Shown piece by piece: positions 1 to 64,000 of a DNA stretch of 64,000 bases. Positions within the stretch are counted from its first letter, which is position 1, and each line of letters starts with the position of its first letter. The notes under the pieces are model-generated. The model was not told where the DNA came from and made no database searches. It saw only the letters and a program-made list of their open reading frames with translations. Position numbers and translations under genes: made by a program. This DNA comes from Haloflavibacter putidus (GTDB lineage Bacteria; Bacteroidota; Bacteroidia; Flavobacteriales; Flavobacteriaceae), in NCBI RefSeq assembly GCF_006546625.1, contig NZ_VIAR01000010.1, forward strand, positions 1 through 64,000, read 5' to 3'.

Positions 1-100
1 GAGTACAATCAATGTGATCAGGAACAAATTACTAGCCAGGATTTTTGCAGTTGTAAAACGGAGAACGCCATATGTTGATACCTTGAAATATGCAGCTTAA
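1..100 (+). CDS. IS110-family transposase, C-terminal end only (cut by window edge)
   Basis: The frame starting at base 2 is open from the left edge to a TAA at 98-100 and gives about 32 residues, including VIRNKLLARIFAVVKRRTPY and ending KYAA. An 'xxRNKLxxRxFAVVxRxTPYV' ending is what I associate with the transposase_20 (C-terminal) part of IS110-type DEDD transposases of Bacteroidota. The catalytic parts lie outside the window, so activity cannot be judged. The non-coding DNA that follows may include the right end of the element. The family call rests on recognition of a short tail only. Confidence 0.55.
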   Translation, partial: STINVIRNKLLARIFAVVKRRTPYVDTLKYAA

Positions 101-566
101 AAATGTTGAAAATTTTAACTAAAAAGCTTTTTTTAACCATAGAATACGGGAGAACCAATCCCAAACTCAAGCTGGGGACTAGGCTTAACCGATTTTTGCG
201 AAAAACTTCCCTCGTTACGGCGCAAACTAAAGGTATTTGTAGGTTTTTATAAATTTATAAAGCTCATAATTTTGCTTGTGCCTATTCAATTTTAGCGACT
301 GGCGCTAGTTTGCTTAACCCTCCACTCACATCATTTTTTGTGCATTACTCTCGTTATTCTTCCTCGTTGTATGCAAGAACTTCGCTTAGGCCATAAAAAA
401 ATAAAAAACCTTAAAGAAAGGTATCATACTATAAATCTCTCAAACCCTTGGCTATTTATTGGCGTGTCATTCGTTTTGATTATTTTAATCGGACACTAGT
501 AACTTAAATACAAAAATTAACTATTTAATTCTTTAAATAGTTGCTCTCCTTTACGGAAAGAAAAGC
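101..566. other. Non-coding, repeat-rich stretch downstream of the transposase
   Basis: No convincing gene is seen. The stretch holds an imperfect hairpin at about 155-178 whose sequence (gaaccaatcccaaactc then gctggggac) resembles the perfect hairpin at 33141-33158. It has an inverted pair gcaaacta (about 223-230) / tagtttgc (about 306-313), an ataaatttataaa segment near 248 that recurs near 26945, and one copy of the decamer CTTTACGGAA at 549-558. It looks like a graveyard of small mobile repeats and may include the insertion-sequence end, but no clean element boundary is visible. Confidence 0.4.
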
Positions 567-1340
567 TTACTTTTTAAACTGAAAAGAATGTTTTAAACCT
601 CTAAATGCATCTAGGTCTGCTTCTAACGACCCTACTGCTAAATCTGCTCTTATTTTTAAAGGAATTTTATTAGCATCATCGCTAACCCAAAAAGTCAAAC
701 TTTCTTCTTCTTCAAAAATACGACCTGCTTGCACATAAGGTCTGAATTTTAAAGCTTTTATTTTCCCAAATTTGGTTTTAATGGTTTCCCTACCCAAGAA
801 TACCGTTTTAAATTTATAGTTTTCATCATCAAAAAACATATCTACCACCACGGCATCGTTTTTCTCAATTGTTTTTTCATCTATTTCATTCCGTAAAAAG
901 TAAAAAACAGAAATCATGTCTTGCACCTTAGGTTTGGTATCAAATCTATTACGGGTATTGCGTTTTTTATCGTGTACCAACGCCCTGTTGTTAACTTGAT
1001 CAAAATTAATTATACGGTCTTTGGTATGGCCGCCTTCGTTAATATCGCGTATAAAACGCAGAGGCAATTGGTTATCTTGGCGCACATAACTCTCGTACCT
1101 ATCGTCTACTTTAAAAAACAAATCTAATAAACCGGTAGATTTACCCCTGCCTTTAATATGATACACCGGCATATCAAACAAGGTTTCTTCATGCACTGCT
1201 AAAGTTGCATAACTGGCATTAAACCAGCCGTAATGTATTCTAAATTTAAACCACTCTCCAGGTTGGTAAGCAGAACTTTGTGCAGAAATAGACCCAACGG
1301 AAAATAAAACGCTAAAAAACGCAAACAACAACTTCTTCAT
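567..1340 (-). CDS. Secreted/periplasmic DUF3108-family protein
   Basis: 257 residues beginning with a clear Sec signal peptide (MKKLLFAFFSVLFSVGSISA, cleavage before QSS). The mature part is beta-rich (YQPGEWFKFRIHYGWFNASY, then FGKIKALKFRPYVQ and ESLTFWVSDDANKIPLKI), the pattern of DUF3108 proteins, which are predicted to sit in the periplasm or be attached to the envelope. The biochemical role is unknown. The gene stands alone between non-coding DNA and a terminator-ended leader or small RNA at 1407-1519. Reading through that terminator would transcribe it, so the upstream RNA could be its leader. The fold call is fairly secure; a function is not offered. Confidence 0.8.
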   Translation of the reverse strand: MKKLLFAFFSVLFSVGSISAQSSAYQPGEWFKFRIHYGWFNASYATLAVHEETLFDMPVYHIKGRGKSTGLLDLFFKVDDRYESYVRQDNQLPLRFIRDINEGGHTKDRIINFDQVNNRALVHDKKRNTRNRFDTKPKVQDMISVFYFLRNEIDEKTIEKNDAVVVDMFFDDENYKFKTVFLGRETIKTKFGKIKALKFRPYVQAGRIFEEEESLTFWVSDDANKIPLKIRADLAVGSLEADLDAFRGLKHSFQFKK

Positions 1341-1406
1341 GAATATGTATTTAAGTTTAGAATTTGAAATTTACAATATTTATTCCAAAATTGGTTTAAA
1401 ACACAT

Positions 1407-1436
1407 AAAACCCTATCAAATACATGATAGGGTTTT
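1407..1436 (-). terminator. Rho-independent terminator of the 1407-1519 RNA
   Basis: A perfect 12-bp stem, aaaaccctatca (1407-1418) paired with tgatagggtttt (1425-1436), encloses a 6-base loop. On the minus strand the stem ends in a T-rich run. It lies 66 bases before the DUF3108 start codon, so it either ends a small RNA or attenuates that gene. The A/T-flanked stem could also stop plus-strand transcription. Confidence 0.7.
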
Positions 1437-1519
1437 ACGCTTATTAACCAACTAAAACTTAAATTTATGAAAAAAATTACTTTTTCAAATGCACTCAAGG
1501 AAACCACCCCCTGAATGCG
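1407..1519 (-). ncRNA. Candidate small RNA or attenuating leader upstream of the DUF3108 gene
   Basis: A good Bacteroidota promoter on the minus strand (TATTTTTG at 1524-1531) is followed about 110 bases later by a strong terminator. Near its predicted 5' end the transcript can form a hairpin in which GCATTCA (1512-1518) pairs with TGAGTGC seven for seven, with one G-U pair, extended inward by GG/CC. Between the two hairpins it is A/T-rich and lacks a gene-like reading frame. It could be a free-standing sRNA of about 113 nt or a 5' leader of the gene that starts at 1340. I do not recognise an Rfam family. Confidence 0.4.
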
Positions 1520-1523
1520 GATG

Positions 1524-1554
1524 CAAAAATACGTCAGCTTTGAAATATCTGCAA
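1524..1554 (-). promoter_or_regulatory. Promoter for the candidate RNA (TTG-N20-TATTTTTG)
   Basis: On the minus strand the -33 TTG (complement of 1552-1554) is 20 bases from an exact TAnnTTTG -7 box (TATTTTTG, complement of 1524-1531). This matches the primary sigma factor consensus of Bacteroidota. The predicted start of transcription is about base 1518. Confidence 0.55.
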
Positions 1555-1639
1555 TGAAAAAGTAATATTTAACCTTTTTATTAACATATTTTCATTAAAT
1601 TTAAGATTATCTGTTTATTTGTTAATTTATTCGTAATAC

Positions 1640-2800
1640 TTACAAGGTTCCTCGCAATCCTTGCTCGCGTTCTATAGACTCAAACAAGGCTTTAAAGTTA
1701 CCGGCACCAAAGCCTTTTGCGCCCATTCGTTGAATTATTTCAAAAAATAAAGTCGGTCGGTCTTGTAAAGGTTTGGTGAAAATCTGTAACAAATAACCTT
1801 CTTCATCGGCATCTACCATGATACCCAAACTTTTTAGCTTATCTAAATCTTCTCGTAATTCGTGGCTGTGCTCTTCTAAACGTCCGGGAACGGCATGGTA
1901 ATATTCGTCTGGCGGAACCGATAAAAACTCCACTCCTCTTTTACGCAATTCTGATACGGTGGTAATAATATCGTCTGTAGAAACCGCTACGTGCTGTACG
2001 CCGGCGCCTTCGTAAAAATCTAAATATTCTTCAATTTGCGATTTTTTCTTGCCTTCGGCAGGTTCGTTAATCGGGAATTTAATTCTTCCGTTCCCGTTAC
2101 TCATTACTTTACTCATTAAAGCCGAGTATTCGGTATGGATTTGCTTATCGTCAAAAGATAAAAAGTTAACAAAACCCATCACGTCTTCATACCATTTTAC
2201 CCAGGTGTTCATCTCGTTCCAACCTACGTTTCCTACCATATGGTCTATAAATTTAAGACCGGTTGCCTCCGGGCGGTAGGCAGATTCCCAAGCTACATAG
2301 CCAGGTAAAAATGTGCCATCAAAATTTTTGCGTTCTATAAACATATGTACGGTTTCGCCATAGGTGTAAATACCGGCTTTTACCACTTCGCCACTAGCGT
2401 CTTTATCTGTAGTTGGCTCCATATACGATTTTGCACCTCTTTTGGTGGTTTCTTCCCAAGCTGCTTTGGCATCTTCTACCCAAAGGGCAATTACTTTTAC
2501 GCCATCACCATGTTTTACAATATGTTCGTTGATATGGTTTTTAGAAGTTAAAGGCGAGGTAAGCACCAATCTAATTTTATCTTGTTGCAATACATACGAA
2601 ACCTCGTCTTTACTTCCGGTTTCCAAACCTTTATAGGCTAAAGACTGAAAACCAAAAGCGGTTTTATAAAAATGCGCTGCTTGTTTAGCATTTCCTACAT
2701 ACAGTTCGATATAATCGGTACCTAATAAAGGAAGGAAATCTTGCGCTCCTTCAAATATCTTTTCGGTACCATAGTTTACCGATTCTATTTTCTTGCTCAT
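1640..2800 (-). CDS. hppD: 4-hydroxyphenylpyruvate dioxygenase
   Basis: 386 residues, the usual length. The enzyme is an Fe(II) oxygenase that turns 4-hydroxyphenylpyruvate into homogentisate, the second step of tyrosine degradation (EC 1.13.11.27). Two vicinal-oxygen-chelate halves are visible. The C-terminal half carries the iron ligands: His187 in FIDHMVGNV, His270 in GVQHVAVSTDDI and Glu354 in LFFEIIQR. The C-terminal signature GFGAGNFKALFESIEREQ is intact. It lies 81 bases downstream of hmgA on the same strand, so the two genes probably share a transcript even though hppD acts first in the pathway. One copy of the CTTTACGGAA decamer sits in the gap between them. Confidence 0.96.
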   Translation of the reverse strand: MSKKIESVNYGTEKIFEGAQDFLPLLGTDYIELYVGNAKQAAHFYKTAFGFQSLAYKGLETGSKDEVSYVLQQDKIRLVLTSPLTSKNHINEHIVKHGDGVKVIALWVEDAKAAWEETTKRGAKSYMEPTTDKDASGEVVKAGIYTYGETVHMFIERKNFDGTFLPGYVAWESAYRPEATGLKFIDHMVGNVGWNEMNTWVKWYEDVMGFVNFLSFDDKQIHTEYSALMSKVMSNGNGRIKFPINEPAEGKKKSQIEEYLDFYEGAGVQHVAVSTDDIITTVSELRKRGVEFLSVPPDEYYHAVPGRLEEHSHELREDLDKLKSLGIMVDADEEGYLLQIFTKPLQDRPTLFFEIIQRMGAKGFGAGNFKALFESIEREQGLRGTL

Positions 2801-2881
2801 TCTGTTATAATTTAAGTTTTAATTTATTCTTTTTTCTTTACGGAAGTTAAACAACCGTTTCTGCTACATTGAAATTGTCTT

Positions 2882-4042
2882 TTATTCTTCTAACCAGGAT
2901 TTGTAATAGCTGTCATCTGCTATTTTCATTCCATCTTCGGTAACCTGCAAGGGTTTAAACGTATCTACCATTACTGCCAACTCTTCTGTTTTGGTTTGAC
3001 CAATACTTCTTTCTACAGCGCCCGGATGCGGCCCGTGCGGAATACCTGCCGGATGTAACGAAATATGGCCAGCTTCAATATCGTTCCTGCTCATAAAATC
3101 GCCATCTACATAATATAAAACCTCATCGCTATCTATATTGCTGTGGTTGTAGGGCGCCGGAATACTCTCTGGATGATAATCGTATAAACGCGGACAAAAA
3201 CTACATACCACAAAAGCATCTGTTTCAAAAGTTTGATGCACTGGCGGCGGTTGATGAATTCTGCCGGTTATGGGTTCAAAATCATGAATGGAAAACGCAT
3301 ACGGATAGTTATACCCGTCGTAACCCACAACATCAAAAGGATGCGTGGCGTAAACCATATCAAAAATTTTGTTTTGTTTTTTTACTTTCATCAAAAACTC
3401 GCCTTTTTCGTCGTTGCTTTCCAACTCGTGCGGCTGGCGCAAATCTCTTTCGCAAAATGGCGAATGTTCTAACAATTGCCCAAAATGATTTCGGTAGCGT
3501 TTTGGGGTGTAAATTGGTCGGGTAGACTCTACAATAAAAAGCCGGTTGTCTTCGTCGTCAAAATCTAATTTATAGATTACCCCTCGTGGAATAAGCAGAT
3601 AATCGCCGTATTTAAAATCTATATTACCCAAATGGGTCCGTAGTTTTCCGCTGCCTTTATGTACAAAAATCAGCTCGTCTTCGTCTGAATTTTTGTAGAA
3701 ATAATCGTTGGTAGATTGTTGCGGCGCGGCCAAAATAATACTTACATCTGCGTTGGTAAGCACGGTTTTACGGCTCTCTAAATAATCTGGCGCCGGCACT
3801 ACTTGAAAGCCTTTTAGGCGGTAAGAATGCAGGTTATTTTCTACAGCTATTTTTGGACTTACATCATAGCTGCCTTTTATTTCTTTTACTTGGGTTGGCC
3901 GGTGAATGTGGTACAGGTTAGATGACATACCGTCAAAACCAATGGTACCAAATAATTGTTCGTGATACAGACCGCCATCTGGTTTTTTAAAAACCGTATG
4001 GCGCTTATGCGGGATTTTTCCTAATTTATGGTAAAAGGGCAT
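2882..4042 (-). CDS. hmgA: Homogentisate 1,2-dioxygenase
   Basis: 386 residues. It opens the ring of homogentisate to maleylacetoacetate (EC 1.13.11.5), the step after HppD. It has the bicupin layout of the family, with the metal region PYNHSNIDSDEVLYYVDGDF (His300, Glu307) and IPHGPHPG (His336), plus the conserved early segment HIHRPTQ. No maleylacetoacetate isomerase or fumarylacetoacetase gene is next to it, so the rest of the pathway must be encoded elsewhere. The start is the only ATG that keeps the conserved N-terminal PFYHKLGKIPHKRHTVF. It is the promoter-proximal gene of the hmgA-hppD pair. Confidence 0.95.
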   Translation of the reverse strand: MPFYHKLGKIPHKRHTVFKKPDGGLYHEQLFGTIGFDGMSSNLYHIHRPTQVKEIKGSYDVSPKIAVENNLHSYRLKGFQVVPAPDYLESRKTVLTNADVSIILAAPQQSTNDYFYKNSDEDELIFVHKGSGKLRTHLGNIDFKYGDYLLIPRGVIYKLDFDDEDNRLFIVESTRPIYTPKRYRNHFGQLLEHSPFCERDLRQPHELESNDEKGEFLMKVKKQNKIFDMVYATHPFDVVGYDGYNYPYAFSIHDFEPITGRIHQPPPVHQTFETDAFVVCSFCPRLYDYHPESIPAPYNHSNIDSDEVLYYVDGDFMSRNDIEAGHISLHPAGIPHGPHPGAVERSIGQTKTEELAVMVDTFKPLQVTEDGMKIADDSYYKSWLEE

Positions 4043-4187
4043 TTTTTAACGTGTTTTAAAATTTCGCCAAAAAATAAGCATTATTAAGGGTAATTAAAAA
4101 CAAAATCTCAAAATTCATACGATTAATACATTTTGTGTTTTTTCCGTAAAGGAAATAAAAAAGAGAATTATAAGTAGTTTTTATATT

Positions 4188-6422
4188 CTAAAACCAAAAT
4201 CCAAGACTTAAAAACCACTCGCTTTCTGCCCTTTCCGGGGAATAGGAGTATTTGGCTTCCAGCGGACCTAAAAAAGTTTCTAGGCCGTAACCTATTGCAA
4301 AACCGGTATAATCTGGCGTAGAAATCCACTCGGTTGTTCTAAAAATATCGTCTTCTGCATTAGCAATATTGTAGCTGGCAATAAGGTGATTTTTTTTAAA
4401 GATTTCGTAATCTAACTCCAGCGATGCTTTTATATAACTGTCTCCCGAAATGCTTAAAAAATCGTAACCATAAAAAGGTTTTATATTGTTTACGTAATTA
4501 TTTCCGTAGCCACCAAGGTAAAAGTTGAGCACATTGCTTTGGTCGCTTCCTATTTTAAAACCGGTTTCTGTACTTAACCTTACGGCGAAATTCTTAAAAA
4601 TAGTTTTTGCCACTCCCAAGCTGCCGCGCGCCAGAGAAAATTCAGAAAAATTAATACTGGTATTGGCTTCTACCAGATACAGGTGGAAATCTCCCATAAA
4701 ATGCGCACCTTCTGTAGGGAAATAAGCGTGGTTATAGGTATCGTACTCCAAATAGCCATAAGGTGCAAACAAACTGCTTTCTTCTAAAATAGTAAAACTG
4801 GGGTTTTGGCTGTCTTCCGTTAAAAAAGTTTTGGTTTTCACCCGCATGTATTTATGCTCCAGTCCCATGCCAAATTTAAACACTCTGTTTAAAAAAGTTT
4901 CTATATAAAAACGGTTACTAAGGTCTAAATAGTCTATGTTTAACTCATTAATATCTAAAATGGAAAAAGAAGAATTACCGTCTAAAAAATCGACGCCCAC
5001 TTCTCTATCAAACTGATTTAGTGTAGAGTTTAGGCCAATGCTCCAATAATTACCTTTATCTATATAGTAATTAAAATTATACCTAAAATTATCTCCCACT
5101 ATTATGTCTAAAGAAGTAACATCGTTAGTTAAAAATAGACTTTTGTGGGTAAGGTTAACCAATGCAGCACTTTCATACAATTCGTCATAATGTAAGGCAA
5201 AGCGTAAATTGGTGTTGTTTTGGTTTTCACGAACAATTAAATTAAGGTTTTTAGACGCTTGCTTGGTGTCTTTCAATTGGTACTCTACCCGCTGAAAGTT
5301 TCCGGTGGCCGAAAGTCGGTTAATTGCTTCGTTTAACTGGCGGTAACTTATTTTTTTCTTTAACGGAAGTTTTAACTTTCCGGTTATATAATTTCTGGGA
5401 TAGGTACTGTTTCCACTAATTTTTATATGATTAATGCTAATAGAGTCTAAACGATTTAATACTGTTTCTTGAACTTTAGACTTGGCGCTCTGTCGTTTTG
5501 CAAGTTGCTTTAAAGCTATTATGTTTTTTCTGGCTGCTGTCTCGCCACTATCTATAATTGCAGCGCCTTCATCAAAAGAAAGAATAGAAAACTTTCTTAT
5601 ATCCGGATTAATATACAAATCTGTTTTTGCAATTTTATTTTCCATATCTTGTATGGTTCTAAAATTGTTTACTTGGGTAAGTATTTCTAAGGCACTTTGC
5701 AATTTTTTTCGGTTAACCAAAGTATCTTGCACATCTACCCCAACAATATAATCTACATTTTTTCCCTTTAAAATTTCTACCGGATAATTATTAGAGATAC
5801 CGCCATCTGCAACTAGCTGGTCGTTTATAAGAACCGGACTAAACAAAGAAGGAATGGCACCACTGGCAGCAACGGCTTGTGGCAATGAGCCACTATCTAA
5901 AATTACTTGTTTCCCCGTTTCTATATCTGTTCCTGTGCAAAAAAACGGAATTGGCAATTTGCTAAAATCTTCTATGTTATGCACGTGTGCGGTAAGCCTG
6001 GATAAAAGATTATACAAATTCTGACCTTTGCTTAAGCTAGATGGTAATGTAAGATTAAAATTATTAAACGGTAAGGTAATTGCGTACCTGTCTGCTTCTT
6101 CACGTTCGTAAAAGCTTTTAACTCCCCTAGGCAAATCGTCTTGAATAAGTTTACGGAAATTGGTTTTCCTAAAAATAGAGTCTAATTCTTGTGGAGAATA
6201 TCCCGAAGCATACAAAGCACCAACAATTGCGCCCATACTACTGCCACCAATATAATCTATACGCACGCCCACCTCGTCTATTACTTTTAACGCGCCAATA
6301 TGCGCCAAGCCTTTGGCACCACCACCGCTAAGCACCAAGCCTACTTTTACATCTTTTTGTACAGGATTTTGAGCAAAAACCGAAAAGCTAAAAAATATAA
6401 TTAAAAGGCTTAAAAATCTCAT
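4188..6422 (-). CDS. Patatin-like phospholipase with POTRA and outer-membrane barrel
   Basis: About 744 residues from the ATG at 6422, which gives a proper signal peptide (MRFLSLLIIFFSFSVFAQ). An in-frame ATG at 6464 would add 14 residues in front of that signal and run into uvrC, so I reject it. Order of parts: patatin lipase domain with oxyanion loop SGGGAKG (32-38), nucleophile Ser62 in GSSMG and DGG at 206-208; a single POTRA-like segment (IKISGNSTYPRNYITGKL, around 330-395); then a bacterial-surface-antigen (Omp85-type) beta-barrel to the C-terminal aromatic ending SLGFWF. This matches patatin-like autotransporter or FplA/PlpD-type lipases placed at the outer membrane. It starts one base after the uvrC stop, so co-transcription is likely. 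Confidence 0.9.
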   Translation of the reverse strand: MRFLSLLIIFFSFSVFAQNPVQKDVKVGLVLSGGGAKGLAHIGALKVIDEVGVRIDYIGGSSMGAIVGALYASGYSPQELDSIFRKTNFRKLIQDDLPRGVKSFYEREEADRYAITLPFNNFNLTLPSSLSKGQNLYNLLSRLTAHVHNIEDFSKLPIPFFCTGTDIETGKQVILDSGSLPQAVAASGAIPSLFSPVLINDQLVADGGISNNYPVEILKGKNVDYIVGVDVQDTLVNRKKLQSALEILTQVNNFRTIQDMENKIAKTDLYINPDIRKFSILSFDEGAAIIDSGETAARKNIIALKQLAKRQSAKSKVQETVLNRLDSISINHIKISGNSTYPRNYITGKLKLPLKKKISYRQLNEAINRLSATGNFQRVEYQLKDTKQASKNLNLIVRENQNNTNLRFALHYDELYESAALVNLTHKSLFLTNDVTSLDIIVGDNFRYNFNYYIDKGNYWSIGLNSTLNQFDREVGVDFLDGNSSFSILDINELNIDYLDLSNRFYIETFLNRVFKFGMGLEHKYMRVKTKTFLTEDSQNPSFTILEESSLFAPYGYLEYDTYNHAYFPTEGAHFMGDFHLYLVEANTSINFSEFSLARGSLGVAKTIFKNFAVRLSTETGFKIGSDQSNVLNFYLGGYGNNYVNNIKPFYGYDFLSISGDSYIKASLELDYEIFKKNHLIASYNIANAEDDIFRTTEWISTPDYTGFAIGYGLETFLGPLEAKYSYSPERAESEWFLSLGFWF

Positions 6423-6423
6423 A

Positions 6424-8214
6424 TTATTGATGGTAATGATTATAGACCAAGGTTGCCTTGGCATTTCCTACTACTTCAGAAAGTTCTTTTTTGGTAGCTT
6501 TACGGATACGTTTGACCGAGCGGAAATTCTTTAATAATTCTAAAGCGGTTTTTTGTCCAATGCCAGAAATATTTTCCAACTCTGTATCTATTGCGCTTTT
6601 ACTTCTTTTGTTGCGATGAAAGGTAATACCAAAACGGTGCGCTTCGTTCCGCAATTGCTGTATTATTCTAAGCGTTTCAGATTTTTTATCTAAATATAAA
6701 GGTATAGAATCGCCAGGATAAAACAATTCTTCCAGTCTTTTAGCAATACCAATTATGGCAATTTTACCGCGAAGGTCTAGTTGTTCTAAAGCACTAACGG
6801 CCGAAGAAAGTTGCCCTTTCCCGCCATCTATAATTATGAGTTGTGGCAAGGGCTCGTTTTCGTTTAACAAACGCCTGTAGCGCCTAAAAACAACTTCCTC
6901 CATAGAAGCATAATCATCCGGGCCTTCTACGGTTTTTATATTAAATTTTCGGTAATCTTTTTTGCTGGGTTTCCCGTCTTTAAAAACTACACAAGCCGCC
7001 ACCGGATTGCTACCTTGAATGTTAGAATTATCAAAGCACTCTATATGTCTGGGTTCTTCACGTAGGCGTAAATCTTCTTTCATTTGCGCCATTATTCTAT
7101 TGGCGTGGCGGTTAGGGTCTACAATTTTCATTTGTTTAAACCGCTCTTGTCTAAAATACTTCGCATTCCGTAAAGATAAATCTACAATAGCTTTTTTATC
7201 GCCCAGTTTTGGAACGGTAACTTTTACCGTTTCGCCGACATCTACTTTAAAGGGCACATAAATCTCTGTAGAATTAGATTGAAAACGCTGCCGAATCTCG
7301 GTAATGCCAAGTTCTAATAATTCCCTGTCAGATTCGTCCAACTTTTTTTTCATCTCGATAGTATGCGAACGAATTATCGCCCCGTGCGAAAGTTGTAAAA
7401 AGTTAACATAGCCATAGCCTTCGTCACTAAAAATAGAAAATACATCTACGTTATTTATCTTAGGGTTTACAACGGTAGATTTGGCTTGGTATTTTTCTAG
7501 AGTTTCTATTTTATCTTTTATACGCTGCGCATCTTCAAACTCCATCTTCTCGGCATGCCCTTGCATTTGCTGTCTAAAACGGTCTAAAGAATCTTTAAAA
7601 TTACCTTTTACAATTTGACGTATTTGCTCTATGTTGTTATGGTAATCTTGTTCTTCTTGATGGCCTTCGCACGGGCCTTTGCAATTGCCAAGATGATATT
7701 CTAAACAAACCTTGTATTTGCCACTTCTAATTTTTTCTTCCGATAAATCGTAATTACACGTACGCAATTTATACAAATCCCTAATAAGCTCTAACAGCGC
7801 ATTTACGGTTTTTCCGCTGGTAAAGGGCCCAAAATATTCGCTACCGTCTTTTATTAATCTTCGGGTAGAGAAAACCCGGGGAAAGCGTTCGTTTTTAATG
7901 CAAATCCACGGATAGGTTTTATCGTCTTTTAGCATTACGTTAAACCGTGGCTGGTATTTTTTTATCAGATTGTTTTCCAGCAAAAGCGCATCGGTTTCAG
8001 AGTTGACAACGATATGCTTTATCTCTACAATCTTTTTTACCATTACCGCAATACGGTGACTGTCGTGCTTTTTATTGAAATAAGAACTAACTCTTTTTTT
8101 AAGGTTTTTGGCTTTTCCTACGTAAAGTATTTTTCCGTTTTTATCAAAATATTGGTACACTCCAGGGCTAGAGGGCAGGGTTTTTATCTGTATTTCTAAA
8201 GGCGGTTTTTTCAT
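6424..8214 (-). CDS. uvrC: UvrABC excinuclease subunit C
   Basis: About 596 residues from ATG 8214; an upstream ATG at 8244 would add ten unconserved residues. UvrC makes both incisions during nucleotide excision repair. The N-terminal GIY-YIG nuclease is present (GVYQYFDKNGKILYVGKAKN), followed by the UVR motif (MEFEDAQRIKDKIETLEKY), the RNase-H-like C-terminal nuclease (HIECFDNSNIQGSNPVAACV) and a terminal helix-hairpin-helix (ISGIGQKTALELLKNF). The -7 box TATCTTTG ends only five bases before this ATG, which favours this start and suggests a leaderless message. A CTTTACGGAA decamer lies inside the gene (sense strand, encoding part of SLRN). Confidence 0.96.
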   Translation of the reverse strand: MKKPPLEIQIKTLPSSPGVYQYFDKNGKILYVGKAKNLKKRVSSYFNKKHDSHRIAVMVKKIVEIKHIVVNSETDALLLENNLIKKYQPRFNVMLKDDKTYPWICIKNERFPRVFSTRRLIKDGSEYFGPFTSGKTVNALLELIRDLYKLRTCNYDLSEEKIRSGKYKVCLEYHLGNCKGPCEGHQEEQDYHNNIEQIRQIVKGNFKDSLDRFRQQMQGHAEKMEFEDAQRIKDKIETLEKYQAKSTVVNPKINNVDVFSIFSDEGYGYVNFLQLSHGAIIRSHTIEMKKKLDESDRELLELGITEIRQRFQSNSTEIYVPFKVDVGETVKVTVPKLGDKKAIVDLSLRNAKYFRQERFKQMKIVDPNRHANRIMAQMKEDLRLREEPRHIECFDNSNIQGSNPVAACVVFKDGKPSKKDYRKFNIKTVEGPDDYASMEEVVFRRYRRLLNENEPLPQLIIIDGGKGQLSSAVSALEQLDLRGKIAIIGIAKRLEELFYPGDSIPLYLDKKSETLRIIQQLRNEAHRFGITFHRNKRSKSAIDTELENISGIGQKTALELLKNFRSVKRIRKATKKELSEVVGNAKATLVYNHYHQ

Positions 8215-8219
8215 TGCTT

Positions 8220-8227
8220 CAAAGATA
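8220..8227 (-). promoter_or_regulatory. -7 box of uvrC (TATCTTTG), leaderless arrangement
   Basis: An exact TAnnTTTG on the minus strand ends five bases before the uvrC ATG at 8214. The predicted transcript would start at or next to the start codon. A TTTG further upstream is only about 14 bases away, short for a -33 element. Confidence 0.5.
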
Positions 8228-8307
8228 AAGCTATTTAAAAGCAAAAAAAATGCTTTTAATTAATTAGGCTTTTTGTCTATATTTTTTACGAATTAGTATA
8301 TTGCACT

Positions 8308-8730
8308 ATGAATAAAAAAATAATAGGAAGGGTAGATAAAGCAAACTTCCCAGAACTTGGGCTTAAAGATATTGCGGTAAAAATAGATACCGGCGCATAT
8401 ACCTCTTCAATACACTGTAAAGATATACGTGAAGAAAACGGCGTGCTACACTGTAAGTTTTTAGATCGAGACCACCCAGGTTACAATAAAAAAATTTTAA
8501 CTTTTTATGACTACAGCACTATTAAGGTAAGAAGTAGTAACGGGCTTGCACAAAAACGTTACGAAATAAAATCTAAAATCCAGTTATTTGGCAAAACTTA
8601 TAAAATATCTTTATCTTTAAGTGACCGTCAAGAAATGCGGTTTCCTGTTTTGCTAGGCAGAAAATTTTTAAATAAAAAATTCGTGGTAGATCCACAACAA
8701 AAAGACGTTTCTTTTAACTTGCAACAATAA
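8308..8730 (+). CDS. RimB-like retropepsin-type protease (PF05618 family)
   Basis: 140 residues, cytoplasmic, with no signal peptide. The family (called ATP-dependent zinc protease in many databases) has a single-domain aspartic-protease fold. The catalytic motif is visible as [12 protein letters not shown] (Asp27-Thr-Gly) and the second fold signature as PVLLGRKFL. In Pseudomonas a member named RimB is encoded next to RimK and counteracts or trims its glutamate tails. Here it is followed after 4 bases by a RimK-like gene, which supports the same partnership. The substrate is unknown. The name RimB is by family and context only. Confidence 0.85.
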
Positions 8731-8734
8731 ACTT

Positions 8735-9607
8735 ATGAACATAAAAATATTATCCCGTAATCCAAATCTTTACTCTACGCAACGCTTGGTAGAAGCTGCC
8801 AAAAAGCGTAAACATAATGTAGAAGTAATAGATCCATTAAAATGTGATATCGTTATAGAAAAAAGACGTCCTAATATATATTATAAAGGTGGTTATATAG
8901 AAGATGTAGACGCTATAATTCCGCGTATTGGCGCTTCTGTTACTTTTTACGGAACTGCGGTAGTACGCCAATTTGAAATGATGGGCGCTTTTACAACCGT
9001 AGGTTCTGAAGCTTTGGTGAGAAGCAGAGACAAATTGCGAAGCTTACAAGTTTTATCGCGCGCAAAAATTGGTTTGCCTAAAACGGTTTTTACCAATTAC
9101 TCTAGGGACGTAGAAGGGGTTATTAAACAAGTAGGCGGGACACCTTTAGTAATAAAATTATTAGAAGGCACGCAAGGTTTAGGCGTAGTTTTGGCAGAAA
9201 CCCGTAACGCAGCAGAATCTGTAATAGAGGCTTTTAACGGCTTGCAAGCCCGTGTAATTGTACAAGAATTTATTAAAGAGGCCAAAGGAGCAGATATTAG
9301 AGCTTTTGTAGTAGACGGCCACGTAGTTGGCGCTATAAAACGACAAGGAAAAGAAGGCGAGTTCCGTTCTAATTTACATCGTGGCGGTTCTGCATCTGTT
9401 ATAGAACTTACAGACGAAGAAGAAGTTGCTGCTGTGCGAGCTGCAAAAGCTATGGGCTTGGGCGTTGCCGGGGTAGATTTATTGCAAAGTGGCAGAGGAC
9501 CTTTAATTCTAGAGGTAAACTCTTCTCCAGGATTAGAAGGTATAGAAAAAGCTACTGAAAAAGATATTGCAAAAAGTGTTATTCGATACATAGAAAAAAA
9601 CGTATAG
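8735..9607 (+). CDS. rimK: RimK-family ATP-grasp alpha-L-glutamate ligase
   Basis: 290 residues. RimK enzymes use ATP to join L-glutamate to a C-terminal carboxylate, in E. coli on ribosomal protein S6. N-terminal pre-ATP-grasp domain ([18 protein letters not shown]), then the ATP-grasp domain with [11 protein letters not shown], the acid motif [20 protein letters not shown] and the metal-binding [13 protein letters not shown] near the end. It sits 4 bases after the RimB-like gene and 4 bases before an aspartoacylase-like gene, so all three should be one operon. S6 as substrate is an inference from the family; a peptide or another protein is possible. Confidence 0.9.
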
Positions 9608-9611
9608 AATT

Positions 9612-10580
9612 ATGCGTGACAGTGAAAAAGAAGATGTTTTAGAACTTTTAAACCATAAGATTAAGCCAGGCGAAAGTGCTCGTGTAAATTTTAATACTGC
9701 CAAATTATACACTACCACAGCGGTAGAAGTACCTATTTTAATAGAACGTTCTATCAATCCCGGTCCTACAATATTAATAACCGGTGGCATTCACGGCGAT
9801 GAGATTGCAGGAGTAGAAGTTGTACGACAACTCATTTCTAAAGGAATAAATAAACCTAAACGCGGTACCATAATTTGTATACCGGTGGTAAATGTTTTTG
9901 GTTTTCTGAATTTAAAAAGAGAATTTCCAGACGGTCGCGATTTAAACCGCATGTTTCCCGGCTCAAAAACCGGCGCTTTAGCCAGCCGATTTGCATATCA
10001 ATTTACCCACGAGATTCTACCACACGCAGATTTTTGTATGGATTTTCATACCGGTGGCTCTACTCGTTACAACGCTGCACAAATTAGAGTGCAAGAAGGT
10101 GATGAAGATATCTTTGAATTAGCAAAAATTTTTAATGCACCTTTTACCGTATTTTCTAAAACCATTGCAAAATCTTACAGAGGAGCCTGTGCCAAATTAG
10201 GCAAACCTATTTTATTATTTGAAGGCGGAAAGTCTTTAGAAAACGATAAAACCATTTCTAAATATGGCGTTGATGGCGTAATGCGAATCTTAAAGCATTT
10301 TGATATGCTACAAGGCAATTTTGAAGTTTCCGAACCGGACTTTACCAATATACTCATTAAAAAAAGCCAATGGATGCGTGCCAAATACAGTGGTTTGCTA
10401 CACGTTAAAATACCTATTGGTAAATTTGTAGAGAAAGGCGAATATATTGCAATAATTACCGATCCGTATGGTAGTTTTAGACATAAAGTACGTGCTTCCA
10501 ACACCGGTTATATAATAAATGTAAACCAATCTGCTATTGTATACCAAGGCGATGCAATTTTTCATATTTCCAAAAATTAG
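9612..10580 (+). CDS. Succinylglutamate desuccinylase/aspartoacylase-family zinc enzyme
   Basis: 322 residues, M14-like zinc hydrolase fold. Metal ligands are visible as His61 and Glu64 in GGIHGDEIAGVEVV and His146 in DFHTGGS; substrate-carboxylate contacts are likely in FPDGRDLNRMFPG. The C-terminal part (from about 245) is a beta-rich domain with SGLLHVKIPIGKFVEKGEYI, as in other AstE/AspA-like proteins. Members hydrolyse an amide bond next to a carboxylate. Directly behind rimK, the natural guess is removal or processing of the residues RimK adds, but that is inference. It ends 5 bases before the next start. Confidence 0.85.
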   Translation: MRDSEKEDVLELLNHKIKPGESARVNFNTAKLYTTTAVEVPILIERSINPGPTILITGGIHGDEIAGVEVVRQLISKGINKPKRGTIICIPVVNVFGFLNLKREFPDGRDLNRMFPGSKTGALASRFAYQFTHEILPHADFCMDFHTGGSTRYNAAQIRVQEGDEDIFELAKIFNAPFTVFSKTIAKSYRGACAKLGKPILLFEGGKSLENDKTISKYGVDGVMRILKHFDMLQGNFEVSEPDFTNILIKKSQWMRAKYSGLLHVKIPIGKFVEKGEYIAIITDPYGSFRHKVRASNTGYIINVNQSAIVYQGDAIFHISKN

Positions 10581-10585
10581 ACGGA

Positions 10586-11152
10586 ATGTTAAAAAAAGAA
10601 CTTCGGGAAAAATATAAACAAAAAAGAAAAGCTTTATCTGCGGAAGAAATTGACGAAAAGAGCTTAACAATAGCCAACAAACTATTAGAACTACCTATTT
10701 GGGATTACACCTATTACCATATTTTTTTAAGTATTGAAAAACAGCAAGAAGTAAATACCGAGTTTCTCCTACATATTTTAAGCGGAAAAGACAAGAATAT
10801 TGTGGTTTCTAAAAGCGATTTTAAAATCCACCAAATGACCAACATTTTACTTACCGATAATACCAATCTAAAAGTAAATAAATGGGGCATCCCAGAGCCT
10901 ACCGAAGGCATAGAAATTATGCCAAAAAAAATACAAGTGGTTTTTGTACCGCTTTTGGCTTTTGATATAAACGGCCACCGCACCGGTTACGGAAAAGGTT
11001 TTTACGATAGATTTTTAGATACTTGCGCCCCAAACACCCTAAAAATTGGTCTTAGTTTTTTTTTCGCGGAAGCTAAAATTGAAGACACCAACCCACACGA
11101 CAAAAAATTAGATTATTGTGTAACCCCTAATGAGATTTATAAGTTTTCTTGA
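10586..11152 (+). CDS. 5-formyltetrahydrofolate cyclo-ligase
   Basis: 188 residues. Converts 5-formyl-THF to 5,10-methenyl-THF with ATP (EC 6.3.3.2), returning folate to the one-carbon pool. The N-terminal basic ATP-binding segment (LKKELREKYKQKRKALS) and the C-terminal signature GYGKGFYDRFLD are present. It lies 5 bases after the aspartoacylase-like gene and shares its strand, so it is probably the last gene of that operon, although its folate role has no obvious link to the other three. It converges on lspA with 5 bases between the stop codons and no visible hairpin terminator. Confidence 0.92.
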   Translation: MLKKELREKYKQKRKALSAEEIDEKSLTIANKLLELPIWDYTYYHIFLSIEKQQEVNTEFLLHILSGKDKNIVVSKSDFKIHQMTNILLTDNTNLKVNKWGIPEPTEGIEIMPKKIQVVFVPLLAFDINGHRTGYGKGFYDRFLDTCAPNTLKIGLSFFFAEAKIEDTNPHDKKLDYCVTPNEIYKFS

Positions 11153-11157
11153 AATAA

Positions 11158-11778
11158 TTATTTCTTGGCTTCTTTCTCTTCTTCCTGCGGAAAAGCTTGT
11201 TTGTTAAAAAACAACAATAAAATTACGCCAATTGTTATAGCAGAATCTGCAATGTTAAACACCGGTTCAAAAAAAGTAAAGTAGTTGCCACCCCAAAATG
11301 GGATCCACTCCGGCAAATAACCGCTCCACAGCGGGAAATAAAGCATATCTACTACTTTACCGTGAAAAAGCGTACCATAACCGCCCGCATCTGGCAGAAA
11401 AGTCGCAATTTGATTATGGCTGTCGTTAAAAATAATTCCGTAAAAAACCGAGTCTATAATATTACCAAAAGCTCCGGCAAAAATTAAGGCAATAGAAATA
11501 AGTAAGATTTTAGAGCCGTTTTTTCTGGCAGAATCCCAAAGCCAATAACCTATACCTACAATGGCCACCAGTCTAAAAAGTGTAAGAAAAAGCTTACCGT
11601 ATTGCCCGGGAATTTTTGCGCCCCAAGCCATACCTTCATTTTCTACAAAAAGAATTCTAAACCAATCAAAGACTTTAATTTCATCGCCAAGGGCAAAATT
11701 GGTCTTTATATAGAACTTAGAAATTTGATCGATGATCAAAATTACCAAAATGAGCCAGGAAGCTTTTTTTAACGACAT
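11158..11778 (-). CDS. lspA: Lipoprotein signal peptidase (signal peptidase II)
   Basis: 206 residues, longer than the roughly 160 of E. coli but usual for Bacteroidota. An inner-membrane aspartic protease that removes signal peptides from prolipoproteins. Four membrane spans are apparent. Conserved motifs are FVENEGMAWG and the two catalytic-aspartate blocks GAFGNIIDSVFYG and FNIADSAITIG. The C-terminus is a charged cytoplasmic tail. It lies 34 bases downstream of the adhesin-like gene and in the ileS / TraR-like / lspA neighbourhood common in this group. Confidence 0.95.
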   Translation of the reverse strand: MSLKKASWLILVILIIDQISKFYIKTNFALGDEIKVFDWFRILFVENEGMAWGAKIPGQYGKLFLTLFRLVAIVGIGYWLWDSARKNGSKILLISIALIFAGAFGNIIDSVFYGIIFNDSHNQIATFLPDAGGYGTLFHGKVVDMLYFPLWSGYLPEWIPFWGGNYFTFFEPVFNIADSAITIGVILLLFFNKQAFPQEEEKEAKK

Positions 11779-11812
11779 TTACTTAAAATTTTGGCGGTAA
11801 AAATACATTTTT

Positions 11813-12439
11813 TTATTCAATTTTTTTCACAACTATATCGCCAGAGATAGATTTTACTTTAATTAGGTTACCAAAACCTACACGCGGGTCTATTTTTACT
11901 GCTCCTAAATTAGATTTTGCTTCTACTTCTGCTTGTTTTGTTTTTACAAATACATCGCCGGTATAGGTTACAACAAATGCTTTTCCGGTAAAGTTAGATA
12001 AGCTGCATTGCCCTGCTTTAAGTTCGGTTTCCAGGTATTTAAAAGCGCCATTTGCATAAACAGATGCCAAGTTAGAAAGTACAACTACCTTAAAGTTTTG
12101 TGGCACATCTATTTCTAGATTTAGGGCAAATACTTTGTGGGCTGCCAATTTATCTTGCCCGCCAAGCAATAGTTTGTTGTAATGCGATTCTAGTTTTAGT
12201 TCTTTGCCTTCTATACTGTTTTTTATATAAATATCCTGCAAGTATTCTCCCTCTGCCGTTACGCTGTAGCGGATAGTTTTTCGCTTGGAAGCATTTATGG
12301 TAATTTTAAAAACCTCATCGGCTTGTACAAAAACGCTGCTAATATCTTTAGCCGAAATAATGGTTGTTTTGGTGCGTTGCGCGAAGCAATTATTTCCGTA
12401 AAGGAAAAAAACCAATAAGACAACCGTTAAATTTTTCAT
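11813..12439 (-). CDS. Secreted beta-helix-like protein (DUF2807/DUF4097-type)
   Basis: 208 residues. Signal peptide MKNLTVVLLVFFLYGNNCFA, with cleavage before QRT. The rest is a run of short beta strands with repeated patterns such as SVYANGAFKYLETELKAGQC and GDVFVKTKQAEVEAKSNLG, the layout of the putative auto-transporter adhesin (head GIN, DUF2807) and DUF4097 folds. No enzyme motif is seen; a structural or surface role is likely but not proven. It sits between lspA and a strong terminator that follows the TraR-like gene, so it needs its own promoter. A TTCCGTAAAG copy falls inside the signal-peptide codons. Confidence 0.6.
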   Translation of the reverse strand: MKNLTVVLLVFFLYGNNCFAQRTKTTIISAKDISSVFVQADEVFKITINASKRKTIRYSVTAEGEYLQDIYIKNSIEGKELKLESHYNKLLLGGQDKLAAHKVFALNLEIDVPQNFKVVVLSNLASVYANGAFKYLETELKAGQCSLSNFTGKAFVVTYTGDVFVKTKQAEVEAKSNLGAVKIDPRVGFGNLIKVKSISGDIVVKKIE

Positions 12440-12447
12440 AGCCGAAA

Positions 12448-12518
12448 AATAAAAAAAAGCTGCTTCAATCCGTCTTAAAATATACTCCTAAAAATAGGCA
12501 CGGTATTGAAACAGCTTT
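12448..12518 (-). terminator. Long hairpin terminator after the ileS / TraR-like unit
   Basis: AAAGCTGCTTCAAT (12456-12469) pairs with ATTGAAACAGCTTT (12505-12518) with one G-U, and CCGT (12470-12473) continues with ACGG (12500-12503). A smaller CCT/AGG hairpin is possible in the loop. On the minus strand the stem runs into TTTTTTTTTA, a clear U-tract. It separates the ileS / TraR-like transcript from the adhesin-like gene. Confidence 0.8.
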
Positions 12519-12537
12519 CTAAATGCAGAAGCAATAA

Positions 12538-12936
12538 TTATTGCTGCATATTTTTTGCTTCTATGCTTAGCGTAGCGTGCGGCACCAATCTTAAGCGTTC
12601 TTTTTTGATTAGTTTACCGGTTACACGGCAAATACCGTAGGTTTTATTTTCTATACGTACCAACGCATTTTTTAAATCGCGAATAAACTTTTCTTGGCGT
12701 ATGGCCAATTGGGAGTTTGCTTCTTTGCTCATTGTTTTGCTGCCCTCGTCAAAGGCTTTAAACGTTGGCGATGTGTCGTCTGTACCATTTGAGCTATCGT
12801 TCATATACGCGCTTTGGTACATTTCTAATTGTTGAGTAGCTTTTACTATTTTATCTTCTATAATAGCTTTAAACTCTGCCAACTCTGCGTCTGTAAACCT
12901 TTCTTTTTGTGTATTTTGTGCTTCTTGTGTTGTCAT
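12538..12936 (-). CDS. TraR/DksA-family protein with a degenerate zinc finger
   Basis: 132 residues, cytoplasmic. A long helical N-terminal half (FTDAELAEFKAIIEDKIVKA ... AIRQEKFIRDLKNALVRIEN) leads into the DksA-type block YGICRVTGKLIKKERLRLVP. In classical DksA four cysteines hold zinc; here only the first remains, with Thr, Ser and Ala at the other three positions. Family members bind RNA polymerase through the secondary channel, and zinc-free members exist. Asp-Asp-Thr (DDTSP) sits near the predicted coiled-coil tip. The gene starts 2 bases after the ileS stop and is surely co-transcribed with it. Confidence 0.85.
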   Translation of the reverse strand: MTTQEAQNTQKERFTDAELAEFKAIIEDKIVKATQQLEMYQSAYMNDSSNGTDDTSPTFKAFDEGSKTMSKEANSQLAIRQEKFIRDLKNALVRIENKTYGICRVTGKLIKKERLRLVPHATLSIEAKNMQQ

Positions 12937-12938
12937 AG

Positions 12939-15900
12939 TTAGTGTTTTTTTATGGCCAATTGGGTATTTACATCATCAAAATTTATCGCTATCCCATTGT
13001 CCAAATTGCTTTCTACAATTTCGAGTTTTGCAGTAAGCGTTTCGTTTTTAATATATGTCTTGTTATCATTAACGGCATCCTCGATCATCCCGTCACTTTT
13101 AATTTTTACCTCAATTTTATCGGTAACTTCAAAACCGGAATCTTTTCGTAAGTTTTGAATTCTGTTTACTAATTCTCGCGCTATTCCTTCTTTTATTAAT
13201 TCTGGTGTAAGGCTAACATCTAATGCTACGGTTAGACCGCTGTTGCTGGCTACTAACCATCCCTCAATATCTTCTGAAGCTATTTCTACTTCGTTGAGCT
13301 GCAACATAGTCATTTTCTGGTTAATTTCAATATTTATTTGGCCTTCTTTTTCCAGTTTTGCAATATCTTCCGGACCCATTGTTTTTATGGCTGCCACCAC
13401 TTTTTTCATGTCTTTGCCAAATCGCGGCCCTAAGACTTTAAAGTTTGGTTTTACGGTTTTCACCAAAATACCGGAAGCATCGTCTATAAGCTCTATTTCT
13501 TTTACGTTTACTTCAGATTTAATCAAATTTGCTACTGCATTTATCTCTTCTTTTACCGCATCGTCCAACACCGGAATCATAATTCTCTGTAAGGGTTGTC
13601 GTACTTTTATCATTTCTTTTTTCCGTAAAGACAAAACCAACGAAGAAATGATTTGCGCTTTGTGCATTTTCTGCTCCAATCCTTTATCTATAAAGGTTTC
13701 TTCTTGTTTTGGAAACTCTGCTAAATGTACACTTTCTGCAGTATCTTTTTTAGTAACCTGTGTTAAATCTTTATACAACGCATCCATATAAAAAGGCGCT
13801 ATTGGTGCCGCCAATTTAGCTACATTTTCTAAGCAAGTATATAAAGTTTGGTAAGCAGAAATCTTATCTGCATTGTATTGGTCTTCGCCGGAATTGATTT
13901 GGGCTGCGGGTTTCCAGAAACGTCTTCTGCTTAAACGCACAAACCAGTTGCTTAGGTTTTCTTGTACAAATTCTGAAATTGCTCGCGCAGCCTTGGTAGG
14001 CTCGTAATTAGAATAGAATTTTTCTACTTTACCAATAAGTGTATGCAATTCTGAAAGTACCCATCGATCTATTTCTGGTCTTTCTGCAATTGGTATTTCT
14101 GCTTCGGCATAGGTAAAGTTGTCTATGTTCGCGTAAAGTGCAAAAAAGTTGTACGTGTTATATAAAGTTCCAAAAAACTTTCTTCTTACTTCTGCAATTC
14201 CTTCTATATCAAATTTTAAATTATCCCAAGGATTGGCGTTGGCAATCATATACCAACGGGTAGCATCTGGTCCAAAAGCTGCCAAAGTCTCAAACGGATC
14301 TACGGCATTGCCCAAACGTTTAGACATTTTTTGGCCGTTTTTATCTAATACCAAACCGTTAGAAACTACATTTTTATAGGCCACATCGTCAAACATTAAA
14401 GTTGCGATGGCGTGCAAGGTATAAAACCAGCCGCGTGTTTGGTCTACGCCTTCGGCTATAAAATCTGCTTTACGTTCTGATTTTTCTACAATTTCTTTGT
14501 TTTCAAACGGATAGTGCCATTGTGCGTAAGGCATAGAACCGGAGTCAAACCATACGTCTATTAAATCTGCTTCGCGGTGCATGGTTTTGCCAGATGGCGC
14601 TACCAATTTAATTTTATCTACAATATTTTTATGCAAATCTATTTTATCGTAATTTTCTTCGGACATATCGCCTACCACAAAATCTTCAAAAATATCTTTT
14701 TGCATCACGCCGGCTTCCACGGCTTTTTGCATCTCTTTTTTTAATTCGGCCACCGAGCCAATTATCAATTCTTCTTTGCCATCTTCTGTGCGCCAAATAG
14801 GCAACGGAATTCCCCAAAATCTGGAGCGCGATAAATTCCAATCGTTGGCATTGGCTAACCAGTTACCAAAGCGGCCTTCGCCGGTAGAGGCAGGTTTCCA
14901 GTTTATACCTTTGTTTAACTCGTGCATCCGGTCTTTTACCTCAGTTACTTTAATAAACCAAGAATCTAACGGATAATATAAAATAGGTTTATCTGTACGC
15001 CAGCAATTTGGATAACTATGTACGTATTTTTCTACTTTAAAAGCTTTGTTTTCTTCTTTTAACTTAATGGCAATTTCTACATCTACCGATTTTTCTGGCG
15101 CCTCACCTTCGTCATAATATTCGTTTTTAACATACTTGCCGGCAAGCTCGCCCATTTGCTCTCTAAAACGGCCTTGTAAATCTACCAGCGGCACCAAATT
15201 ACCGTTCTCGTCTTTTACCAACATTGGCGGAATTTCTGGTGTTGCCTTTTTAGCAACCATCGCATCGTCTGCCCCAAAAGTTGGTGCGGTATGTACAATT
15301 CCTGTACCGTCTTCTGTAGTTACAAAATCTCCGGCAATTACCCTAAAGGCATTTTCAGGATTGTCGTGCGGCAAAGCATAAGGTAAAAGTTGTTCGTATT
15401 GAACACCAACTAAATCTTTACCTTTAAATTTTTTGCCAATCCAATACGGTATTTTTTTACTTTCTTTTGTATAAGCTTGTAAATCTTCTTCGTTTTCTAC
15501 CTGCTCAAATTTTTTATCAAATTGTTGTTTTGCCAAAGCTTCTGCAACAATTATGGTAATTGGCTCGAAAGTATATTGGTTATAAGTTTTTACCAATACA
15601 TAATCTATTTTTGGGCCAACGGTCAAAGCCGTGTTACTAGGCAGCGTCCAAGGTGTGGTTGTCCAGGCAATAAGATTAATTTCGCCTTCGTTTTTAAGAA
15701 AATCTGGTAGGCTTTCTTCTTTTGCTTTAAATTGTGCAGTTACCGTAGTATCTGTAACGTCTTGATAAGTACCGGGTTGGTTAAGTTCGTGCGAGCTTAA
15801 ACCGGTTCCTGCTTTTGGTGAAAATGGCTGAATGGTATAGCCTTTGTAAATAAGGCCTTTTTTATAAATTTCAGAAAGCAAATACCAAACGCTTTCCATA

Positions 15901-16370
15901 TATTTTGATTTATAGGTAATATATGGATCGTCCATATTTACCCAATAACCCATTTTTTCGGTAAGGTCCTTCCAAACATCGGTGTAGCGCATTACGGCAT
16001 TTTTACAAGCGTCGTTATAATCTTCTACGCTAATTTTTGAGCCAATGTCTTCTTTGGTAATTCCCAGTTCTTTTTCTACGCCCAACTCTACCGGCAAACC
16101 GTGCGTATCCCAACCGGCTTTTCGTTTTACCTGAAAACCTTGTTGGGTTTTAAACCTACAAAAAATGTCTTTGATGGTTCTTGCCATCACGTGATGAATA
16201 CCGGGCAGGCCATTTGCAGAAGGAGGTCCTTCAAAAAACACGTAAGGTTTGTTTGCATCTCGGGTAGAGATACTTTTTTCAAAAATGTTTTGCTTTTCCC
16301 AAAAATCGCGTGTTTCTTTAGCTACTTTGGGCAAGTCCAGCTCTTTATATTCTGCAAATTTTTTATTCAT
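12939..16370 (-). CDS. ileS: Isoleucyl-tRNA synthetase
   Basis: 1143 residues, the long form usual in Bacteroidota. Class I synthetase charging tRNA-Ile. The HIGH-type motif reads GLPGIHHVMAR near residue 55, KMSKRLGNAVDPF is intact, and the large CP1 editing domain lies between them (TTPWTLPSNTAL ... DGTGIVHTAPTFGADD). A C-terminal anticodon-binding and DUF5915-like extension follows. A sense-strand CTTTACGGAA copy encodes part of SLRKKEM. It is the first gene of a two-gene unit with the TraR-like protein. Long open frames on the opposite strand here are shadows. Confidence 0.97.
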   Translation of the reverse strand: MNKKFAEYKELDLPKVAKETRDFWEKQNIFEKSISTRDANKPYVFFEGPPSANGLPGIHHVMARTIKDIFCRFKTQQGFQVKRKAGWDTHGLPVELGVEKELGITKEDIGSKISVEDYNDACKNAVMRYTDVWKDLTEKMGYWVNMDDPYITYKSKYMESVWYLLSEIYKKGLIYKGYTIQPFSPKAGTGLSSHELNQPGTYQDVTDTTVTAQFKAKEESLPDFLKNEGEINLIAWTTTPWTLPSNTALTVGPKIDYVLVKTYNQYTFEPITIIVAEALAKQQFDKKFEQVENEEDLQAYTKESKKIPYWIGKKFKGKDLVGVQYEQLLPYALPHDNPENAFRVIAGDFVTTEDGTGIVHTAPTFGADDAMVAKKATPEIPPMLVKDENGNLVPLVDLQGRFREQMGELAGKYVKNEYYDEGEAPEKSVDVEIAIKLKEENKAFKVEKYVHSYPNCWRTDKPILYYPLDSWFIKVTEVKDRMHELNKGINWKPASTGEGRFGNWLANANDWNLSRSRFWGIPLPIWRTEDGKEELIIGSVAELKKEMQKAVEAGVMQKDIFEDFVVGDMSEENYDKIDLHKNIVDKIKLVAPSGKTMHREADLIDVWFDSGSMPYAQWHYPFENKEIVEKSERKADFIAEGVDQTRGWFYTLHAIATLMFDDVAYKNVVSNGLVLDKNGQKMSKRLGNAVDPFETLAAFGPDATRWYMIANANPWDNLKFDIEGIAEVRRKFFGTLYNTYNFFALYANIDNFTYAEAEIPIAERPEIDRWVLSELHTLIGKVEKFYSNYEPTKAARAISEFVQENLSNWFVRLSRRRFWKPAAQINSGEDQYNADKISAYQTLYTCLENVAKLAAPIAPFYMDALYKDLTQVTKKDTAESVHLAEFPKQEETFIDKGLEQKMHKAQIISSLVLSLRKKEMIKVRQPLQRIMIPVLDDAVKEEINAVANLIKSEVNVKEIELIDDASGILVKTVKPNFKVLGPRFGKDMKKVVAAIKTMGPEDIAKLEKEGQINIEINQKMTMLQLNEVEIASEDIEGWLVASNSGLTVALDVSLTPELIKEGIARELVNRIQNLRKDSGFEVTDKIEVKIKSDGMIEDAVNDNKTYIKNETLTAKLEIVESNLDNGIAINFDDVNTQLAIKKH

Positions 16371-16512
16371 GAATATGCCTTTTTTAATAGTCTGCGAAAT
16401 TAAGGAATTTTGCCAAACAGAGACTGCAAAAAATAAAAAAACCTATCCCTTTGATGGTTAAATATTTATAATTTAACTTATCGTAAATTATTTTTATTAA
16501 AACAGCTTTCTG

Positions 16513-16520
16513 TATATTTG
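16513..16520 (+). promoter_or_regulatory. -7 box (TATATTTG) upstream of the TerB-like gene
   Basis: Exact TAnnTTTG, ending 24 bases before the ATG at 16545. No TTG is seen at the ideal -33 distance. Confidence 0.5.
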
Positions 16521-16544
16521 TTTTAACAAACACAAAAACTCATT

Positions 16545-16973
16545 ATGTCGTTTACAGATTTATTTGATTCAGGGCATCACCAGCGCAATATTGGTCGTTT
16601 TGCAGCCATTGTAAATATTGCCTCAGTAGATGGCGAAATTAACGCAGAAGAAGAACGCGTTTTAAAACGATTGGCAAAAAAACTTGGCATAGAAGAAGAT
16701 GAATATGCCAAAATTATTAAAAATCCTACCGGCTATCCGGTAAATCCGCCTAACTCTGCTGCAAAAAGATTAGAACGTCTTTACGAAGTACTTATCGTGA
16801 TTTTTGCCGATCATAATATGGATAAAGACGAAGAATTTATGCTTAAAAAATATGCAGTAGCTTTAGGTTTTGACCCAGAAACTTCGCAAGCAATTATAGA
16901 TCGTTCAGTAAGTATATTAGGTGGCAGATTAAGTTTTGACGATTACTTGTATTTATTAGAACGCAAAGATTAA
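16545..16973 (+). CDS. TerB-like (tellurite-resistance family) protein
   Basis: 142 residues, all-alpha and cytoplasmic. The helical TerB core is recognisable by paired acidic motifs, NIASVDGEINAEEERVLKRL and IFADHNMDKDEEFMLKKYAV, which resemble metal-binding loops of the family. The biochemical role of single TerB-like proteins is poorly known, and no other ter genes are nearby, so the name tellurite resistance should not be read literally. A single gene with its own promoter, divergent from ileS. Confidence 0.8.
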   Translation: MSFTDLFDSGHHQRNIGRFAAIVNIASVDGEINAEEERVLKRLAKKLGIEEDEYAKIIKNPTGYPVNPPNSAAKRLERLYEVLIVIFADHNMDKDEEFMLKKYAVALGFDPETSQAIIDRSVSILGGRLSFDDYLYLLERKD

Positions 16974-17095
16974 TTTTTTTGGCTGTAGCCGAATAATTTT
17001 GTGCTTGGCGCGATAAATTCCGTAAAGGGAGAAGTTTAACTAATAGCGATTAATAGTTAGTCTACCTTTTTAATACAAAAACACATCTATCTATG

Positions 17096-17126
17096 GTTCT
17101 TTATTTGAGAACTATTTGTATATTTG
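17096..17126 (+). promoter_or_regulatory. higBA promoter with overlapping operator-like palindrome
   Basis: An exact -7 box TATATTTG (17119-17126) lies 16 bases before the higB ATG. Just upstream, GTTCT (17096-17100) and AGAAC (17108-17112) form an inverted repeat with a 7-base spacer placed over the -33 region. That is where an autorepressing HigA antitoxin would be expected to bind. The motif is seen; the binding is inferred. Confidence 0.5.
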
Positions 17127-17142
17127 TCTTAGTAAATGATCA

Positions 17143-17439
17143 ATGAAACGAATAATTGCGAAAAGTACACTGCGAGAATTCTGGAAAAATCATGCTGACT
17201 CAGAACAATACTTGAAAACTTGGTACGACACAGCAAAAAAAGCAAATTGGTTCTCGCCAAATGATGTAAAACAGACCTACATAACCGCAAGTATATTAAA
17301 GAATGGTCGAGTAGTTTTTAACATTAAAGGAAATTCTTACCGACTTGTAGTCAAGTTCAATTATGAAAAACAATGGGCGTTTATCCGATTCATCGGTACG
17401 CACCCAGAATATGATAAAATTGATGCCGATACGATTTAA
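17143..17439 (+). CDS. higB: HigB-type mRNA interferase toxin
   Basis: 98 residues of the HigB family (RelE-like fold, PF09907), toxins that cut mRNA on the ribosome. Family features seen: the start MKRIIAKSTLREFWKNHADS, the central NIKGNSYRLVVKFNYEKQ and the conserved end FIRFIGTHPEYDKIDADTI. It is followed after 11 bases by an antitoxin gene, toxin first, as is normal for HigBA. The pair sits between two core genes in repeat-rich DNA, in keeping with horizontal gain. Confidence 0.93.
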   Translation: MKRIIAKSTLREFWKNHADSEQYLKTWYDTAKKANWFSPNDVKQTYITASILKNGRVVFNIKGNSYRLVVKFNYEKQWAFIRFIGTHPEYDKIDADTI

Positions 17440-17450
17440 ATAGGACGATT

Positions 17451-17822
17451 ATGAATTTAAAACCGATTAAAACAGATAAAGACTACCAAAACGCACTTAA
17501 TAGATTAGAGGTTATTTTTGATGCCCCAATTGATACCAAGGAAGGAGATGAAGCGGAAATACTCTCGTTGCTTATTGAAAATTACGAAAACGAACACTAC
17601 CCTATCGAGGCACCAGACCCAATTGAAGCAATAAAGATTAGAATGGAAGAACTGAATCTACGTCAAAAAGATTTGGTAGGCATAATTGGTGGAAAAAGTC
17701 GAGTATCAGAGATTCTAAACCGAAAAAAAAGATTAACGGTGGATATGATAAGAGAATTGGAGCAAATTCTTCAAATCTCTGCTTCTGTACTGGTCAATAA
17801 TTATAAACTTGCCAAAAAATAA
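17451..17822 (+). CDS. higA: HigA-type antitoxin with helix-turn-helix
   Basis: 123 residues. The N-terminal half (about 1-60) is acidic and should contact the toxin. The C-terminal half is an XRE-type helix-turn-helix (IKIRMEELNLRQKDLVGIIG, then SRVSEILNRKKRLTVDMIRE), which should bind the palindrome in the higB promoter. Both genes look intact, so the module is probably active. Confidence 0.93.
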   Translation: MNLKPIKTDKDYQNALNRLEVIFDAPIDTKEGDEAEILSLLIENYENEHYPIEAPDPIEAIKIRMEELNLRQKDLVGIIGGKSRVSEILNRKKRLTVDMIRELEQILQISASVLVNNYKLAKK

Positions 17823-18015
17823 CGAAAGAATAAATTAACTATTTTTTCGCATAGCAAAGTTTTACACTTTTTAATTCGGTTCAATATCTTCTCTTTATTC
17901 TTTTCGCTGTAGCGGAAATTTTTTTAGGATTATTCTCGTTACTATTACTGTTTATTAAACGTGGCAGATAGAATGCTCTGATAGAGAATATTGAATAAAT
18001 TTTTCTCTGTAACCA

Positions 18016-18070
18016 TGACATCTCGACTGCGTTCGATGTGACAGAGTTTCATTTGCGCTCGCTGTGACAG
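18016..18070. repeat. Hairpin and 26-base-period direct repeat downstream of higA
   Basis: TGACATC (18016-18022) pairs with GATGTgACA (18035-18043) with one bulged base. The 17-mer tgcgttcgatgtgacag (18028-18044) recurs as tgcgctcgctgtgacag (18054-18070) with two differences. CGCTGTAGCG at 17905-17914 in the same gap is a palindrome related to GGCTGTAGCC at 16981 and 47929. The 17823-18116 gap holds no gene. Confidence 0.6.
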
Positions 18071-18116
18071 GTGTTAAGAGGTGAAATCGCTTAAATAATT
18101 CCAGGTCTTTCGGTGT

Positions 18117-19127
18117 TTATTCCGGAGCGTTTTTCATAAATTCTTCTGCCTTTTTCACCATATTCTCGCTTCCGCAGAAAAATGGGGTGCGTTGGTGTAA
18201 TTCTTTTGGTTCGATGTCCATAATTCGGTTAAAACCATCGCTGGCCACGCCGCCTGCTTGTTCTGCCAAAAATGCCATTGGATTGCATTCGTAGAGCAAA
18301 CGCAACTTTCCGTTTTCAGATTTTGCGGTTTTTGGATAGATGTAAATTCCGCCTTTTATAATGTTTCTATGAAAATCTGAAACCAAAGAACCAATATAAC
18401 GTGAGGTATACGGTCTGTCGCCATCTTCTGCTTGGCAATATTTTAAATAATCTTTTACGCCTTGCGGGAAATGCGCGTAGTTACCTTCATTAATCGAATA
18501 AATTTTACCGTCTTTAGGAAAACGCATATTTGGGTGCGAGAGATAGTACGTGCCAATTGCCGGGTTTAGCGTAAAACCGTTTACCCCGTGACCGGTTGTG
18601 TAAACCAACATTGTAGAAGTGCCGTAAATTATATAACCGGCAGCTACTTGTTGATTACCGGGTTGTAAAAAATCTTCTTGAGTTACCGGTTTTCCGACTT
18701 CGGTTTTGCGGCGGTAGATAGAAAAAATGGTTCCTACAGAAACGTTTACATCTATATTAGAACTTCCGTCAAGCGGATCCATCAAGACCACATATTTATT
18801 TTTATGATCGTTATTTTGACCTTGAATGGTAATATAATCGTCGTTTTCTTCGGAAGCGATACCGCAAACAATTTCGCGGTTGGTTAGGGTTTGGATAAAT
18901 TTTTCGTTAGCATAAACATCTAATTTTTGTTGCTCTTCACCTTGCACATTGGTATCTCCCGCCGCACCGGTAATATCTACCAAGCCGGCTTTGTTTACCT
19001 CGTGATTAACCACTTTTGCAGCCAAACGAATGGAGTTGATAAGTCGTGATAATTCTCCTGAAGAATACGGAAAAGAAGATTGATTTTCTATAATAAATTC
19101 TCCTAAAGTTTGGTTTTTCCTACCCAT
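18117..19127 (-). CDS. fbp: Class 1 fructose-1,6-bisphosphatase
   Basis: 336 residues. Removes the 1-phosphate of fructose-1,6-bisphosphate, the committed step of gluconeogenesis (EC 3.1.3.11). The metal and substrate motif [19 protein letters not shown] is intact, as are the earlier [17 protein letters not shown] and the C-terminal [13 protein letters not shown]. Divergent from the GNAT / aspartate kinase pair, a gene order I recognise from other Flavobacteriaceae. Confidence 0.96.
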
Positions 19128-19146
19128 TTTTTCTTGTGTTTGTGCA

Positions 19147-19154
19147 CAAAAATA
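19147..19154 (-). promoter_or_regulatory. -7 box of fbp (TATTTTTG)
   Basis: Exact TAnnTTTG on the minus strand, ending 19 bases before the fbp ATG. It is back-to-back with the plus-strand box at 19177-19184, so the two divergent units share a 75-base control region. Confidence 0.5.
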
Positions 19155-19176
19155 GAAAAAAAGAAAATCTAATGCC

Positions 19177-19184
19177 TACTTTTG
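19177..19184 (+). promoter_or_regulatory. -7 box of the GNAT / aspartate kinase operon (TACTTTTG)
   Basis: Exact TAnnTTTG ending 18 bases before the ATG at 19203. The expected -33 position is A-rich with no TTG. Confidence 0.5.
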
Positions 19185-19202
19185 TAGCTAAACCTTTTAG
19201 TT

Positions 19203-19682
19203 ATGCAAATTAATATACGGCCCGCAACCAAAAAGGATATGCCAGAGGTTTTTTTACTGATAAAAGAATTGGCAGCATTTGAAAAAGAACCGGATGCGGT
19301 AATAATTACTACAGAAGATTTAGTACGCGATGGTTTTGGAGAAAATAAGCTTTTTACTTGCTTTGTGGCAGAATTGGATGGCAATATAGAAGCGATGGCG
19401 CTTTTCTACTTTAGGTATTCTACCTGGAAAGGCAAAACCGTACATCTAGAAGATTTGATGGTGCGCCGCGAACATCGTAAAAAAGGTTTAGGCATTGCCT
19501 TGTATAAAAAAGTAATGCAATATGCTATAGATAATGGCGTAAAACGTGTAGAGTGGGTGGTTTTAGATTGGAATACCGGCGCGATAGATTTCTACAAAAA
19601 AACCGGGGCAAAAGTACACACCAATTGGAATACGGTACAATTTGAAGAAAAAGCCATAAAGCAATTTTTAAACCAAAATTGA
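19203..19682 (+). CDS. GNAT-family N-acetyltransferase
   Basis: 159 residues. One GNAT domain: motif D/A is visible as VHLEDLMVRREHRKKGLGIA (acetyl-CoA pyrophosphate loop RxxGLG) and the later VLDWNTGAIDFYKKTGA. The closest well-known relatives are diamine / thialysine acetyltransferases, but the substrate cannot be fixed. The stop overlaps the aspartate kinase start by one base (TGATG), which indicates translational coupling. Confidence 0.88.
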   Translation: MQINIRPATKKDMPEVFLLIKELAAFEKEPDAVIITTEDLVRDGFGENKLFTCFVAELDGNIEAMALFYFRYSTWKGKTVHLEDLMVRREHRKKGLGIALYKKVMQYAIDNGVKRVEWVVLDWNTGAIDFYKKTGAKVHTNWNTVQFEEKAIKQFLNQN

Positions 19683-20941
19683 TGGAAGTTTTTAAATTTG
19701 GTGGCGCTTCTGTAAAGGATGCACAGGCCGTGCAAAATATGGCTCGTATTCTTGATAACATTGGTGATAAACGTAAATTAGTCGTGATTTCTGCCATGGG
19801 CAAAACCACCAATGCTTTAGAAAGAGCCATTAATTATTATGTGCAAAATAAAACTGTGCCTCTTACCTATCTGGAAGAAATCAAGCAGTTTCATTTAGAT
19901 GTTTCTACGCAACTGTTTTTATCTGCGCCAGCGCAACTTGGACAGAAAATTGAAGCTTTTTTTAAAACCATAATTACTTTTTTAGAAAACAATAAAAACT
20001 GGGATTACAATTATATTTATGACCAAGTGATTTGCTATGGCGAGCTTTTGAGCACGGTAATTATTAGCGAATACTTAAGTTTTAAAAACATAGAAAATAC
20101 TTGGTTAGACGCCCGCGAAATTATACAAACCGATTCTACTTACCGCGAAGCAAAAGTAGATTGGGAACTTACCAAAATAGCTGTACAACAAGCGGTAAAC
20201 CGGCAAAAATTGAGCATTACCCAAGGCTTTGTTGGCGGTAGTTTTAACAATAACAGCACTTCTTTGGGTCGGGAAGGCAGCGATTATTCGGCGGCTATTT
20301 TTGCCTATTGCTTAGACGCTAAACAAGTGTGTATCTGGAAAGATGTAGACGGATTTTATAACGGCGATCCTAAGATATTTCCTAACACGCGGGTTTTAGA
20401 ACAAATTTCTTACAGAGAAGCAATAGAACTGGCTTTTTACGGAGCTTCTATTATTCATCCCAAAACTTTACAACCCTTACAAAGAAAGGAAATACCGCTT
20501 TATATAAAATCTTTTTATAAGCCGGAAAAAGTTGGTACTTTAATAACCAACGGACCAAAAATAAAGCCTAAAATTCCTTGTTTTATAGTGAAGCATAACT
20601 TGGTTTTAATCTCGCTTTCTACATTAGATTTTTCTTTTTTTGTCGAAGAAAATATCAGCGAGGTGTTTGCGCTTTTACACCACTACCAGGTTAAAGTAGA
20701 CCTTATACAAAACTCTGCTATTAGTTTTTCGCTTTGCGTAGACAATAGGTTCAATCTGGTAGATGATTTACTGCTGCATTTAAAGAAAAAGTATAAAGTA
20801 AGCTTTAACAAAAATGTTTCTTTATATACCGTTCGGCATTTTGATAATGCTACCATAGCTTCTATAGAAAACGTTAAAAACATCCTTTTAAAACAACAAA
20901 CCCGAGAAACCGTGCAGTGGGTAACCCAAGAAAAAACTTAA
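19682..20941 (+). CDS. Aspartate kinase (monofunctional)
   Basis: About 419 residues from the ATG at 19682; a TTG three bases earlier is less likely. Phosphorylates aspartate, the first step toward lysine, threonine and methionine (EC 2.7.2.4). The kinase signature EVFKFGGASVKDA and the active-site block LGREGSDYSAAIFAYCL are present, followed by KDVDGFYNGDP. The C-terminal part (about 290-419) is an ACT-like regulatory region, so feedback control is expected. No homoserine dehydrogenase fusion. Confidence 0.93.
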   Translation: MEVFKFGGASVKDAQAVQNMARILDNIGDKRKLVVISAMGKTTNALERAINYYVQNKTVPLTYLEEIKQFHLDVSTQLFLSAPAQLGQKIEAFFKTIITFLENNKNWDYNYIYDQVICYGELLSTVIISEYLSFKNIENTWLDAREIIQTDSTYREAKVDWELTKIAVQQAVNRQKLSITQGFVGGSFNNNSTSLGREGSDYSAAIFAYCLDAKQVCIWKDVDGFYNGDPKIFPNTRVLEQISYREAIELAFYGASIIHPKTLQPLQRKEIPLYIKSFYKPEKVGTLITNGPKIKPKIPCFIVKHNLVLISLSTLDFSFFVEENISEVFALLHHYQVKVDLIQNSAISFSLCVDNRFNLVDDLLLHLKKKYKVSFNKNVSLYTVRHFDNATIASIENVKNILLKQQTRETVQWVTQEKT

Positions 20942-20959
20942 GCAAGTTTTAGATTTTGT

Positions 20960-20967
20960 TATATTTG
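20960..20967 (+). promoter_or_regulatory. -7 box upstream of the OlsF-like gene (TATATTTG)
   Basis: Exact TAnnTTTG, 19 bases before the ATG at 20987. A good -33 element is not seen. Confidence 0.45.
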
Positions 20968-20986
20968 TTTATAAACTGAGCATTAA

Positions 20987-22795
20987 ATGGGATTTGTAAC
21001 TGCCAAAGAAGTGGCCAAAGGCTTAAATTTAAGTAAATTTGGTTTTTTAGGAACCGCCTTGGGCGCATCTGTAATGGGTTTAACCAAACTCAACAAACTC
21101 AACAAAATTTACGAAGACCGTAAACATTTGAGCGGTTTAGAATTTTTACATTCGGCGCTTTCGCATTTGGAAGTAGATTATGAAATTCCCGAAAAAGACT
21201 TAAAACGTATTCCTAAATCCGGCGCTTTTATTACAATTTCCAATCATCCGTTAGGTGCCATAGACGGTATGATTTTACTGCAAACCCTGGCAAACCGTCG
21301 CGAAGATTATAAGGTAATTGCCAATTTTTTATTGCATCGGCTTAAGCCTTTAAAGCCTTATATTATGCCGGTTAATCCGTTTGAAGACCGCAAGGAAGTA
21401 AAATCGAGTTTAGAGGGAATAAAAACGGCCATACAACATTTAAAAGCCGGGCACCCGTTGGGCATTTTCCCTGCCGGGGAAGTTTCGACACATCGCGAAG
21501 ATAAAATAATTGTAGATCGTGAGTGGTTGCCGGAAGCTATGAAGCTTATTCAAAAATCTAAAGTGCCAATTGTTCCCATTTATTTTCACGCAAAAAACAG
21601 TCCCTCGTTTTACCGTTTGGCAAAAATAAACGACTCGCTGCGTACCGCTAAAATACCTAGCGAAATGCTAACGCAGAAAAAGCGTAAGATAAAAGTGCGT
21701 ATTGGTAATCCAATTTCGGTAGAAGATCAAGAAAAACATCGCGATATAGAAGATTTTACGCATTTCTTACGGAAAAAAACGTATATGCTGGCGAGCGCCT
21801 TCAGTAAAAAAAGTTTCTTAAAAAACATTCAAATTCCTAAGCAGATAAAAATACCGCGCTCTCCGCGAAAAATTGCCAACGAAACTGCCGAACCGGTGAT
21901 GCAAAAAGAAATAGAGTTTTGCCGGGAGAACGAAAAGCGTTTGCTAAGCAGTAAAAATTATGAAGTGTTTTTGGCAGAACGTAAATACATTCCTAATATC
22001 GTGAACGAGATTGGGCGTCTGCGCGAAATCACCTTTAGAGCAATTGGCGAAGGAACAAATAATGAAACAGATTTAGATGAATTTGACGAGTATTACCACC
22101 ACATGTTTTTGTACGATAATCAAGCGCATAAAATTGTGGGCGCATACCGAATGGGATTTGGTTCTAAGATTTTCCCAAAATATGGTATAGACGGCTTTTA
22201 CTTGCAACAATTGTTTCGGTTTGAGCCGGAACTTTACAAATTAATGCGGCAGTCTATAGAAATGGGTCGGGCTTTTATTGTAAAAGATTACCAGCAAAAA
22301 CCTATGCCTTTGTTTTTGTTATGGAAAGGAATTGTGCATTGCACCTTGCGTTTTCCGGAACATAAATACTTGATTGGCGGCGTGAGCATAAGCAATAAAT
22401 TTTCAGATTTTTCTAAATCTATGATGATCGAGTTTATGAAATCCCATTATTACGATCCTTATGTGGCGCAATATGTTAGGCCTAAAAAAGAATTTAAGGT
22501 AAAACTAAAAGACGCTGAAAAAGATTTTGTTTTTGACGAAAGCAAAGCAGACCTCAACAAATTTGATAAATTAATAGACGAGCTGGAGCCGGACACTTTA
22601 CGGATGCCAGTGCTGCTAAAAAAATACATCAAGCAAAACGCCAAGGTGGTAGCCTTTAACGTAGACCCTCTTTTTAACAACTCTGTAGATGGTTTGATGT
22701 ACATTAGAATTGCAGATTTGCCGGAAAGCACGGTAAAACCCGTAATGGAAGAATTTCAGGAAGAGTTGGAAAAGAAGATGGAAAATAATGCTTAA
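20987..22795 (+). CDS. OlsF-like bifunctional acyltransferase (PlsC domain + N-acyltransferase domain)
   Basis: 602 residues with two catalytic halves. The first (about 20-270) is a PlsC-type acyltransferase with the H-x4-D motif in ISNHPLGAIDGM and the substrate block GIFPAGEVSTH. The second (about 310-510) is a GNAT-like N-acyltransferase of the OlsB type (EIGRLREITFRAIGEGTNNE ... IVGAYRMGFG). This fusion is known as OlsF in Serratia and Flavobacterium johnsoniae and makes ornithine lipids; related enzymes in Bacteroidota make glycine lipids. The exact amino acid used here cannot be told. It overlaps the next gene by 8 bases. Confidence 0.88.
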   Translation: MGFVTAKEVAKGLNLSKFGFLGTALGASVMGLTKLNKLNKIYEDRKHLSGLEFLHSALSHLEVDYEIPEKDLKRIPKSGAFITISNHPLGAIDGMILLQTLANRREDYKVIANFLLHRLKPLKPYIMPVNPFEDRKEVKSSLEGIKTAIQHLKAGHPLGIFPAGEVSTHREDKIIVDREWLPEAMKLIQKSKVPIVPIYFHAKNSPSFYRLAKINDSLRTAKIPSEMLTQKKRKIKVRIGNPISVEDQEKHRDIEDFTHFLRKKTYMLASAFSKKSFLKNIQIPKQIKIPRSPRKIANETAEPVMQKEIEFCRENEKRLLSSKNYEVFLAERKYIPNIVNEIGRLREITFRAIGEGTNNETDLDEFDEYYHHMFLYDNQAHKIVGAYRMGFGSKIFPKYGIDGFYLQQLFRFEPELYKLMRQSIEMGRAFIVKDYQQKPMPLFLLWKGIVHCTLRFPEHKYLIGGVSISNKFSDFSKSMMIEFMKSHYYDPYVAQYVRPKKEFKVKLKDAEKDFVFDESKADLNKFDKLIDELEPDTLRMPVLLKKYIKQNAKVVAFNVDPLFNNSVDGLMYIRIADLPESTVKPVMEEFQEELEKKMENNA

Positions 22796-23828
22796 AAAGT
22801 TGCTTTTTTTACTGAGTATTATAGCATTTTGTTTTTCCGCGAAAGCGCAATACAGCATTAGCGGAAGGGTTATAGATTCTATTACTTCTAAACCTGTAGA
22901 AAATGCCAATGTTTATATAGATGGTACTGTTTTTGGTACAATTACAGACGCGCAGGGTAAATTTGTTTTAGAAATAGAAAAACAAGTTAACTTTCCTCTT
23001 GTGGTAAGTTCTGTTACTTATAAACCAAAGGTTTTAAGCTTGAATTTTACTTCAAAAAACATAGCTTTTGGTACTATAGCTTTAGAAGAGGAAGTAAATA
23101 ATCTTACCGAAGTTTATATAGAAAACGACCCGTGGTCGCGTAAACGAAAGCTTAAGTATTTTAGAAAATGGTTTTTGGGGGAAGAATATAAAGCTAAAAA
23201 AACAAAGATTTTAAACGAAGCTGCTATTCGACTCAAATTTATTCCTTCTACCAATAAATTAATTGCCTACGCAGACGAAGCTTTAAAAATTAGAAACAAA
23301 AAATTGGGATATCTTATAAGCTATGATTTAATGGAATTTGAATTATTATTTAGCCAGATAGAATTTGTGGTAAACAATAAAAAGAAAACCAATTATAAAG
23401 AAGAATCTTCTTACTTTTTGGGCACCTCTTTTTTTAAAGAATTAAAACCAAAAAAGATTGAAAAATATAGAAAAGTACGTAAGAAAAGGTATCAAGGCTC
23501 TACCCTGCATTTTATGCGTGCTTTGTACAACAACCAGTTAAAAGAGAAAAATTATCGGATTTTTATTAAAAAAACCGAGATCGAGCCGTCTCAAATTTTT
23601 GAAGTATTGCAAACAGATAATTTGACGCACGTGCGTTTACACAACAAAAAAACCACCGTTTTATACGACGATTTTTACCAGTCTTTTATAAAAGTGGACC
23701 AAGTGCCAACAGATTTTAGCATAGACAAAAACGGCAATTACAAGCCTGTTAATGCATTATACCTTGGCGGCGAAATGGGACAAGAAAAACTATCTGATTT
23801 TTTGCCATTAAACTATAAACTCGAGTAA
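22788..23828 (+). CDS. Secreted protein with CarboxypepD_reg-like domain, first of two paralogues
   Basis: 346 residues. Signal peptide MLKKLLFLLSIIAFCFSAKA. An N-terminal carboxypeptidase-regulatory-like beta-sandwich follows (YSISGRVIDSITSKPVENAN ... GTITDAQGKFVLEI, about 22-100). The remaining 240 residues are basic with no enzyme motif that I recognise. They share a segment with the next protein: FFKELKPKKIEKYRKVRKKR followed by a YxxSxLxxMRAL pattern. It overlaps the end of the OlsF-like gene by 8 bases, so it is translationally coupled to it. The role is unknown; an envelope location is expected. Confidence 0.8.
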   Translation: MLKKLLFLLSIIAFCFSAKAQYSISGRVIDSITSKPVENANVYIDGTVFGTITDAQGKFVLEIEKQVNFPLVVSSVTYKPKVLSLNFTSKNIAFGTIALEEEVNNLTEVYIENDPWSRKRKLKYFRKWFLGEEYKAKKTKILNEAAIRLKFIPSTNKLIAYADEALKIRNKKLGYLISYDLMEFELLFSQIEFVVNNKKKTNYKEESSYFLGTSFFKELKPKKIEKYRKVRKKRYQGSTLHFMRALYNNQLKEKNYRIFIKKTEIEPSQIFEVLQTDNLTHVRLHNKKTTVLYDDFYQSFIKVDQVPTDFSIDKNGNYKPVNALYLGGEMGQEKLSDFLPLNYKLE

Positions 23829-23842
23829 TTCAAAACAAAACT

Positions 23843-24940
23843 ATGCGTCTTATTCTTTCTATACTTTTGGTTGCTTTTTGCTGCACACCAAGCTGGGCGC
23901 AAGATGCAATTAGAGGTTTTGTAGTAGACTCTGCCACCAATAAACCTATAGAAGGTGCTGCGGTTTTTTATGAAAACACAATGCGTGGCACCAGTACTAA
24001 CCAACACGGTTTTTTTGTGCTTCGCGCGGAAACGAAAATCAAATCTCTCCTAAACATTAGAGCTTTGGGTTATAAGCAAGTTCGTTTAGAGAAACCCAAA
24101 TTAAACCAAAATCAGCGCTTTTTGTTGGTAGAAAAAGACACCCAATTAGAAACCGTATATCTAAATACAGCAAGTAAACCTACTACAAAAAGCCATAGCC
24201 GCGAAAGCGAACCGCATTTTCGGGAATATTTTCTATCTTATTTTAAGTATTACTTTTTAGGAGGCGGGCATCGTAGAGGTACCCGCATTAAAAATTTAGA
24301 TAAAATAAACATAAGCCATTCGCCAGATAAAAAGAATATTAAATTCTCCAGTAAACGTCCTTTAGAGATAGAAAATGAATATTTAGGCTATACGATTACT
24401 TACTATTTAGACAATTTTGTTATAAACCGTAAAGAAAGTGAGCTGGCATCCAATCTGGCAAATGATTCTTACCAACACTTAGGAAACGGTTTTTTTAAAG
24501 AATTAAATCCGGATAGGGTAAAAAACAAGTATAAAAAAAGACGTAACGAGGTTTACCAACATTCTATTCTGCGATTAATGCGTGCTCTGGCAGATAGCAG
24601 TCTGGCCAAAAACGGATTTAAATTGGTAAACGAAAAAGGAGAAGATATTGCCTTGCAAAGAACCAAACACAAGAGCTTTACGGAAATTAAACCTCCGTCT
24701 GTCTTTTATGTTTACCGGGCGGGAGATATCAAGAACCATGATAAAAAAACATGGGAACAAATTCAGTTTATTTTAGAAAAAATAAAGCCTACCCCTCTTA
24801 CCAAAGTAATTGCTAAACAAAATTTTGGCATAGATAAGTGGGGCAATTTCTTTCCGCACGACGCGCTTCGGTTTGAAGGTTATTTGGGCAAAAAAGGATA
24901 TAGCGATGCTTTACCCTTAGATTTTCAGCCGTATGAATAA
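23843..24940 (+). CDS. Secreted protein with CarboxypepD_reg-like domain, second paralogue
   Basis: 365 residues. Signal peptide MRLILSILLVAFCCTPSWA. The N-terminal CarboxypepD_reg-like domain (IRGFVVDSATNKPIEGAAVF ... GTSTNQHGFFVLRA) is laid out like its upstream neighbour. The C-terminal region again contains FFKELNPDRVKNKYKKRRNE then YxxSxLRLMRAL, so the two genes come from a tandem duplication that has since diverged strongly. It lies 14 bases behind the first copy. A CTTTACGGAA decamer lies inside. Last gene of the OlsF-like operon. Function not known. Confidence 0.8.
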   Translation: MRLILSILLVAFCCTPSWAQDAIRGFVVDSATNKPIEGAAVFYENTMRGTSTNQHGFFVLRAETKIKSLLNIRALGYKQVRLEKPKLNQNQRFLLVEKDTQLETVYLNTASKPTTKSHSRESEPHFREYFLSYFKYYFLGGGHRRGTRIKNLDKINISHSPDKKNIKFSSKRPLEIENEYLGYTITYYLDNFVINRKESELASNLANDSYQHLGNGFFKELNPDRVKNKYKKRRNEVYQHSILRLMRALADSSLAKNGFKLVNEKGEDIALQRTKHKSFTEIKPPSVFYVYRAGDIKNHDKKTWEQIQFILEKIKPTPLTKVIAKQNFGIDKWGNFFPHDALRFEGYLGKKGYSDALPLDFQPYE

Positions 24941-25028
24941 AAGAAGGTTTTGAAGCGTTAAGCCTTTGTTATTTAAGCCTTTTTTTAGACTATTTACCAC
25001 AAATCTTCTTATTTTTAAATAAAAAATT

Positions 25029-25670
25029 ATGGAAAAAGTATTGGTAGCCGGTGCAAACGGCACGACAGGAAGAGAGATAATAAACATTTTGCAAAATCAC
25101 CCGGATTATGAACCGGTGGCAATGATTAGAAAAGAAGAGCAAAGTGCCTATTTTGATAATAAAGACGTAAAAACCACCTTGGCAGACCTAGAAGGCGATC
25201 TTACCGAAGCGGTAAAAGGCATAGACCGCGTAATTTTTGCAGCAGGTTCCGGCGGAAATACCGGGCCGGACAAAACTACTTCTGTAGACGAAAAAGGTGC
25301 TATGCATTTAATAGATAAAAGCAAGGCTGCCGGCGCACGAAAATTTGTAATGTTAAGCGCAATGGGAACCGACAAACCAGACCAAGTAGATGGCTTAGAA
25401 CATTATTTACGCGCCAAAAAAACAGCCGACGATCATCTTAAAGCCAGCTTTTTAGATTACAGTATTGTAAAACCCGGTATGCTTACCAACAACGAGAAAA
25501 CCAATAAAATAAAAGCAGCAGAAAAGCTAAACGAGCACGGCGAAATCTCCCGAAAAGATGTAGCCCAAGTATTGGTAGATTGCCTGCCGGCCAATATGAT
25601 GAAAAACAAAGAATTTGAAATCCTATCTGGCGATCAAGCTATTGAAATTGCTTTGGAAAGCCTAGAATAA
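25029..25670 (+). CDS. NAD(P)H-binding SDR-type oxidoreductase
   Basis: 213 residues, one atypical short-chain dehydrogenase Rossmann domain (NAD(P)H-binding, PF13460 type). Nucleotide loop VAGANGTTGREI at residues 5-16, IFAAGSGGNTGPDKTT in the middle and the conserved SAMGTDKPD. Proteins of this kind include flavin reductases and epimerase-like enzymes with unknown substrates. A single gene that ends in a strong terminator. Confidence 0.85.
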   Translation: MEKVLVAGANGTTGREIINILQNHPDYEPVAMIRKEEQSAYFDNKDVKTTLADLEGDLTEAVKGIDRVIFAAGSGGNTGPDKTTSVDEKGAMHLIDKSKAAGARKFVMLSAMGTDKPDQVDGLEHYLRAKKTADDHLKASFLDYSIVKPGMLTNNEKTNKIKAAEKLNEHGEISRKDVAQVLVDCLPANMMKNKEFEILSGDQAIEIALESLE

Positions 25671-25690
25671 CTATAATCTAAAGAAAATTT

Positions 25691-25726
25691 AAACCCCTGT
25701 CCAAATTAATTTGGGCGGGGGTTTTT
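25691..25726 (+). terminator. Rho-independent terminator between convergent genes
   Basis: AAACCCCTGTCCAA (25691-25704) pairs with TTGGGCGGGGGTTT (25710-25723 and on) with G-U pairs, followed by TTTTTG. It serves the SDR gene and, read from the other side, the TlpA-like gene, whose stop is at 25753. Confidence 0.8.
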
Positions 25727-25752
25727 GTGTTTTAAATCTGGTTCATTATTTT

Positions 25753-26829
25753 CTAATTTCTTAATGCCATATTTATTATGTCAATTATTTTTGATTCTTC
25801 TTCTTTACGAACTCCTGAACCAGAATAGAGTATTTCTTTATTTTTATCGATAATCACGATTGCGGGATAGGCTTTTATGTTATACGCATTATTCTTTGCA
25901 AGTAATACTTCGTATTGTATATTAAAATCTTCCGTAAATTTTCTAATTTGTTTTTTATTTTCATCAATAAGATTGACACCTAAAACTACTACGTCCTCCT
26001 TAGTAAAATCATTACGTAATTTATTTATAAAGGGTATCGCTTTTATGCACGGGTAGCAGCTCATATACCAAAAATCTAAAATTATTATTTTTCCGTAATA
26101 ACTACTAAGGCTTAGCGTTTCGTCTTGAGAAAGCAAATAACCTTCAAAGTCTTTGACTTTAATACTGTTTTTAGAAACTGGTTTTTGCTTCTTCTCGAAA
26201 GAATCGTAGCGATATTTTTTTAAATTTTCAATTTCGCTTTTGAAATTAACGTCCGATTTTTGTCTAATATTTTCGAATAAGAATTCTTTATACTGACTGT
26301 TTCCTTGAAAATTAACGTGCGAAGTAATTTTATAAGAAAGCCTGTTTTTTAGGTCGATATAATAGTTGAAATAAATATTATTAAACTCCTTAAAATCTTT
26401 TTTATCTCTTCTTATAACTACTTCTCTTCTATTTTTCTCAATTATTCTTAAACTATCGGATAAATCTTTAGCTTTTATATACCTGTTTGGTAAAAGAAGA
26501 TTTTTTATATTCAAGTCTACTTTCTTAGAAGTAGTATAAACTTTATCTTTTTTAGAAATACTGTAAAGTGTATTACCCCAGTTTATATAAAGTGTATGCC
26601 TATTGAAAATTTTAAAATTATAACCATATAAACTGTCTTGCTTATTTTTTTCTAAAACAACTGTATACTGTCTATTAGTGGTATCTGTTTTAAAAAAATA
26701 TTTCATCTTGACGTGCACGTTATACAACAAAGTTTCATTTTCAAACAAATCATTTTCTATACCATTTGCTTGGGAAAAACCAAATGTAGAAAATAAGATT
26801 ACTACGTAGACAAGTTTAATTTTATTCAT
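25753..26829 (-). CDS. TlpA-like thioredoxin-family protein, exported
   Basis: About 358 residues from ATG 26829 (MNKIKLVYVVILFSTFGFSQ is a good signal peptide); an in-frame ATG at 26883 would add 18 residues translated from repeat-like DNA. The first 220 residues have no recognised domain. The C-terminal 130 residues form a redoxin with active site FWYMSCYPCIKAIPF and the cis-proline region AYPAIVIIDKNKEIL. Such proteins reduce disulphides in the periplasm, for example in cytochrome maturation or stress. It stands alone, with rather AT-rich DNA around it. Confidence 0.85.
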   Translation of the reverse strand: MNKIKLVYVVILFSTFGFSQANGIENDLFENETLLYNVHVKMKYFFKTDTTNRQYTVVLEKNKQDSLYGYNFKIFNRHTLYINWGNTLYSISKKDKVYTTSKKVDLNIKNLLLPNRYIKAKDLSDSLRIIEKNRREVVIRRDKKDFKEFNNIYFNYYIDLKNRLSYKITSHVNFQGNSQYKEFLFENIRQKSDVNFKSEIENLKKYRYDSFEKKQKPVSKNSIKVKDFEGYLLSQDETLSLSSYYGKIIILDFWYMSCYPCIKAIPFINKLRNDFTKEDVVVLGVNLIDENKKQIRKFTEDFNIQYEVLLAKNNAYNIKAYPAIVIIDKNKEILYSGSGVRKEEESKIIDIINMALRN

Positions 26830-27127
26830 TTTAGGTTTAATAAATGGCTCCCACAAGCGCTCTCCCGACGCTTCAGGATGCAATGCGTGCTTTGTACAAC
26901 TTTGTAAAACATATATTCCATTTTTTCAAATTCTATACTTTTCATAAATTTATAAAACGCATTTGGTGTAAAACAAAAATGTAAAACAAAAAATCGCAGC
27001 GGGTGCTAGTCATAGACGAGCGATAAGGGATTTTTCGTTAATAAGCAGACATCAATCTAATGTTATTTTATGCTTTCTACAAATTTTAATCAGAATTATT
27101 TACCTTTAAACCAATAGTTAGAAATGT
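26830..27127. other. Non-coding gap with repeat remnants
   Basis: No gene seen. Bases 26840-26890 contain a small AAGCG/CGCTT hairpin in sequence of higher G+C than its surroundings. Bases 26940-27020 share ataaatttataaa and a following gctagt motif with bases 245-315, suggesting degenerate copies of one repeat. Confidence 0.4.
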
Positions 27128-28072
27128 TTATTTACTAAAAACTGCCGCTATTTTATCTACTATTACTTGTGCTAATTTTTCTTTGCTCTCTATTGTCCAT
27201 CCCGCAATATGCGGACTTAATAAAACATTGTTGGCTTGAATAAGGTATTGAAAAGCTGCCGGCATGTTTTCTTTGTTGCTGAATAAATTTTCAAAAGAAC
27301 TTTTCTCGTATTCCAATACATCTAAGCCGGCTCCCAAAACTTTTCCACGCTTTAAAGCTTCTATCAAATCTTGGGTTACCACGCTTTGTCCGCGAGCGGT
27401 ATTAAGCAACCAAAAATTCTTTTTAAAGCGGGCAATAAAAGTTTTATCTACCATATTTTTGGTTGTTGGTGTTAGTGGCGTGTGCAAACTAAGTACCTCT
27501 GCGTTTTCTTGCAACTGCTCTAAACTTACTTGCTTGGCGTCTTTATTACCTACATTTTCTTTAATATCGTAACAGATTACCTCGCAATCAAAACCGCGTA
27601 ATTTTTTGGCAAATGCTTTGCCCATATTGCCGTAGCCAATTATGCCAATTGTTTTGCCGTCTACCTCCAAACCTCTGTTTTCTTCGCGTTTCCAAATACC
27701 TTGTCGCACTTCTGCATCGGCTGTTTTTAATTTATTAAATAGAGCCAAGAGCATTCCTAAAGCGTGCTCGCCAACTGCATTACGATTACCTTCTGGGGCA
27801 GAAAAAAGCTTTATACCTTGTTTTTTGGCAAATGCCGTATCTATATTTTCTAAGCCGGCCCCTAACCTGCCAATAAATTTTAAGTTGCTTGCCGCCAAAA
27901 GAAATTTTTTATCTATGGTAAACCTACTGCGTATTATTAGTCCGTCGTAAGCTTGTATTTTTGTCTGAATTTCTTCTTTAGAAGCCGTATATTCTTCTTC
28001 GTTTTGGAAACCGAGTTTGTGCAGTTCTTCTAACAATAACGGATGGTTTTTATCTACGTGCAATATTTTCAT
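27128..28072 (-). CDS. D-2-hydroxyacid dehydrogenase (3-phosphoglycerate dehydrogenase type)
   Basis: About 314 residues from ATG 28072, one base after the preceding stop; an ATG at 28081 is possible. NAD-dependent D-isomer dehydrogenase. Rossmann loop GIIGYGNMGKAFAKKL, the LLNTARGQSVV block and the catalytic His in LSPHIAGWT are in place. It lacks the C-terminal ACT domain of E. coli SerA, as many Bacteroidota versions do. The substrate could be 3-phosphoglycerate or another 2-oxoacid. Co-transcribed with the thioesterase gene. Confidence 0.88.
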   Translation of the reverse strand: MKILHVDKNHPLLLEELHKLGFQNEEEYTASKEEIQTKIQAYDGLIIRSRFTIDKKFLLAASNLKFIGRLGAGLENIDTAFAKKQGIKLFSAPEGNRNAVGEHALGMLLALFNKLKTADAEVRQGIWKREENRGLEVDGKTIGIIGYGNMGKAFAKKLRGFDCEVICYDIKENVGNKDAKQVSLEQLQENAEVLSLHTPLTPTTKNMVDKTFIARFKKNFWLLNTARGQSVVTQDLIEALKRGKVLGAGLDVLEYEKSSFENLFSNKENMPAAFQYLIQANNVLLSPHIAGWTIESKEKLAQVIVDKIAAVFSK

Positions 28073-28073
28073 A

Positions 28074-28472
28074 CTATTCAAAATAAGGTTGGGTTATTTC
28101 GGGCGTAATGCGGGTTGGTTTTTGGGTTTTCAAATTAATTAAACACCAAGTGGTTTTTGCTTTTACCACCAATTTATTATCGCTTTTGCGGATTATCTCT
28201 GTGCGGCGTTCACATTTAATATTGCCGTAGTTGTGTATCCAGGTTTTTAAGATAAGTTCTTCTTTTTTAAAGGCGGGACGTTTATATTCTATAAAATGGT
28301 CTAAAACCACCCAACCCACTTTTTGACGTATGTCTTGCGAGGTTTTGTTTTCCCAGTGTTTTTGTGCCACATCTTGAATCCATTGTAGATATTTTACATT
28401 GTTAACATGGTCTAATTGATCGATAGCCGAATTGGGCACCTCAATAATATATTGAAAAGAAATAGGCTGCAT
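28074..28472 (-). CDS. Acyl-CoA thioesterase (4HBT hotdog fold)
   Basis: 132 residues, a single hotdog domain of the 4-hydroxybenzoyl-CoA thioesterase / YbgC type. The signature DQLDHVNNVKYLQWIQDVAQ near the N-terminus has the conserved Asp (D20) and His-Val-Asn-Asn segment. Substrate is unknown. It is the first gene of a two-gene unit with the 2-hydroxyacid dehydrogenase and has a -7 box 14 bases before its ATG. Confidence 0.88.
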   Translation of the reverse strand: MQPISFQYIIEVPNSAIDQLDHVNNVKYLQWIQDVAQKHWENKTSQDIRQKVGWVVLDHFIEYKRPAFKKEELILKTWIHNYGNIKCERRTEIIRKSDNKLVVKAKTTWCLINLKTQKPTRITPEITQPYFE

Positions 28473-28486
28473 ACAAAGACTTTTTT

Positions 28487-28494
28487 CAAAGATA
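28487..28494 (-). promoter_or_regulatory. -7 box of the thioesterase gene (TATCTTTG)
   Basis: Exact TAnnTTTG on the minus strand, 14 bases from the ATG at 28472. No TTG at the -33 distance. Confidence 0.45.
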
Positions 28495-28548
28495 CTTATA
28501 AATTAAAATTTCCCTATGTCTTTAAAACAACTTTAAAAGCTGCTTTTT

Positions 28549-28648
28549 GCGTTAGGGATAGCAGTGGTAGCTTTTTTATGGCAGCGCCTAAAAAACTACA
28601 AACGTATAGCCCGACCTTGGCCGCCTTAAAGCGGACAAGGAAACGCCC
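28549..28648 (-). repeat. Intergenic two-hairpin element downstream of mgtE
   Basis: Two hairpins in tandem: GTAG(c)TTTTTT (28567-28577) with AAAAAACTAC (28590-28599), and CCTTG(g)CCGC (28615-28624) with GCGG(a)CAAGG (28631-28640). On the minus strand it is framed by GGGCGTTTCC at one end and ATCCCTAACGC at the other. I associate this frame with an intergenic element common behind genes of Bacteroidota, but that is recollection. It may also terminate mgtE transcription. Confidence 0.55.
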
Positions 28649-28654
28649 AAATTA

Positions 28655-30007
28655 TTAAAATCCTAAAATAAGTTTAGCGATGCTAAAGTAGATAAGAATA
28701 CCAAAAATATCGTTGCTCGTAGTAATAAACGGTCCGGTTGCCATAGCTGGGTCTATGCCTTGTTTATCTAAAATAATTGGAACAAAAGTGCCAATTAACG
28801 AGGCGTTAATGATTACCAATATCAAAGAGATGCCAACCGTTAAAGAAAATCCCCAGCCTAAATCAAGCAAGAACATTCCGCCGCCTATTAACAGACATGC
28901 CAAAACAAAACCATTGAGCAAACTAAGGGAAACTTCTTTTAGCAAACGCTTAAGCAACGAACCTCTAAGACTACGATTGGCCAAGGCCTGCAATACAATT
29001 GCCGAAGATTGTACGCCAACATTTCCTGCCATTGCGGCCATAAGCGGCACAAAGAAAAACAGTGCGGCGTGGGTTTTTATAGCTTCGTCAAAGGCTTCTA
29101 ATACATTTACACTCACAAAACCGCCCAAAAGTGCCAAAATTAACCACGGCAAACGTGCCCGGGTAAGCTGCCATAAACTGTCGTTTGCCTCTACATCTTC
29201 TGAGATACCCGCTGCCATTTGGTAATCTCTTTCGGCTTCTTCTCGTATAAAATCTACAATATCGTCTATGGTAATGCGACCAACCAGTTTGCCCATTTCG
29301 TTAACTACGGGAATGGCTTCCAGGTCGTATTTTTGCATTATGCGCGCCACTTCTTCTCCCGGTGTGTTTACGTTTACATAGTCTACTTTTTTTATATAAA
29401 CATCGCTTATTTGCGCGTTACTTGGCGCGGTAAGCAAATCTTTGAGCGAAAGCCTGCCTTTTAGATGGTTTCTATTATCTACTACATAAATACTGTGTAC
29501 GCGGGTTACGTTTTCGGCTTGTTCGCGCATCTCGCTCATACAGCCGGTAACACTCCAGTTTTCGTTTACTTTTACTAATTCTTTTGCCATTAAACCGCCG
29601 GCAGAATCTTCGTCATAGCGTAAAAGTTCTACAATATTGTCTGCGTGTTCTTCGTCTTGAATATATTTTATAACACGCGCTTTAACATCTGGAGAGAGTT
29701 CTGCCACAATATCTGCGGCATCATCTGTATCCATCTCTTCAATCTCGTTGGCAATTTCTTTTGCAGAGAGATTGTTTAAAACTTTTTCGCGGTCGTCGTC
29801 GTTAAGCTCTAATAGAACCTCGGCGGTTTTATCTGTTTTTAGGAGTTTTATAACGTAGGTGGCATCGTCTAACGAGAGTTCGTCTAAAATTTCGGCAATA
29901 TCGGCGTGGTGCAAATCTTCTAATTGCAGCAGGAGTTGCTTGTTGTTTTTTTCTTCAACAAGTTGCTCTATTTTTTCTATAAAATCGTTACTGATTTGAA
30001 ACTGCAT
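28655..30007 (-). CDS. mgtE: Magnesium transporter
   Basis: 450 residues, the usual MgtE length. Order: N-terminal helical superhelix domain (about 1-130), two CBS domains (about 135-255), and five membrane helices forming the Mg2+ pore, with the signature [16 protein letters not shown]. Cytosolic Mg2+ bound to the N and CBS domains closes the channel in known MgtE proteins. It overlaps the end of rsmA by 20 bases, so it is the last gene of a TPR / DUF4286 / rsmA / mgtE transcript. Confidence 0.95.
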
Positions 30008-30845
30008 CCGCTTCTATTTTTTGTGTAAGATTTATAAATTCTTCTACCGAAAGTTGCTCGGGCCGTTGCCCAAAAATAATTTCTTCTCTTAATTCTTGGC
30101 TTAAGCCGAAACTTTTTAGGCTGTTGCGCAAGGTTTTTCGCCTTTGCTGAAAAGCGGTTTTTACCACTTTAAAAAATAATTTCTCTTCTACCGGAAGACT
30201 AAAATCTTCTTTCCGCGTTAAGCGTAAAACCCCGCTGTCTACTTTTGGCGGCGGATTAAAAACGCTCGGTGGTACGGTAAATAAATACTCTACCGTATAA
30301 AACGTCTGGGTTAAAACAGACAAAATACCGTAAGCTTTACTGCCCGCCGGCTCGCAAATGCGCTTGGCTACTTCTTTTTGAAACATACCGGTAAACTCCG
30401 GTATTTGCGTTCTGTTCTCTAAGGTTTTAAAAACAATTTGGGTAGAAATATTGTACGGAAAGTTACCGGTAACGGCAAATTCTTCTTGACCAAAAATGTT
30501 TTGTAAATCAATTTTTAAAAAATCTGCTTCTATAATAGAAAAATTGTCTTTTATGTCTAATTGCGGATGTTCTAAAGCAAAGGACTCCTGCAAATAAGCA
30601 ACCGACTCCCGGTCAAGGTCTAAAGCGACAACTTTTATGTCTTTTTGTAATAAATATTTGGTAAGCATCCCGGTGCCGGGCCCAATTTCTAAAACCTGCT
30701 TATAGCCGTTTAAACTTAGGGTTTCGGCTATTTTTTTGGCTATATTTTCATCGGTAAGAAAATGTTGCCCTAAATGTTTTTTAGCGCGAACAGGTCCTTG
30801 TTCAAGATTTTTTTTTTGAGACTTATAATTATTGCGCTTCTTCAT
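29988..30845 (-). CDS. rsmA: 16S rRNA (A1518/A1519-N6)-dimethyltransferase
   Basis: 285 residues. Dimethylates two adenines in the 3' loop of 16S rRNA late in 30S assembly (KsgA). SAM motif [15 protein letters not shown], the catalytic GNFPYNIS and the start of the core [15 protein letters not shown] are intact. It overlaps DUF4286 upstream by 17 bases and mgtE downstream by 20, so expression is tightly coupled. Confidence 0.96.
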
Positions 30846-31149
30846 GTTGACTAACTATCTCTAATTCTGTGCGAAAACTAACACATTTATCTTTAAATTG
30901 TTTTGATTCTGCCCGTAACTTTTTTGCATCTTCTGCATAATAGCGTTCCAGCAAAGCTTTGCTCTCTGCTGTATATTGCACAGAATAGGTAATGCCGCCC
31001 ATTGGTTCTTGTACCAAAACTTTACTCATTAAAGCTTTGGTAAATTTGCCGGTGGCCAACATTTGCGGTATGTGTTCTTGCCGCATCCATTTTACCCATT
31101 TATCGTGTACAGATTCTTGTACGTTTATGGTTACGTTATAAATATACAT
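30829..31149 (-). CDS. DUF4286-family protein
   Basis: 106 residues, cytoplasmic, of the DUF4286 family, which I know mainly from Bacteroidota beside rsmA. The N-terminal [20 protein letters not shown] and the [11 protein letters not shown] stretch give a ferredoxin-like (alpha/beta dimeric barrel) impression. No catalytic motif is evident and no function is offered. The 17-base overlap with rsmA suggests coupled translation. Confidence 0.85.
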
Positions 31150-31178
31150 AGCTGTTTTTTTTGTAAAGTTACGTTAAA

Positions 31179-32966
31179 TCACTGGATAGCGTCTCCCCTT
31201 AATTTTCTAAATTGCTTGCGCGCTTCTACAAAATGAATGCTGTCTGCAAAATCAAAAATGATATTTTGATAGTGCTTTTTAGCTTCTTCAGGTTGGTTTA
31301 GTTGGTACTGATACAATTCTGCCAAATAAAAATGCGCGTCGTCTGCCAGAATATCATCGCCGTAATACCTTATAATTTTTTGATAGCTTTCTGCAGCTTC
31401 TTGGTAGCGCTTTTCTTTTTCTAAAATTTTGGCTTTTCTGTAAAGCGCTTCGTCTTCTATTTTTTCGCCTTTATGCTGACTTAAAATACTATCTAAAAAA
31501 GTTTTTGCCTTTTTATTTTCTTGCTGAAAAGCATACAAATCTGCCTTGGCAAATAGTTTTAAGGCAGTTTGTGTAGAATCTTCTTGCGAGTTGTCTGAAA
31601 TAAGTAAATGCAATTCTAAAGCATCGTTGGCAATAAGTTGCGAGCTGGAGCTTTTTAGAACTTTAAGTTGCGTTTGTGCCCAATCAAAATCTCCTTTATA
31701 GTAACTGGTGCGCGCTACCCTAAAGCGTGCTTCTTGTGCTAAATTGGTGTTTTTTATTTTTTTCTGAATTTGACTGTAATAAATCAAAGCTTGGTTAAAT
31801 TGCTCTTGAAACACCAAAATATCTGCTAAAAGTAATTTTATTCTTCCTTCTTCAAACCGGTTTAAATTCTGATTTAGTAAAGCTTGCAAAATGTTTTTTG
31901 CTCTTGCCGGTTCTTTTTTGGTAAAGGCCAAAAACTCTGCAAAAGCGAGTTGCAAACCTAAAGTATTGGTGGCGCGGCCGTAGTCTTCTAACAGGTTTTC
32001 AAAATCTTTGGTGATATCTTTATAATCTTCCGGTTCGGCCTTTGTTATTGCCAATTGCAGCAACTTTAAATGCGCATTTAATTGCTGCCGCTCACGATTG
32101 GAGTTTTCTATTACATACTCCAAAATATCTTTGCTAAGCTCTGTTTGTTTGTTTTTGGTAGTAATTTCGGCCAAATCGAAAAAAGGGTGTAATTGCTTTT
32201 TTTCCGAACGCATAAAAATCGCTTTTTGCTGGATAAAAGCTTTTTTAAAATCGTTTTGTTGTGTAAATAACCAAGCCAGTAATTCGTTATACAGAACTTT
32301 TGGTTGCTGCTGATTTTTTCTCAGCAATAGTTTACGCAATTCTACATTGGCTTCATTATCTACATCTTCTGTAATATATTGTGAAAAATTTCGGTTAACC
32401 GAATAAAAATATTCCGGTTTTTCTTCGATTAAATCGGTATAGGTTTCAAACATTTTTGCCAGTTTGCCTTGCTCACCATAAATCCTGGCCAGTTGCACGG
32501 TAAAGTTTGTATTGGGTGCATTTTTTAATCCAATTTCATAGACCTCAACGGCTTCGTCCAATAAATTATAATCCTGAAAAGCATTACCAATAACATAGGT
32601 ATAATTGGGTTTTGTTTTTACTTTATCTATCGCCTGTTCATAAAAGTCGGCTGCTTTTTCCGGTTTTTGCATCAATTGGTAGTTATAACCAATTTCTACC
32701 AAAAGGTTTGGATAAAAATTGGCCTGATCTTCGTTTTTAAGCAATAGTTTTTCTGCCAATTGGTATTGCTCCAATTCTTGATAAACTTTGGTAAGCTGTT
32801 GCATATACCGAAGGTTGTTGGGCGCTTTTTCTAACAGTTTTTGGTAGATGCTTTTTGCCTTTTCGTATTCGCCTTGGTCCATATAATTATCTGCCAATTG
32901 TGGCGACTGTGCGAACAAATTTCCGCAAAGAAAAAACAAGGCTATATATAAAAGTGAAAAACGCAT
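31179..32966 (-). CDS. Exported tetratricopeptide-repeat protein
   Basis: 595 residues. Signal peptide MRFSLLYIALFFLCGNLFA, then TPR-type helix pairs along the whole length (for example YEKAKSIYQKLLEKAPNNLR near the start and YQEAAESYQKIIRYYGDDI near the end). Probably a periplasmic or outer-membrane-associated scaffold. First gene of the DUF4286 / rsmA / mgtE unit. Its start codon lies inside a perfect 14-bp inverted repeat, described separately. Stop to the next ATG is 29 bases. Confidence 0.85.
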   Translation of the reverse strand: MRFSLLYIALFFLCGNLFAQSPQLADNYMDQGEYEKAKSIYQKLLEKAPNNLRYMQQLTKVYQELEQYQLAEKLLLKNEDQANFYPNLLVEIGYNYQLMQKPEKAADFYEQAIDKVKTKPNYTYVIGNAFQDYNLLDEAVEVYEIGLKNAPNTNFTVQLARIYGEQGKLAKMFETYTDLIEEKPEYFYSVNRNFSQYITEDVDNEANVELRKLLLRKNQQQPKVLYNELLAWLFTQQNDFKKAFIQQKAIFMRSEKKQLHPFFDLAEITTKNKQTELSKDILEYVIENSNRERQQLNAHLKLLQLAITKAEPEDYKDITKDFENLLEDYGRATNTLGLQLAFAEFLAFTKKEPARAKNILQALLNQNLNRFEEGRIKLLLADILVFQEQFNQALIYYSQIQKKIKNTNLAQEARFRVARTSYYKGDFDWAQTQLKVLKSSSSQLIANDALELHLLISDNSQEDSTQTALKLFAKADLYAFQQENKKAKTFLDSILSQHKGEKIEDEALYRKAKILEKEKRYQEAAESYQKIIRYYGDDILADDAHFYLAELYQYQLNQPEEAKKHYQNIIFDFADSIHFVEARKQFRKLRGDAIQ

Positions 32967-32993
32967 TTTGCTAAGATAACAAAATGCGTTTTT
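32957..32993 (-). promoter_or_regulatory. Perfect 14-bp hairpin covering the TPR gene start codon
   Basis: AAAAACGCATTTTG (32957-32970) and CAAAATGCGTTTTT (32980-32993) are exact complements with a 9-base loop. In the minus-strand transcript the 3' arm contains the ATG (32966-32964) and the next two codons. Followed by T's, it could be a rho-independent terminator for upstream transcription, or a structure that hides the start codon, or both. Confidence 0.6.
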
Positions 32994-33107
32994 ATTGGGA
33001 GTTTTGTGTGTTAAAGATTTAATTAGCTTAAATTATATTCAACCTAAGCATTTCCAACAAAAAATCAAACAAGAATATTAATCTTGCATTCTTAGAAACT
33101 TTGTTCA

Positions 33108-33177
33108 TTTTCTTTGCTCGTCCAAAGAAAACGAACCAATCCCCAACTCTAGTTGGGGACAAAAATTCTTTACGGAA
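33108..33177. repeat. Compact intergenic repeat: two hairpins plus the decamer
   Basis: TTTTCTTTG (33108-33116) pairs with CAAAGAAAA (33123-33131) across ctcgtc. CCCCAACT (33141-33148) pairs with AGTTGGGG (33151-33158) across ct. CTTTACGGAA follows at 33168-33177. A looser version of the second hairpin is at about 150-180. The rest of the 32994-33258 gap shows no gene. Confidence 0.6.
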
Positions 33178-33258
33178 AAGTTTAGCTATACGGAAGAAAA
33201 AGAACCAAACACATTAAAATTCAGATTATATTCACATTTAAAGCTTCTTTAAAACCCA

Positions 33259-34530
33259 TTAATTTATCAAGTCAAATCCTGCATACGGCACCAAAACTTC
33301 GGGTACTTTTATGCCGTCTTTGGTTTGGTAGTTTTCTAAAATTCCGGCTAAAACACGAGGTAAGGCCAAAGCACTTCCGTTTAAGGTATGCACCAACTCT
33401 TTTTTACCTTCTTTGTTTTTGTACCGAACTTTTAAGCGGTTTGCCTGAAAAGTTTCGAAATTTGAAACCGAAGAAATTTCTAACCAACGATCTTGCGCGG
33501 TAGAAAACACTTCAAAATCGTAGGTTAAAGCCGAAGTAAAACCAAGATCGCCACCGCAAAGACGCAAAATACGATAAGGTAATTTTAAATCGCGCAGCAA
33601 TTCTTTTACGTGCGCTACCATCTCGTCTAAAACTTTATACGAATTCTCTGGTTTTACCACGTTTACCAATTCTACTTTATCAAATTGGTGCAAACGATTT
33701 AAACCTCTTACGTGCGCGCCGTATGAACCGGCTTCGCGTCTAAAGTTAGCAGTATAAGCCGTACATTTTTTTGGCAAATCTGCATCTGTTAACAAATCGT
33801 CCCGAAACATATTGGTAAGCGGCACTTCTGAAGTAGGAATTAAATATAAATCGTCGCTTGCTATATGATACATTTGTCCTTCTTTATCGGGCAATTGTCC
33901 CGTGCCAAAACCCGAAGCTTCGTTAACCACCAACGGCACTTGATATTCTGTATAACCGGCTTGAATATTTTTGGTTAAAAAATAAGTAATTAGAGCGCGT
34001 TGCAAACTGGCTCCTTTTCCTTTATAGATAGGAAAACCGGCACCGGTAACTTTGTTTCCCAGTTCAAAATCTATCAAATCATATTTTTTGGCCAATTCCC
34101 AATGTGGTAAATAACCTTCTTCTAAGACCGGAATATCACCTTCTTTAAATACTTCTTCGTTGTCTTCTTCTGAGCTTCCTGCCGGCACCGATTGGTGTGG
34201 CACATTAGGAATATTATAGAGAATTTGCTCCATATCGTGAATGGCAGCATTCAAATCTTCGGTAAGTTTTTTAGAGTTTTCTTTTAAATCTGCCGTCTGC
34301 TCTTTTACTTTATTGGCTTTTTCATGCTCGCCAGATTTAAAAAGCATGCCAATTTCTTTAGACAGTTTGTTAGATTTTGCTAAAATGTTGTCTAATTCTT
34401 GTTGGGTAGAACGGCGTTTTTCGTCTAAAGCCAACACCTCTTCAAAAAGCTGTTCGGCATCAAAATTACGCTTCTCTAAAGCTTTGATAAAAGCTTCTTT
34501 ATGCATTCTAATTTGCGCTACTTGTAACAT
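33259..34530 (-). CDS. serS: Seryl-tRNA synthetase
   Basis: 423 residues. Class II synthetase for tRNA-Ser and tRNA-Sec. The N-terminal coiled-coil arm (about 30-110, with EEVLALDEKRRSTQQELDNI) binds the long variable arm of tRNA-Ser. The catalytic core has TSEVPLTNMFRDD, the motif 2 region FRREAGSYGAHVRGLNRLHQ and motif 3 in LNGSALALPRVLAGILE. A single gene with its own promoter, 81 bases downstream of the HTTM gene. Confidence 0.97.
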   Translation of the reverse strand: MLQVAQIRMHKEAFIKALEKRNFDAEQLFEEVLALDEKRRSTQQELDNILAKSNKLSKEIGMLFKSGEHEKANKVKEQTADLKENSKKLTEDLNAAIHDMEQILYNIPNVPHQSVPAGSSEEDNEEVFKEGDIPVLEEGYLPHWELAKKYDLIDFELGNKVTGAGFPIYKGKGASLQRALITYFLTKNIQAGYTEYQVPLVVNEASGFGTGQLPDKEGQMYHIASDDLYLIPTSEVPLTNMFRDDLLTDADLPKKCTAYTANFRREAGSYGAHVRGLNRLHQFDKVELVNVVKPENSYKVLDEMVAHVKELLRDLKLPYRILRLCGGDLGFTSALTYDFEVFSTAQDRWLEISSVSNFETFQANRLKVRYKNKEGKKELVHTLNGSALALPRVLAGILENYQTKDGIKVPEVLVPYAGFDLIN

Positions 34531-34591
34531 GAAAATTCGGTTTAAATAAAAAGTAATTTAATTTAGTAAGATTTTCTGCATCTTAAACCTG

Positions 34592-34599
34592 CAAATGTA
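34592..34599 (-). promoter_or_regulatory. -7 box of serS (TACATTTG)
   Basis: Exact TAnnTTTG on the minus strand, 61 bases before the serS ATG, giving a leader of about 55 bases. No good -33 TTG is seen. Confidence 0.4.
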
Positions 34600-34611
34600 C
34601 TTATTTCTTGT

Positions 34612-35934
34612 TTAAGATTTATCTAAGTTAGAAGGTAAAATCCACGGGTTGTGCCAGAAATAGTTCCATTCGGCTGCAGCCATATCTACCTCATTATCTA
34701 TAAAGCGTTCGTAAGGTCTTTGGTTTACGCTTACGCGGGAATCTACATATATTGCAATATTCTTACCTTTTTGAGCATATTCTTTTTTAAGCCGTTGCGA
34801 AAATTGCCAAATCATATCTGGCTTGGTCGCCAAAGCCCGGCGCTGTTTTTTGCTTAGGTAATCTTTTAAATTTACAAAATGTTCGTCGCCGGTCTTTTTA
34901 TTGACAATCTTAAAATTAATAATGCCAGATTTGGTGCGCAACATCATTCGCCAGCTTAAACGGTGGCCTTCTTCTGTCCATAAAACATTTTCTTTTATAA
35001 GCCAATGTCTTAGCGGCAAACCTATTTGTACAATAAACCAAATACCAAAAAAAGTAACTAGCAAAGGTTTATAATTTGGCACAATTACTTCGGCTTTGTT
35101 GTAAAAAAGCTTTCGTTTTAAAAAGCGTTTATGAATGCTTTCTTCCGAAAAGAAAAACAAGCAAAATGCCAAAGATAAATAAGGAAAAATACCAATATGA
35201 AAAACTGCACTATTAAAAAGGTGAAAGAAAACCGCTAAAATAAAAACCGGCAACCTGGTTTTGCGCCACAACAATAAAGGAACAATTAACAAATCGAAAA
35301 ATATACCAAAATAAGCTACCACCACCGGTACCCAATCCGGTTTAAGTAAAAACCCGATGTAGGGCAAACGTGAGCGGGCATCCATAAGTATTGTTGGCAT
35401 GGTTAAATCTAACCAATCTGGATACAATTTTGCTACGGCGGCATAGGTATAAACAACTCCCAATTGTAAAATGATAAAGATTTTTACCCAGCGTGGCATG
35501 CTTATTTTCCGTAAAGCCGGATTTTGACGCGCATCTAAAGAAAGATACCGATTTGCCGGCACGATAAGCATAAAAATGCAAATTAACAGCAGCAAATAAT
35601 AATGGTTGTTGTAACTGGATTTTTGTAGAAAATAAACACCGGCCCACATAAGGGTAAAGCCAAACATACTAAAACGGTATTTATAACCTAGAGCTACAAA
35701 AACGCCAAAAACGCCCATAATAAAAAAGTAAAGGTACATTTTTGGTCCTAGTAGTGCTTGCAAAAAATCGAGGCCTATAAAGTTAAAAGTTTGCGAAGGC
35801 TCTACCATAACCCGTTTTACCCAGCCGGTAGCAATTGCGCCCCAAGCTTCTAAGGTAATTAGAACACCAAAAAACACCCGAAAAAGCACTAACGAGCTAT
35901 TGTCTATATGCGTAAAGAGCCAACGATTGAGCAT
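34612..35934 (-). CDS. HTTM-domain membrane protein (vitamin-K gamma-carboxylase-like)
   Basis: 440 residues, with about eight to ten membrane helices in the first 310 residues (for example SLVLFRVFFGVLITLEAW, IFIILQLGVVYTYAAVAKLY) and a soluble C-terminal part. The HTTM domain is shared with vitamin-K-dependent gamma-glutamyl carboxylase, and the family call rests on the helix pattern and the AKLYPDWLD segment. Bacterial members mostly have no proven substrate. Its ATG overlaps the ribF stop by one base, so it is translated from the ribF message. Confidence 0.82.
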   Translation of the reverse strand: MLNRWLFTHIDNSSLVLFRVFFGVLITLEAWGAIATGWVKRVMVEPSQTFNFIGLDFLQALLGPKMYLYFFIMGVFGVFVALGYKYRFSMFGFTLMWAGVYFLQKSSYNNHYYLLLLICIFMLIVPANRYLSLDARQNPALRKISMPRWVKIFIILQLGVVYTYAAVAKLYPDWLDLTMPTILMDARSRLPYIGFLLKPDWVPVVVAYFGIFFDLLIVPLLLWRKTRLPVFILAVFFHLFNSAVFHIGIFPYLSLAFCLFFFSEESIHKRFLKRKLFYNKAEVIVPNYKPLLVTFFGIWFIVQIGLPLRHWLIKENVLWTEEGHRLSWRMMLRTKSGIINFKIVNKKTGDEHFVNLKDYLSKKQRRALATKPDMIWQFSQRLKKEYAQKGKNIAIYVDSRVSVNQRPYERFIDNEVDMAAAEWNYFWHNPWILPSNLDKS

Positions 35935-36848
35935 TAGTGTAGATCTTTAGAAAGCTTGGCAATGTATTGTCTTGCTATTTTCTCGTCGTTTTGCATAGCT
36001 TCTACGAGTTTTTCTGTGGAGTCGAAATTTACTTCTTTTCTGAGGTGCGATAAGATTTCTATTTGCAATTTTTTACCATACAAATCTTGATCAAAGTCTA
36101 AAAAATACGTTTCTATTGTTTGTTCTTTTCCGCCAACAGTGGGATTGGTGCCAATATTCATCATCCCAAAAAGGCTCTTGCCGTCTAAGTTAGTTTTTAC
36201 AACATATACGCCGTTAGCCGGAATGATTTTATAGCTTTCTTCTATTTTAAGATTTGCGGTAGGATAACCAAAACCTTTACCCAAACCCTTGCCGCTTATC
36301 ACCGTGCCCGTTAAAATAAAAGGCTTGCTTAAATATTTGTTGGCTTTTTCTATTTCGCCATTATTTAGGGCTTTCCTGATTTTGGTAGAACTTACAGCAA
36401 CTTCTTCTACATCTTGTTTACTAATTTCTTCTACGCTAAAGCCGTATTGTTTTCCAAATTTTTTCAGGTCTGTAATATCTGCGGTGCGGTTTCTTCCAAA
36501 CCGATGGTCGTAACCAATAATCACGTGCGCCACATCCAATTTTTTCACCAAAATCTCTTCTATATATTCTTGTGCTTTTAATCGAGAAAATTCGCGCGTA
36601 AACGGGTGGACTATTAATTTGTCTATTCCGGTGTTATAGAGTATTTGTTTCCTTTCTTCTATGGTATTGATTAGCTTTATACCGGCCTCTTTTTGCAACA
36701 CCATTCTAGGATGTGGAAAAAAGGTTAAAACCGTAGAGGTGAGCTCGTTATCGCCCCCATAATCTATCAATCTTTTTAAAATTTTGCGATGACCAATATG
36801 CACCCCATCAAAGGTGCCAATAGTAACAACAGATTTTCCGGTAGCCAT
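35934..36848 (-). CDS. ribF: Bifunctional riboflavin kinase / FAD synthetase
   Basis: 304 residues. Makes FMN and then FAD from riboflavin. The N-terminal adenylyltransferase half carries TIGTFDGVHIGHRKIL and IIGYDHRFGRNRT; the C-terminal kinase half carries GKGLGKGFGYPTANL and NIGTNPTVGG. Its stop overlaps the HTTM start by one base. It is divergent from the large protease gene, with 98 bases between the two starts. Confidence 0.96.
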   Translation of the reverse strand: MATGKSVVTIGTFDGVHIGHRKILKRLIDYGGDNELTSTVLTFFPHPRMVLQKEAGIKLINTIEERKQILYNTGIDKLIVHPFTREFSRLKAQEYIEEILVKKLDVAHVIIGYDHRFGRNRTADITDLKKFGKQYGFSVEEISKQDVEEVAVSSTKIRKALNNGEIEKANKYLSKPFILTGTVISGKGLGKGFGYPTANLKIEESYKIIPANGVYVVKTNLDGKSLFGMMNIGTNPTVGGKEQTIETYFLDFDQDLYGKKLQIEILSHLRKEVNFDSTEKLVEAMQNDEKIARQYIAKLSKDLH

Positions 36849-36908
36849 ATTTAAGAAATTGATTTTGTTAATCTTAAGGATTTTTACTTCTAAAAAATAA
36901 AAAATTAC

Positions 36909-36916
36909 TAATTTTG
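36909..36916 (+). promoter_or_regulatory. -7 box of the reprolysin-type protease gene (TAATTTTG)
   Basis: Exact TAnnTTTG, 30 bases before the ATG at 36947. Its presence here also argues against the in-frame TTG at 36914, which would overlap the box. Confidence 0.5.
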
Positions 36917-36946
36917 AGAAAATACCTTAACCCTAAAAATTATTCT

Positions 36947-39900
36947 ATGAAAACAAATTTACGCCAAGTTTTTTCTTTGCTAATGTTTTTTGCTGTTTTT
37001 TCTATGGCAGCTCAAAATAATTACTGGGAGAAAACATCGGTTTCTACCCTAAAAAATGAAAAGACTATTGAAAGGGCAGTTACCCCAACCAAATTTGAAG
37101 TATTTAAATTAAACTTAAATGCTTTTAAAAACGCTTTAATTGGTGCGCCCTTACGGGGTAGCATTTCCGGAAAATCTACAAAAATTGTAGAATTCCCCAC
37201 TCCGGAGGGAAAACTAGAGAAATTTCGAGTGGCAGAATCTCCAATAATGGAGCCTGGTTTAGCAGTAAAATTTCCGGGTATCAAAACCTATAAAGCTACC
37301 GGAATTGACGATCCTACCGCTACTATGCGTTTTAGTGTTACGCAGTTTGGTGTACACGCTATGAGTCTTTCCGGCCAACGTTCTACCACTTATATAGATC
37401 CTTATACAGAAGACAGAACTTCGTATATGATCTTTAGTAGAAAAGATATTGGTGCAAACCCGCAAGACTTTGAATGTCTTACCGAACAAGGTATAGATCT
37501 TAATTCTATTGAAGAAGAAGTAAGCACCAATAGAAACGATACAGACGATAGTGTTTTACGAACCTACAGATTAGCACAATCTAATAATGCTCCTTATGGT
37601 AACATTTTTGCCAATCCGGGAACAGAAGTAGAAGATATTCAAGCGCAAATGGCTATCACTATAAATCGCGTAAACGAAATTTATGAACGTGATTTGGCAA
37701 TTACTTTAGTATTTGTAGCCAATAACGACCAATTAATTTATTGGGGAGATAGCGCAGACGATCCTTGGGACGGCGAATATAACAACACCACACAACAAGT
37801 TATTGATAGCACGATTGGAAGTGCCAATTATGACATTGGCCATAATTTTAACACCACCGGTGGCGGGAACGCAGGCTGTATTGCATGTGTATGTATAGAT
37901 GGTAGTAAAGGAAGTGCATATACTGGAAGCGACAATCCTGTTGGCGATCCTTTTTATATAGATTATGTGGCACACGAAATGGGACACCAATTTGGTGGTT
38001 ATCATACCATGAACACCTGTAGTAGAAGTGGTGATGGCACTACAGAAGTAGAGCCCGCTAGTGGTAGCTCTATAATGGGCTACGCGGGTATTTGTAGTAC
38101 TAACGTACAATCTAACTCAGATGCGCATTTTAATTATGTAAACGTTCGTGATATTTCAGAAAACATTCAACCCGGAGGTAATAGTACTTGTGGGGCGCAA
38201 ACGCCTTTAAACAATCAGCCTCCGGTTGCAGATGCTGGGACAGATTATACCATTCCTATTTCTACTGCCTATGTATTGCGTGGCAGTGCCACTGATCCTG
38301 ATGGGACTGCGACTTTAACCTATAACTGGGCACAAAACGATCCAGAAGAAGCTCCGGGAACAGGAAGTCCACAACCTACTTGGACAGCAGGACCACTATA
38401 TCGTTCTATTATGCCAGCACAAACCCCAGATCGCTATATGCCAAAATTATCTGATGTAGTTGCCGGTAATTTGACCCCTACCTGGGAGGTAACCCCTTCT
38501 GTATCTAGAATTATGAATTTCTCATTTATAGTTCGCGATAACGGTAGCGGTTTTGCAGCAGGAATAGGACAGACAGATGCAGATCTTATGCAAGTAACTG
38601 TAGACGATAGCGCAGGACCATTTGTGGTTACTTCGCAAAATACCGGAACAACTTGGACGGCTGGAGAAACCCAAACCGTAACTTGGGACGTAGCTAATAC
38701 GGATGTAGCACCAATAAATGCTGCTAATGTAAATATCTTATTATCTAATAATGGTGGTTTGAGTTTTGATACCGTTTTAGCATCTAATGTTCCTAACAAC
38801 GGCTCTTACGATATAACCGTTCCTGCAGTACAATCTACTCAAGAAGCTAGAGTTATGGTAGAAGCAGCAGATAACATTTTCTACGCCGTAAATACAGAAG
38901 CATTTACTATAGAAACAGCAGAATTTGAGATAAACTTTACGGAAGATGAAGTGGCAACCTGTCAACCAAATAATGCAGAATACAACTTTACGTACAACAC
39001 ATTAAATGGTTTTAACGAAGAAACAACTTTCTCTGTTTCGGGATTGCCAGCAGGAACCACGGCAAGTTTTAGCCCCGCAACTGCAACAAATGATGCTACC
39101 GCTGTAGACTTAACTATTACAGATATAGCCAATGCAGCTGTTGGAGAATATGTACTTACCGTTACCGGTACTTCAACTTCTATAACCAGAACAGAAGATA
39201 TTGTATTAAATATTTATAGCGACAATATAGATCCTGTAGTACTTTCTACTCCAAATGACGGAGAGTTAGATTTAGATTTGGTACCTTTATTTGCTTGGGA
39301 AGAAGATGAAAATGCAGAAAACTATCAAATACAAGTTGCAGAAGATGCAGACTTTAACAGTATAGTTTTAGAGGAAATAACAGATAGTAACTCGTATACT
39401 TCCTCTGTTACTTTTGAGGAGGAAACTACTTATTACTGGCGTGTTAGAGCAATTAACTCTTGTGGAAACGGTTCTTATTCTTCTGTAAGAAGTTTTACGA
39501 TAGGAGAATGTAGCCTATGTAACTCTGTTGCCAATACAAGCTTTGAAACTAGTGTAACAAAAGTTATATTGAATACCATTGATAATTCTAGCGGAAAACC
39601 GTCTGGTTATAGTGATTATACAGATATCTCAACCACCTTGGTACAAGAAGAAAGCTACGACCTTACAGTAAATGTGAACACAGATGGTGATTATCTAGCA
39701 GCCGCCAAAGTATGGATAGATTGGAACCAAGATTGTAATTTTGACGGTCCGAATGAAGAGTACGATTTAGGTTCTGCTACCAACACAGCAGATGGTCCTA
39801 CCGCAGCTTCGCCACTTAACATTACCGTTCCGGCAAATGCTGTTTTAGGCAATACCACTATGCGTGTGTCTGTTCAATACAATTCAGCCACAACAGCTTG

Positions 39901-40225
39901 TGCTAATGGTTTTGACGGAGAGGTAGAAGACTACACCATTAATGTAACAGACGAACTTTCTGTAGACGCTAATAATTTAGATGCTTTTAGTATATATCCT
40001 AACCCTAATAGCGGTCAGTTTACTTTAGGTCTATCTAGCGGCACACAAGAAAAAGTAAAAGTTAACGTGTTTGACCTTAGCGGAAGATTGGTTTACGAAA
40101 AAGAATTCGAACCTAGCAATTCTTTCGAAAACCAAATAAATCTTGGCAACGTACAAAGCGGAGTTTATTTAATAAATATTTCCTCAGGAAATAGTAATAC
40201 TACCAAAAAACTTATTGTAGAATAA
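36947..40225 (+). CDS. Secreted reprolysin-type (M12B-like) metalloprotease with T9SS sorting tail
   Basis: About 1092 residues from ATG 36947, giving the signal peptide MKTNLRQVFSLLMFFAVFSM. The zinc protease domain carries HEMGHQFGGYHTM at about 343-355 (HExxHxxGxxH) followed by the Met-turn SGSSIMGYAG. Then come immunoglobulin-like / fibronectin-III-like modules (YQIQVAEDADFNSI, TYYWRVRAINSCGNGS), a GEVED domain (VWIDWNQDCNFDGPNEEYDL ... FDGEVEDYTINV), and a type A sorting domain (FSIYPNPNSGQFTL ... GVYLINISSG) that sends it out through the type IX system. It probably digests extracellular protein. A CTTTACGGAA copy lies inside. Ends in a strong terminator. Confidence 0.93.
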   Translation: MKTNLRQVFSLLMFFAVFSMAAQNNYWEKTSVSTLKNEKTIERAVTPTKFEVFKLNLNAFKNALIGAPLRGSISGKSTKIVEFPTPEGKLEKFRVAESPIMEPGLAVKFPGIKTYKATGIDDPTATMRFSVTQFGVHAMSLSGQRSTTYIDPYTEDRTSYMIFSRKDIGANPQDFECLTEQGIDLNSIEEEVSTNRNDTDDSVLRTYRLAQSNNAPYGNIFANPGTEVEDIQAQMAITINRVNEIYERDLAITLVFVANNDQLIYWGDSADDPWDGEYNNTTQQVIDSTIGSANYDIGHNFNTTGGGNAGCIACVCIDGSKGSAYTGSDNPVGDPFYIDYVAHEMGHQFGGYHTMNTCSRSGDGTTEVEPASGSSIMGYAGICSTNVQSNSDAHFNYVNVRDISENIQPGGNSTCGAQTPLNNQPPVADAGTDYTIPISTAYVLRGSATDPDGTATLTYNWAQNDPEEAPGTGSPQPTWTAGPLYRSIMPAQTPDRYMPKLSDVVAGNLTPTWEVTPSVSRIMNFSFIVRDNGSGFAAGIGQTDADLMQVTVDDSAGPFVVTSQNTGTTWTAGETQTVTWDVANTDVAPINAANVNILLSNNGGLSFDTVLASNVPNNGSYDITVPAVQSTQEARVMVEAADNIFYAVNTEAFTIETAEFEINFTEDEVATCQPNNAEYNFTYNTLNGFNEETTFSVSGLPAGTTASFSPATATNDATAVDLTITDIANAAVGEYVLTVTGTSTSITRTEDIVLNIYSDNIDPVVLSTPNDGELDLDLVPLFAWEEDENAENYQIQVAEDADFNSIVLEEITDSNSYTSSVTFEEETTYYWRVRAINSCGNGSYSSVRSFTIGECSLCNSVANTSFETSVTKVILNTIDNSSGKPSGYSDYTDISTTLVQEESYDLTVNVNTDGDYLAAAKVWIDWNQDCNFDGPNEEYDLGSATNTADGPTAASPLNITVPANAVLGNTTMRVSVQYNSATTACANGFDGEVEDYTINVTDELSVDANNLDAFSIYPNPNSGQFTLGLSSGTQEKVKVNVFDLSGRLVYEKEFEPSNSFENQINLGNVQSGVYLINISSGNSNTTKKLIVE

Positions 40226-40246
40226 GCTAGATTGGTGTTAAACAAT

Positions 40247-40277
40247 AAAAAGGGAAGCAATTTTTGCTTCCCTTTTT
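40247..40277 (+). terminator. Rho-independent terminator of the protease gene
   Basis: AAAAAGGGAAGCAA (40247-40260) pairs perfectly with TTGCTTCCCTTTTT (40264-40277), loop TTT, then a T-run. It lies 22 bases past the stop. Confidence 0.92.
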
Positions 40278-40389
40278 TTATTCTATTTATTGGTTGCGAA
40301 CAGTATTTTATTTTTCAGTAAAGATTATTCTAATTGGTTTACGGAACTTTTTCTTCCGTAAAGGAAAAATCAAAGAATTTCTTAAGCCT

Positions 40390-41019
40390 TTATTTATTAT
40401 TAAAATTATTCATGGTATTATGTATTCCTGCGGTGCCAAAAGACTTTACCAATTGCCAGGCTTTCTCCAACCTTTGAGGTAGTTTTTCTTCTTCTTTCGC
40501 AGACCACTTGCCCAAAACATAATCTACTTGGTTTCCTTTAGAAAAAGCATCGCTAATGCCAAACCTAAATCTGTTGTATTTGGTGGTCTGCATTTGCTGC
40601 TGAATATCTTTTAGACCATTATGCCCACCATCGCTACCTTTTTGCTTTAAGCGTATGGTGCCAAAATCAAGGTTTAAATCGTCTGTGACTACAAGTAGGT
40701 TTTCTAAAGCAATTTTCTCTTTATTTAACCAATATCTAACAGCTTTCCCGCTTAAATTCATATAAGTGTTTGGCTTTAATAAAATAAAAGTTCTTCCTTT
40801 AAACCTAAACTCGGTTCTATCTGCTAATTTTTGTGTTTCGAAGCTTACTTCTTCTTTTTGAGCTATATAATCTAAAATTTTAAAACCTATATTATGACGG
40901 GTATCGGCATATTTTGGCCCGGGATTGCCTAAACCAACTATCAAAAATTTCTTCACTGGATCTAGCGTTTTTTTATTTTTATTTTTCTGCGATAATATTC
41001 TACCAAAGAAAGCGAGCAT
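40390..41019 (-). CDS. pth: Peptidyl-tRNA hydrolase
   Basis: About 209 residues from ATG 41019 (an upstream ATG at 41052 would lie inside the terminator hairpin). Releases tRNA from stalled peptidyl-tRNA. The family core begins about 23 residues in: FLIVGLGNPGPKYADTRHNI holds the catalytic His, followed by LLKPNTYMNLSG and the DDLNLDFGTIRLKQKGSDGG loop with the active-site Asp. It follows rplY, the usual partner in this phylum, but a terminator lies between them. Confidence 0.95.
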   Translation of the reverse strand: MLAFFGRILSQKNKNKKTLDPVKKFLIVGLGNPGPKYADTRHNIGFKILDYIAQKEEVSFETQKLADRTEFRFKGRTFILLKPNTYMNLSGKAVRYWLNKEKIALENLLVVTDDLNLDFGTIRLKQKGSDGGHNGLKDIQQQMQTTKYNRFRFGISDAFSKGNQVDYVLGKWSAKEEEKLPQRLEKAWQLVKSFGTAGIHNTMNNFNNK

Positions 41020-41042
41020 ATTTTTATTTTTTATAAAAATAA

Positions 41043-41076
41043 AAAAAAGCACCTTATTAACATAAGATGCTTTTTT
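41043..41076 (-). terminator. Terminator between rplY and pth
   Basis: AAAAAAGCACCTTAT (near 41043-41057) pairs with ATAAGATGCTTTTTT (41062-41076) with one G-U, loop of four. On the minus strand it ends in T's. It lies 19 bases past the rplY stop and 24 bases before the pth ATG, so pth is read through it or has a hidden promoter. Confidence 0.8.
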
Positions 41077-41094
41077 ATAAAACTTTTTCTCTGC

Positions 41095-41742
41095 TTATTG
41101 GTCGTCAGAAGCTGCGGCTGCACCTTCATCTTCTACTTCTGTAGCAGGAACATCACCAGCATCTACTTCTTCGTCGTCGTCTTCATCAAGAACCGCAAGG
41201 TTACGTGAAGTTCTTACTTGACAGATAACTGTATTGTCTGGATGTAAAATGTTGTAATCGTCACTCTTAACAGCTGTTACATACATTTTATCTCCAATTT
41301 TAAGCGGCGTTACATCTACTTCTATGTAATCTGGTAAGATGTTTGCTAAACCACGAACACGCATACGGCGTAGGTTGAAACGTAAAACACCACCATTTTT
41401 AACCCCTTTAGGAACACCTTCTGAGTGTACAGGAATTTCCATAGTAATTTCTTGGTCGTCGCCAAATTCATAGAAATCCATATGTAAAATGTTGTCTGTA
41501 ACCGGATGAAATTGCAAGTCTTGCAATACAGCATTGTATTTCTTACCGTCCAAATCCAATACAACAACGTGTACATCTGGGGTATATACCAAATTATTAA
41601 ATGCTATTTCGGGTGCCGAAAAGTGTATTGGTTGTTCTCCTCCGTATAATACGCAAGGAACCATTTCAGCATTACGTAAGGCTTTTGTTGCTTTCTTGCC
41701 TACGCTTTCTCTTTTAGATCCTTTAATCGTAAGTGACTTCAT
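41095..41742 (-). CDS. rplY: 50S ribosomal protein L25/Ctc (TL5-type)
   Basis: 215 residues, the long form: an N-terminal 5S-rRNA-binding L25 domain ([20 protein letters not shown] ... HMDFYEFG) and the C-terminal beta domain ([20 protein letters not shown]), ending in a highly acidic tail (from about 185, many Asp and Glu). It binds 5S rRNA in the large subunit and belongs to the general-stress Ctc group. It lies 32 bases downstream of prs, and the prs-rplY-pth order is common in many bacteria. Confidence 0.95.
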
Positions 41743-41774
41743 TCTTAAAAAATATATTAATTAATAAATAGTTT

Positions 41775-42716
41775 CTACATTAAAAATTTAGAACTTATAG
41801 AACGGTTCTCGTGTACGCGTCGCATTACATCTGCCACCAAATCTGCACAAGAAACCACTTTTATTTTAGGAGATTCTTGCCTTAACGGTATACTGTCTGT
41901 TACAATAAGTTCTTGTATTTTAGATTTCTCTATACGCTCGTATGCATTGCCAGATAAAACCGGGTGGGTACAAATTGCCCGTACGGTCAAAGCGCCACGC
42001 TCTATCATTACATCTGCAGCCTTGGTTAAGGTTCCGGCAGTATCTACCATATCGTCTACCAAAACAACGTTTTTTCCTTCTACTTCTCCAATTAACTCCA
42101 TATGCGAAATTACATTGGCTTTTGCCCGTTGCTTGTAACAAATTACCACATCGCTTTCCATTGTTTTAGCATAAGCGTAAGCACGTTTGGAGCCGCCCAT
42201 ATCCGGCGAGGCCATCATCAAATCTTTTAATTTCAAATTTCTCAAATACGGTAAGAAAACCGTAGAAGCATATAAATGATCTACAGGCTTCTCAAAAAAT
42301 CCTTGAATTTGATCTGCGTGCAAATCCATTGTGATAATGCGAGTTGCGCCGGCTGTTTCCAACATTTTTGCCATCAATTTGGCAGCAATTGGTACGCGAG
42401 GTTTATCTTTCCTATCTTGTCTAGCCCAGCCAAAATAAGGAATTACCGCAGTAATATGGCGGGCAGAAGCGCGTTTGGCAGCGTCTAACATCAATAGCAT
42501 TTCCATAATATTATCACTATTGGGATGTGTAGATCCAATAATAAAAACTCTAGAACCTCGCACAGACTCTTCAAAAGAAGGCTGAAACTCGCCATCGCTA
42601 TACGTTGAGGTAATCACGTTGCCCAGCGGCGTTCCATAAGATTCGGCTATTTTTTTAGCCAATTCTGTACTCTGGGAACACGCAAAAATTTTAGCATCTG
42701 CAACTGCCTTAACCAT
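41775..42716 (-). CDS. prs: Ribose-phosphate pyrophosphokinase
   Basis: 313 residues. Makes PRPP from ribose-5-phosphate and ATP for nucleotide, His and Trp synthesis (EC 2.7.6.1). Seen: the N-terminal PRPP-synthetase domain with YSDGEFQPSFEESVRG, the catalytic flexible-loop region FGWARQDRKDKPRVPIAAKL, MDLHADQIQGFF, and the PRPP-binding loop VVLVDDMVDTAGTL. First gene of the prs-rplY unit. Confidence 0.97.
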   Translation of the reverse strand: MVKAVADAKIFACSQSTELAKKIAESYGTPLGNVITSTYSDGEFQPSFEESVRGSRVFIIGSTHPNSDNIMEMLLMLDAAKRASARHITAVIPYFGWARQDRKDKPRVPIAAKLMAKMLETAGATRIITMDLHADQIQGFFEKPVDHLYASTVFLPYLRNLKLKDLMMASPDMGGSKRAYAYAKTMESDVVICYKQRAKANVISHMELIGEVEGKNVVLVDDMVDTAGTLTKAADVMIERGALTVRAICTHPVLSGNAYERIEKSKIQELIVTDSIPLRQESPKIKVVSCADLVADVMRRVHENRSISSKFLM

Positions 42717-42765
42717 AACGAACTAAAGTTTTGTAAACGAATTATTTATGTTTTCTAACGCGCTG

Positions 42766-42773
42766 CAAATTTA
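42766..42773 (-). promoter_or_regulatory. -7 box of prs (TAAATTTG)
   Basis: Exact TAnnTTTG on the minus strand, 49 bases before the prs ATG. Confidence 0.45.
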
Positions 42774-42820
42774 GGAATTTATTTTGATCTTAAAAGTAAT
42801 ATTTTTAGTATTTTTTTAGT

Positions 42821-42847
42821 TTGGTATTATTTATTTTTTTACTTTTG
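42821..42847 (+). promoter_or_regulatory. Promoter of tRNA-Leu (TTG-N16-TACTTTTG)
   Basis: TTG at 42821-42823 and an exact TAnnTTTG box at 42840-42847, 11 bases before the mature tRNA 5' end. Spacing of 16 is a little short. Confidence 0.6.
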
Positions 42848-42858
42848 CCCTCGCAAAT

Positions 42859-42940
42859 GCTCGAGTGGCGGAACTGGTAGACGCGCTGGATTCAAAATCC
42901 AGTTTCTTCGGAAGTGTGGGTTCGATTCCCACCTCGAGTA
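42859..42940 (+). tRNA. tRNA-Leu(CAA)
   Basis: 82 bases. The acceptor stem GCTCGAG pairs with CTCGAGT (G1-U72 as in other bacterial tRNA-Leu), with A73 as discriminator. The anticodon stem CTGGA / TCCAG encloses the loop TTCAAAA, so the anticodon is CAA and it reads UUG. A class II long variable arm is present (hairpin around TTCTTCGGAA), as is the T-loop TTCGATT with its GTGGG/CCCAC stem. The CCA end is not encoded. Confidence 0.96.
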
Positions 42941-42948
42941 CTTAAAGT

Positions 42949-42986
42949 ACCTCAGTAATCTAACTTTAGATTGTTGAGGTTTTTTT
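42949..42986 (+). terminator. Terminator after tRNA-Leu
   Basis: ACCTCAGTAATCTA (42949-42962) pairs with TAGATTGTTGAGGT (42967-42980), two mismatches, followed by TTTTTT. Confidence 0.85.
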
Positions 42987-43354
42987 ATGGAAAATAAAAT
43001 TCTCTTCTTCTTTTGCATTATAATTTAAAACGACCCATATTTTTCCCTAGATAAAAAAATTAAGAGTTTTTGCGTGGTTTTAGAATTTGCGCGACCTTAA
43101 ATATTCTAATTGAGGTTGTTTATCTTCTCAGGTAAGTTGTTTGAATTACCGGAAAATAATTCCCCCGAAAGGGAGTTGCAAAATAATAGTTGCTCTAATC
43201 TACTCTAATAAGAAGATCAAAAAAGAGGGGCTCAAAATTGGTAGTAATTGCAAGTATTAGTAAATTTATATAGTGCTATGAATCCTAGCACTTAAAATTG
43301 GCTGGATAACTCTTCCGTTTCACTTGGTTCAGCAAATCATCTAAACATTGTTTT
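42987..43354. other. Non-coding gap between tRNA-Leu and the broken glutamate-synthase-like gene
   Basis: No gene or known RNA seen. A 7-bp hairpin AGTGCTA (43272-43278) / TAGCACT (43286-43292) and a short C/G-rich hairpin near 43162 are the only structures noticed. No attachment-site duplication of the tRNA 3' end is visible. Confidence 0.5.
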
Positions 43355-44876
43355 ATGAGAGAAGCAATTCACTTTACCTTTATTTTATTAGCGATAATAG
43401 CGCTCATTACCGGCATAATAATTTGGCCGCTTTACGGATTTATAATTCTGGCCATGCTTGTTTTTGGTTTAGGAATTTACAACCTTCAGCAAAAAAACAT
43501 ACCATTTTGCGTAATTTTCCGGTTATTGGCTATGTCCGGTATATGATGGAAATGATTGCCCCGGAGTTGCACCAGTATTTTGTAGAAAGCGGTGTAGATG
43601 GGACTCCGGTAGACAGAAACCATCGTAGCTATATTTACGAACGCGCGAAACGTCAAAATAAAACCCACCTTTTGGTACCGAGTTAAACGTAGAAGAAGAA
43701 TACTACAAATGGATGGAGCACAGCATCTATCCTGCAAAAAAACTGGAAGCTTTTCCGTGGGTTCTTATTGGGGGCAAAGCTTGTAAACAACCTTATTCTG
43801 CAAGTCTTTATAATATCTTTGCGATGAGTTTTGGCGCTTTGAGCAAAAACGCCGTGGAAGCACTAAATTTAGGAGCAAAAGCAGGTAATTTCTTTCATGA
43901 TACCGGAGAAGGCGGTATTTCTGAATACCATAGAAAAGGTGGCGATTTGGTGTATGAAGTAGGCACAGGTTATTTTGGTTGCCGTACGGAAGAAGGAAAT
44001 TTTTCGGCAGAAAAATTTAAGGAAAAAGCAGCTTATCCGGAAGTTAAAATGATAGAAATCAAACTATCGCAAGGTGCCAAACCCGGACACGGCGGCGTTT
44101 TACCGGCAGAAAAAAACAATGAAGAAATTGCCAAAATAAGAGGTGTAAAACCACATACCACTGTTTTATCATCCCCGGGACACAGCGCTTTTGAAGATGC
44201 TGAAGGTTTACTGAAATTTGTACAACAAATGCGCGAACTATCTAACGGAAAACCTATTGGTTTTAAATTGTGTATTGGCAGTAAAGCAGAGTTTATACAA
44301 ATTTGTAAAAAGATGTTAGAAACAGGCATTAAACCAGATTTTATAACCGTAGATGGTAGTGAAGGCGGAACCGGCGCCGCCCCGATAGACTTTTCTAATT
44401 ATGTGGGAATGCCGTGGGAAAGTGCTCTTATTTTTGTAGTAGATACCTTGCGCGGTTATGGCTTAAAAGAAGAGGTTAAAGTTTTAACCGCTACCAAAAT
44501 TTTTACTGCTTTCGATATTTTTAAAGCGCTTTGTTTAGGCGCAGATGTCTGTAATTCTGCGCGCGGAATGATGTTTGCCTTAGGCTGTATACAAGCCTTA
44601 AAATGCGACACCAATAAATGCCCGACAGGTGTTACTACCAACGACCCCAGTTTGCGACGTGGCCTAGTGGTTTCAGATAAGTGGAAACGTGTTAAAAATT
44701 ACCAAGAACAAACCTTAGAAGAGTTTTTAGAACTTTTTGCAGCGGCAGGTTGTAAAAAATTATACGACCCCAACCGTTCTCTTATCTATAAAAAACTGGA
44801 AGGTAAGATTAGCAGTTATGAAGAGCTTTACCCAAGTATTGCAATGGGAAGTTATCTTACCAGTGATAGTAACTAA
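43355..44876 (+). pseudogene. FMN-binding glutamate-synthase-family protein, two frameshifts
   Basis: Three frames together encode one protein of about 507 residues. Part 1 (ATG 43355) gives the membrane anchor MREAIHFTFILLAIIALITG and ends near NLQQK. Part 2 starts KHTILRNFPVIGYVRYMMEM and runs to QNKTH. Part 3 resumes as FGTELNVEEEYYKWMEHSIY and stays open to 44876 with the GltS-type flavin barrel (AMSFGALSKNAVEALNLGAK, VDGSEGGTGAAPIDFSNYVG, CNSARGMMFALGCIQALKCD). The first break is at the A7 run at about 43487-43493 (eight A's restore the frame). The second is at about 43664-43668, where one more C restores THPFGTEL. Both are one-base losses in homopolymers only about 175 bases apart, so either a recent pseudogene or sequencing errors. 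Confidence 0.88.
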
Positions 44877-44898
44877 TTTTTAAATATCAATAAAAAAA

Positions 44899-45954
44899 CT
44901 ACTCCAAAACTTGTTCATAATTGGTGTTGAACAATTCTCGTATCAAATCTGAGTTATGTTGATTTATTAAAATAACCATACCCCAATCTTCTTTTTTATT
45001 ATACGCCATTATAGAAGAACACGCAAATGTGTCGCCTGTTTTGTAAAAAAACTTATCTTCTTTACTTCTGGCAATTTCCTGTCCCAATCCCACTTCTCTC
45101 TTAGTGTTTTGGTAATAAGTAGCTTCTGTAATTTTGGTTGCATTTGCAATTTTGCCGTTATTAGATAAAAGTATATCCAACAACTTAACCATATCTGCAG
45201 TATTAGATTTTAATAAACCTGCCGGACCCGTCCAGGAATTCCATTTAAAATATTCTTGTTCTACTCCATTAATATCGTAACCACAAACCTTATTTTGCCC
45301 TTCAACATTGGAAGTAAAAGTATTTTTCATTTGAGCCGGATCGAGTATTTTTTCTTTTACCAATTCCGTAAAGTTCTTCGCATAGACTTCTTCCAAAATT
45401 ATTCCCATTAAGGTGTAACTTATATTAGAATAGCGGTAATTGCCGTAATCTAGCAATTTTGTACTATTGTTTAAGATAGCGTGCAAAGTTTTTTTAGTAA
45501 CATCTAAGGGTTGTTGCGGTTTGGTCTGCATTAACTTTTTAAAATCAAAGTCTGGTAAGCCGGATTGGTGCGAGGCTAAGTCTGAAATTTTTATTTTATT
45601 TCTTATCTCTTTAGGTAAATTATATTCGGTAGGCAAATACTTTCCTATCAAGTCGTTTACATTTAATTTCCCTTCTTGTTGTGCTTGCGCGATTAGATTG
45701 GCAGTTAATAACTTGGTAATAGAGCCAATTTCGTAAATAGTATTTTTATTAACCTCTAGATTGCTTTGGCGATTAATTTTTCCGTAATTGAAAAAATATT
45801 CTTTTCCCTTATCAATAAAACCAATACTAATTGCAACTTGTGGGTTTTTAGTGAAAATTTCTTTACTAATAGCGTCTATTTGTGCTGCCCGTGATTGTGC
45901 GAAAGTAAACTGACTTAAAAGAAGTAGGCATAACAGATTGCAAATAATTTTCAT
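44899..45954 (-). CDS. Secreted serine hydrolase, class C beta-lactamase / esterase fold
   Basis: About 351 residues from ATG 45954, with signal peptide MKIICNLLCLLLLSQFTFA; an ATG at 45975 would add seven residues. Penicillin-binding-protein-like fold (PF00144): Ser78-x-x-Lys in SITKLL, Tyr-Ser-Asn in YRYSNISYTLMG and the KTG triad in FFYKTGDTFAC are all present, so it should be active. The family includes beta-lactamases, D-aminopeptidases and esterases; resistance should not be assumed. A decamer copy lies inside the gene, which converges with the broken glutamate-synthase-like gene. Confidence 0.88.
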   Translation of the reverse strand: MKIICNLLCLLLLSQFTFAQSRAAQIDAISKEIFTKNPQVAISIGFIDKGKEYFFNYGKINRQSNLEVNKNTIYEIGSITKLLTANLIAQAQQEGKLNVNDLIGKYLPTEYNLPKEIRNKIKISDLASHQSGLPDFDFKKLMQTKPQQPLDVTKKTLHAILNNSTKLLDYGNYRYSNISYTLMGIILEEVYAKNFTELVKEKILDPAQMKNTFTSNVEGQNKVCGYDINGVEQEYFKWNSWTGPAGLLKSNTADMVKLLDILLSNNGKIANATKITEATYYQNTKREVGLGQEIARSKEDKFFYKTGDTFACSSIMAYNKKEDWGMVILINQHNSDLIRELFNTNYEQVLE

Positions 45955-46121
45955 AAGCTTTGGTTTTCTATACAACGCTTTAAAAATGCTTTTGCTACCA
46001 GAATTTAGGTTTATTTGTTTTTCACTTTCGTGGAAACGAAAAAGCGCGTATTAATAGAAGTTAAACTTAAGCTGCTTTGGTAATAAATATTGTAGATTAG
46101 AAGTTTTGTTTATTTTCTCTT

Positions 46122-46874
46122 CTAAGCTTTTAACCATTTAATAGCTTCTTTTTCTTCTTCGAGAGAAAAATATTTTAAAGTAACAGATTGAAAGATTTTA
46201 TCTTCTAAGGTCAAAATTTTCTCTATCCATTTTTTATTGCTAACAACGGCATATTTATTTACTTGAGAGATGCTTTCAAAATCTACTTTTATGCTTTTAA
46301 GAAAAGTTTTAAAACTATCAAAGCCATCAAAATTTTTAAAAACCGCCAATAAGTTTACCTTTTCTTCTTTGTTTTTTATAATTCCGTAAAGCGCTTCTAT
46401 TGCTCCTTGATCTATTTTACCATCTATAGTAAATTTATAAATATTAGAATTATCTAACTTTTCGAAATCTAATTGGGTTAAATATTCTTCTTCCGTAAAG
46501 GTTTTATGATACGATTTGTTAAGCCAGGTAATTGCCTGGTCTTTTTCTTTTGCAGCAAAATGCTTGATGGGTATTCTTGGCGTTAGTAAATTGCCCAAAG
46601 GCGTAAAAGCTTTTATCCAACCGGCATCAGATACCACCGCGTATTTCTCTATATTGGTTAGGGCTTTAAATTTTAGTTTAAAGGTCTCGCTAAAAGCTTT
46701 AAAACTTTCAAAACCCGGAAATTCTTTAAATTCTGCCAACAGTTTTATTTTCTGTTTTTCTTCTAATTTCCGGTCTAACAAATAATAAAAATCTTCTAAA
46801 TCGCGGGTGTTTAATTCTCCTTCTACCGTGAAGGCATAAATTTGGGTTCCTTCTATTTGGTGTAGGTTAAACAT
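46122..46874 (-). CDS. Duplicated SpoIIAA/STAS-like protein
   Basis: About 250 residues from ATG 46874. Two SpoIIAA-like (PF11964) halves in tandem. The first contains LLAEFKEFPGFESFKAFSET and KYAVVSDAGWIKAF; the second contains LLAVFKNFDGFDSFKTFLKS and KYAVVSNKKWIEKI. Such domains are thought to bind lipids or proteins at the membrane; none of the serine phosphorylation context of true anti-sigma antagonists is seen. Two copies of the decamer fall inside, 109 bases apart and in different frames (46382, 46491). A single gene. Confidence 0.82.
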   Translation of the reverse strand: MFNLHQIEGTQIYAFTVEGELNTRDLEDFYYLLDRKLEEKQKIKLLAEFKEFPGFESFKAFSETFKLKFKALTNIEKYAVVSDAGWIKAFTPLGNLLTPRIPIKHFAAKEKDQAITWLNKSYHKTFTEEEYLTQLDFEKLDNSNIYKFTIDGKIDQGAIEALYGIIKNKEEKVNLLAVFKNFDGFDSFKTFLKSIKVDFESISQVNKYAVVSNKKWIEKILTLEDKIFQSVTLKYFSLEEEKEAIKWLKA

Positions 46875-46960
46875 AGATTTTTTCTTAAAGTTACACATTA
46901 TCTAAGCCCTAGAGGGTTAAAACTTCTGTAAAAAAAGTTTAATTATATCTTATTAACCGC

Positions 46961-47992
46961 TTACCACTCCCAGCCCAAAATGCTTTGAAAAACATAATCT
47001 GTTTCGCTTCCATTTTTAACCGGACGGTTATCGTAGTTTAAACCAAGCCCTAAGTTGATGTAAAAATTAAACGGTAAATCGTATTTTAAGTCTAAGCTGT
47101 AATCTATTCGCATACGTTCAGACTCTGTTAAACTAGGATAAAACGCTACTTTGGTTAGCAAGTTAATATCGCCCACATTGTATAAATTTAATTCAGAGCC
47201 TAAAAAAGCTTCCGCACTATTTTTGGAGGTGGTGCCTTCGATTACATCGTAACTTTCGTTGTTATAAGATGCACCAACTTGCGACCCCCAATACATTTTA
47301 TTGGTACGAATTATAAATTTACCAACTCCAACTTTGCCCAATGTACGCAGATCTAAATTTTGAGCGGTATTAGAAAGCCAAGAAACATCTGCGGTTAGAA
47401 ACCAATCTTTTTTAATCGAATATTGGTAGCCCAAATTTGCATCTATACGACTTACGTTTTCTACATCGTCTTGGTACGAGCGTATATCGTTGTAAGAACC
47501 GTCTATACTCCATCTTGTAGCTTTATAACCCAAAGTGCTGCGCACGCTAAATTGCTGTAAATTTTTTGCTTTGGTATAATTGTATCCTAAACCAACGCTG
47601 GCAGAAAGTCTGCTCCAAAAATTGGTTTTTACCACGTCTAGAAAAACAATGGCGGCACGATCTACTTGTGCTAAAGTGTCTTTGTTTTTTACAATGTTTA
47701 TCTTTCTAACACTATCTGCTTGAGTAGATACTAATTGGCCATTAAAACGTTTGCCGTTTACCAAATTTATAGAAAATTCTTGCTTGGTTTTAATGCGTTT
47801 AATCTTGCTCCATTCTATTTTAAAATCTTTATCGCTATAAGCGGTTTCTATGCTAAGCACATTTTTATTTAGGCCTTTTATTTCACCAACAATAACATCT
47901 TGATTGGTTAAAATCAAACTATCTGTTTGGCTGTAGCCGAAAAATGACAGTAGTAAAAAAAATAAATTTAAGTATAAAAACTTATGCTGCAT
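46961..47992 (-). CDS. DUF481-family outer-membrane beta-barrel protein
   Basis: 343 residues. Signal peptide MQHKFLYLNLFFLLLSFFGYS. Residues 22-115 form a small SH3-like or beta domain (TNQDVIVGEIKGLNKNVLSI). From about 125 to the end, alternating amphipathic strands (LSASVGLGYNYTKAKNLQQF ... INLGLGLNYDNRPVKNG) end in an aromatic residue (SILGWEW), typical of the DUF481 barrels in the outer membrane. No function is known. A 16-bp palindrome lies 16 bases before its ATG. Confidence 0.85.
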   Translation of the reverse strand: MQHKFLYLNLFFLLLSFFGYSQTDSLILTNQDVIVGEIKGLNKNVLSIETAYSDKDFKIEWSKIKRIKTKQEFSINLVNGKRFNGQLVSTQADSVRKINIVKNKDTLAQVDRAAIVFLDVVKTNFWSRLSASVGLGYNYTKAKNLQQFSVRSTLGYKATRWSIDGSYNDIRSYQDDVENVSRIDANLGYQYSIKKDWFLTADVSWLSNTAQNLDLRTLGKVGVGKFIIRTNKMYWGSQVGASYNNESYDVIEGTTSKNSAEAFLGSELNLYNVGDINLLTKVAFYPSLTESERMRIDYSLDLKYDLPFNFYINLGLGLNYDNRPVKNGSETDYVFQSILGWEW

Positions 47993-48008
47993 AGCGTTCT
48001 ACATTTCG

Positions 48009-48024
48009 ATATCTTGCAAGATAT
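48009..48024. promoter_or_regulatory. Perfect 16-bp palindrome before the DUF481 gene
   Basis: ATATCTTGCAAGATAT is an exact palindrome centred between 48016 and 48017. It could be an operator for a dimeric regulator or a stem in the short 5' leader. No promoter box with the exact consensus is seen beside it. Confidence 0.4.
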
Positions 48025-48137
48025 TTTATTTTTTCAGCCTGACGAATTGCGGTAGACATTTTTTAAATTTAGAATGCTTTACAAGCTGTAAAATACTCCC
48101 TTTCTATTCCGTAAAGAAAAAAGGACAAAAATTTACT

Positions 48138-48145
48138 TACTTTTG
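48138..48145 (+). promoter_or_regulatory. -7 box of the MscS gene (TACTTTTG)
   Basis: Exact TAnnTTTG, 33 bases before ATG 48179. It overlaps an in-frame TTG at 48143, which therefore is not the start. A TTCCGTAAAG copy lies 21 bases upstream. Confidence 0.5.
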
Positions 48146-48178
48146 AAAAAGAACCTTGCAAGGGAAAAGCAACCGATT

Positions 48179-49315
48179 ATGAAAAAATTTTTTATCGCAC
48201 ATAAAGACGATTTATTGTTTATAGGTTTTACCCTTTTAACCGTAATTTTACTTTTATGGCTTACCCAATTTACCTATACATTTCTAAACAAAAAACTGCA
48301 AGCTAAATTTAGTCGCAAAAGCCTGAAAAGTTTATTGCGCGTAAAGCAGATTTTAAACACTTTATGGGTTATTATTGGGTTAGGAACAATGAGTTTTGTA
48401 TTCTTAAACCAAGAAACGGTTGATAAGGTAAAAGATCAATTGGAATTGATTGTTTATGTGGGCGTAATTATAATTCTTACCATATTGTTTGCGGCGGTAA
48501 TGCAATTGTTTTTTAGCAAACAAATTCAAGAGAAAATAAACGAAGGAGAAGATTCTACCAACCTGCGCTTTATACAGTATTTGGCCACTATTGCAGTTTA
48601 TTCTTTAGGTCTTTTACTAATTATTTTGGCTTTTCCTTCTTTACGAACTTTGGCCGGTACCATTTTAGGCGGTGCAGGAATCTTAGCCGTGGTAATTGGT
48701 ATAGCTTCGCAAGAAGCCTTGGCAAATTTGGTGAGCGGTATTTTTATAATCACTTTTAAACCTTTCAAAATTGGCGATATCGTTAAAATTACAGACGAGA
48801 TGATGGGAACCGTACACGATATTACTTTGCGACACACCGTAATTCGTGACTTTCAAAACAAAATGATTGTAATTCCCAACGCGATTATTAATAAAGAGCG
48901 CTTAATAAATTATGATTTAAACGATAATAAAGTACGCCAATGGGTTTTTATACGTGTTTCGTACGACAGCGATTTAGATCTGGCAAAGAAAATAATGTAC
49001 GAAGAAAGCATGAACCATCCCTTTACCATAGACAACCGCAGCCCATTAGAAAAAGCCAATAAAGAGCCGGTGGTTTTGGTAAAAGTGGTAGAACTGCAAG
49101 AATCTTGTGTAATGCTGCGGGCGTGGGTGTGGACCAATAATTATGAAAACTCATTTGATCTTAAATGCGATTTATACGAAAGCATTAAAAAACGCTTTGA
49201 CACGGAAGGAATTGTAATGCCATTCCCGCATCGTATGTTGGTTTTTAAAGATGAAAATGCCCAAGAATATTACGACACAACCAATTCTAAAGAAGATTCT
49301 AAAACCAACGAATAA
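48179..49315 (+). CDS. MscS-family mechanosensitive ion channel
   Basis: About 378 residues from ATG 48179. Membrane helices at about 8-30, 60-80, 95-115 and 140-190; the last is the pore helix, with the Gly/Ala-rich signature LGGAGILAVVIGIASQEALA, followed by the beta domain FKPFKIGDIVKI and the cytoplasmic vestibule domain with VIPNAIINKERLINYDLND. Opens under hypo-osmotic membrane tension. A single gene. Confidence 0.94.
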   Translation: MKKFFIAHKDDLLFIGFTLLTVILLLWLTQFTYTFLNKKLQAKFSRKSLKSLLRVKQILNTLWVIIGLGTMSFVFLNQETVDKVKDQLELIVYVGVIIILTILFAAVMQLFFSKQIQEKINEGEDSTNLRFIQYLATIAVYSLGLLLIILAFPSLRTLAGTILGGAGILAVVIGIASQEALANLVSGIFIITFKPFKIGDIVKITDEMMGTVHDITLRHTVIRDFQNKMIVIPNAIINKERLINYDLNDNKVRQWVFIRVSYDSDLDLAKKIMYEESMNHPFTIDNRSPLEKANKEPVVLVKVVELQESCVMLRAWVWTNNYENSFDLKCDLYESIKKRFDTEGIVMPFPHRMLVFKDENAQEYYDTTNSKEDSKTNE

Positions 49316-49475
49316 ACTTTCTTAAATTATAAAATTCTTCTCAAGTTTATTCTTAAAATAGTAACCGACAAGGCTTAGCGTTTTCTTTACGGAAAATTTT
49401 TCCTAAAGAAGTTTAAAAAAATAAAAACACCTACGGTTTTTATCTAATTATTTAGGCTTTTAATCTCGAAAAATG

Positions 49476-49483
49476 TAAGTTTG
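49476..49483 (+). promoter_or_regulatory. -7 box of the HupE-like gene (TAAGTTTG)
   Basis: Exact TAnnTTTG, 27 bases before ATG 49511. It should drive the HupE-like / dCMP deaminase / S41 protease operon. Confidence 0.5.
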
Positions 49484-49510
49484 GAGCAGTTTTGTAATGT
49501 CTAACAAACC

Positions 49511-50092
49511 ATGAACGATTTTTCAATTTACTTTAATTTAGGCTTAACCCATGTTTTAGACTGGAATGCCTACGACCACGTTTTATTTTTAACCGTTTTG
49601 GTAGCTGCTTCTACTTTTAAAGATTGGAAACGCGTGGTTGGTTTGGTAACCTTATTTACCATTGGTCATACTGCCTCTTTGGTTCTTGCTGCCTACGATG
49701 TTTTGGCAGTTTCGGGTAGTTTAATAGAGTTTTTAATTCCCGTTTCTATTTTAATTACTGCTTTTTATAACTTGTTTACTGCCGGCAAAACAAAAAATGG
49801 TTCTATTTTATTGCTGTATGTGGTAACTTTATTTTTTGGCTTAATTCACGGTTTCGGATTTTCGTCTTTCTTTGTAAGTACTACCGGTAGCGGCGGAATA
49901 GAAGTTTTACGCTTACTTGCATTTGCGGTAGGTATAGAGGCCGCACAATTAATTGTAGTCTTAATCGTTTTGCTATTAGCCTTTATTTTTCAGAATATAT
50001 TTAGGTTGTCCAAACGCGATTGGGTGCTTATAATTTCGGCAATTATAATAGGGCTTACCATTCCTATGTTGCGCGAAAATTGGATATTATAA
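49511..50092 (+). CDS. HupE/UreJ-family membrane protein
   Basis: 193 residues, with about six membrane helices. HupE/UreJ-type signature histidines are visible in LGLTHVLDWNAYDHVLFL, TIGHTASL and GLIHGFGFSS, suitable for a divalent metal such as Ni or Co. Characterised relatives are metal permeases; here no hydrogenase or urease gene is near, so the substrate is open. It leads an operon with dCMP deaminase 15 bases on. Confidence 0.85.
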   Translation: MNDFSIYFNLGLTHVLDWNAYDHVLFLTVLVAASTFKDWKRVVGLVTLFTIGHTASLVLAAYDVLAVSGSLIEFLIPVSILITAFYNLFTAGKTKNGSILLLYVVTLFFGLIHGFGFSSFFVSTTGSGGIEVLRLLAFAVGIEAAQLIVVLIVLLLAFIFQNIFRLSKRDWVLIISAIIIGLTIPMLRENWIL

Positions 50093-50107
50093 CAACTTTT
50101 TTTAACC

Positions 50108-50542
50108 ATGTCTTTAAAAAAACAATTAAAATTTGACAAAGCCTATCTGCGCATTGCAAACGAGTGGGGTAAACTCTCGCATTGCAAACGCCGGCAAGTA
50201 GGTGCCATTATTGTAAAAGAACGCATGATAATTTCTGACGGTTATAATGGTACTCCAAGCGGATTTGAAAACGTTTGTGAAGATGAAGCCGGTTTAACAA
50301 AATGGTTTGTTTTGCACGCAGAAGCCAACGCCATATTAAAAGTGGCAGGTTCTACACAATCTTGTAAAAATGCTACCTTATACATTACAATGTCTCCTTG
50401 CAAAGATTGTAGTAAATTAATTCACCAAGCTGGCATAAAACGTGTAGTGTACCAAAATAACTATAAAGATAATGCCGGCTTAGATTTTTTAAATCGTGCC
50501 GGTGTAGAAATAACGCACATAACAGAATTAAACGAAGATTGA
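50108..50542 (+). CDS. dCMP / cytidine-type deaminase
   Basis: 144 residues, ComEB / deoxycytidylate deaminase family. Zinc site: His-Ala-Glu in LHAEANAILKVAG and the two cysteines in SPCKDCSKL; the N-terminal HCKRRQVGAIIVKERMIISD and the NGTPSGFENVCED loop match dCMP deaminases, which supply dUMP for thymidylate. The stop codon overlaps a TTG start of the S41 protease gene. Confidence 0.92.
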   Translation: MSLKKQLKFDKAYLRIANEWGKLSHCKRRQVGAIIVKERMIISDGYNGTPSGFENVCEDEAGLTKWFVLHAEANAILKVAGSTQSCKNATLYITMSPCKDCSKLIHQAGIKRVVYQNNYKDNAGLDFLNRAGVEITHITELNED

Positions 50543-52128
50543 AAACCTATTCTAAAAAATATTTACCCCTCATAATTGGCGCTGCTTGCGCCATTGGTGT
50601 TCTTATTGGCGCTTCGTTAAACTTTTCAGATAGTCCGGAGACGTTATTTAACGGCAACAGCAAAAGACAAAAATTAAACCGACTTATAAATTATATAGAC
50701 TACGAGTATGTAGACGATGTAAATACAGATAGCATCGTAGATGTTACCGTAAATAGTATTTTAACCAATCTTGACCCGCATTCTATTTATATTCCTAAAG
50801 CAGATTACCAGAATGTTGCACAAAATATGAAAGGCGATTTTGTTGGTATTGGCATTCGTTTTTATACTATAGATGACACTATTGCTGTGGTGCGGCCATT
50901 GCCTAATAGCCCAAGCGAAAAAGCAGGTATAAAAGGTGGCGATAGGATTTTATTTGCAGATAAGCATCAATTGTTTGGTAAAGAAATTTCTAACGATTCG
51001 CTTACCAAAATCCTACAAGGCGAAGAAGGTTCTACCGTGAATTTAAAAATTTATCGTAAAAATCAAGACAGTCTTTTTAATGTCAGCGTAAAGCGTAGCA
51101 GCATACCTCTAACCAGTGTAGACGCTGCCTATATGCTTTCTGATAAGTTGGGGTATATAAAAGTAAATCGTTTTTCGGAAACTACTTATCGCGAGTTTAG
51201 AGAAGCAGAGAAAAACTTACGAAAAGAGGGCGCCAAAGAACTGGTATTAGATTTACGCGATAATGGCGGCGGCTATTTAGATGAGGCCGTAAAAATAGCA
51301 GACGAGTTTTTACCGAAGGGAAAACTAATTGTTTTTACAAAAAATAAATCGGGTAAAATAAAGAAAACCTATGCTACTCCAGATGGCGATTTTGAAAACG
51401 AGCCGGTTTATGTTTTAATTAACGAAAATACCGCTTCTGCCAGCGAAGTTATTGCCGGCGCTTTACAAGATAATGATATTGGTACCATAATTGGCAGACG
51501 TTCTTACGGAAAAGGTTTGGTACAACGCGAGATGGAATTGGGAGATGGCAGCGCAGTAAGATTAACTGTTGCACGCTATTACACACCTACGGGACGTTCT
51601 ATTCAAAAACCCTATACCAACGGCAACAAAGCATATTTTGAAGATTATTTGCAACGCTATGAAAACGGCGAATTAAAAGAACGCGATAGTATTAATGTAA
51701 CAGACTCCTTAAAATATAAAACCCCAAAGGGTAAAACTGTATATGGTGGCGGCGGAATAATACCCGATGTTTTTGTAGGCAAAGACACCAATTTTGAGCG
51801 CGAAAGCTTAAGTTATATGCTACGTGGCGGCGTGATGGATCGTTTTATTTTTGATATACTAGAAAAAGACCGCGAATATTACAATAATTTAGATCTGCAA
51901 AGCTTTAAAGCCAAAGAAATTGTAGGACCGCAAATTGTAGACGATTTTATTGCTTATCTAAAAGAATTTAATTTTGATTTTGATGCCCTACACTACCGCA
52001 ATTTAATGCAACGCTATCTTAAAGCTACAATGGCACAACAATTATTTGGCACCAATGCTTTTGAGCAAATAGTAAATAAAAAAGACCTAATGCTGCAAAA
52101 AGTGCAAGATTTAGCTACAAGCTCTTAA
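50539..52128 (+). CDS. S41-family C-terminal processing protease with PDZ domain
   Basis: 529 residues. Begins at TTG 50539, which overlaps the previous stop (TTGA); no ATG is available near the N-terminal membrane anchor (YLPLIIGAACAIGVLIGASL). Order: anchor, a PDZ domain (about 85-175, with VVRPLPNSPSEKAGIKGGDR), then the S41 core with catalytic Ser in NENTASASEVIAGAL and Lys in GRRSYGKGLVQ. Such proteases act in the periplasm on proteins with loose C-termini. The C-terminal 120 residues are family-typical. Confidence 0.93.
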   Translation: MKTYSKKYLPLIIGAACAIGVLIGASLNFSDSPETLFNGNSKRQKLNRLINYIDYEYVDDVNTDSIVDVTVNSILTNLDPHSIYIPKADYQNVAQNMKGDFVGIGIRFYTIDDTIAVVRPLPNSPSEKAGIKGGDRILFADKHQLFGKEISNDSLTKILQGEEGSTVNLKIYRKNQDSLFNVSVKRSSIPLTSVDAAYMLSDKLGYIKVNRFSETTYREFREAEKNLRKEGAKELVLDLRDNGGGYLDEAVKIADEFLPKGKLIVFTKNKSGKIKKTYATPDGDFENEPVYVLINENTASASEVIAGALQDNDIGTIIGRRSYGKGLVQREMELGDGSAVRLTVARYYTPTGRSIQKPYTNGNKAYFEDYLQRYENGELKERDSINVTDSLKYKTPKGKTVYGGGGIIPDVFVGKDTNFERESLSYMLRGGVMDRFIFDILEKDREYYNNLDLQSFKAKEIVGPQIVDDFIAYLKEFNFDFDALHYRNLMQRYLKATMAQQLFGTNAFEQIVNKKDLMLQKVQDLATSS

Positions 52129-52136
52129 CAAACAAT

Positions 52137-52340
52137 TTAAGAAGCCTCGTTTACACGCTTTTGAATAGCGCGACTTACAATCAAGATAAACATAAGCACA
52201 ATAACACACAAAGCTGCAACAACCCCAGCCAGGGCCGTGCTACTTTCTTCCCCGAAAGGGTGATCAAAATCTAACAAACTGGCATTATAAACCATTAAAG
52301 CCATTGCAGAAAATAATATAAAATAGATGAGGTACTTCAT
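52137..52340 (-). CDS. Small two-helix membrane protein
   Basis: 67 residues with two hydrophobic helices (ILFSAMALMVYNASLL and AGVVAALCVIVLMFILIVSR) joined by an acidic loop. No family is recognised. It starts 2 bases after the MarC stop and must be co-transcribed with it, so a partner or accessory role is conceivable. Its two clean membrane helices and tight spacing make it a believable gene. Confidence 0.7.
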   Translation of the reverse strand: MKYLIYFILFSAMALMVYNASLLDFDHPFGEESSTALAGVVAALCVIVLMFILIVSRAIQKRVNEAS

Positions 52341-52342
52341 AA

Positions 52343-52918
52343 CTAAGAAAATAAGTTTTGAATATTAGTGGCAAATAATTTTACCGCAATTGCCAACAAA
52401 ATTACACCAAAAATTTTACGTACCACACTAATACCTTGACTTCCTAATACTTTTTCTATTTTTCCCGATAGTTTAAGGACAATATATACAATTACAATAT
52501 TGCCAATTATGGCGCCAATTATATTTATGGTTTCGTATTCTGCTCGCAAAGAAAGCAAGGTAGTCATAGTACCCGCGCCGGCTACCAACGGAAAAGCTAA
52601 AGGTACAATAGAAGCTGTTTCGGGCGCATCGTCTTTATAAAGTTGTACACCCAAAATCATTTCTAAAGCCAAAAAGAAGAGAATAAATGCCCCGGCAACG
52701 GCAAACGAGTTTACATCTATCCCAATTAGACCTAAAATCTCTTCACCTACAAACAAAAATAAAATCATTAATATGCCGGCAACAATAGAGGCCTTTTCGC
52801 TCTGTATATGTCCCGCTTTTTTGCGCAGATCTACAATAATGGGAATGCTTCCTGTAATATCTATTACCGCAAATAAAATCATTCCGGCAGTAAATATTTC
52901 TTTAAAATCAAGGTTCAT
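52343..52918 (-). CDS. MarC-family integral membrane protein
   Basis: 191 residues, with six membrane helices. The MarC signature FAVIDITGSIPIIVDL at the start and PLAFPLVAGAGTMTTLLSL in the middle are clear. The name comes from the E. coli mar region, but the family's transport role is undefined and it is not needed for antibiotic resistance there. It has a very good promoter on the minus strand. Confidence 0.92.
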   Translation of the reverse strand: MNLDFKEIFTAGMILFAVIDITGSIPIIVDLRKKAGHIQSEKASIVAGILMILFLFVGEEILGLIGIDVNSFAVAGAFILFFLALEMILGVQLYKDDAPETASIVPLAFPLVAGAGTMTTLLSLRAEYETINIIGAIIGNIVIVYIVLKLSGKIEKVLGSQGISVVRKIFGVILLAIAVKLFATNIQNLFS

Positions 52919-52942
52919 AGTATAAGTCGTTTAAAAATCGCG

Positions 52943-52972
52943 CAAAAGTATTCTAAAATTCAAAGCTGGCAA
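52943..52972 (-). promoter_or_regulatory. Promoter of marC-like operon (TTG-N19-TACTTTTG)
   Basis: On the minus strand TTG (complement of 52970-52972) is 19 bases from an exact TAnnTTTG box (complement of 52943-52950). The box ends 24 bases before the ATG at 52918. Both elements and the spacing match the Bacteroidota consensus. Confidence 0.7.
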
Positions 52973-53122
52973 GTGTTTTTCTGCCAAAAATTTTATTAAA
53001 ATTTAATCGATAATAAACAGTCTATTACGACTTAAAAAACACTCAAAAAAATGAGGTCTTTTTGGGCTTTACGGAAGTTATTGCGCTTTATAAACTAAAC
53101 CTTTTTTCCGTAAAGTACATCC

Positions 53123-53152
53123 TTGTTTCTTTTAAAATAACTTTTACCTTTG
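53123..53152 (+). promoter_or_regulatory. Promoter of the DUF3109 gene (TTG-N19-TACCTTTG), leaderless
   Basis: TTG at 53123-53125 and an exact TAnnTTTG box at 53145-53152, spaced 19. The box ends five bases before ATG 53158, so transcription should begin at or next to the start codon, the same layout as for uvrC. A TTCCGTAAAG decamer sits at 53106-53115, just upstream. Confidence 0.7.
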
Positions 53153-53157
53153 CCCTT

Positions 53158-53742
53158 ATGTTTCAATTAGGAAAAACCATACTGTCTGAAGACATCATTA
53201 AAAAAGATTTTGTCTGTAATTTATCTGCTTGTAAAGGCGCGTGTTGTGTAGAAGGAGAAGCCGGGGCCCCGGTAGAAACCGCCGAAGTAGATTTACTGGA
53301 AAAGCACTACCCTACAATTAAACCTTTTTTACGCACAGAAGGCGTAAAAGCAATAGAAGAACAAGGCACCTACGTTACCAACGATTTTGACGAAATAGAG
53401 ACGCCCTTGGTAAACGGCAAAGAATGTGCGTATGTAACTTTTGACGATAGAGGCATTGCTTTATGCGGAATTGAAGCGGCTTATCGGGCCGGAAAAATAG
53501 ATTGGAAAAAACCTATTTCTTGTGAGCTTTACCCTATTAGATTGCAAGAGTATTCCCAATTTACCGCTTTAAATTACCATCGTTGGCCAATTTGCGATCC
53601 CGCTTGCAGTTTGGGCAAAGAATTACAAACGCCAATTTATAAATTTGTAAAAGAAGCTTTGGTAAAGAAATTTGGAGAAGCTTGGTACGAAGAATTAGAG
53701 GAAATTGCTTTGGCTATGCAAAAAGACACAAAACGCAGCTAA
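53158..53742 (+). CDS. DUF3109-family protein with cysteine cluster
   Basis: About 194 residues from ATG 53158; a longer frame from 53062 would translate the promoter. The YkgJ-like cysteine pattern is seen in CNLSACKGACCVEGEAGAP, with later Cys in CELYPIRLQEY and CDPACSLGK. The pattern suggests a bound metal or iron-sulfur cluster. Function is unknown, though the family is well conserved in Bacteroidota. It converges on the histidine kinase gene with 4 bases between stops. Confidence 0.88.
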   Translation: MFQLGKTILSEDIIKKDFVCNLSACKGACCVEGEAGAPVETAEVDLLEKHYPTIKPFLRTEGVKAIEEQGTYVTNDFDEIETPLVNGKECAYVTFDDRGIALCGIEAAYRAGKIDWKKPISCELYPIRLQEYSQFTALNYHRWPICDPACSLGKELQTPIYKFVKEALVKKFGEAWYEELEEIALAMQKDTKRS

Positions 53743-53746
53743 GTTT

Positions 53747-55219
53747 TTATTCAAAATAAAAAATCACTTTGGTACCTATTGCTTCCTCGTTTTTATAGAG
53801 GTCTATTATTTCGAAGTGGTGATTTTTATCGTGTTCTGTATTAAAATAACGCAAGCGTTCTTTGGTCATTTTTAAACCAACCGAATTTCTCTTCCAGGTT
53901 TTTTTGCTTTTATATTCTGCAGATTTTTTGCGACCAATGCCGTTATCTTCCATTTCTAACAAGACTTTATTGTCTTTTTGATAAATTTTTATTTCGAGGC
54001 GTTTTTCGCGTTTGCTTAAGGTTAACCCGTGCCATAAAGCATTTTCTACAAAAGGTTGTAAAATTAAAGGTGGCACTTTTAAACTGCTAAGATCTGGGTT
54101 GCCTTCTATGTTTATAGAAAAATGTATGGTATCTTCAAAACGCATATTTTCTATACCCATATACAATTCTATTAATTCTACTTCTTCTTGTAAACTATGT
54201 TGTTTGGCGCGAGAGCCTTCGAGTATTTTTCTAATAAGTTTAGAAAATTTATTCAGGTAATAAATAGCTTTTTCTTTATCGTTGTCTATAAAATATACTT
54301 TAATAGAGTTAAGGGCATTAAAAATAAAATGCGGATTCATTTGGCTTTGTAAAGAAGTAAGGTGCAACTCGTGTATTTCTTGTTTAAACTTTGTCTTTAA
54401 TTGATTGATACGGTCTTGCTCTGCTTGAGCGTTAAGTTTTAAAACCTCATCTTCTTTTTTTTCCAACTCCCATTCTAACAATATGTTTTGTTCGTTTTTT
54501 ATACGTTGGTTTTCTTGTAATTGATAAATAAGTTTCCGGTTTATAGTGCGCACTTTATAAGCAAGCCCTAAAGCAAAAACCAGGTGTTCTAAAAAAATAC
54601 CTATATAAAAATAGACAATTGGCATAAGCAGCAATTGTCCATAATCTTCGTATCCAAAGCTGAGTATTAAGGCATAAACTGCCAAAATAATATAGGTGAT
54701 ACTACCAAAACAAATAAAGTATTTTAAATTACCCGGCAACTGCAAAACGCGTATAATAACGTAAACACCCAATAAAAACATGCCCGGAGTAAAGGCGTAT
54801 AAAAAGAATTTTTGATAGAAAAAAGCAGGTAACCAAAGCATGGCAATTACCAAAAGAATACTAGAAGCTATAAAAACGGTGGTTACAATTTTTTTGAGGC
54901 TTTTATAGAGTTTTTTTTTATAGACATAGAGATCTACAAATTCCATAAAAAACAAAAAGTATAAGCAATTATATATTACTTGAACATACCAATTTAAGGG
55001 TTGTAAACTAGTGGTTAATATCTTATCCCTTAACGGAATGTCATAAGGTGTTTTTAGCAATAAAAAGCATAAAAGAAAAAAACTGTAGAAAGCATATTTC
55101 TGAAAACTCCTTTCTTTTGAATGGTAGCTTATTATGCTACTAATTATAAATAGCAGAAATACGGCCGTGGTGCTTAGGTGCCATAAAAAGTGATGTGGTG
55201 CAAAATCTAAGCTGCCCAT
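53747..55219 (-). CDS. LytS-type sensor histidine kinase
   Basis: 490 residues. The N-terminal region has about seven membrane helices (from HFLWHLSTTAVFLLFIISSI to about residue 225), then a coiled coil (about 230-285), then the His_kinase (PF06580) domain with phospho-accepting His297 in SQMNPHFIFNALNSI, and a HATPase domain with PFVENALWHGL and MEDNGIGRKKS. No periplasmic sensor domain is visible, so the signal is probably sensed in or near the membrane. Its start overlaps the regulator's stop by one base. Confidence 0.92.
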   Translation of the reverse strand: MGSLDFAPHHFLWHLSTTAVFLLFIISSIISYHSKERSFQKYAFYSFFLLCFLLLKTPYDIPLRDKILTTSLQPLNWYVQVIYNCLYFLFFMEFVDLYVYKKKLYKSLKKIVTTVFIASSILLVIAMLWLPAFFYQKFFLYAFTPGMFLLGVYVIIRVLQLPGNLKYFICFGSITYIILAVYALILSFGYEDYGQLLLMPIVYFYIGIFLEHLVFALGLAYKVRTINRKLIYQLQENQRIKNEQNILLEWELEKKEDEVLKLNAQAEQDRINQLKTKFKQEIHELHLTSLQSQMNPHFIFNALNSIKVYFIDNDKEKAIYYLNKFSKLIRKILEGSRAKQHSLQEEVELIELYMGIENMRFEDTIHFSINIEGNPDLSSLKVPPLILQPFVENALWHGLTLSKREKRLEIKIYQKDNKVLLEMEDNGIGRKKSAEYKSKKTWKRNSVGLKMTKERLRYFNTEHDKNHHFEIIDLYKNEEAIGTKVIFYFE

Positions 55220-55944
55220 TACATTTTTTCTAAGAATGAAGATTTTTTATTGCGCGACACCGGTATTTTCTTTCCGTTATCTAACATTACATAACCTTCT
55301 TGTTTTAAATATTCTCGTATGCGTTTCATATTTACCACATAAGAATTATGTACGCGGTAAAACTTATCTTCTGGTAAAATTGCCTGAATTTCTTTTAATT
55401 TTTTGCTCACAAACAAAGACTTTTCGTCTTCTAAAAATATCCTGCAATAATTGCCGTCGCTCTCGCAATACAAGACTTCTTCGGGATGCAGAAAAACCAG
55501 TTTCCCGTCAACGGGAATAGCTACACGTTTGTTAGAATTAGAAAGATCAAGTAAACTCTCTTCTAACAAATCTTTTACTTTAGGAGCTTTTCTTGCTTTT
55601 ATTTTTTCTATTGTAGTGATTAAATCGTCTGAGTCTATTGGTTTTAATAAATAATCTAAGGCACTTTCTTTAATCGCCTTTACTGCGTATTGATCGTAAG
55701 CAGTAACAAAAACTACCTCGAAATTGCGTTCTTCAAAATTTTGTAGAAATTGAAAACCATCCATATTAGGCATTTCAATATCTAAAAAAACACAATCTAT
55801 TGGGTGGTTTTTAAGATAGATCAAAGCCTCTTCAGGATCGGTAAAAAAAGCATCTACTTTTACATTGCTACAAAAACTTTCCAATTCCCACTTTAGGCTT
55901 TTTATAGATTTTAATTCGTCGTCTATGAGGAGTACATTCAACAT
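55219..55944 (-). CDS. LytTR-family response regulator
   Basis: 241 residues. A receiver domain with phosphorylation site Asp55 in VFLDIEMPNMDGF and the conserved Lys in YLLKPIDSDD, followed by a LytTR DNA-binding domain (about 140-240, with EEVLYCESDGNYCRIFLED and FYRVHNSYVVNMKRIREYL). Partner of the adjacent kinase, encoded first. It is divergent from the envelope gene run starting at 56216, which makes those genes natural candidates for control, although I could not point to convincing LytTR sites in the 271-base gap. Confidence 0.93.
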   Translation of the reverse strand: MLNVLLIDDELKSIKSLKWELESFCSNVKVDAFFTDPEEALIYLKNHPIDCVFLDIEMPNMDGFQFLQNFEERNFEVVFVTAYDQYAVKAIKESALDYLLKPIDSDDLITTIEKIKARKAPKVKDLLEESLLDLSNSNKRVAIPVDGKLVFLHPEEVLYCESDGNYCRIFLEDEKSLFVSKKLKEIQAILPEDKFYRVHNSYVVNMKRIREYLKQEGYVMLDNGKKIPVSRNKKSSFLEKM

Positions 55945-56215
55945 GGTCTAAAAGTTTTTTCAGGTATCTGCCCTAATTTACTGAAAATAAATAGAAGTTT
56001 AAACATTTTTGTATAACCGGTTACATTTTACGTATAGATGTATAAATTTTGCGTGTAACTTGTAATTTCTTCCCTAAAAAAATACGAGAGGTTTAATTTT
56101 CCAATTATACAGCAAACTTCACCAACTATACATTTTTTAGGTGCCATTATATACTTTGTCTTTTATGTAAGCTTTTAAGCTGTGATATTTGGGACAACCT
56201 AAAACACAACACGTT

Positions 56216-57016
56216 ATGCAGAATTTACTGAAAATAGGATTTTTAGGACTTGTCTTCCTACTATTCTATCAACCCGCACAAGGACAGTTTTTAGAAAAAC
56301 TAAAAAAGAAAGTAGAAAAAAAAGCCGAAGATGTAGTCTTAGACAAAAGTGCCAACAAAACCGGAGACGAGGTTGGCAAGGGCATGGATGGTATTTTTAA
56401 TTCTACTAGAAAGAAAAAGAAACGCTCAAAAAAAACTACTGTTAAAAAGGCGCCGCAGAGCACTTATAGTTTTGATTATCGTTATACGATGCAAATGAAA
56501 ACGCAGGATCACGAAATGAACATGGTTTACTTTTTAACTAAAAAAGGAGATTATATGGGCATAGAAACCGGTCCCGCTTCTGTAGGAATGTTTTTAATAA
56601 CAGATGGCGATAGCGATATGCAATATACTTTTATGAATGCCGGCGGAAGAAAAATGATGCAGTCTTCCAGCTTAGACCTCTCGCAAGTGCAAAACCAAGA
56701 TGCAACCAACGATTATACCTATACAGATTTACCCGGAAAAACATTTTTGGGTTACCAATGTAAAGGTAAGCGTTTTGAGAATGAAGACTATAGCATAGAT
56801 TTTTATTACACAACAGACGCACCCGTAAGTATGGTAGGCTTTGGGCAGGATAAAAATACCAATTTTCCAGAGGAGCTAGCTATGGCAGAAAATGCTTTGG
56901 TTATGTATATGAAAATGAAACATAAAAGAAAAAGCAAAAGAAATATGGAAATGCGCTGCGTAGAATTAACCGAAACAGATTATGACTTTTCTACCGGTGG
57001 TTACCAACAGTTTTAA
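56216..57016 (+). CDS. Exported DUF4412-like protein
   Basis: About 266 residues from ATG 56216 (signal peptide MQNLLKIGFLGLVFLLFYQP, cleavage near GQ). A lysine-rich stretch follows (about 25-85), then a domain with STYSFDYRYTMQMKTQDHEM and YSIDFYYTTDAPVSMVGFGQ that fits DUF4412. Role not known. First of six genes in one direction, opposite the LytTR pair. The 55945-56215 gap is AT-rich; its best promoter-like string (TATACTTTG near 56150) is one base longer than consensus. Confidence 0.7.
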   Translation: MQNLLKIGFLGLVFLLFYQPAQGQFLEKLKKKVEKKAEDVVLDKSANKTGDEVGKGMDGIFNSTRKKKKRSKKTTVKKAPQSTYSFDYRYTMQMKTQDHEMNMVYFLTKKGDYMGIETGPASVGMFLITDGDSDMQYTFMNAGGRKMMQSSSLDLSQVQNQDATNDYTYTDLPGKTFLGYQCKGKRFENEDYSIDFYYTTDAPVSMVGFGQDKNTNFPEELAMAENALVMYMKMKHKRKSKRNMEMRCVELTETDYDFSTGGYQQF

Positions 57017-57034
57017 ACGCTAAAGACAAAAATT

Positions 57035-57382
57035 ATGCAAACACAAGCAGAACATAAAATAGAAATTGCAGACAAAGAGAAAAACATTGGCATTATAGCC
57101 TATCTAACCTTAATAGGATTAATTGTAGCCTTTGTGATGAATAATGAAGAAAAAAGCAGTTACGCCCAATACCATATAAAGCAATCTTTAGGATTAATGC
57201 TAAGCGGTCTTGCACTGGGGGTAATTGGCTTAATACCAATTCTAGGCTGGATTGTTTCTATTCTAGGAACTTTCTTTCTTCTTTATTTATGGATTATGGG
57301 ATTGTTAAACGCAATAAATAGCAAACAAAAACCAGTACCTATTTTAGGAACCCATTATGAGAAATGGTTCCAAAACCTATAA
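57035..57382 (+). CDS. DUF4870 / Tic20-like small membrane protein
   Basis: 115 residues with three to four hydrophobic helices. The DUF4870 pattern is clear: KNIGIIAYLTLIGLIVAFVM, the conserved SSYAQYHIKQSLGLML and IPILGWIVSILGTFFLLYLW. These proteins resemble the chloroplast import component Tic20, but their bacterial job is unknown. It follows the DUF4412-like gene by 18 bases. Confidence 0.85.
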   Translation: MQTQAEHKIEIADKEKNIGIIAYLTLIGLIVAFVMNNEEKSSYAQYHIKQSLGLMLSGLALGVIGLIPILGWIVSILGTFFLLYLWIMGLLNAINSKQKPVPILGTHYEKWFQNL

Positions 57383-57421
57383 TTAACGTAAACCTTTAAC
57401 CATTTATAAATCACAAACATT

Positions 57422-57934
57422 ATGAAACTAAAATTATGTATTACCAGCCTTTGCTTACTAATAGGCGGTCTTTTTGTAAGTAACGCCCAAGTAGAAACCA
57501 GAGTTGGCGGTATGTTGGCCTATGGCTCAGAAATAGAAAACTTAGGAATAGGCGCAACAGCAGAGTTTGGCATTTTAGAAAAGTTAAGTATAGCTCCAAG
57601 CTTTGTCTACTATCTCCCTAAAGAAGAAGGTCCTATAAAATGGAACTGGTGGGAGCTTAACGCAGATGCAAATTATTACTTTTTACAAGACGAAGGCTTT
57701 CAGCTTTTTGGTTTGGCTGGTATAAATTACAGTCAAATAGAGGTAAAATCTGATGTGGATTTTGGCCCTTACGGGGGAAGTTATGAAGCTAGCGATGGTA
57801 AAATAGGCCTAAACTTAGGTGCAGGAGTAAACCTAGACTTAGGAGACAACATCATGCCTTTTGCCAATCTTAAATATGTAATAATAGATGATGGCCAGTT
57901 GGTAATTGGTGCCGGTGTGAAGTTTAAAATTTAA
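57422..57934 (+). CDS. Small outer-membrane beta-barrel protein
   Basis: 170 residues. Signal peptide MKLKLCITSLCLLIGGLFVS, cleavage near NAQ. The mature part has about eight amphipathic strands rich in Gly and aromatics (EIENLGIGATAEFGILEKLS, KIGLNLGAGVNLDLGDNIMP) and a strand-like end (QLVIGAGVKFKI), as in OmpX/OmpW-size barrels of the outer membrane beta-barrel (PF13505) type. It probably sits in the outer membrane; ligand or partner unknown. Confidence 0.8.
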   Translation: MKLKLCITSLCLLIGGLFVSNAQVETRVGGMLAYGSEIENLGIGATAEFGILEKLSIAPSFVYYLPKEEGPIKWNWWELNADANYYFLQDEGFQLFGLAGINYSQIEVKSDVDFGPYGGSYEASDGKIGLNLGAGVNLDLGDNIMPFANLKYVIIDDGQLVIGAGVKFKI

Positions 57935-57983
57935 ACTTCCTTTTAGAAAAAATAGAAACTATAAACACATAAAAACAAATACG

Positions 57984-58571
57984 ATGAAATTTATTCGACA
58001 AAATTTAAAAATACTGCTTCTAGCCTTTAGTTTTACTTTTGTAGCTTGTAGCAGTGACGACGATGGTGGCCCTTCCGGACCGGGAGATCCAAATAATGCG
58101 GTAAGCTCTTATGACATAACTATTGAAGGAGTTGGAGAGTACAGCAAAACCTGGAATTTAAACGAAGAATACCAAGATGGTGGTATGTCTGCCGTATATC
58201 TCAACGATCAAGAAGAAGGACAAGAGGTGATAACTGTTTATTTAAATGACCAAACAAACAATTTAAATATGTCTGGCGGTTTAGTATTATCTAACGGACA
58301 GCCGTTACCTTTAGGAGATCTTGATAATGGTTGGAACGAAACATTAGACGTATCCGGTTTGGTTTTTACTTTCGACAGTTATACAAGTGGCTACAGCTCT
58401 CTTTCCGGTACTGTAAGCATTAGCAATTTAGAAGTATTCGATGTCTCTACAGCCGGCGGCGCAGCATCTTTTGATATGCAATTAGACGGAACCTTTGATG
58501 ACATTACTACTCAAGAAGTAGAGCAAATAAATATAACCGGGACATTCCGTTTTAATTCCGGACTATTTTAA
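57984..58571 (+). CDS. Lipoprotein of unknown function
   Basis: 195 residues. Lipoprotein signal with lipobox FVAC (Cys22), followed at once by SSDDDGG; an acidic run just after the cysteine resembles the export signal that sends Bacteroidota lipoproteins to the cell surface. The rest is beta-rich (SSYDITIEGVGEYSKTWNLN ... GTFRFNSGLF) with no family I recognise. Followed by a hairpin at 58595-58633. Confidence 0.75.
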   Translation: MKFIRQNLKILLLAFSFTFVACSSDDDGGPSGPGDPNNAVSSYDITIEGVGEYSKTWNLNEEYQDGGMSAVYLNDQEEGQEVITVYLNDQTNNLNMSGGLVLSNGQPLPLGDLDNGWNETLDVSGLVFTFDSYTSGYSSLSGTVSISNLEVFDVSTAGGAASFDMQLDGTFDDITTQEVEQINITGTFRFNSGLF

Positions 58572-58594
58572 ACAATAATTACAAAACTAAACTT

Positions 58595-58633
58595 ACCCGT
58601 GTCAACCAATAATCTTAGTGTTTTGGCACGGGT
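58595..58633 (+). terminator. Hairpin, probable terminator
   Basis: ACCCGTGTCAA (58595-58605) pairs with TTGGCACGGGT (58623-58633), one G-U pair, across a 17-base loop. The T-run after it is weak (ATTCTCT), so termination may be partial. Confidence 0.55.
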
Positions 58634-58673
58634 ATTCTCTAAACCAATTTAACAACAACAATTAATTTTAAGA

Positions 58674-59378
58674 ATGAAAAAATTAACCTTTATGAAAAGT
58701 AACATTTTTATCTTATGTATCAGTCTATTCGTTTTAACTGCCTGTAGCAGTGATGATGCTACTACTAACCCTGGACCAGACGATTTTAACCTTCTAACTC
58801 CCAACAACAGTAACAATGTAGACTTACTCCCAGAATTAACATGGGAAGCAGCAACACACCCAAATGACGATAATATTACTTACGATGTCTATTTAGGCAC
58901 TCAAAATCCGCCACAAAATATAATTGCTACTAATCATACTTTTAATTTTTTAGATCTAGAAGAAGAGCTAGAGCCAGAAACTACTTATTATTGGCAAGTT
59001 GTAGCTAAAGATAGTAATGACAATACCAGTACAAGTAACTTGGCGTCTTTTACCGTTAGAGAAAAAACTACCGAAGAATTACTAAGAGGCAAATGGTTTT
59101 ACGACAGTATAGAAGGAGAAGAACCCTTAAACACCTGTCAAAAAAATAGCTTTTTAAACTTCAAAGAAAATGGATCTTTAGAAATAAAGCGCTTTAACAT
59201 AAATAACAATCAAGAATGTGTTTTTGACACCTCCATTTTAATGTATCAAACTACAAATGAAATACAGATAGAAGTTTCAATGGGTGAAGTTTCAGAAACC
59301 TGGAACATTGTTAATCTGGATGCTGGAAATTTAAGTATTGATGCTGAAGGTATCCTTTTAAATTTAGTAAAAGAATAA
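58674..59378 (+). CDS. Lipoprotein with fibronectin-III-like and lipocalin-like parts
   Basis: 234 residues (an ATG six codons in at 58692 is also possible). Lipobox LTAC, then SSDDATT, again with acids close behind the lipid cysteine. Residues 38-128 look like a fibronectin-III / Ig-like module of the kind in surface proteins (PELTWEAATHPNDDNITYDV, TTYYWQVVAKDSNDNTSTS). Residues 135-234 begin LLRGKWFYDSIEGEEP, the opening of small lipocalin-like beta barrels. Probably surface-exposed; ligand unknown. Confidence 0.75.
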   Translation: MKKLTFMKSNIFILCISLFVLTACSSDDATTNPGPDDFNLLTPNNSNNVDLLPELTWEAATHPNDDNITYDVYLGTQNPPQNIIATNHTFNFLDLEEELEPETTYYWQVVAKDSNDNTSTSNLASFTVREKTTEELLRGKWFYDSIEGEEPLNTCQKNSFLNFKENGSLEIKRFNINNNQECVFDTSILMYQTTNEIQIEVSMGEVSETWNIVNLDAGNLSIDAEGILLNLVKE

Positions 59379-59407
59379 CTAAAAGGTCATTAAAATAAAG
59401 CTTTATA

Positions 59408-60007
59408 ATGAAATATATGCTAATGCTAAGCACTTTTTGTTTGCTATTTATCAGTCAGTTTTCATACACACAAGACTTACAAGGAAAATGGATTATGGCT
59501 AAGAAAAATAATAAGAACTCTTTTTTAAACGTGCACGTTATGCAGTTTACTAAAGACAGTCTTACGCATTATAATTTTGATCAAAAATTTTCGGCAACAC
59601 GGTATTCCGTAAAGCAAAACCGTATAGAAGTAGATACTGCTGCTATTGGAGGTTTTAGATTTTTAGATGCAGATAGGTTCCGTTTAAAGCCGGAGAGAAT
59701 AAGTGATTCTATAGATTTTGTGAGAATAAAACCTACAGAAACCAATTTGTCTTTCGAACAAATTAAAAAAAAGCACTATGCTATAAATTATAGAGGAAGA
59801 ACGCTTATCACAGATTTTAATGATACTCTAGAAAATAACGGACCAAGCACTCGCTTAGAAAAAATAAGTGACACTTATTTTCTTTCAATTTACAGAAACG
59901 CAAGAAGATTAGGCGCAATACCTATAAAGAAAGCTACTAAACAAGAAATAGTAGTTTACGGTTTCCCCGAAATACCGTATCAAATTTTGGGAGAAGAGAA
60001 ACCATAA
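59408..60007 (+). CDS. Exported protein, lipocalin-like start, function unknown
   Basis: 199 residues. Signal peptide MKYMLMLSTFCLLFISQFSY, cleavage near TQD. The mature protein opens with DLQGKWIMAKKNNKNSFLNV, similar in layout to the second half of the preceding lipoprotein, and stays beta-rich. No catalytic motif. It lies 29 bases after that gene. It holds the only in-gene decamer that reads TTCCGTAAAG in the sense direction (59605). Confidence 0.65.
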   Translation: MKYMLMLSTFCLLFISQFSYTQDLQGKWIMAKKNNKNSFLNVHVMQFTKDSLTHYNFDQKFSATRYSVKQNRIEVDTAAIGGFRFLDADRFRLKPERISDSIDFVRIKPTETNLSFEQIKKKHYAINYRGRTLITDFNDTLENNGPSTRLEKISDTYFLSIYRNARRLGAIPIKKATKQEIVVYGFPEIPYQILGEEKP

Positions 60008-60069
60008 ATTGGCTCTAAAAATTTATTTAACAAGGCTTAATTAACCAAAACTTTTTGCCAAAAAAATAT

Positions 60070-60166
60070 TAAGCACTCCATTACAAGTGAAAGCAAGGAA
60101 TTTGTGTTTTATGTTAGGGAGTATAGTTAGTAATTTGCAATACCTTCGCAATAACTTGGGAGTGCT
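60070..60166 (+). ncRNA. Candidate structured RNA, long interrupted hairpin (6S-like shape)
   Basis: A closing stem AAGCACTCC (60070-60078) / GGAGTGCTT (60158-60166) is followed inward by AAGT/ACTT, then GCAAGG with CCTT(C)GC, then TTGTG/TGCAA with G-U pairs. The internal loops between them are short and roughly equal on both sides. The stem is followed by TTTTT on the plus strand. A rod with symmetric loops is the general shape of 6S RNA, and a flavobacterial 6S family exists, but I cannot match the sequence, see no consensus promoter, and the strand is uncertain. Confidence 0.4.
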
Positions 60167-60580
60167 TTTTAATTATTTGTAAAAAATGCTTCAAGCTTAA
60201 TATGTTTGAAATAAAAAAATATTTTAAAATACAAACTTCATAATTTCTTAAAAAAAAGCTTAGAGCGTAAATTTCATATAAACAGTTTATATTATTTTAG
60301 TTCTTCTTCGGTATAGATAAGTTTTTCTGTACAGAATTTTCATCCCTAAATAGTTTTGGGCTTGCTTCGTTTTAACCTGTATCTTACGAGCGGTAACCAG
60401 AGGAATACACAGTAAAGAAAATGAACAAAGAGTTTATTGGAACGCAAGTTTTCTATTGTCTTATAAATTTTTCAATTAAAAAGCTTATTACTTTTCTAAC
60501 AATTATTAACTAAGTCCTTTCTTACTATTCATAGCCAAAAATTTCGACAAGTTTAGTATTTTTACGCACAAAAATAAGCT
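60167..60580. other. Non-coding AT-rich gap before dgt
   Basis: No gene recognised. TATTTTTA near 60556, one base off the -7 consensus, is the only promoter-like string near the dgt start. Bases 60350-60420 are less AT-rich but give no reading frame or RNA that I know. Confidence 0.5.
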
Positions 60581-61927
60581 ATGAATTGGCAACAACTTCT
60601 CTCTTTAAACCGTTACGGAGATACACAACCGCGTTTACGAAAAGATCAAGACGATACCCGCTTGGGTTTTGAAGTAGATTATGACCGTGTTATTTTTTCT
60701 TCGGCTTTTAGAAGCCTGCAAGATAAAACGCAGGTTATTCCGCTTTCTAAAACAGACTTTGTACATACGCGTTTAACACATAGCTTAGAAGTTTCTGTGG
60801 TGGGCAGATCTTTAGGAAGAAATGTTGGAAAGAAAATCATTGAAAAATATCCTGAACTTTCTAAAACTTACGCCTATAAATTTAACGATTTTGGTGCTAT
60901 TGTAGCAGCTGCTGCTCTAGCACACGATATTGGCAACCCTCCTTTTGGGCATTCTGGAGAGAAAGCAATTGGAGAATATTTTAAATCCGGAAACGGCAAA
61001 CGTTTTAAAGAACAACTTACCGAAAAACAATACCAAGACCTCACTAATTTTGAAGGCAACGCCAACGGTTTTAAACTCTTAACCCAAACCAAAGATGGTA
61101 TAAAAGATGGTTTGAGACTTTCATATGCTACTTTGGGGGCTTTTACAAAATATCCTAAAGAATCTCTACCGCATAAACCAACCAAAATGGTAAGCGACAA
61201 GAAGTTTGGTTTTTTTCAAAGCGAAAAAGATATTTTTGATACCGTTGCCACGGAATTGGGAATGAAAAATGTTTCTAAAGATAACAACATTAGATACGCT
61301 CGGCATCCATTGGCATTTTTGGTAGAAGCCGCAGACGACATTTGCTACACCATTATAGATTTTGAAGACGGCATTAATTTAGGTCTAATTGAAGAAGATG
61401 TAGCTTTAGAGTTTTTAATAAAACTTGTAAAAGACAAAATTTATACAGAAAAATACAACCAATTAACCACCACTAATAGCAGATTAGGTTATCTACGATC
61501 TCTTGCCATTAGCACTTTAATAGAGGAAGCAGAAAGAGTCTTTATGGAAAATGAAACTGCTATCTTAAATGGTAATTTTGATACTGCTCTTTTAAAGAAG
61601 ACAAGATTTACCGCGCAAATAGATGACATTCTCAGCATTAGCAGACAAAAAATCTATGAAAGCAAAGAAGTAACAGAAAAAGAAATTGCCGGTTATAAAA
61701 TAATTGCTACCCTCTTAGATGCCTACACCAAAGCTATAGAAAACAGCATCAATCAAAATTCTGGAAATTACGACAAATTGCTTTATAAAAATTTTCTAAA
61801 AGACATTCCTTTAGAAAAAACAGATACTTATACTTGGTTAATATCTTTGTGTAGTCAAGTCGCCGCTTTAACAGATGGCAATGCGTTACGAGATTACAAA
61901 AAATTATCTGGATTACACGTTTTTTAA
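60581..61927 (+). CDS. dgt: Deoxyguanosinetriphosphate triphosphohydrolase (HD domain)
   Basis: 448 residues. Splits dGTP (or other dNTPs) to the nucleoside and triphosphate, controlling dNTP pools. HD-domain metal site: RLTHSLEVSVVGRSLGRNV supplies the first His and AAALAHDIGNPPFGHSGEKA the His-Asp pair; the N-terminal YDRVIFSSAFRSLQDKTQV and the HPLAFLVEAADDICYTIID segment are family signatures. A single gene, with no anti-phage partner genes beside it. Confidence 0.93.
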   Translation: MNWQQLLSLNRYGDTQPRLRKDQDDTRLGFEVDYDRVIFSSAFRSLQDKTQVIPLSKTDFVHTRLTHSLEVSVVGRSLGRNVGKKIIEKYPELSKTYAYKFNDFGAIVAAAALAHDIGNPPFGHSGEKAIGEYFKSGNGKRFKEQLTEKQYQDLTNFEGNANGFKLLTQTKDGIKDGLRLSYATLGAFTKYPKESLPHKPTKMVSDKKFGFFQSEKDIFDTVATELGMKNVSKDNNIRYARHPLAFLVEAADDICYTIIDFEDGINLGLIEEDVALEFLIKLVKDKIYTEKYNQLTTTNSRLGYLRSLAISTLIEEAERVFMENETAILNGNFDTALLKKTRFTAQIDDILSISRQKIYESKEVTEKEIAGYKIIATLLDAYTKAIENSINQNSGNYDKLLYKNFLKDIPLEKTDTYTWLISLCSQVAALTDGNALRDYKKLSGLHVF

Positions 61928-62027
61928 AAAAGTGTAGTAAAAAAAACATTTTTAACAATTGTTAAGTAGGAATACCATATTTATTTGTATATTTTTAGCG
62001 AAAATTTAACATTTCAAAACTTAAATT

Positions 62028-64000
62028 ATGTTGAAAAAGTATTTTTCAAGCCTTTTAATTGCGCTAATGCTCGTCCCCATGGGTGTTATAGCCCAAGATA
62101 TAGAAATTAGTACTATTCAGGGCTATTTATCTTCTAACTCCTCGTTAAAACAAAGTGATATTGCCGGTATAAAAATTAAAGACCAGCATTTCTCTAAAAG
62201 TCTTAACGGCCAAATGGTTTATGTACAACAGCACCATCAAAATGTACCGGTATTTAATGCTATGGGTAGTTTTTTGGTAAAGAATGGTCGTGTAACCCAA
62301 GCAAAAAATAATTTTATATCAGATTTAAGCACGAAAGCAAATACTACGCAAACCGCTTTTGGCCCCACACAAGCAGTAAATAAAGTTGCTGCTGCTTTAA
62401 ACCTTAATCCAACAGGTTTAGAACTTCTCTCTTCTGAAGAAGGCATTTATGAATTTAACAATGCAGGAATTTCCGCTACAAATATCCAAGCAACTAAAGT
62501 TTATTACCCTTCCGGGGAAAATATGCGCCTGGCTTGGGAAGTTAGTTTACAATTAAAAGACGGTTCGCATTGGTGGAATATTCGCTTAGATGCAAGTAAT
62601 GGAACAATTCTGCACCGCGATGATTGGATTGTTTCCTGTAATTTCGATACAGAAAAGCACAGTACACTAGCACATCGTATGCACGCAAATGCGGCTAATC
62701 AATTTGGTTTTAAAGCGGCAAGTTCTCCACAAGATGGTTCTATCTATAATGTTTTTCCTATGGCTGCTCAATCTCCAAATTTTGGTACGCGCACTTTAGA
62801 AAACAATCCAGCAAACGCTTTAGGTTCTCCTTACGGATGGCATGATACAGACCAAGTTGTTGGTCCAGAATATACAATCACACGCGGTAACAATGTTTTT
62901 GCATATGAAAACAGAGACGGCGATAACGCAACAGGATATGCTCCCGATGGCGGAAGCAACCTAAATTTTGATTTTGCCTTAAACTTACAACAAGATCCAG
63001 ATGGTTACATAGACGCCTCGGTAACTAATTTATTTTACTGGAATAATATCGTACATGATTTATGGTATAACTATGGTTTTGACGAACCCAGCGGTAATTT
63101 TCAGCAAAATAACTATGGAAGAGGTGCTACATTTACAGCTAACGATCCTGTTTATGCTAGAGGTCAAGATGGCGCAAACCAAGGCCCCGGAAATAATGCC
63201 ACTTTTGGAACACCTCCAGATGGTCAAAGTCCGGTTATGCGCATGTTTACTTGGGCACCAACTGGTGCTCCGCAAGTTTTAACCGTAAATTCGCCTTCTA
63301 ACTTTGCAGGTAGTTATACAGGAACCACAGCCAATTTTGGTCCGTCAATTCCGGTAACCGGAATTACCGGAGACTTTGTAATTGCAGAAGATGATAATGC
63401 AGGCAACTCGATAGACCCTTATGATGCTTGTGATAATATTACCAATGCAAGTGCAATAGATGGTAACATAGCTATAATACGCAGAGGAGAATGCTCTTTT
63501 GTTGATAAAGTAAATGCAATGCAACAAGCCGGCGCCATTGCTGTAATTATTGTAAATAACGAGTCTGGACCTCCAATTAATATGGGTGGAAACTCTGGAA
63601 CCATCACAATTCCATCAATTATGCTTACTTTATCAGATGGTTTACCAATGATAAATGCTATTGAAGCTGGAAATACTATCAATGGTACTATTATAGAAAG
63701 CGGACCTTATCAAAAAGACGGTTCTTTAGACGGTACAATTATAGCACACGAATATGGCCACGGAGTTTCTAACAGATTAACCGGCGGTAGCGCTAATGCC
63801 AGCTGTCTTTATTCTTGCGAAGAAGTAGACGAAGACGGCAATTGTATACAATATACAGAACAAATGGGCGAAGGCTGGAGCGATTACATAAGCTTAACTA
63901 TGACTATGAAGTCTGGTGATCAAGCTACAGACCCTAGAAGTATTGCTACTTATGCAATTGGACAAGATGCTAACGGTACAGGACTTAGAAATGCTCCGTA
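62028..64000 (+). CDS. Secreted M36 (fungalysin) metalloprotease, 3' end outside window
   Basis: Open from ATG 62028 to the right edge, 657 codons. Signal peptide MLKKYFSSLLIALMLVPMGV. An FTP-type propeptide follows (about 60-200, with VYVQQHHQNVPVFNAMGSF). The fungalysin domain has a protease-associated (PA) insert at about 440-555 (NIAIIRRGECSFVDKVNAMQ). The zinc site is HEYGHGVSNRLTGG at about 574, with third ligand Glu615 in EQMGEGWSDY. The missing end would be expected to carry further domains and a T9SS sorting tail, like the 36947 protease. A TTAACAATTGTTAA palindrome at 61952-61965 lies upstream. Confidence 0.93.
   Translation, partial: MLKKYFSSLLIALMLVPMGVIAQDIEISTIQGYLSSNSSLKQSDIAGIKIKDQHFSKSLNGQMVYVQQHHQNVPVFNAMGSFLVKNGRVTQAKNNFISDLSTKANTTQTAFGPTQAVNKVAAALNLNPTGLELLSSEEGIYEFNNAGISATNIQATKVYYPSGENMRLAWEVSLQLKDGSHWWNIRLDASNGTILHRDDWIVSCNFDTEKHSTLAHRMHANAANQFGFKAASSPQDGSIYNVFPMAAQSPNFGTRTLENNPANALGSPYGWHDTDQVVGPEYTITRGNNVFAYENRDGDNATGYAPDGGSNLNFDFALNLQQDPDGYIDASVTNLFYWNNIVHDLWYNYGFDEPSGNFQQNNYGRGATFTANDPVYARGQDGANQGPGNNATFGTPPDGQSPVMRMFTWAPTGAPQVLTVNSPSNFAGSYTGTTANFGPSIPVTGITGDFVIAEDDNAGNSIDPYDACDNITNASAIDGNIAIIRRGECSFVDKVNAMQQAGAIAVIIVNNESGPPINMGGNSGTITIPSIMLTLSDGLPMINAIEAGNTINGTIIESGPYQKDGSLDGTIIAHEYGHGVSNRLTGGSANASCLYSCEEVDEDGNCIQYTEQMGEGWSDYISLTMTMKSGDQATDPRSIATYAIGQDANGTGLRNAP

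Follow-up and report, generated by a model that had tools for sequence, protein, structure and literature searches.

An over-represented ten-base word in Mesonia genomes as a putative DNA uptake sequence

In the 64-kb window, i.e. the whole stretch of DNA that was analysed, the ten-base word TTCCGTAAAG occurs in 20 exact copies, 13 on the plus and 7 on the minus strand by exact string count, which raises the question of what role such a word might play. All 20 coordinates listed in the initial annotation are exact, and its estimate of 0.1-0.3 expected copies was about right, since window-trained Markov models of order 1-3 predict 0.24-0.37 copies (0.76 at order 4). At order 3 the word is the top-scoring over-represented 10-mer of the window. 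The copies are located as follows:

549-558, minus, intergenic, adjoining the DUF3108 gene (567-1340)
2836-2845, minus, intergenic, flanked by 1640-2800 and 2882-4042
4142-4151, plus, intergenic, with the extension TTTCC-GTAAA-GGAAA
7166-7175, plus, within the uvrC-like gene (6424-8244)
12394-12403, plus, near the 5' end of ORF 11813-12439, which matched no Pfam family; same extension
13621-13630, plus, within a gene for a class I tRNA synthetase (12939-16370), taken as ileS
17018-17027, plus, intergenic, past the TerB-like gene (16545-16973)
24676-24685, minus, within the CarbopepD_reg gene (23843-24940)
33168-33177, minus, intergenic, flanked by the TPR gene (31179-32966) and ORF 33259-34530
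35507-35516, plus, within the HTTM/gamma-carboxylase-like gene (34612-35934)
38935-38944, minus, within the reprolysin-like protease gene (36914-40225)
40354-40363, plus, intergenic, flanked by converging genes, with a partial second copy in inverted orientation directly upstream
45364-45373, plus, within the PF00144 (beta-lactamase-fold) gene (44899-45975)
46382-46391, plus, within the SpoIIAA-like gene (46122-46898)
46491-46500, plus, second copy in the SpoIIAA-like gene, 109 bases after the first
48107-48116, plus, intergenic, upstream of the MscS-like gene (48143-49315)
49385-49394, minus, intergenic, upstream of the HupE/UreJ-like gene (49511-50092)
53067-53076, minus, first copy of an inverted pair, upstream of where the DUF3109 gene probably starts
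53106-53115, plus, second copy of this inverted pair, also upstream of that start
59605-59614, plus, within ORF 59408-60007 (no Pfam family found)

Abundance and placement of the word

Also in the genome to which the window belongs (G000) the word is far more frequent than the Markov expectation rather than near it. It was found 746 times (370 and 376 by strand), corresponding to 0.26 exact copies per kb, versus 8 copies (4 and 4) of the reversed-word control. When this genome was combined with that of the sister species G005, the ratio of observed to expected sites was 23.3 for exact copies, 1.87 with one mismatch and 0.91 with two. The word is non-palindromic, i.e. not its own reverse complement. 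In the profile of 94 sampled copies the flanking positions carry 0.17 bits or less each, and conservation between species ends at the word. Therefore, the idea that it belongs to a longer repeat or insertion element, which had been raised at the outset, was ruled out, and TTCCGTAAAG is a bare 10-mer. The extension TTTCC-GTAAA-GGAAA, initially described for some intergenic copies, exists at 4142 and 12394, but the latter site falls within a called gene and the extension is not general, because the next 3' base is G in just 26% of the 94 copies.

The placement was analysed in a 580-kb sample of the same genome containing 127 copies, in which the strand was judged by the GC skew of the sampled contigs. 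The G-rich strand, serving as proxy for the leading strand, holds 56 and the other strand 71 copies; hence, both strands carry the word and no overall polarity with replication is seen. Single contigs are uneven (15 to 5 on contig C4 of this genome, 21 to 33 in 160 kb of contig C7 of G005), and the first 20 kb of G003 carry the word on both strands (5/5). Copies not wholly genic amount to 37 of the 127 versus 12.3% non-coding DNA, an approximately 2.4-fold enrichment outside genes. The initial statement that half of the window copies are intergenic depends on one gene start: mechanical gene calls give 8 of 20, while 10 of 20 are obtained if the true start of the DUF3109 gene is not the called one at 53062 but the in-frame ATG at 53158 (the Pfam match of the called protein begins at residue 33).

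The remaining 90 copies are genic and occupy all five stop-free combinations of frame and orientation; in the stop-making frame no genic copy was found in the sample. Codon use, as the initial annotation had argued, or a common peptide was rejected as the source of the word, because a codon model predicts only about 1.1 copies versus these 90. The sense-strand form CTTTACGGAA, described as almost universal inside genes, indeed accounts for 9 of 10 genic copies in the window when the DUF3109 pair is left out, but for only 59 of 90 in the larger sample. The spacing is roughly random (KS p 0.29). Neighbours closer than 200 bases were observed in 11 of 121 cases versus 5.2 expected, and only one inverted pair within 50 bases was seen among the first 94 copies, on which grounds a terminator hairpin was rejected as the general role. 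Two inserts without counterpart in G005 contain 1 copy in a total of 36.9 kb, where about 11 would be expected if they were as rich in the word as the DNA common to both genomes. A 36-kb gap, taken to include the ribosomal-protein cluster, is likewise copy-free, hence the absence of the word is not solely a sign of recent arrival.

Conservation and dialects within Mesonia

For comparison, 16 genomes of Mesonia (Flavobacteriaceae) including G000 were used. The sister species G005 shares about 89% DNA identity with G000. Of the 52 copies that could be aligned from G000 to G005, 49 are identical versus 1312 of 3492 (38%) words of the same composition, and in the opposite direction 50 of 60 copies are kept. 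In the pair G003/G015, 19 of 31 and 19 of 22 copies are kept versus 11%. Between G000 and G005, third codon positions changed at 1 of 141 sites inside the word versus 361 of 1440 (25%) alongside, and 159 of 160 intergenic sites in the word are unchanged versus 433 of 591 in its flanks. Thus, mutations within TTCCGTAAAG are held back even at sites where the encoded protein would allow them. The two dense lineages have few sites in common, which speaks against the uptake reading discussed below: 3 of 13 copies are kept from G000 to G003, still above the 3.7% of controls.

Within this one genus the word ranges from dense through sparse to absent. Dense carriers are G000, G005, G003 and G015, while 9 of the 16 species have 27 copies or fewer, among them G004 with 5. 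Related Mesonia use the dialects TTCCGnnAAG or ATCCGTAAAG or show no excess, and comparison with trees revealed a dialect common to each of the groups G000/G005, G003/G015 and G001/G006/G012. In seven species without the word, samples of 20-120 kb revealed no comparable dialect; the best candidates were weak, such as GAAGGATTAA in G004 (9 seen versus 0.6 expected).

Probable uptake sequence and competing explanations

Collectively, we consider it probable that TTCCGTAAAG is a DNA uptake sequence, i.e. a self-recognition tag of a naturally transformable Mesonia. The bacterium would then be competent and its DNA uptake biased to the word. A surface DNA receptor preferring TTCCGTAAAG would draw word-bearing and hence conspecific DNA into the cell, and this DNA, once recombined into the chromosome, would restore mutated copies and seed new ones where they do little harm. 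Copies would thereby build up in either orientation, in intergenic DNA and at codons that tolerate them, but only slowly in newly acquired DNA. Among the roles listed initially, the uptake signal is favoured by the evidence, while the Chi and HIP1 options are weakened.

Several features resemble known systems. To our knowledge, uptake sequences occur in two families of Proteobacteria, which both take up DNA by means of pili. Similar to the DUS of Neisseriaceae (PMC3630211), an over-represented 10-mer occurs in genic and intergenic DNA, is conserved within species and forms lineage dialects sharing a short core; however, sequence and phylum are unrelated and the density is lower here. The Neisseriaceae dialects reach 2245-4549 copies per genome according to the same source, and the 0.26 exact copies per kb, well below these counts, speak against the uptake reading. 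With the USS of Pasteurellaceae the word shares a mismatch-dependent excess and the preference for non-coding and tolerant coding sites, while the sequence is unrelated; the excess of known uptake sequences drops with mismatch load over more mismatches than here (PMC1939737). Literature searches found no DNA uptake sequence reported for Bacteroidota and, by title, no Bacteroidota case among papers on uptake words; among the matches listed, the exact string led to none on genome-wide words by title, and in a further search none of the papers listed names Mesonia.

It is rather unlikely that TTCCGTAAAG acts as a Chi-like hotspot of recombination, recognised by a nuclease-helicase of the AddAB type when double-strand breaks are repaired. 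The word shares with Chi sites that it is short and frequent genome-wide, and strong conservation at the DNA level would be expected for Chi as well. Moreover, an AddB-sized PF12705 protein (about 900-940 aa) is encoded in 5 of 5 genomes tested, which leaves some room for such a role, and in three of these (G000, G004, G005) an AddA-sized PF12705 neighbour (1059-1062 aa) is located about 5 kb away, the names AddA and AddB being inferred from protein size and position. However, unlike Chi the word lacks overall polarity, the AddAB-like genes also occur in G004 with its 5 copies, and with its ten bases, of which the central two are free in one lineage, the word exceeds known Chi words in length.

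A binding site for a chromosome-organising or global regulatory protein appears similarly improbable. The genome-wide, roughly random spacing and the strong conservation would fit, but the word is non-palindromic, lies in genes in every stop-free setting and is rare in the majority of the species. Even less credence is given to a HIP1-like iterated oligomer or a methylation target kept by a modification enzyme. A short word over-represented in coding and non-coding DNA is consistent with it, but HIP1 is a palindromic octamer and the reading is weakened because TTCCGTAAAG is no palindrome; furthermore, dialects differ within the genus and usual modification targets are shorter. Finally, an origin of the word from some longer repeat, an insertion sequence or a terminator hairpin can practically be dismissed, because the few extended copies and the one close inverted pair are outweighed by the uninformative flanks, the end of conservation at the word and the 90 of 127 genic copies.

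Candidate receptor and implications

If the word is indeed an uptake sequence, the question arises which protein might read it. ComP, the receptor in Neisseriaceae, is a pilin, i.e. a pilus subunit. Here, searches of the dense carriers G000, G005, G003 and G015 gave no pilus-type ATPase (PF00437) above cut-off and no match to a secretin (PF00263), and a receptor of the type IV pilus type was therefore rejected for them. In this the dense carriers differ from both known groups with uptake sequences, which have type IV pilus machinery. In Pasteurellaceae, a type IV minor pilin is the predicted USS receptor (PMC12616744).

A further parallel is offered by Riemerella, which belongs to the Flavobacteriaceae by the taxonomy of the respective papers and shares ComEC, DprA and the architecture of an outer-membrane pair. 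In R. anatipestifer two adjacent outer-membrane genes are described as essential for transformation (PMC8459023). They are matched in G000, outside the window, by a CarboxypepD/Plug outer-membrane gene (contig C52, 6780-9569) and, after it, a DUF5689-DUF5017 gene (9599-10945), and we suggest this pair of a plug/beta-barrel protein and a DUF5689 lipoprotein as candidate receptor. ComEC and DprA are encoded in 16 of 16 Mesonia genomes each, and DUF5689 genes in all 16 as well; since these include species without the word, the genes do not predict it. Comparison of the DUF5689 protein with solved structures gave no good match (best E 7e-5, a DUF4955 protein, C-terminal part).

The outer-membrane pair falls into two deep types, whose tree conflicts with the ComEC tree (AU test p ~1e-7, the groups having been named after the trees were seen); species of Mesonia seem to have swapped these types. 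A neighbour gene of the pair, sought as tree control, was found in G000 and G005 only. In the two word-bearing lineages, type A species have 232-396 excess copies per Mb and type B species 28-100, as if a receptor swap had let the word decay in the latter. Three species of equal receptor type, G004, G002 and G009, show no word excess, which counts against the uptake reading. It is conceivable, though we regard it as rather doubtful, that Bacteroidota perform a pilus-independent, sequence-specific DNA uptake in which the SusCD-like pair of plug/beta-barrel protein and DUF5689-DUF5017 surface lipoprotein reads TTCCGTAAAG.

R. columbina has been reported to prefer its own DNA, while no specific word was established in that study and the top k-mers in its table are A/T-rich and of low complexity (PMC7965970). 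This preference might become explicable if a similar, yet unfound word exists there. If the uptake reading is true, the long-standing question of how a receptor's sequence taste co-evolves with a genome-wide word would become testable, with candidate receptor genes named. Mesonia would then represent a third origin of such sequences, in a different phylum and with no pilus that can be recognised, which would mean that self-tagging of DNA evolves repeatedly.

Abundance and dialects of the repeated word

The repetition of the ten-base word TTCCGTAAAG is real, lineage-specific and strongly constrained at the DNA level. The 20 window copies reported in the initial annotation are exact in all coordinates, and the excess claimed there holds against 0.24-0.37 copies expected under Markov models of orders 1 to 3. 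The window forms the start of a 119-kb contig in a 2.92-Mb assembly of 53 contigs, and the genome-wide count suggested at that stage gave 370 forward and 376 reverse copies, against 4 + 4 for the word read backwards. Among 80 retained loci, the best matches to a tRNA-synthetase gene in the window that we take as ileS came from Mesonia aquimarina (81%) and M. oceanica (80%). The window was accordingly assigned to a Mesonia species (genome G000; Flavobacteriaceae, Bacteroidota), which was compared with 15 other genomes of this genus (G001-G015).

Within this set the word is dense in G000 (746 copies), its sister species G005 (804), G003 (255) and G015 (263), while G001, G006 and G012 have 69-70 copies each and the remaining nine genomes 27 or fewer. 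Outside the genus, no genome exceeded 59 copies in a family search of 299 evenly drawn genomes, and the pooled samples of seven word-free Mesonia species displayed no excess (2 seen, 4.5 expected). Moreover, the word occurs in dialects. The form TTCCGNNAAG was counted 1176 times in G000, 1261 in G005, 914 in G003 and 794 in G015, compared to 74-117 for its reversed control, and 319 times in G007 (control 92), and ATCCGTAAAG reached 154-169 copies in G001, G006 and G012 against 9-12. In the sampled DNA, the central TA is kept in 203 of 312 TTCCGnnAAG sites of G000 and G005, the central dinucleotide of G003 and G015 is varied (TA 38, TT 23, TC 15, AT 14 and CT 10 of 118), and the first base is preferably A in G001, G006 and G012. 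The core common to the dialects is TCCG..AAG.

The palindrome CTTCCGCGGAAG is likewise dispersed, with 7 sites in 580 kb of the own genome, 6 of them inside called genes. It is similar to HIP1-like or REP-like palindromes and has TTCCG in common with TTCCGTAAAG. Its relatives include GCTTTCGCGGA; one related site lies in the window at 22836, and related words are enriched in the samples of G003, G005 and G015. Outside the window, a CRISPR-like array (C1:114834-118129, L091) is built from 43 repeat copies that include CAATCGCACCTCATTGGAATTGAAA, with a repeat interval of 63-68 bases at the array ends inspected. The window itself also encodes, at 34612-35934, a vitamin K-dependent gamma-carboxylase-like protein with HTTM and lumenal domains, here in a bacterium.

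Placement and conservation at the DNA level

The placement of 127 copies was analyzed in 580,192 of the 2,923,547 bases of the genome (the window and further stretches), with gene calls from a simple script rather than a standard gene finder. The surplus between genes noted initially was recovered: 37 of the 127 copies are not fully inside genes, compared to a non-coding share of 12.3% in the sample (p 3e-7). Copies inside genes, 90 in total, are spread over all five stop-free settings of frame and orientation (sense CTTTACGGAA 34, 13 and 12; sense TTCCGTAAAG 26 and 5), the sixth, stop-making setting is empty, and a codon model predicted about 1.1 genic copies in all. The spacing is near random (mean 4.6 kb, standard deviation 5.9 kb, KS p 0.29) and includes some long gaps. 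The locally G-rich strand carries 56 copies and the opposite strand 71, hence overall replication polarity is absent, though single contigs are uneven (e.g. 15 to 5 on C4). The flanks hold at most 0.17 bits per position (94 copies, first 449 kb).

The comparison with a sister species suggested initially was made with G005, which shares about 89% DNA identity: among the 52 of 127 copies located where sampled G005 sequence aligned with full flanks, 49 were exactly conserved, whereas control words of equal composition were kept in 1312 of 3492 cases (p 8e-18). In the opposite direction, 50 of 60 G005 copies were exactly kept. TTCCGnnAAG was exact in 19/31 and 19/22 cases between G003 and G015 (80% identity) against 11%, and 3 of 13 copies of G000 were kept in the distant G003 against 3.7% of controls. 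In 38 genic copies, third codon positions differed in 1 of 141 cases inside the word and in 361 of 1440 within the surrounding 60 bases (p 8e-16), first positions in 4/121 (10% outside) and second positions in 0/118 (6% outside). Because third codon positions are nearly invariant inside the word, the constraint acts on the DNA. In 16 intergenic copies, 159 of 160 bases of the word were unchanged, compared to 433 of 591 in the flanks. Only alignments of at least 300 bases were used; alignment may favour matching words between genes, which has little bearing on the genic result.

Some regions are nearly or entirely devoid of the word. A 16.9-kb insert (C52:37633-54577, L272-L273) absent from G005 has no copy and encodes a phage-type integrase, MmeI-like restriction-modification, Schlafen/AlbA_2-type and DEAD helicase proteins; it is likely a mobile defence island. 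A 19.9-kb insert (C1:70771-90712) has one copy. At the density of the DNA shared with G005 (54 copies in 182 kb), these 36.9 kb of inserts would be expected to contain about 11. A 36-kb gap (C4:39634-75320) contains an elongation-factor gene and, after it, many small genes, and 8 of 10 proteins searched from it had no PHROG match. By order and size, these genes are presumably the ribosomal-protein cluster; in that case the word would be kept out of highly conserved genes as well. In a third gap (C2:16985-52636) two proteins were annotated, one UvrA-like and one without a Pfam match.

A candidate uptake system

Collectively, it is fairly probable that TTCCGTAAAG works like a DNA uptake sequence. 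Dialects, intergenic use and core conservation as described for Neisseriaceae match the Mesonia word (PMC3630211). A literature search covering few subscription journals found no established uptake word reported for Bacteroidota; the closest report describes a preference of Riemerella columbina for its own DNA, but its k-mer table lists low-complexity strings, and no specific word was established there (PMC7965970).

Known uptake-sequence systems have a pilus feature, however, which was sought in the dense Mesonia carriers and did not reach the cut-offs there. ComEC and DprA genes are present in 16/16 Mesonia, but type II/type IV pilus ATPase and secretin passed the cut-offs only in G002, G012, G013 and G014, where the two genes lie about 2-3 kb apart; the twelve remaining genomes, among them all dense carriers, have no secretin match and no pilus-type ATPase over the cut-off. 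In R. anatipestifer, eight genes are described as essential for transformation, encoding ComEC, DprA, ComF, RecA, helix-hairpin-helix, DUF1343, CarboxypepD-domain outer-membrane and DUF5689-DUF5017 proteins, and the genes for the CarboxypepD-domain and DUF5689-DUF5017 proteins form a predicted single operon (PMC8459023). The own genome has a similar pair:

C52:6780-9569, plug/barrel partner gene, 929 aa, CarboxypepD_reg and a Plug match below the cut-off
C52:9599-10945, DUF5689 gene, 448 aa, DUF5689 and DUF5017

DUF5689 passed the cut-off in 16/16 Mesonia, and most of these genomes have one more, weaker copy at another locus. The 448-aa protein has an N-terminus (...TSCVQDDD) that presumably resembles a surface lipoprotein signal.

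The trees of the DUF5689 protein and of its barrel partner (about the last 450 residues) both split the genus 7 to 9 into types A and B with support 100/100 and conflict with the ComEC tree. For groups that were defined once the trees were known, a constraint uniting the seven type-A species was rejected for ComEC (p 1.4e-7), and constraints uniting any one of three ComEC groups were rejected for the DUF5689 protein and the barrel (p <=1.3e-6). One ComEC group, G000, G005 and G008, has a support of only 82/85 in the ComEC tree. The ileS tree gives this group 95/98, but some of its other branches are unresolved and two of its rows are shortened. Using rounded genome sizes for the relatives, the word excess per Mb in this group is 376-396 copies for type A and 28 for type B; in G003, G015, G007, G001, G006 and G012 the values are 232-280 and 61-100, respectively. 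In the seven species left, the excess is close to zero with either type (-13 to 12), including the type-A genomes G004, G002 and G009, which a simple receptor rule leaves unexplained. With two contrasts as predicted and three type-A exceptions, the tracking of word density by receptor type is a lead rather than a result. In the proposed mechanism, the CarboxypepD/Plug and DUF5689-DUF5017 pair would bind DNA, import it and prefer TTCCGTAAAG.
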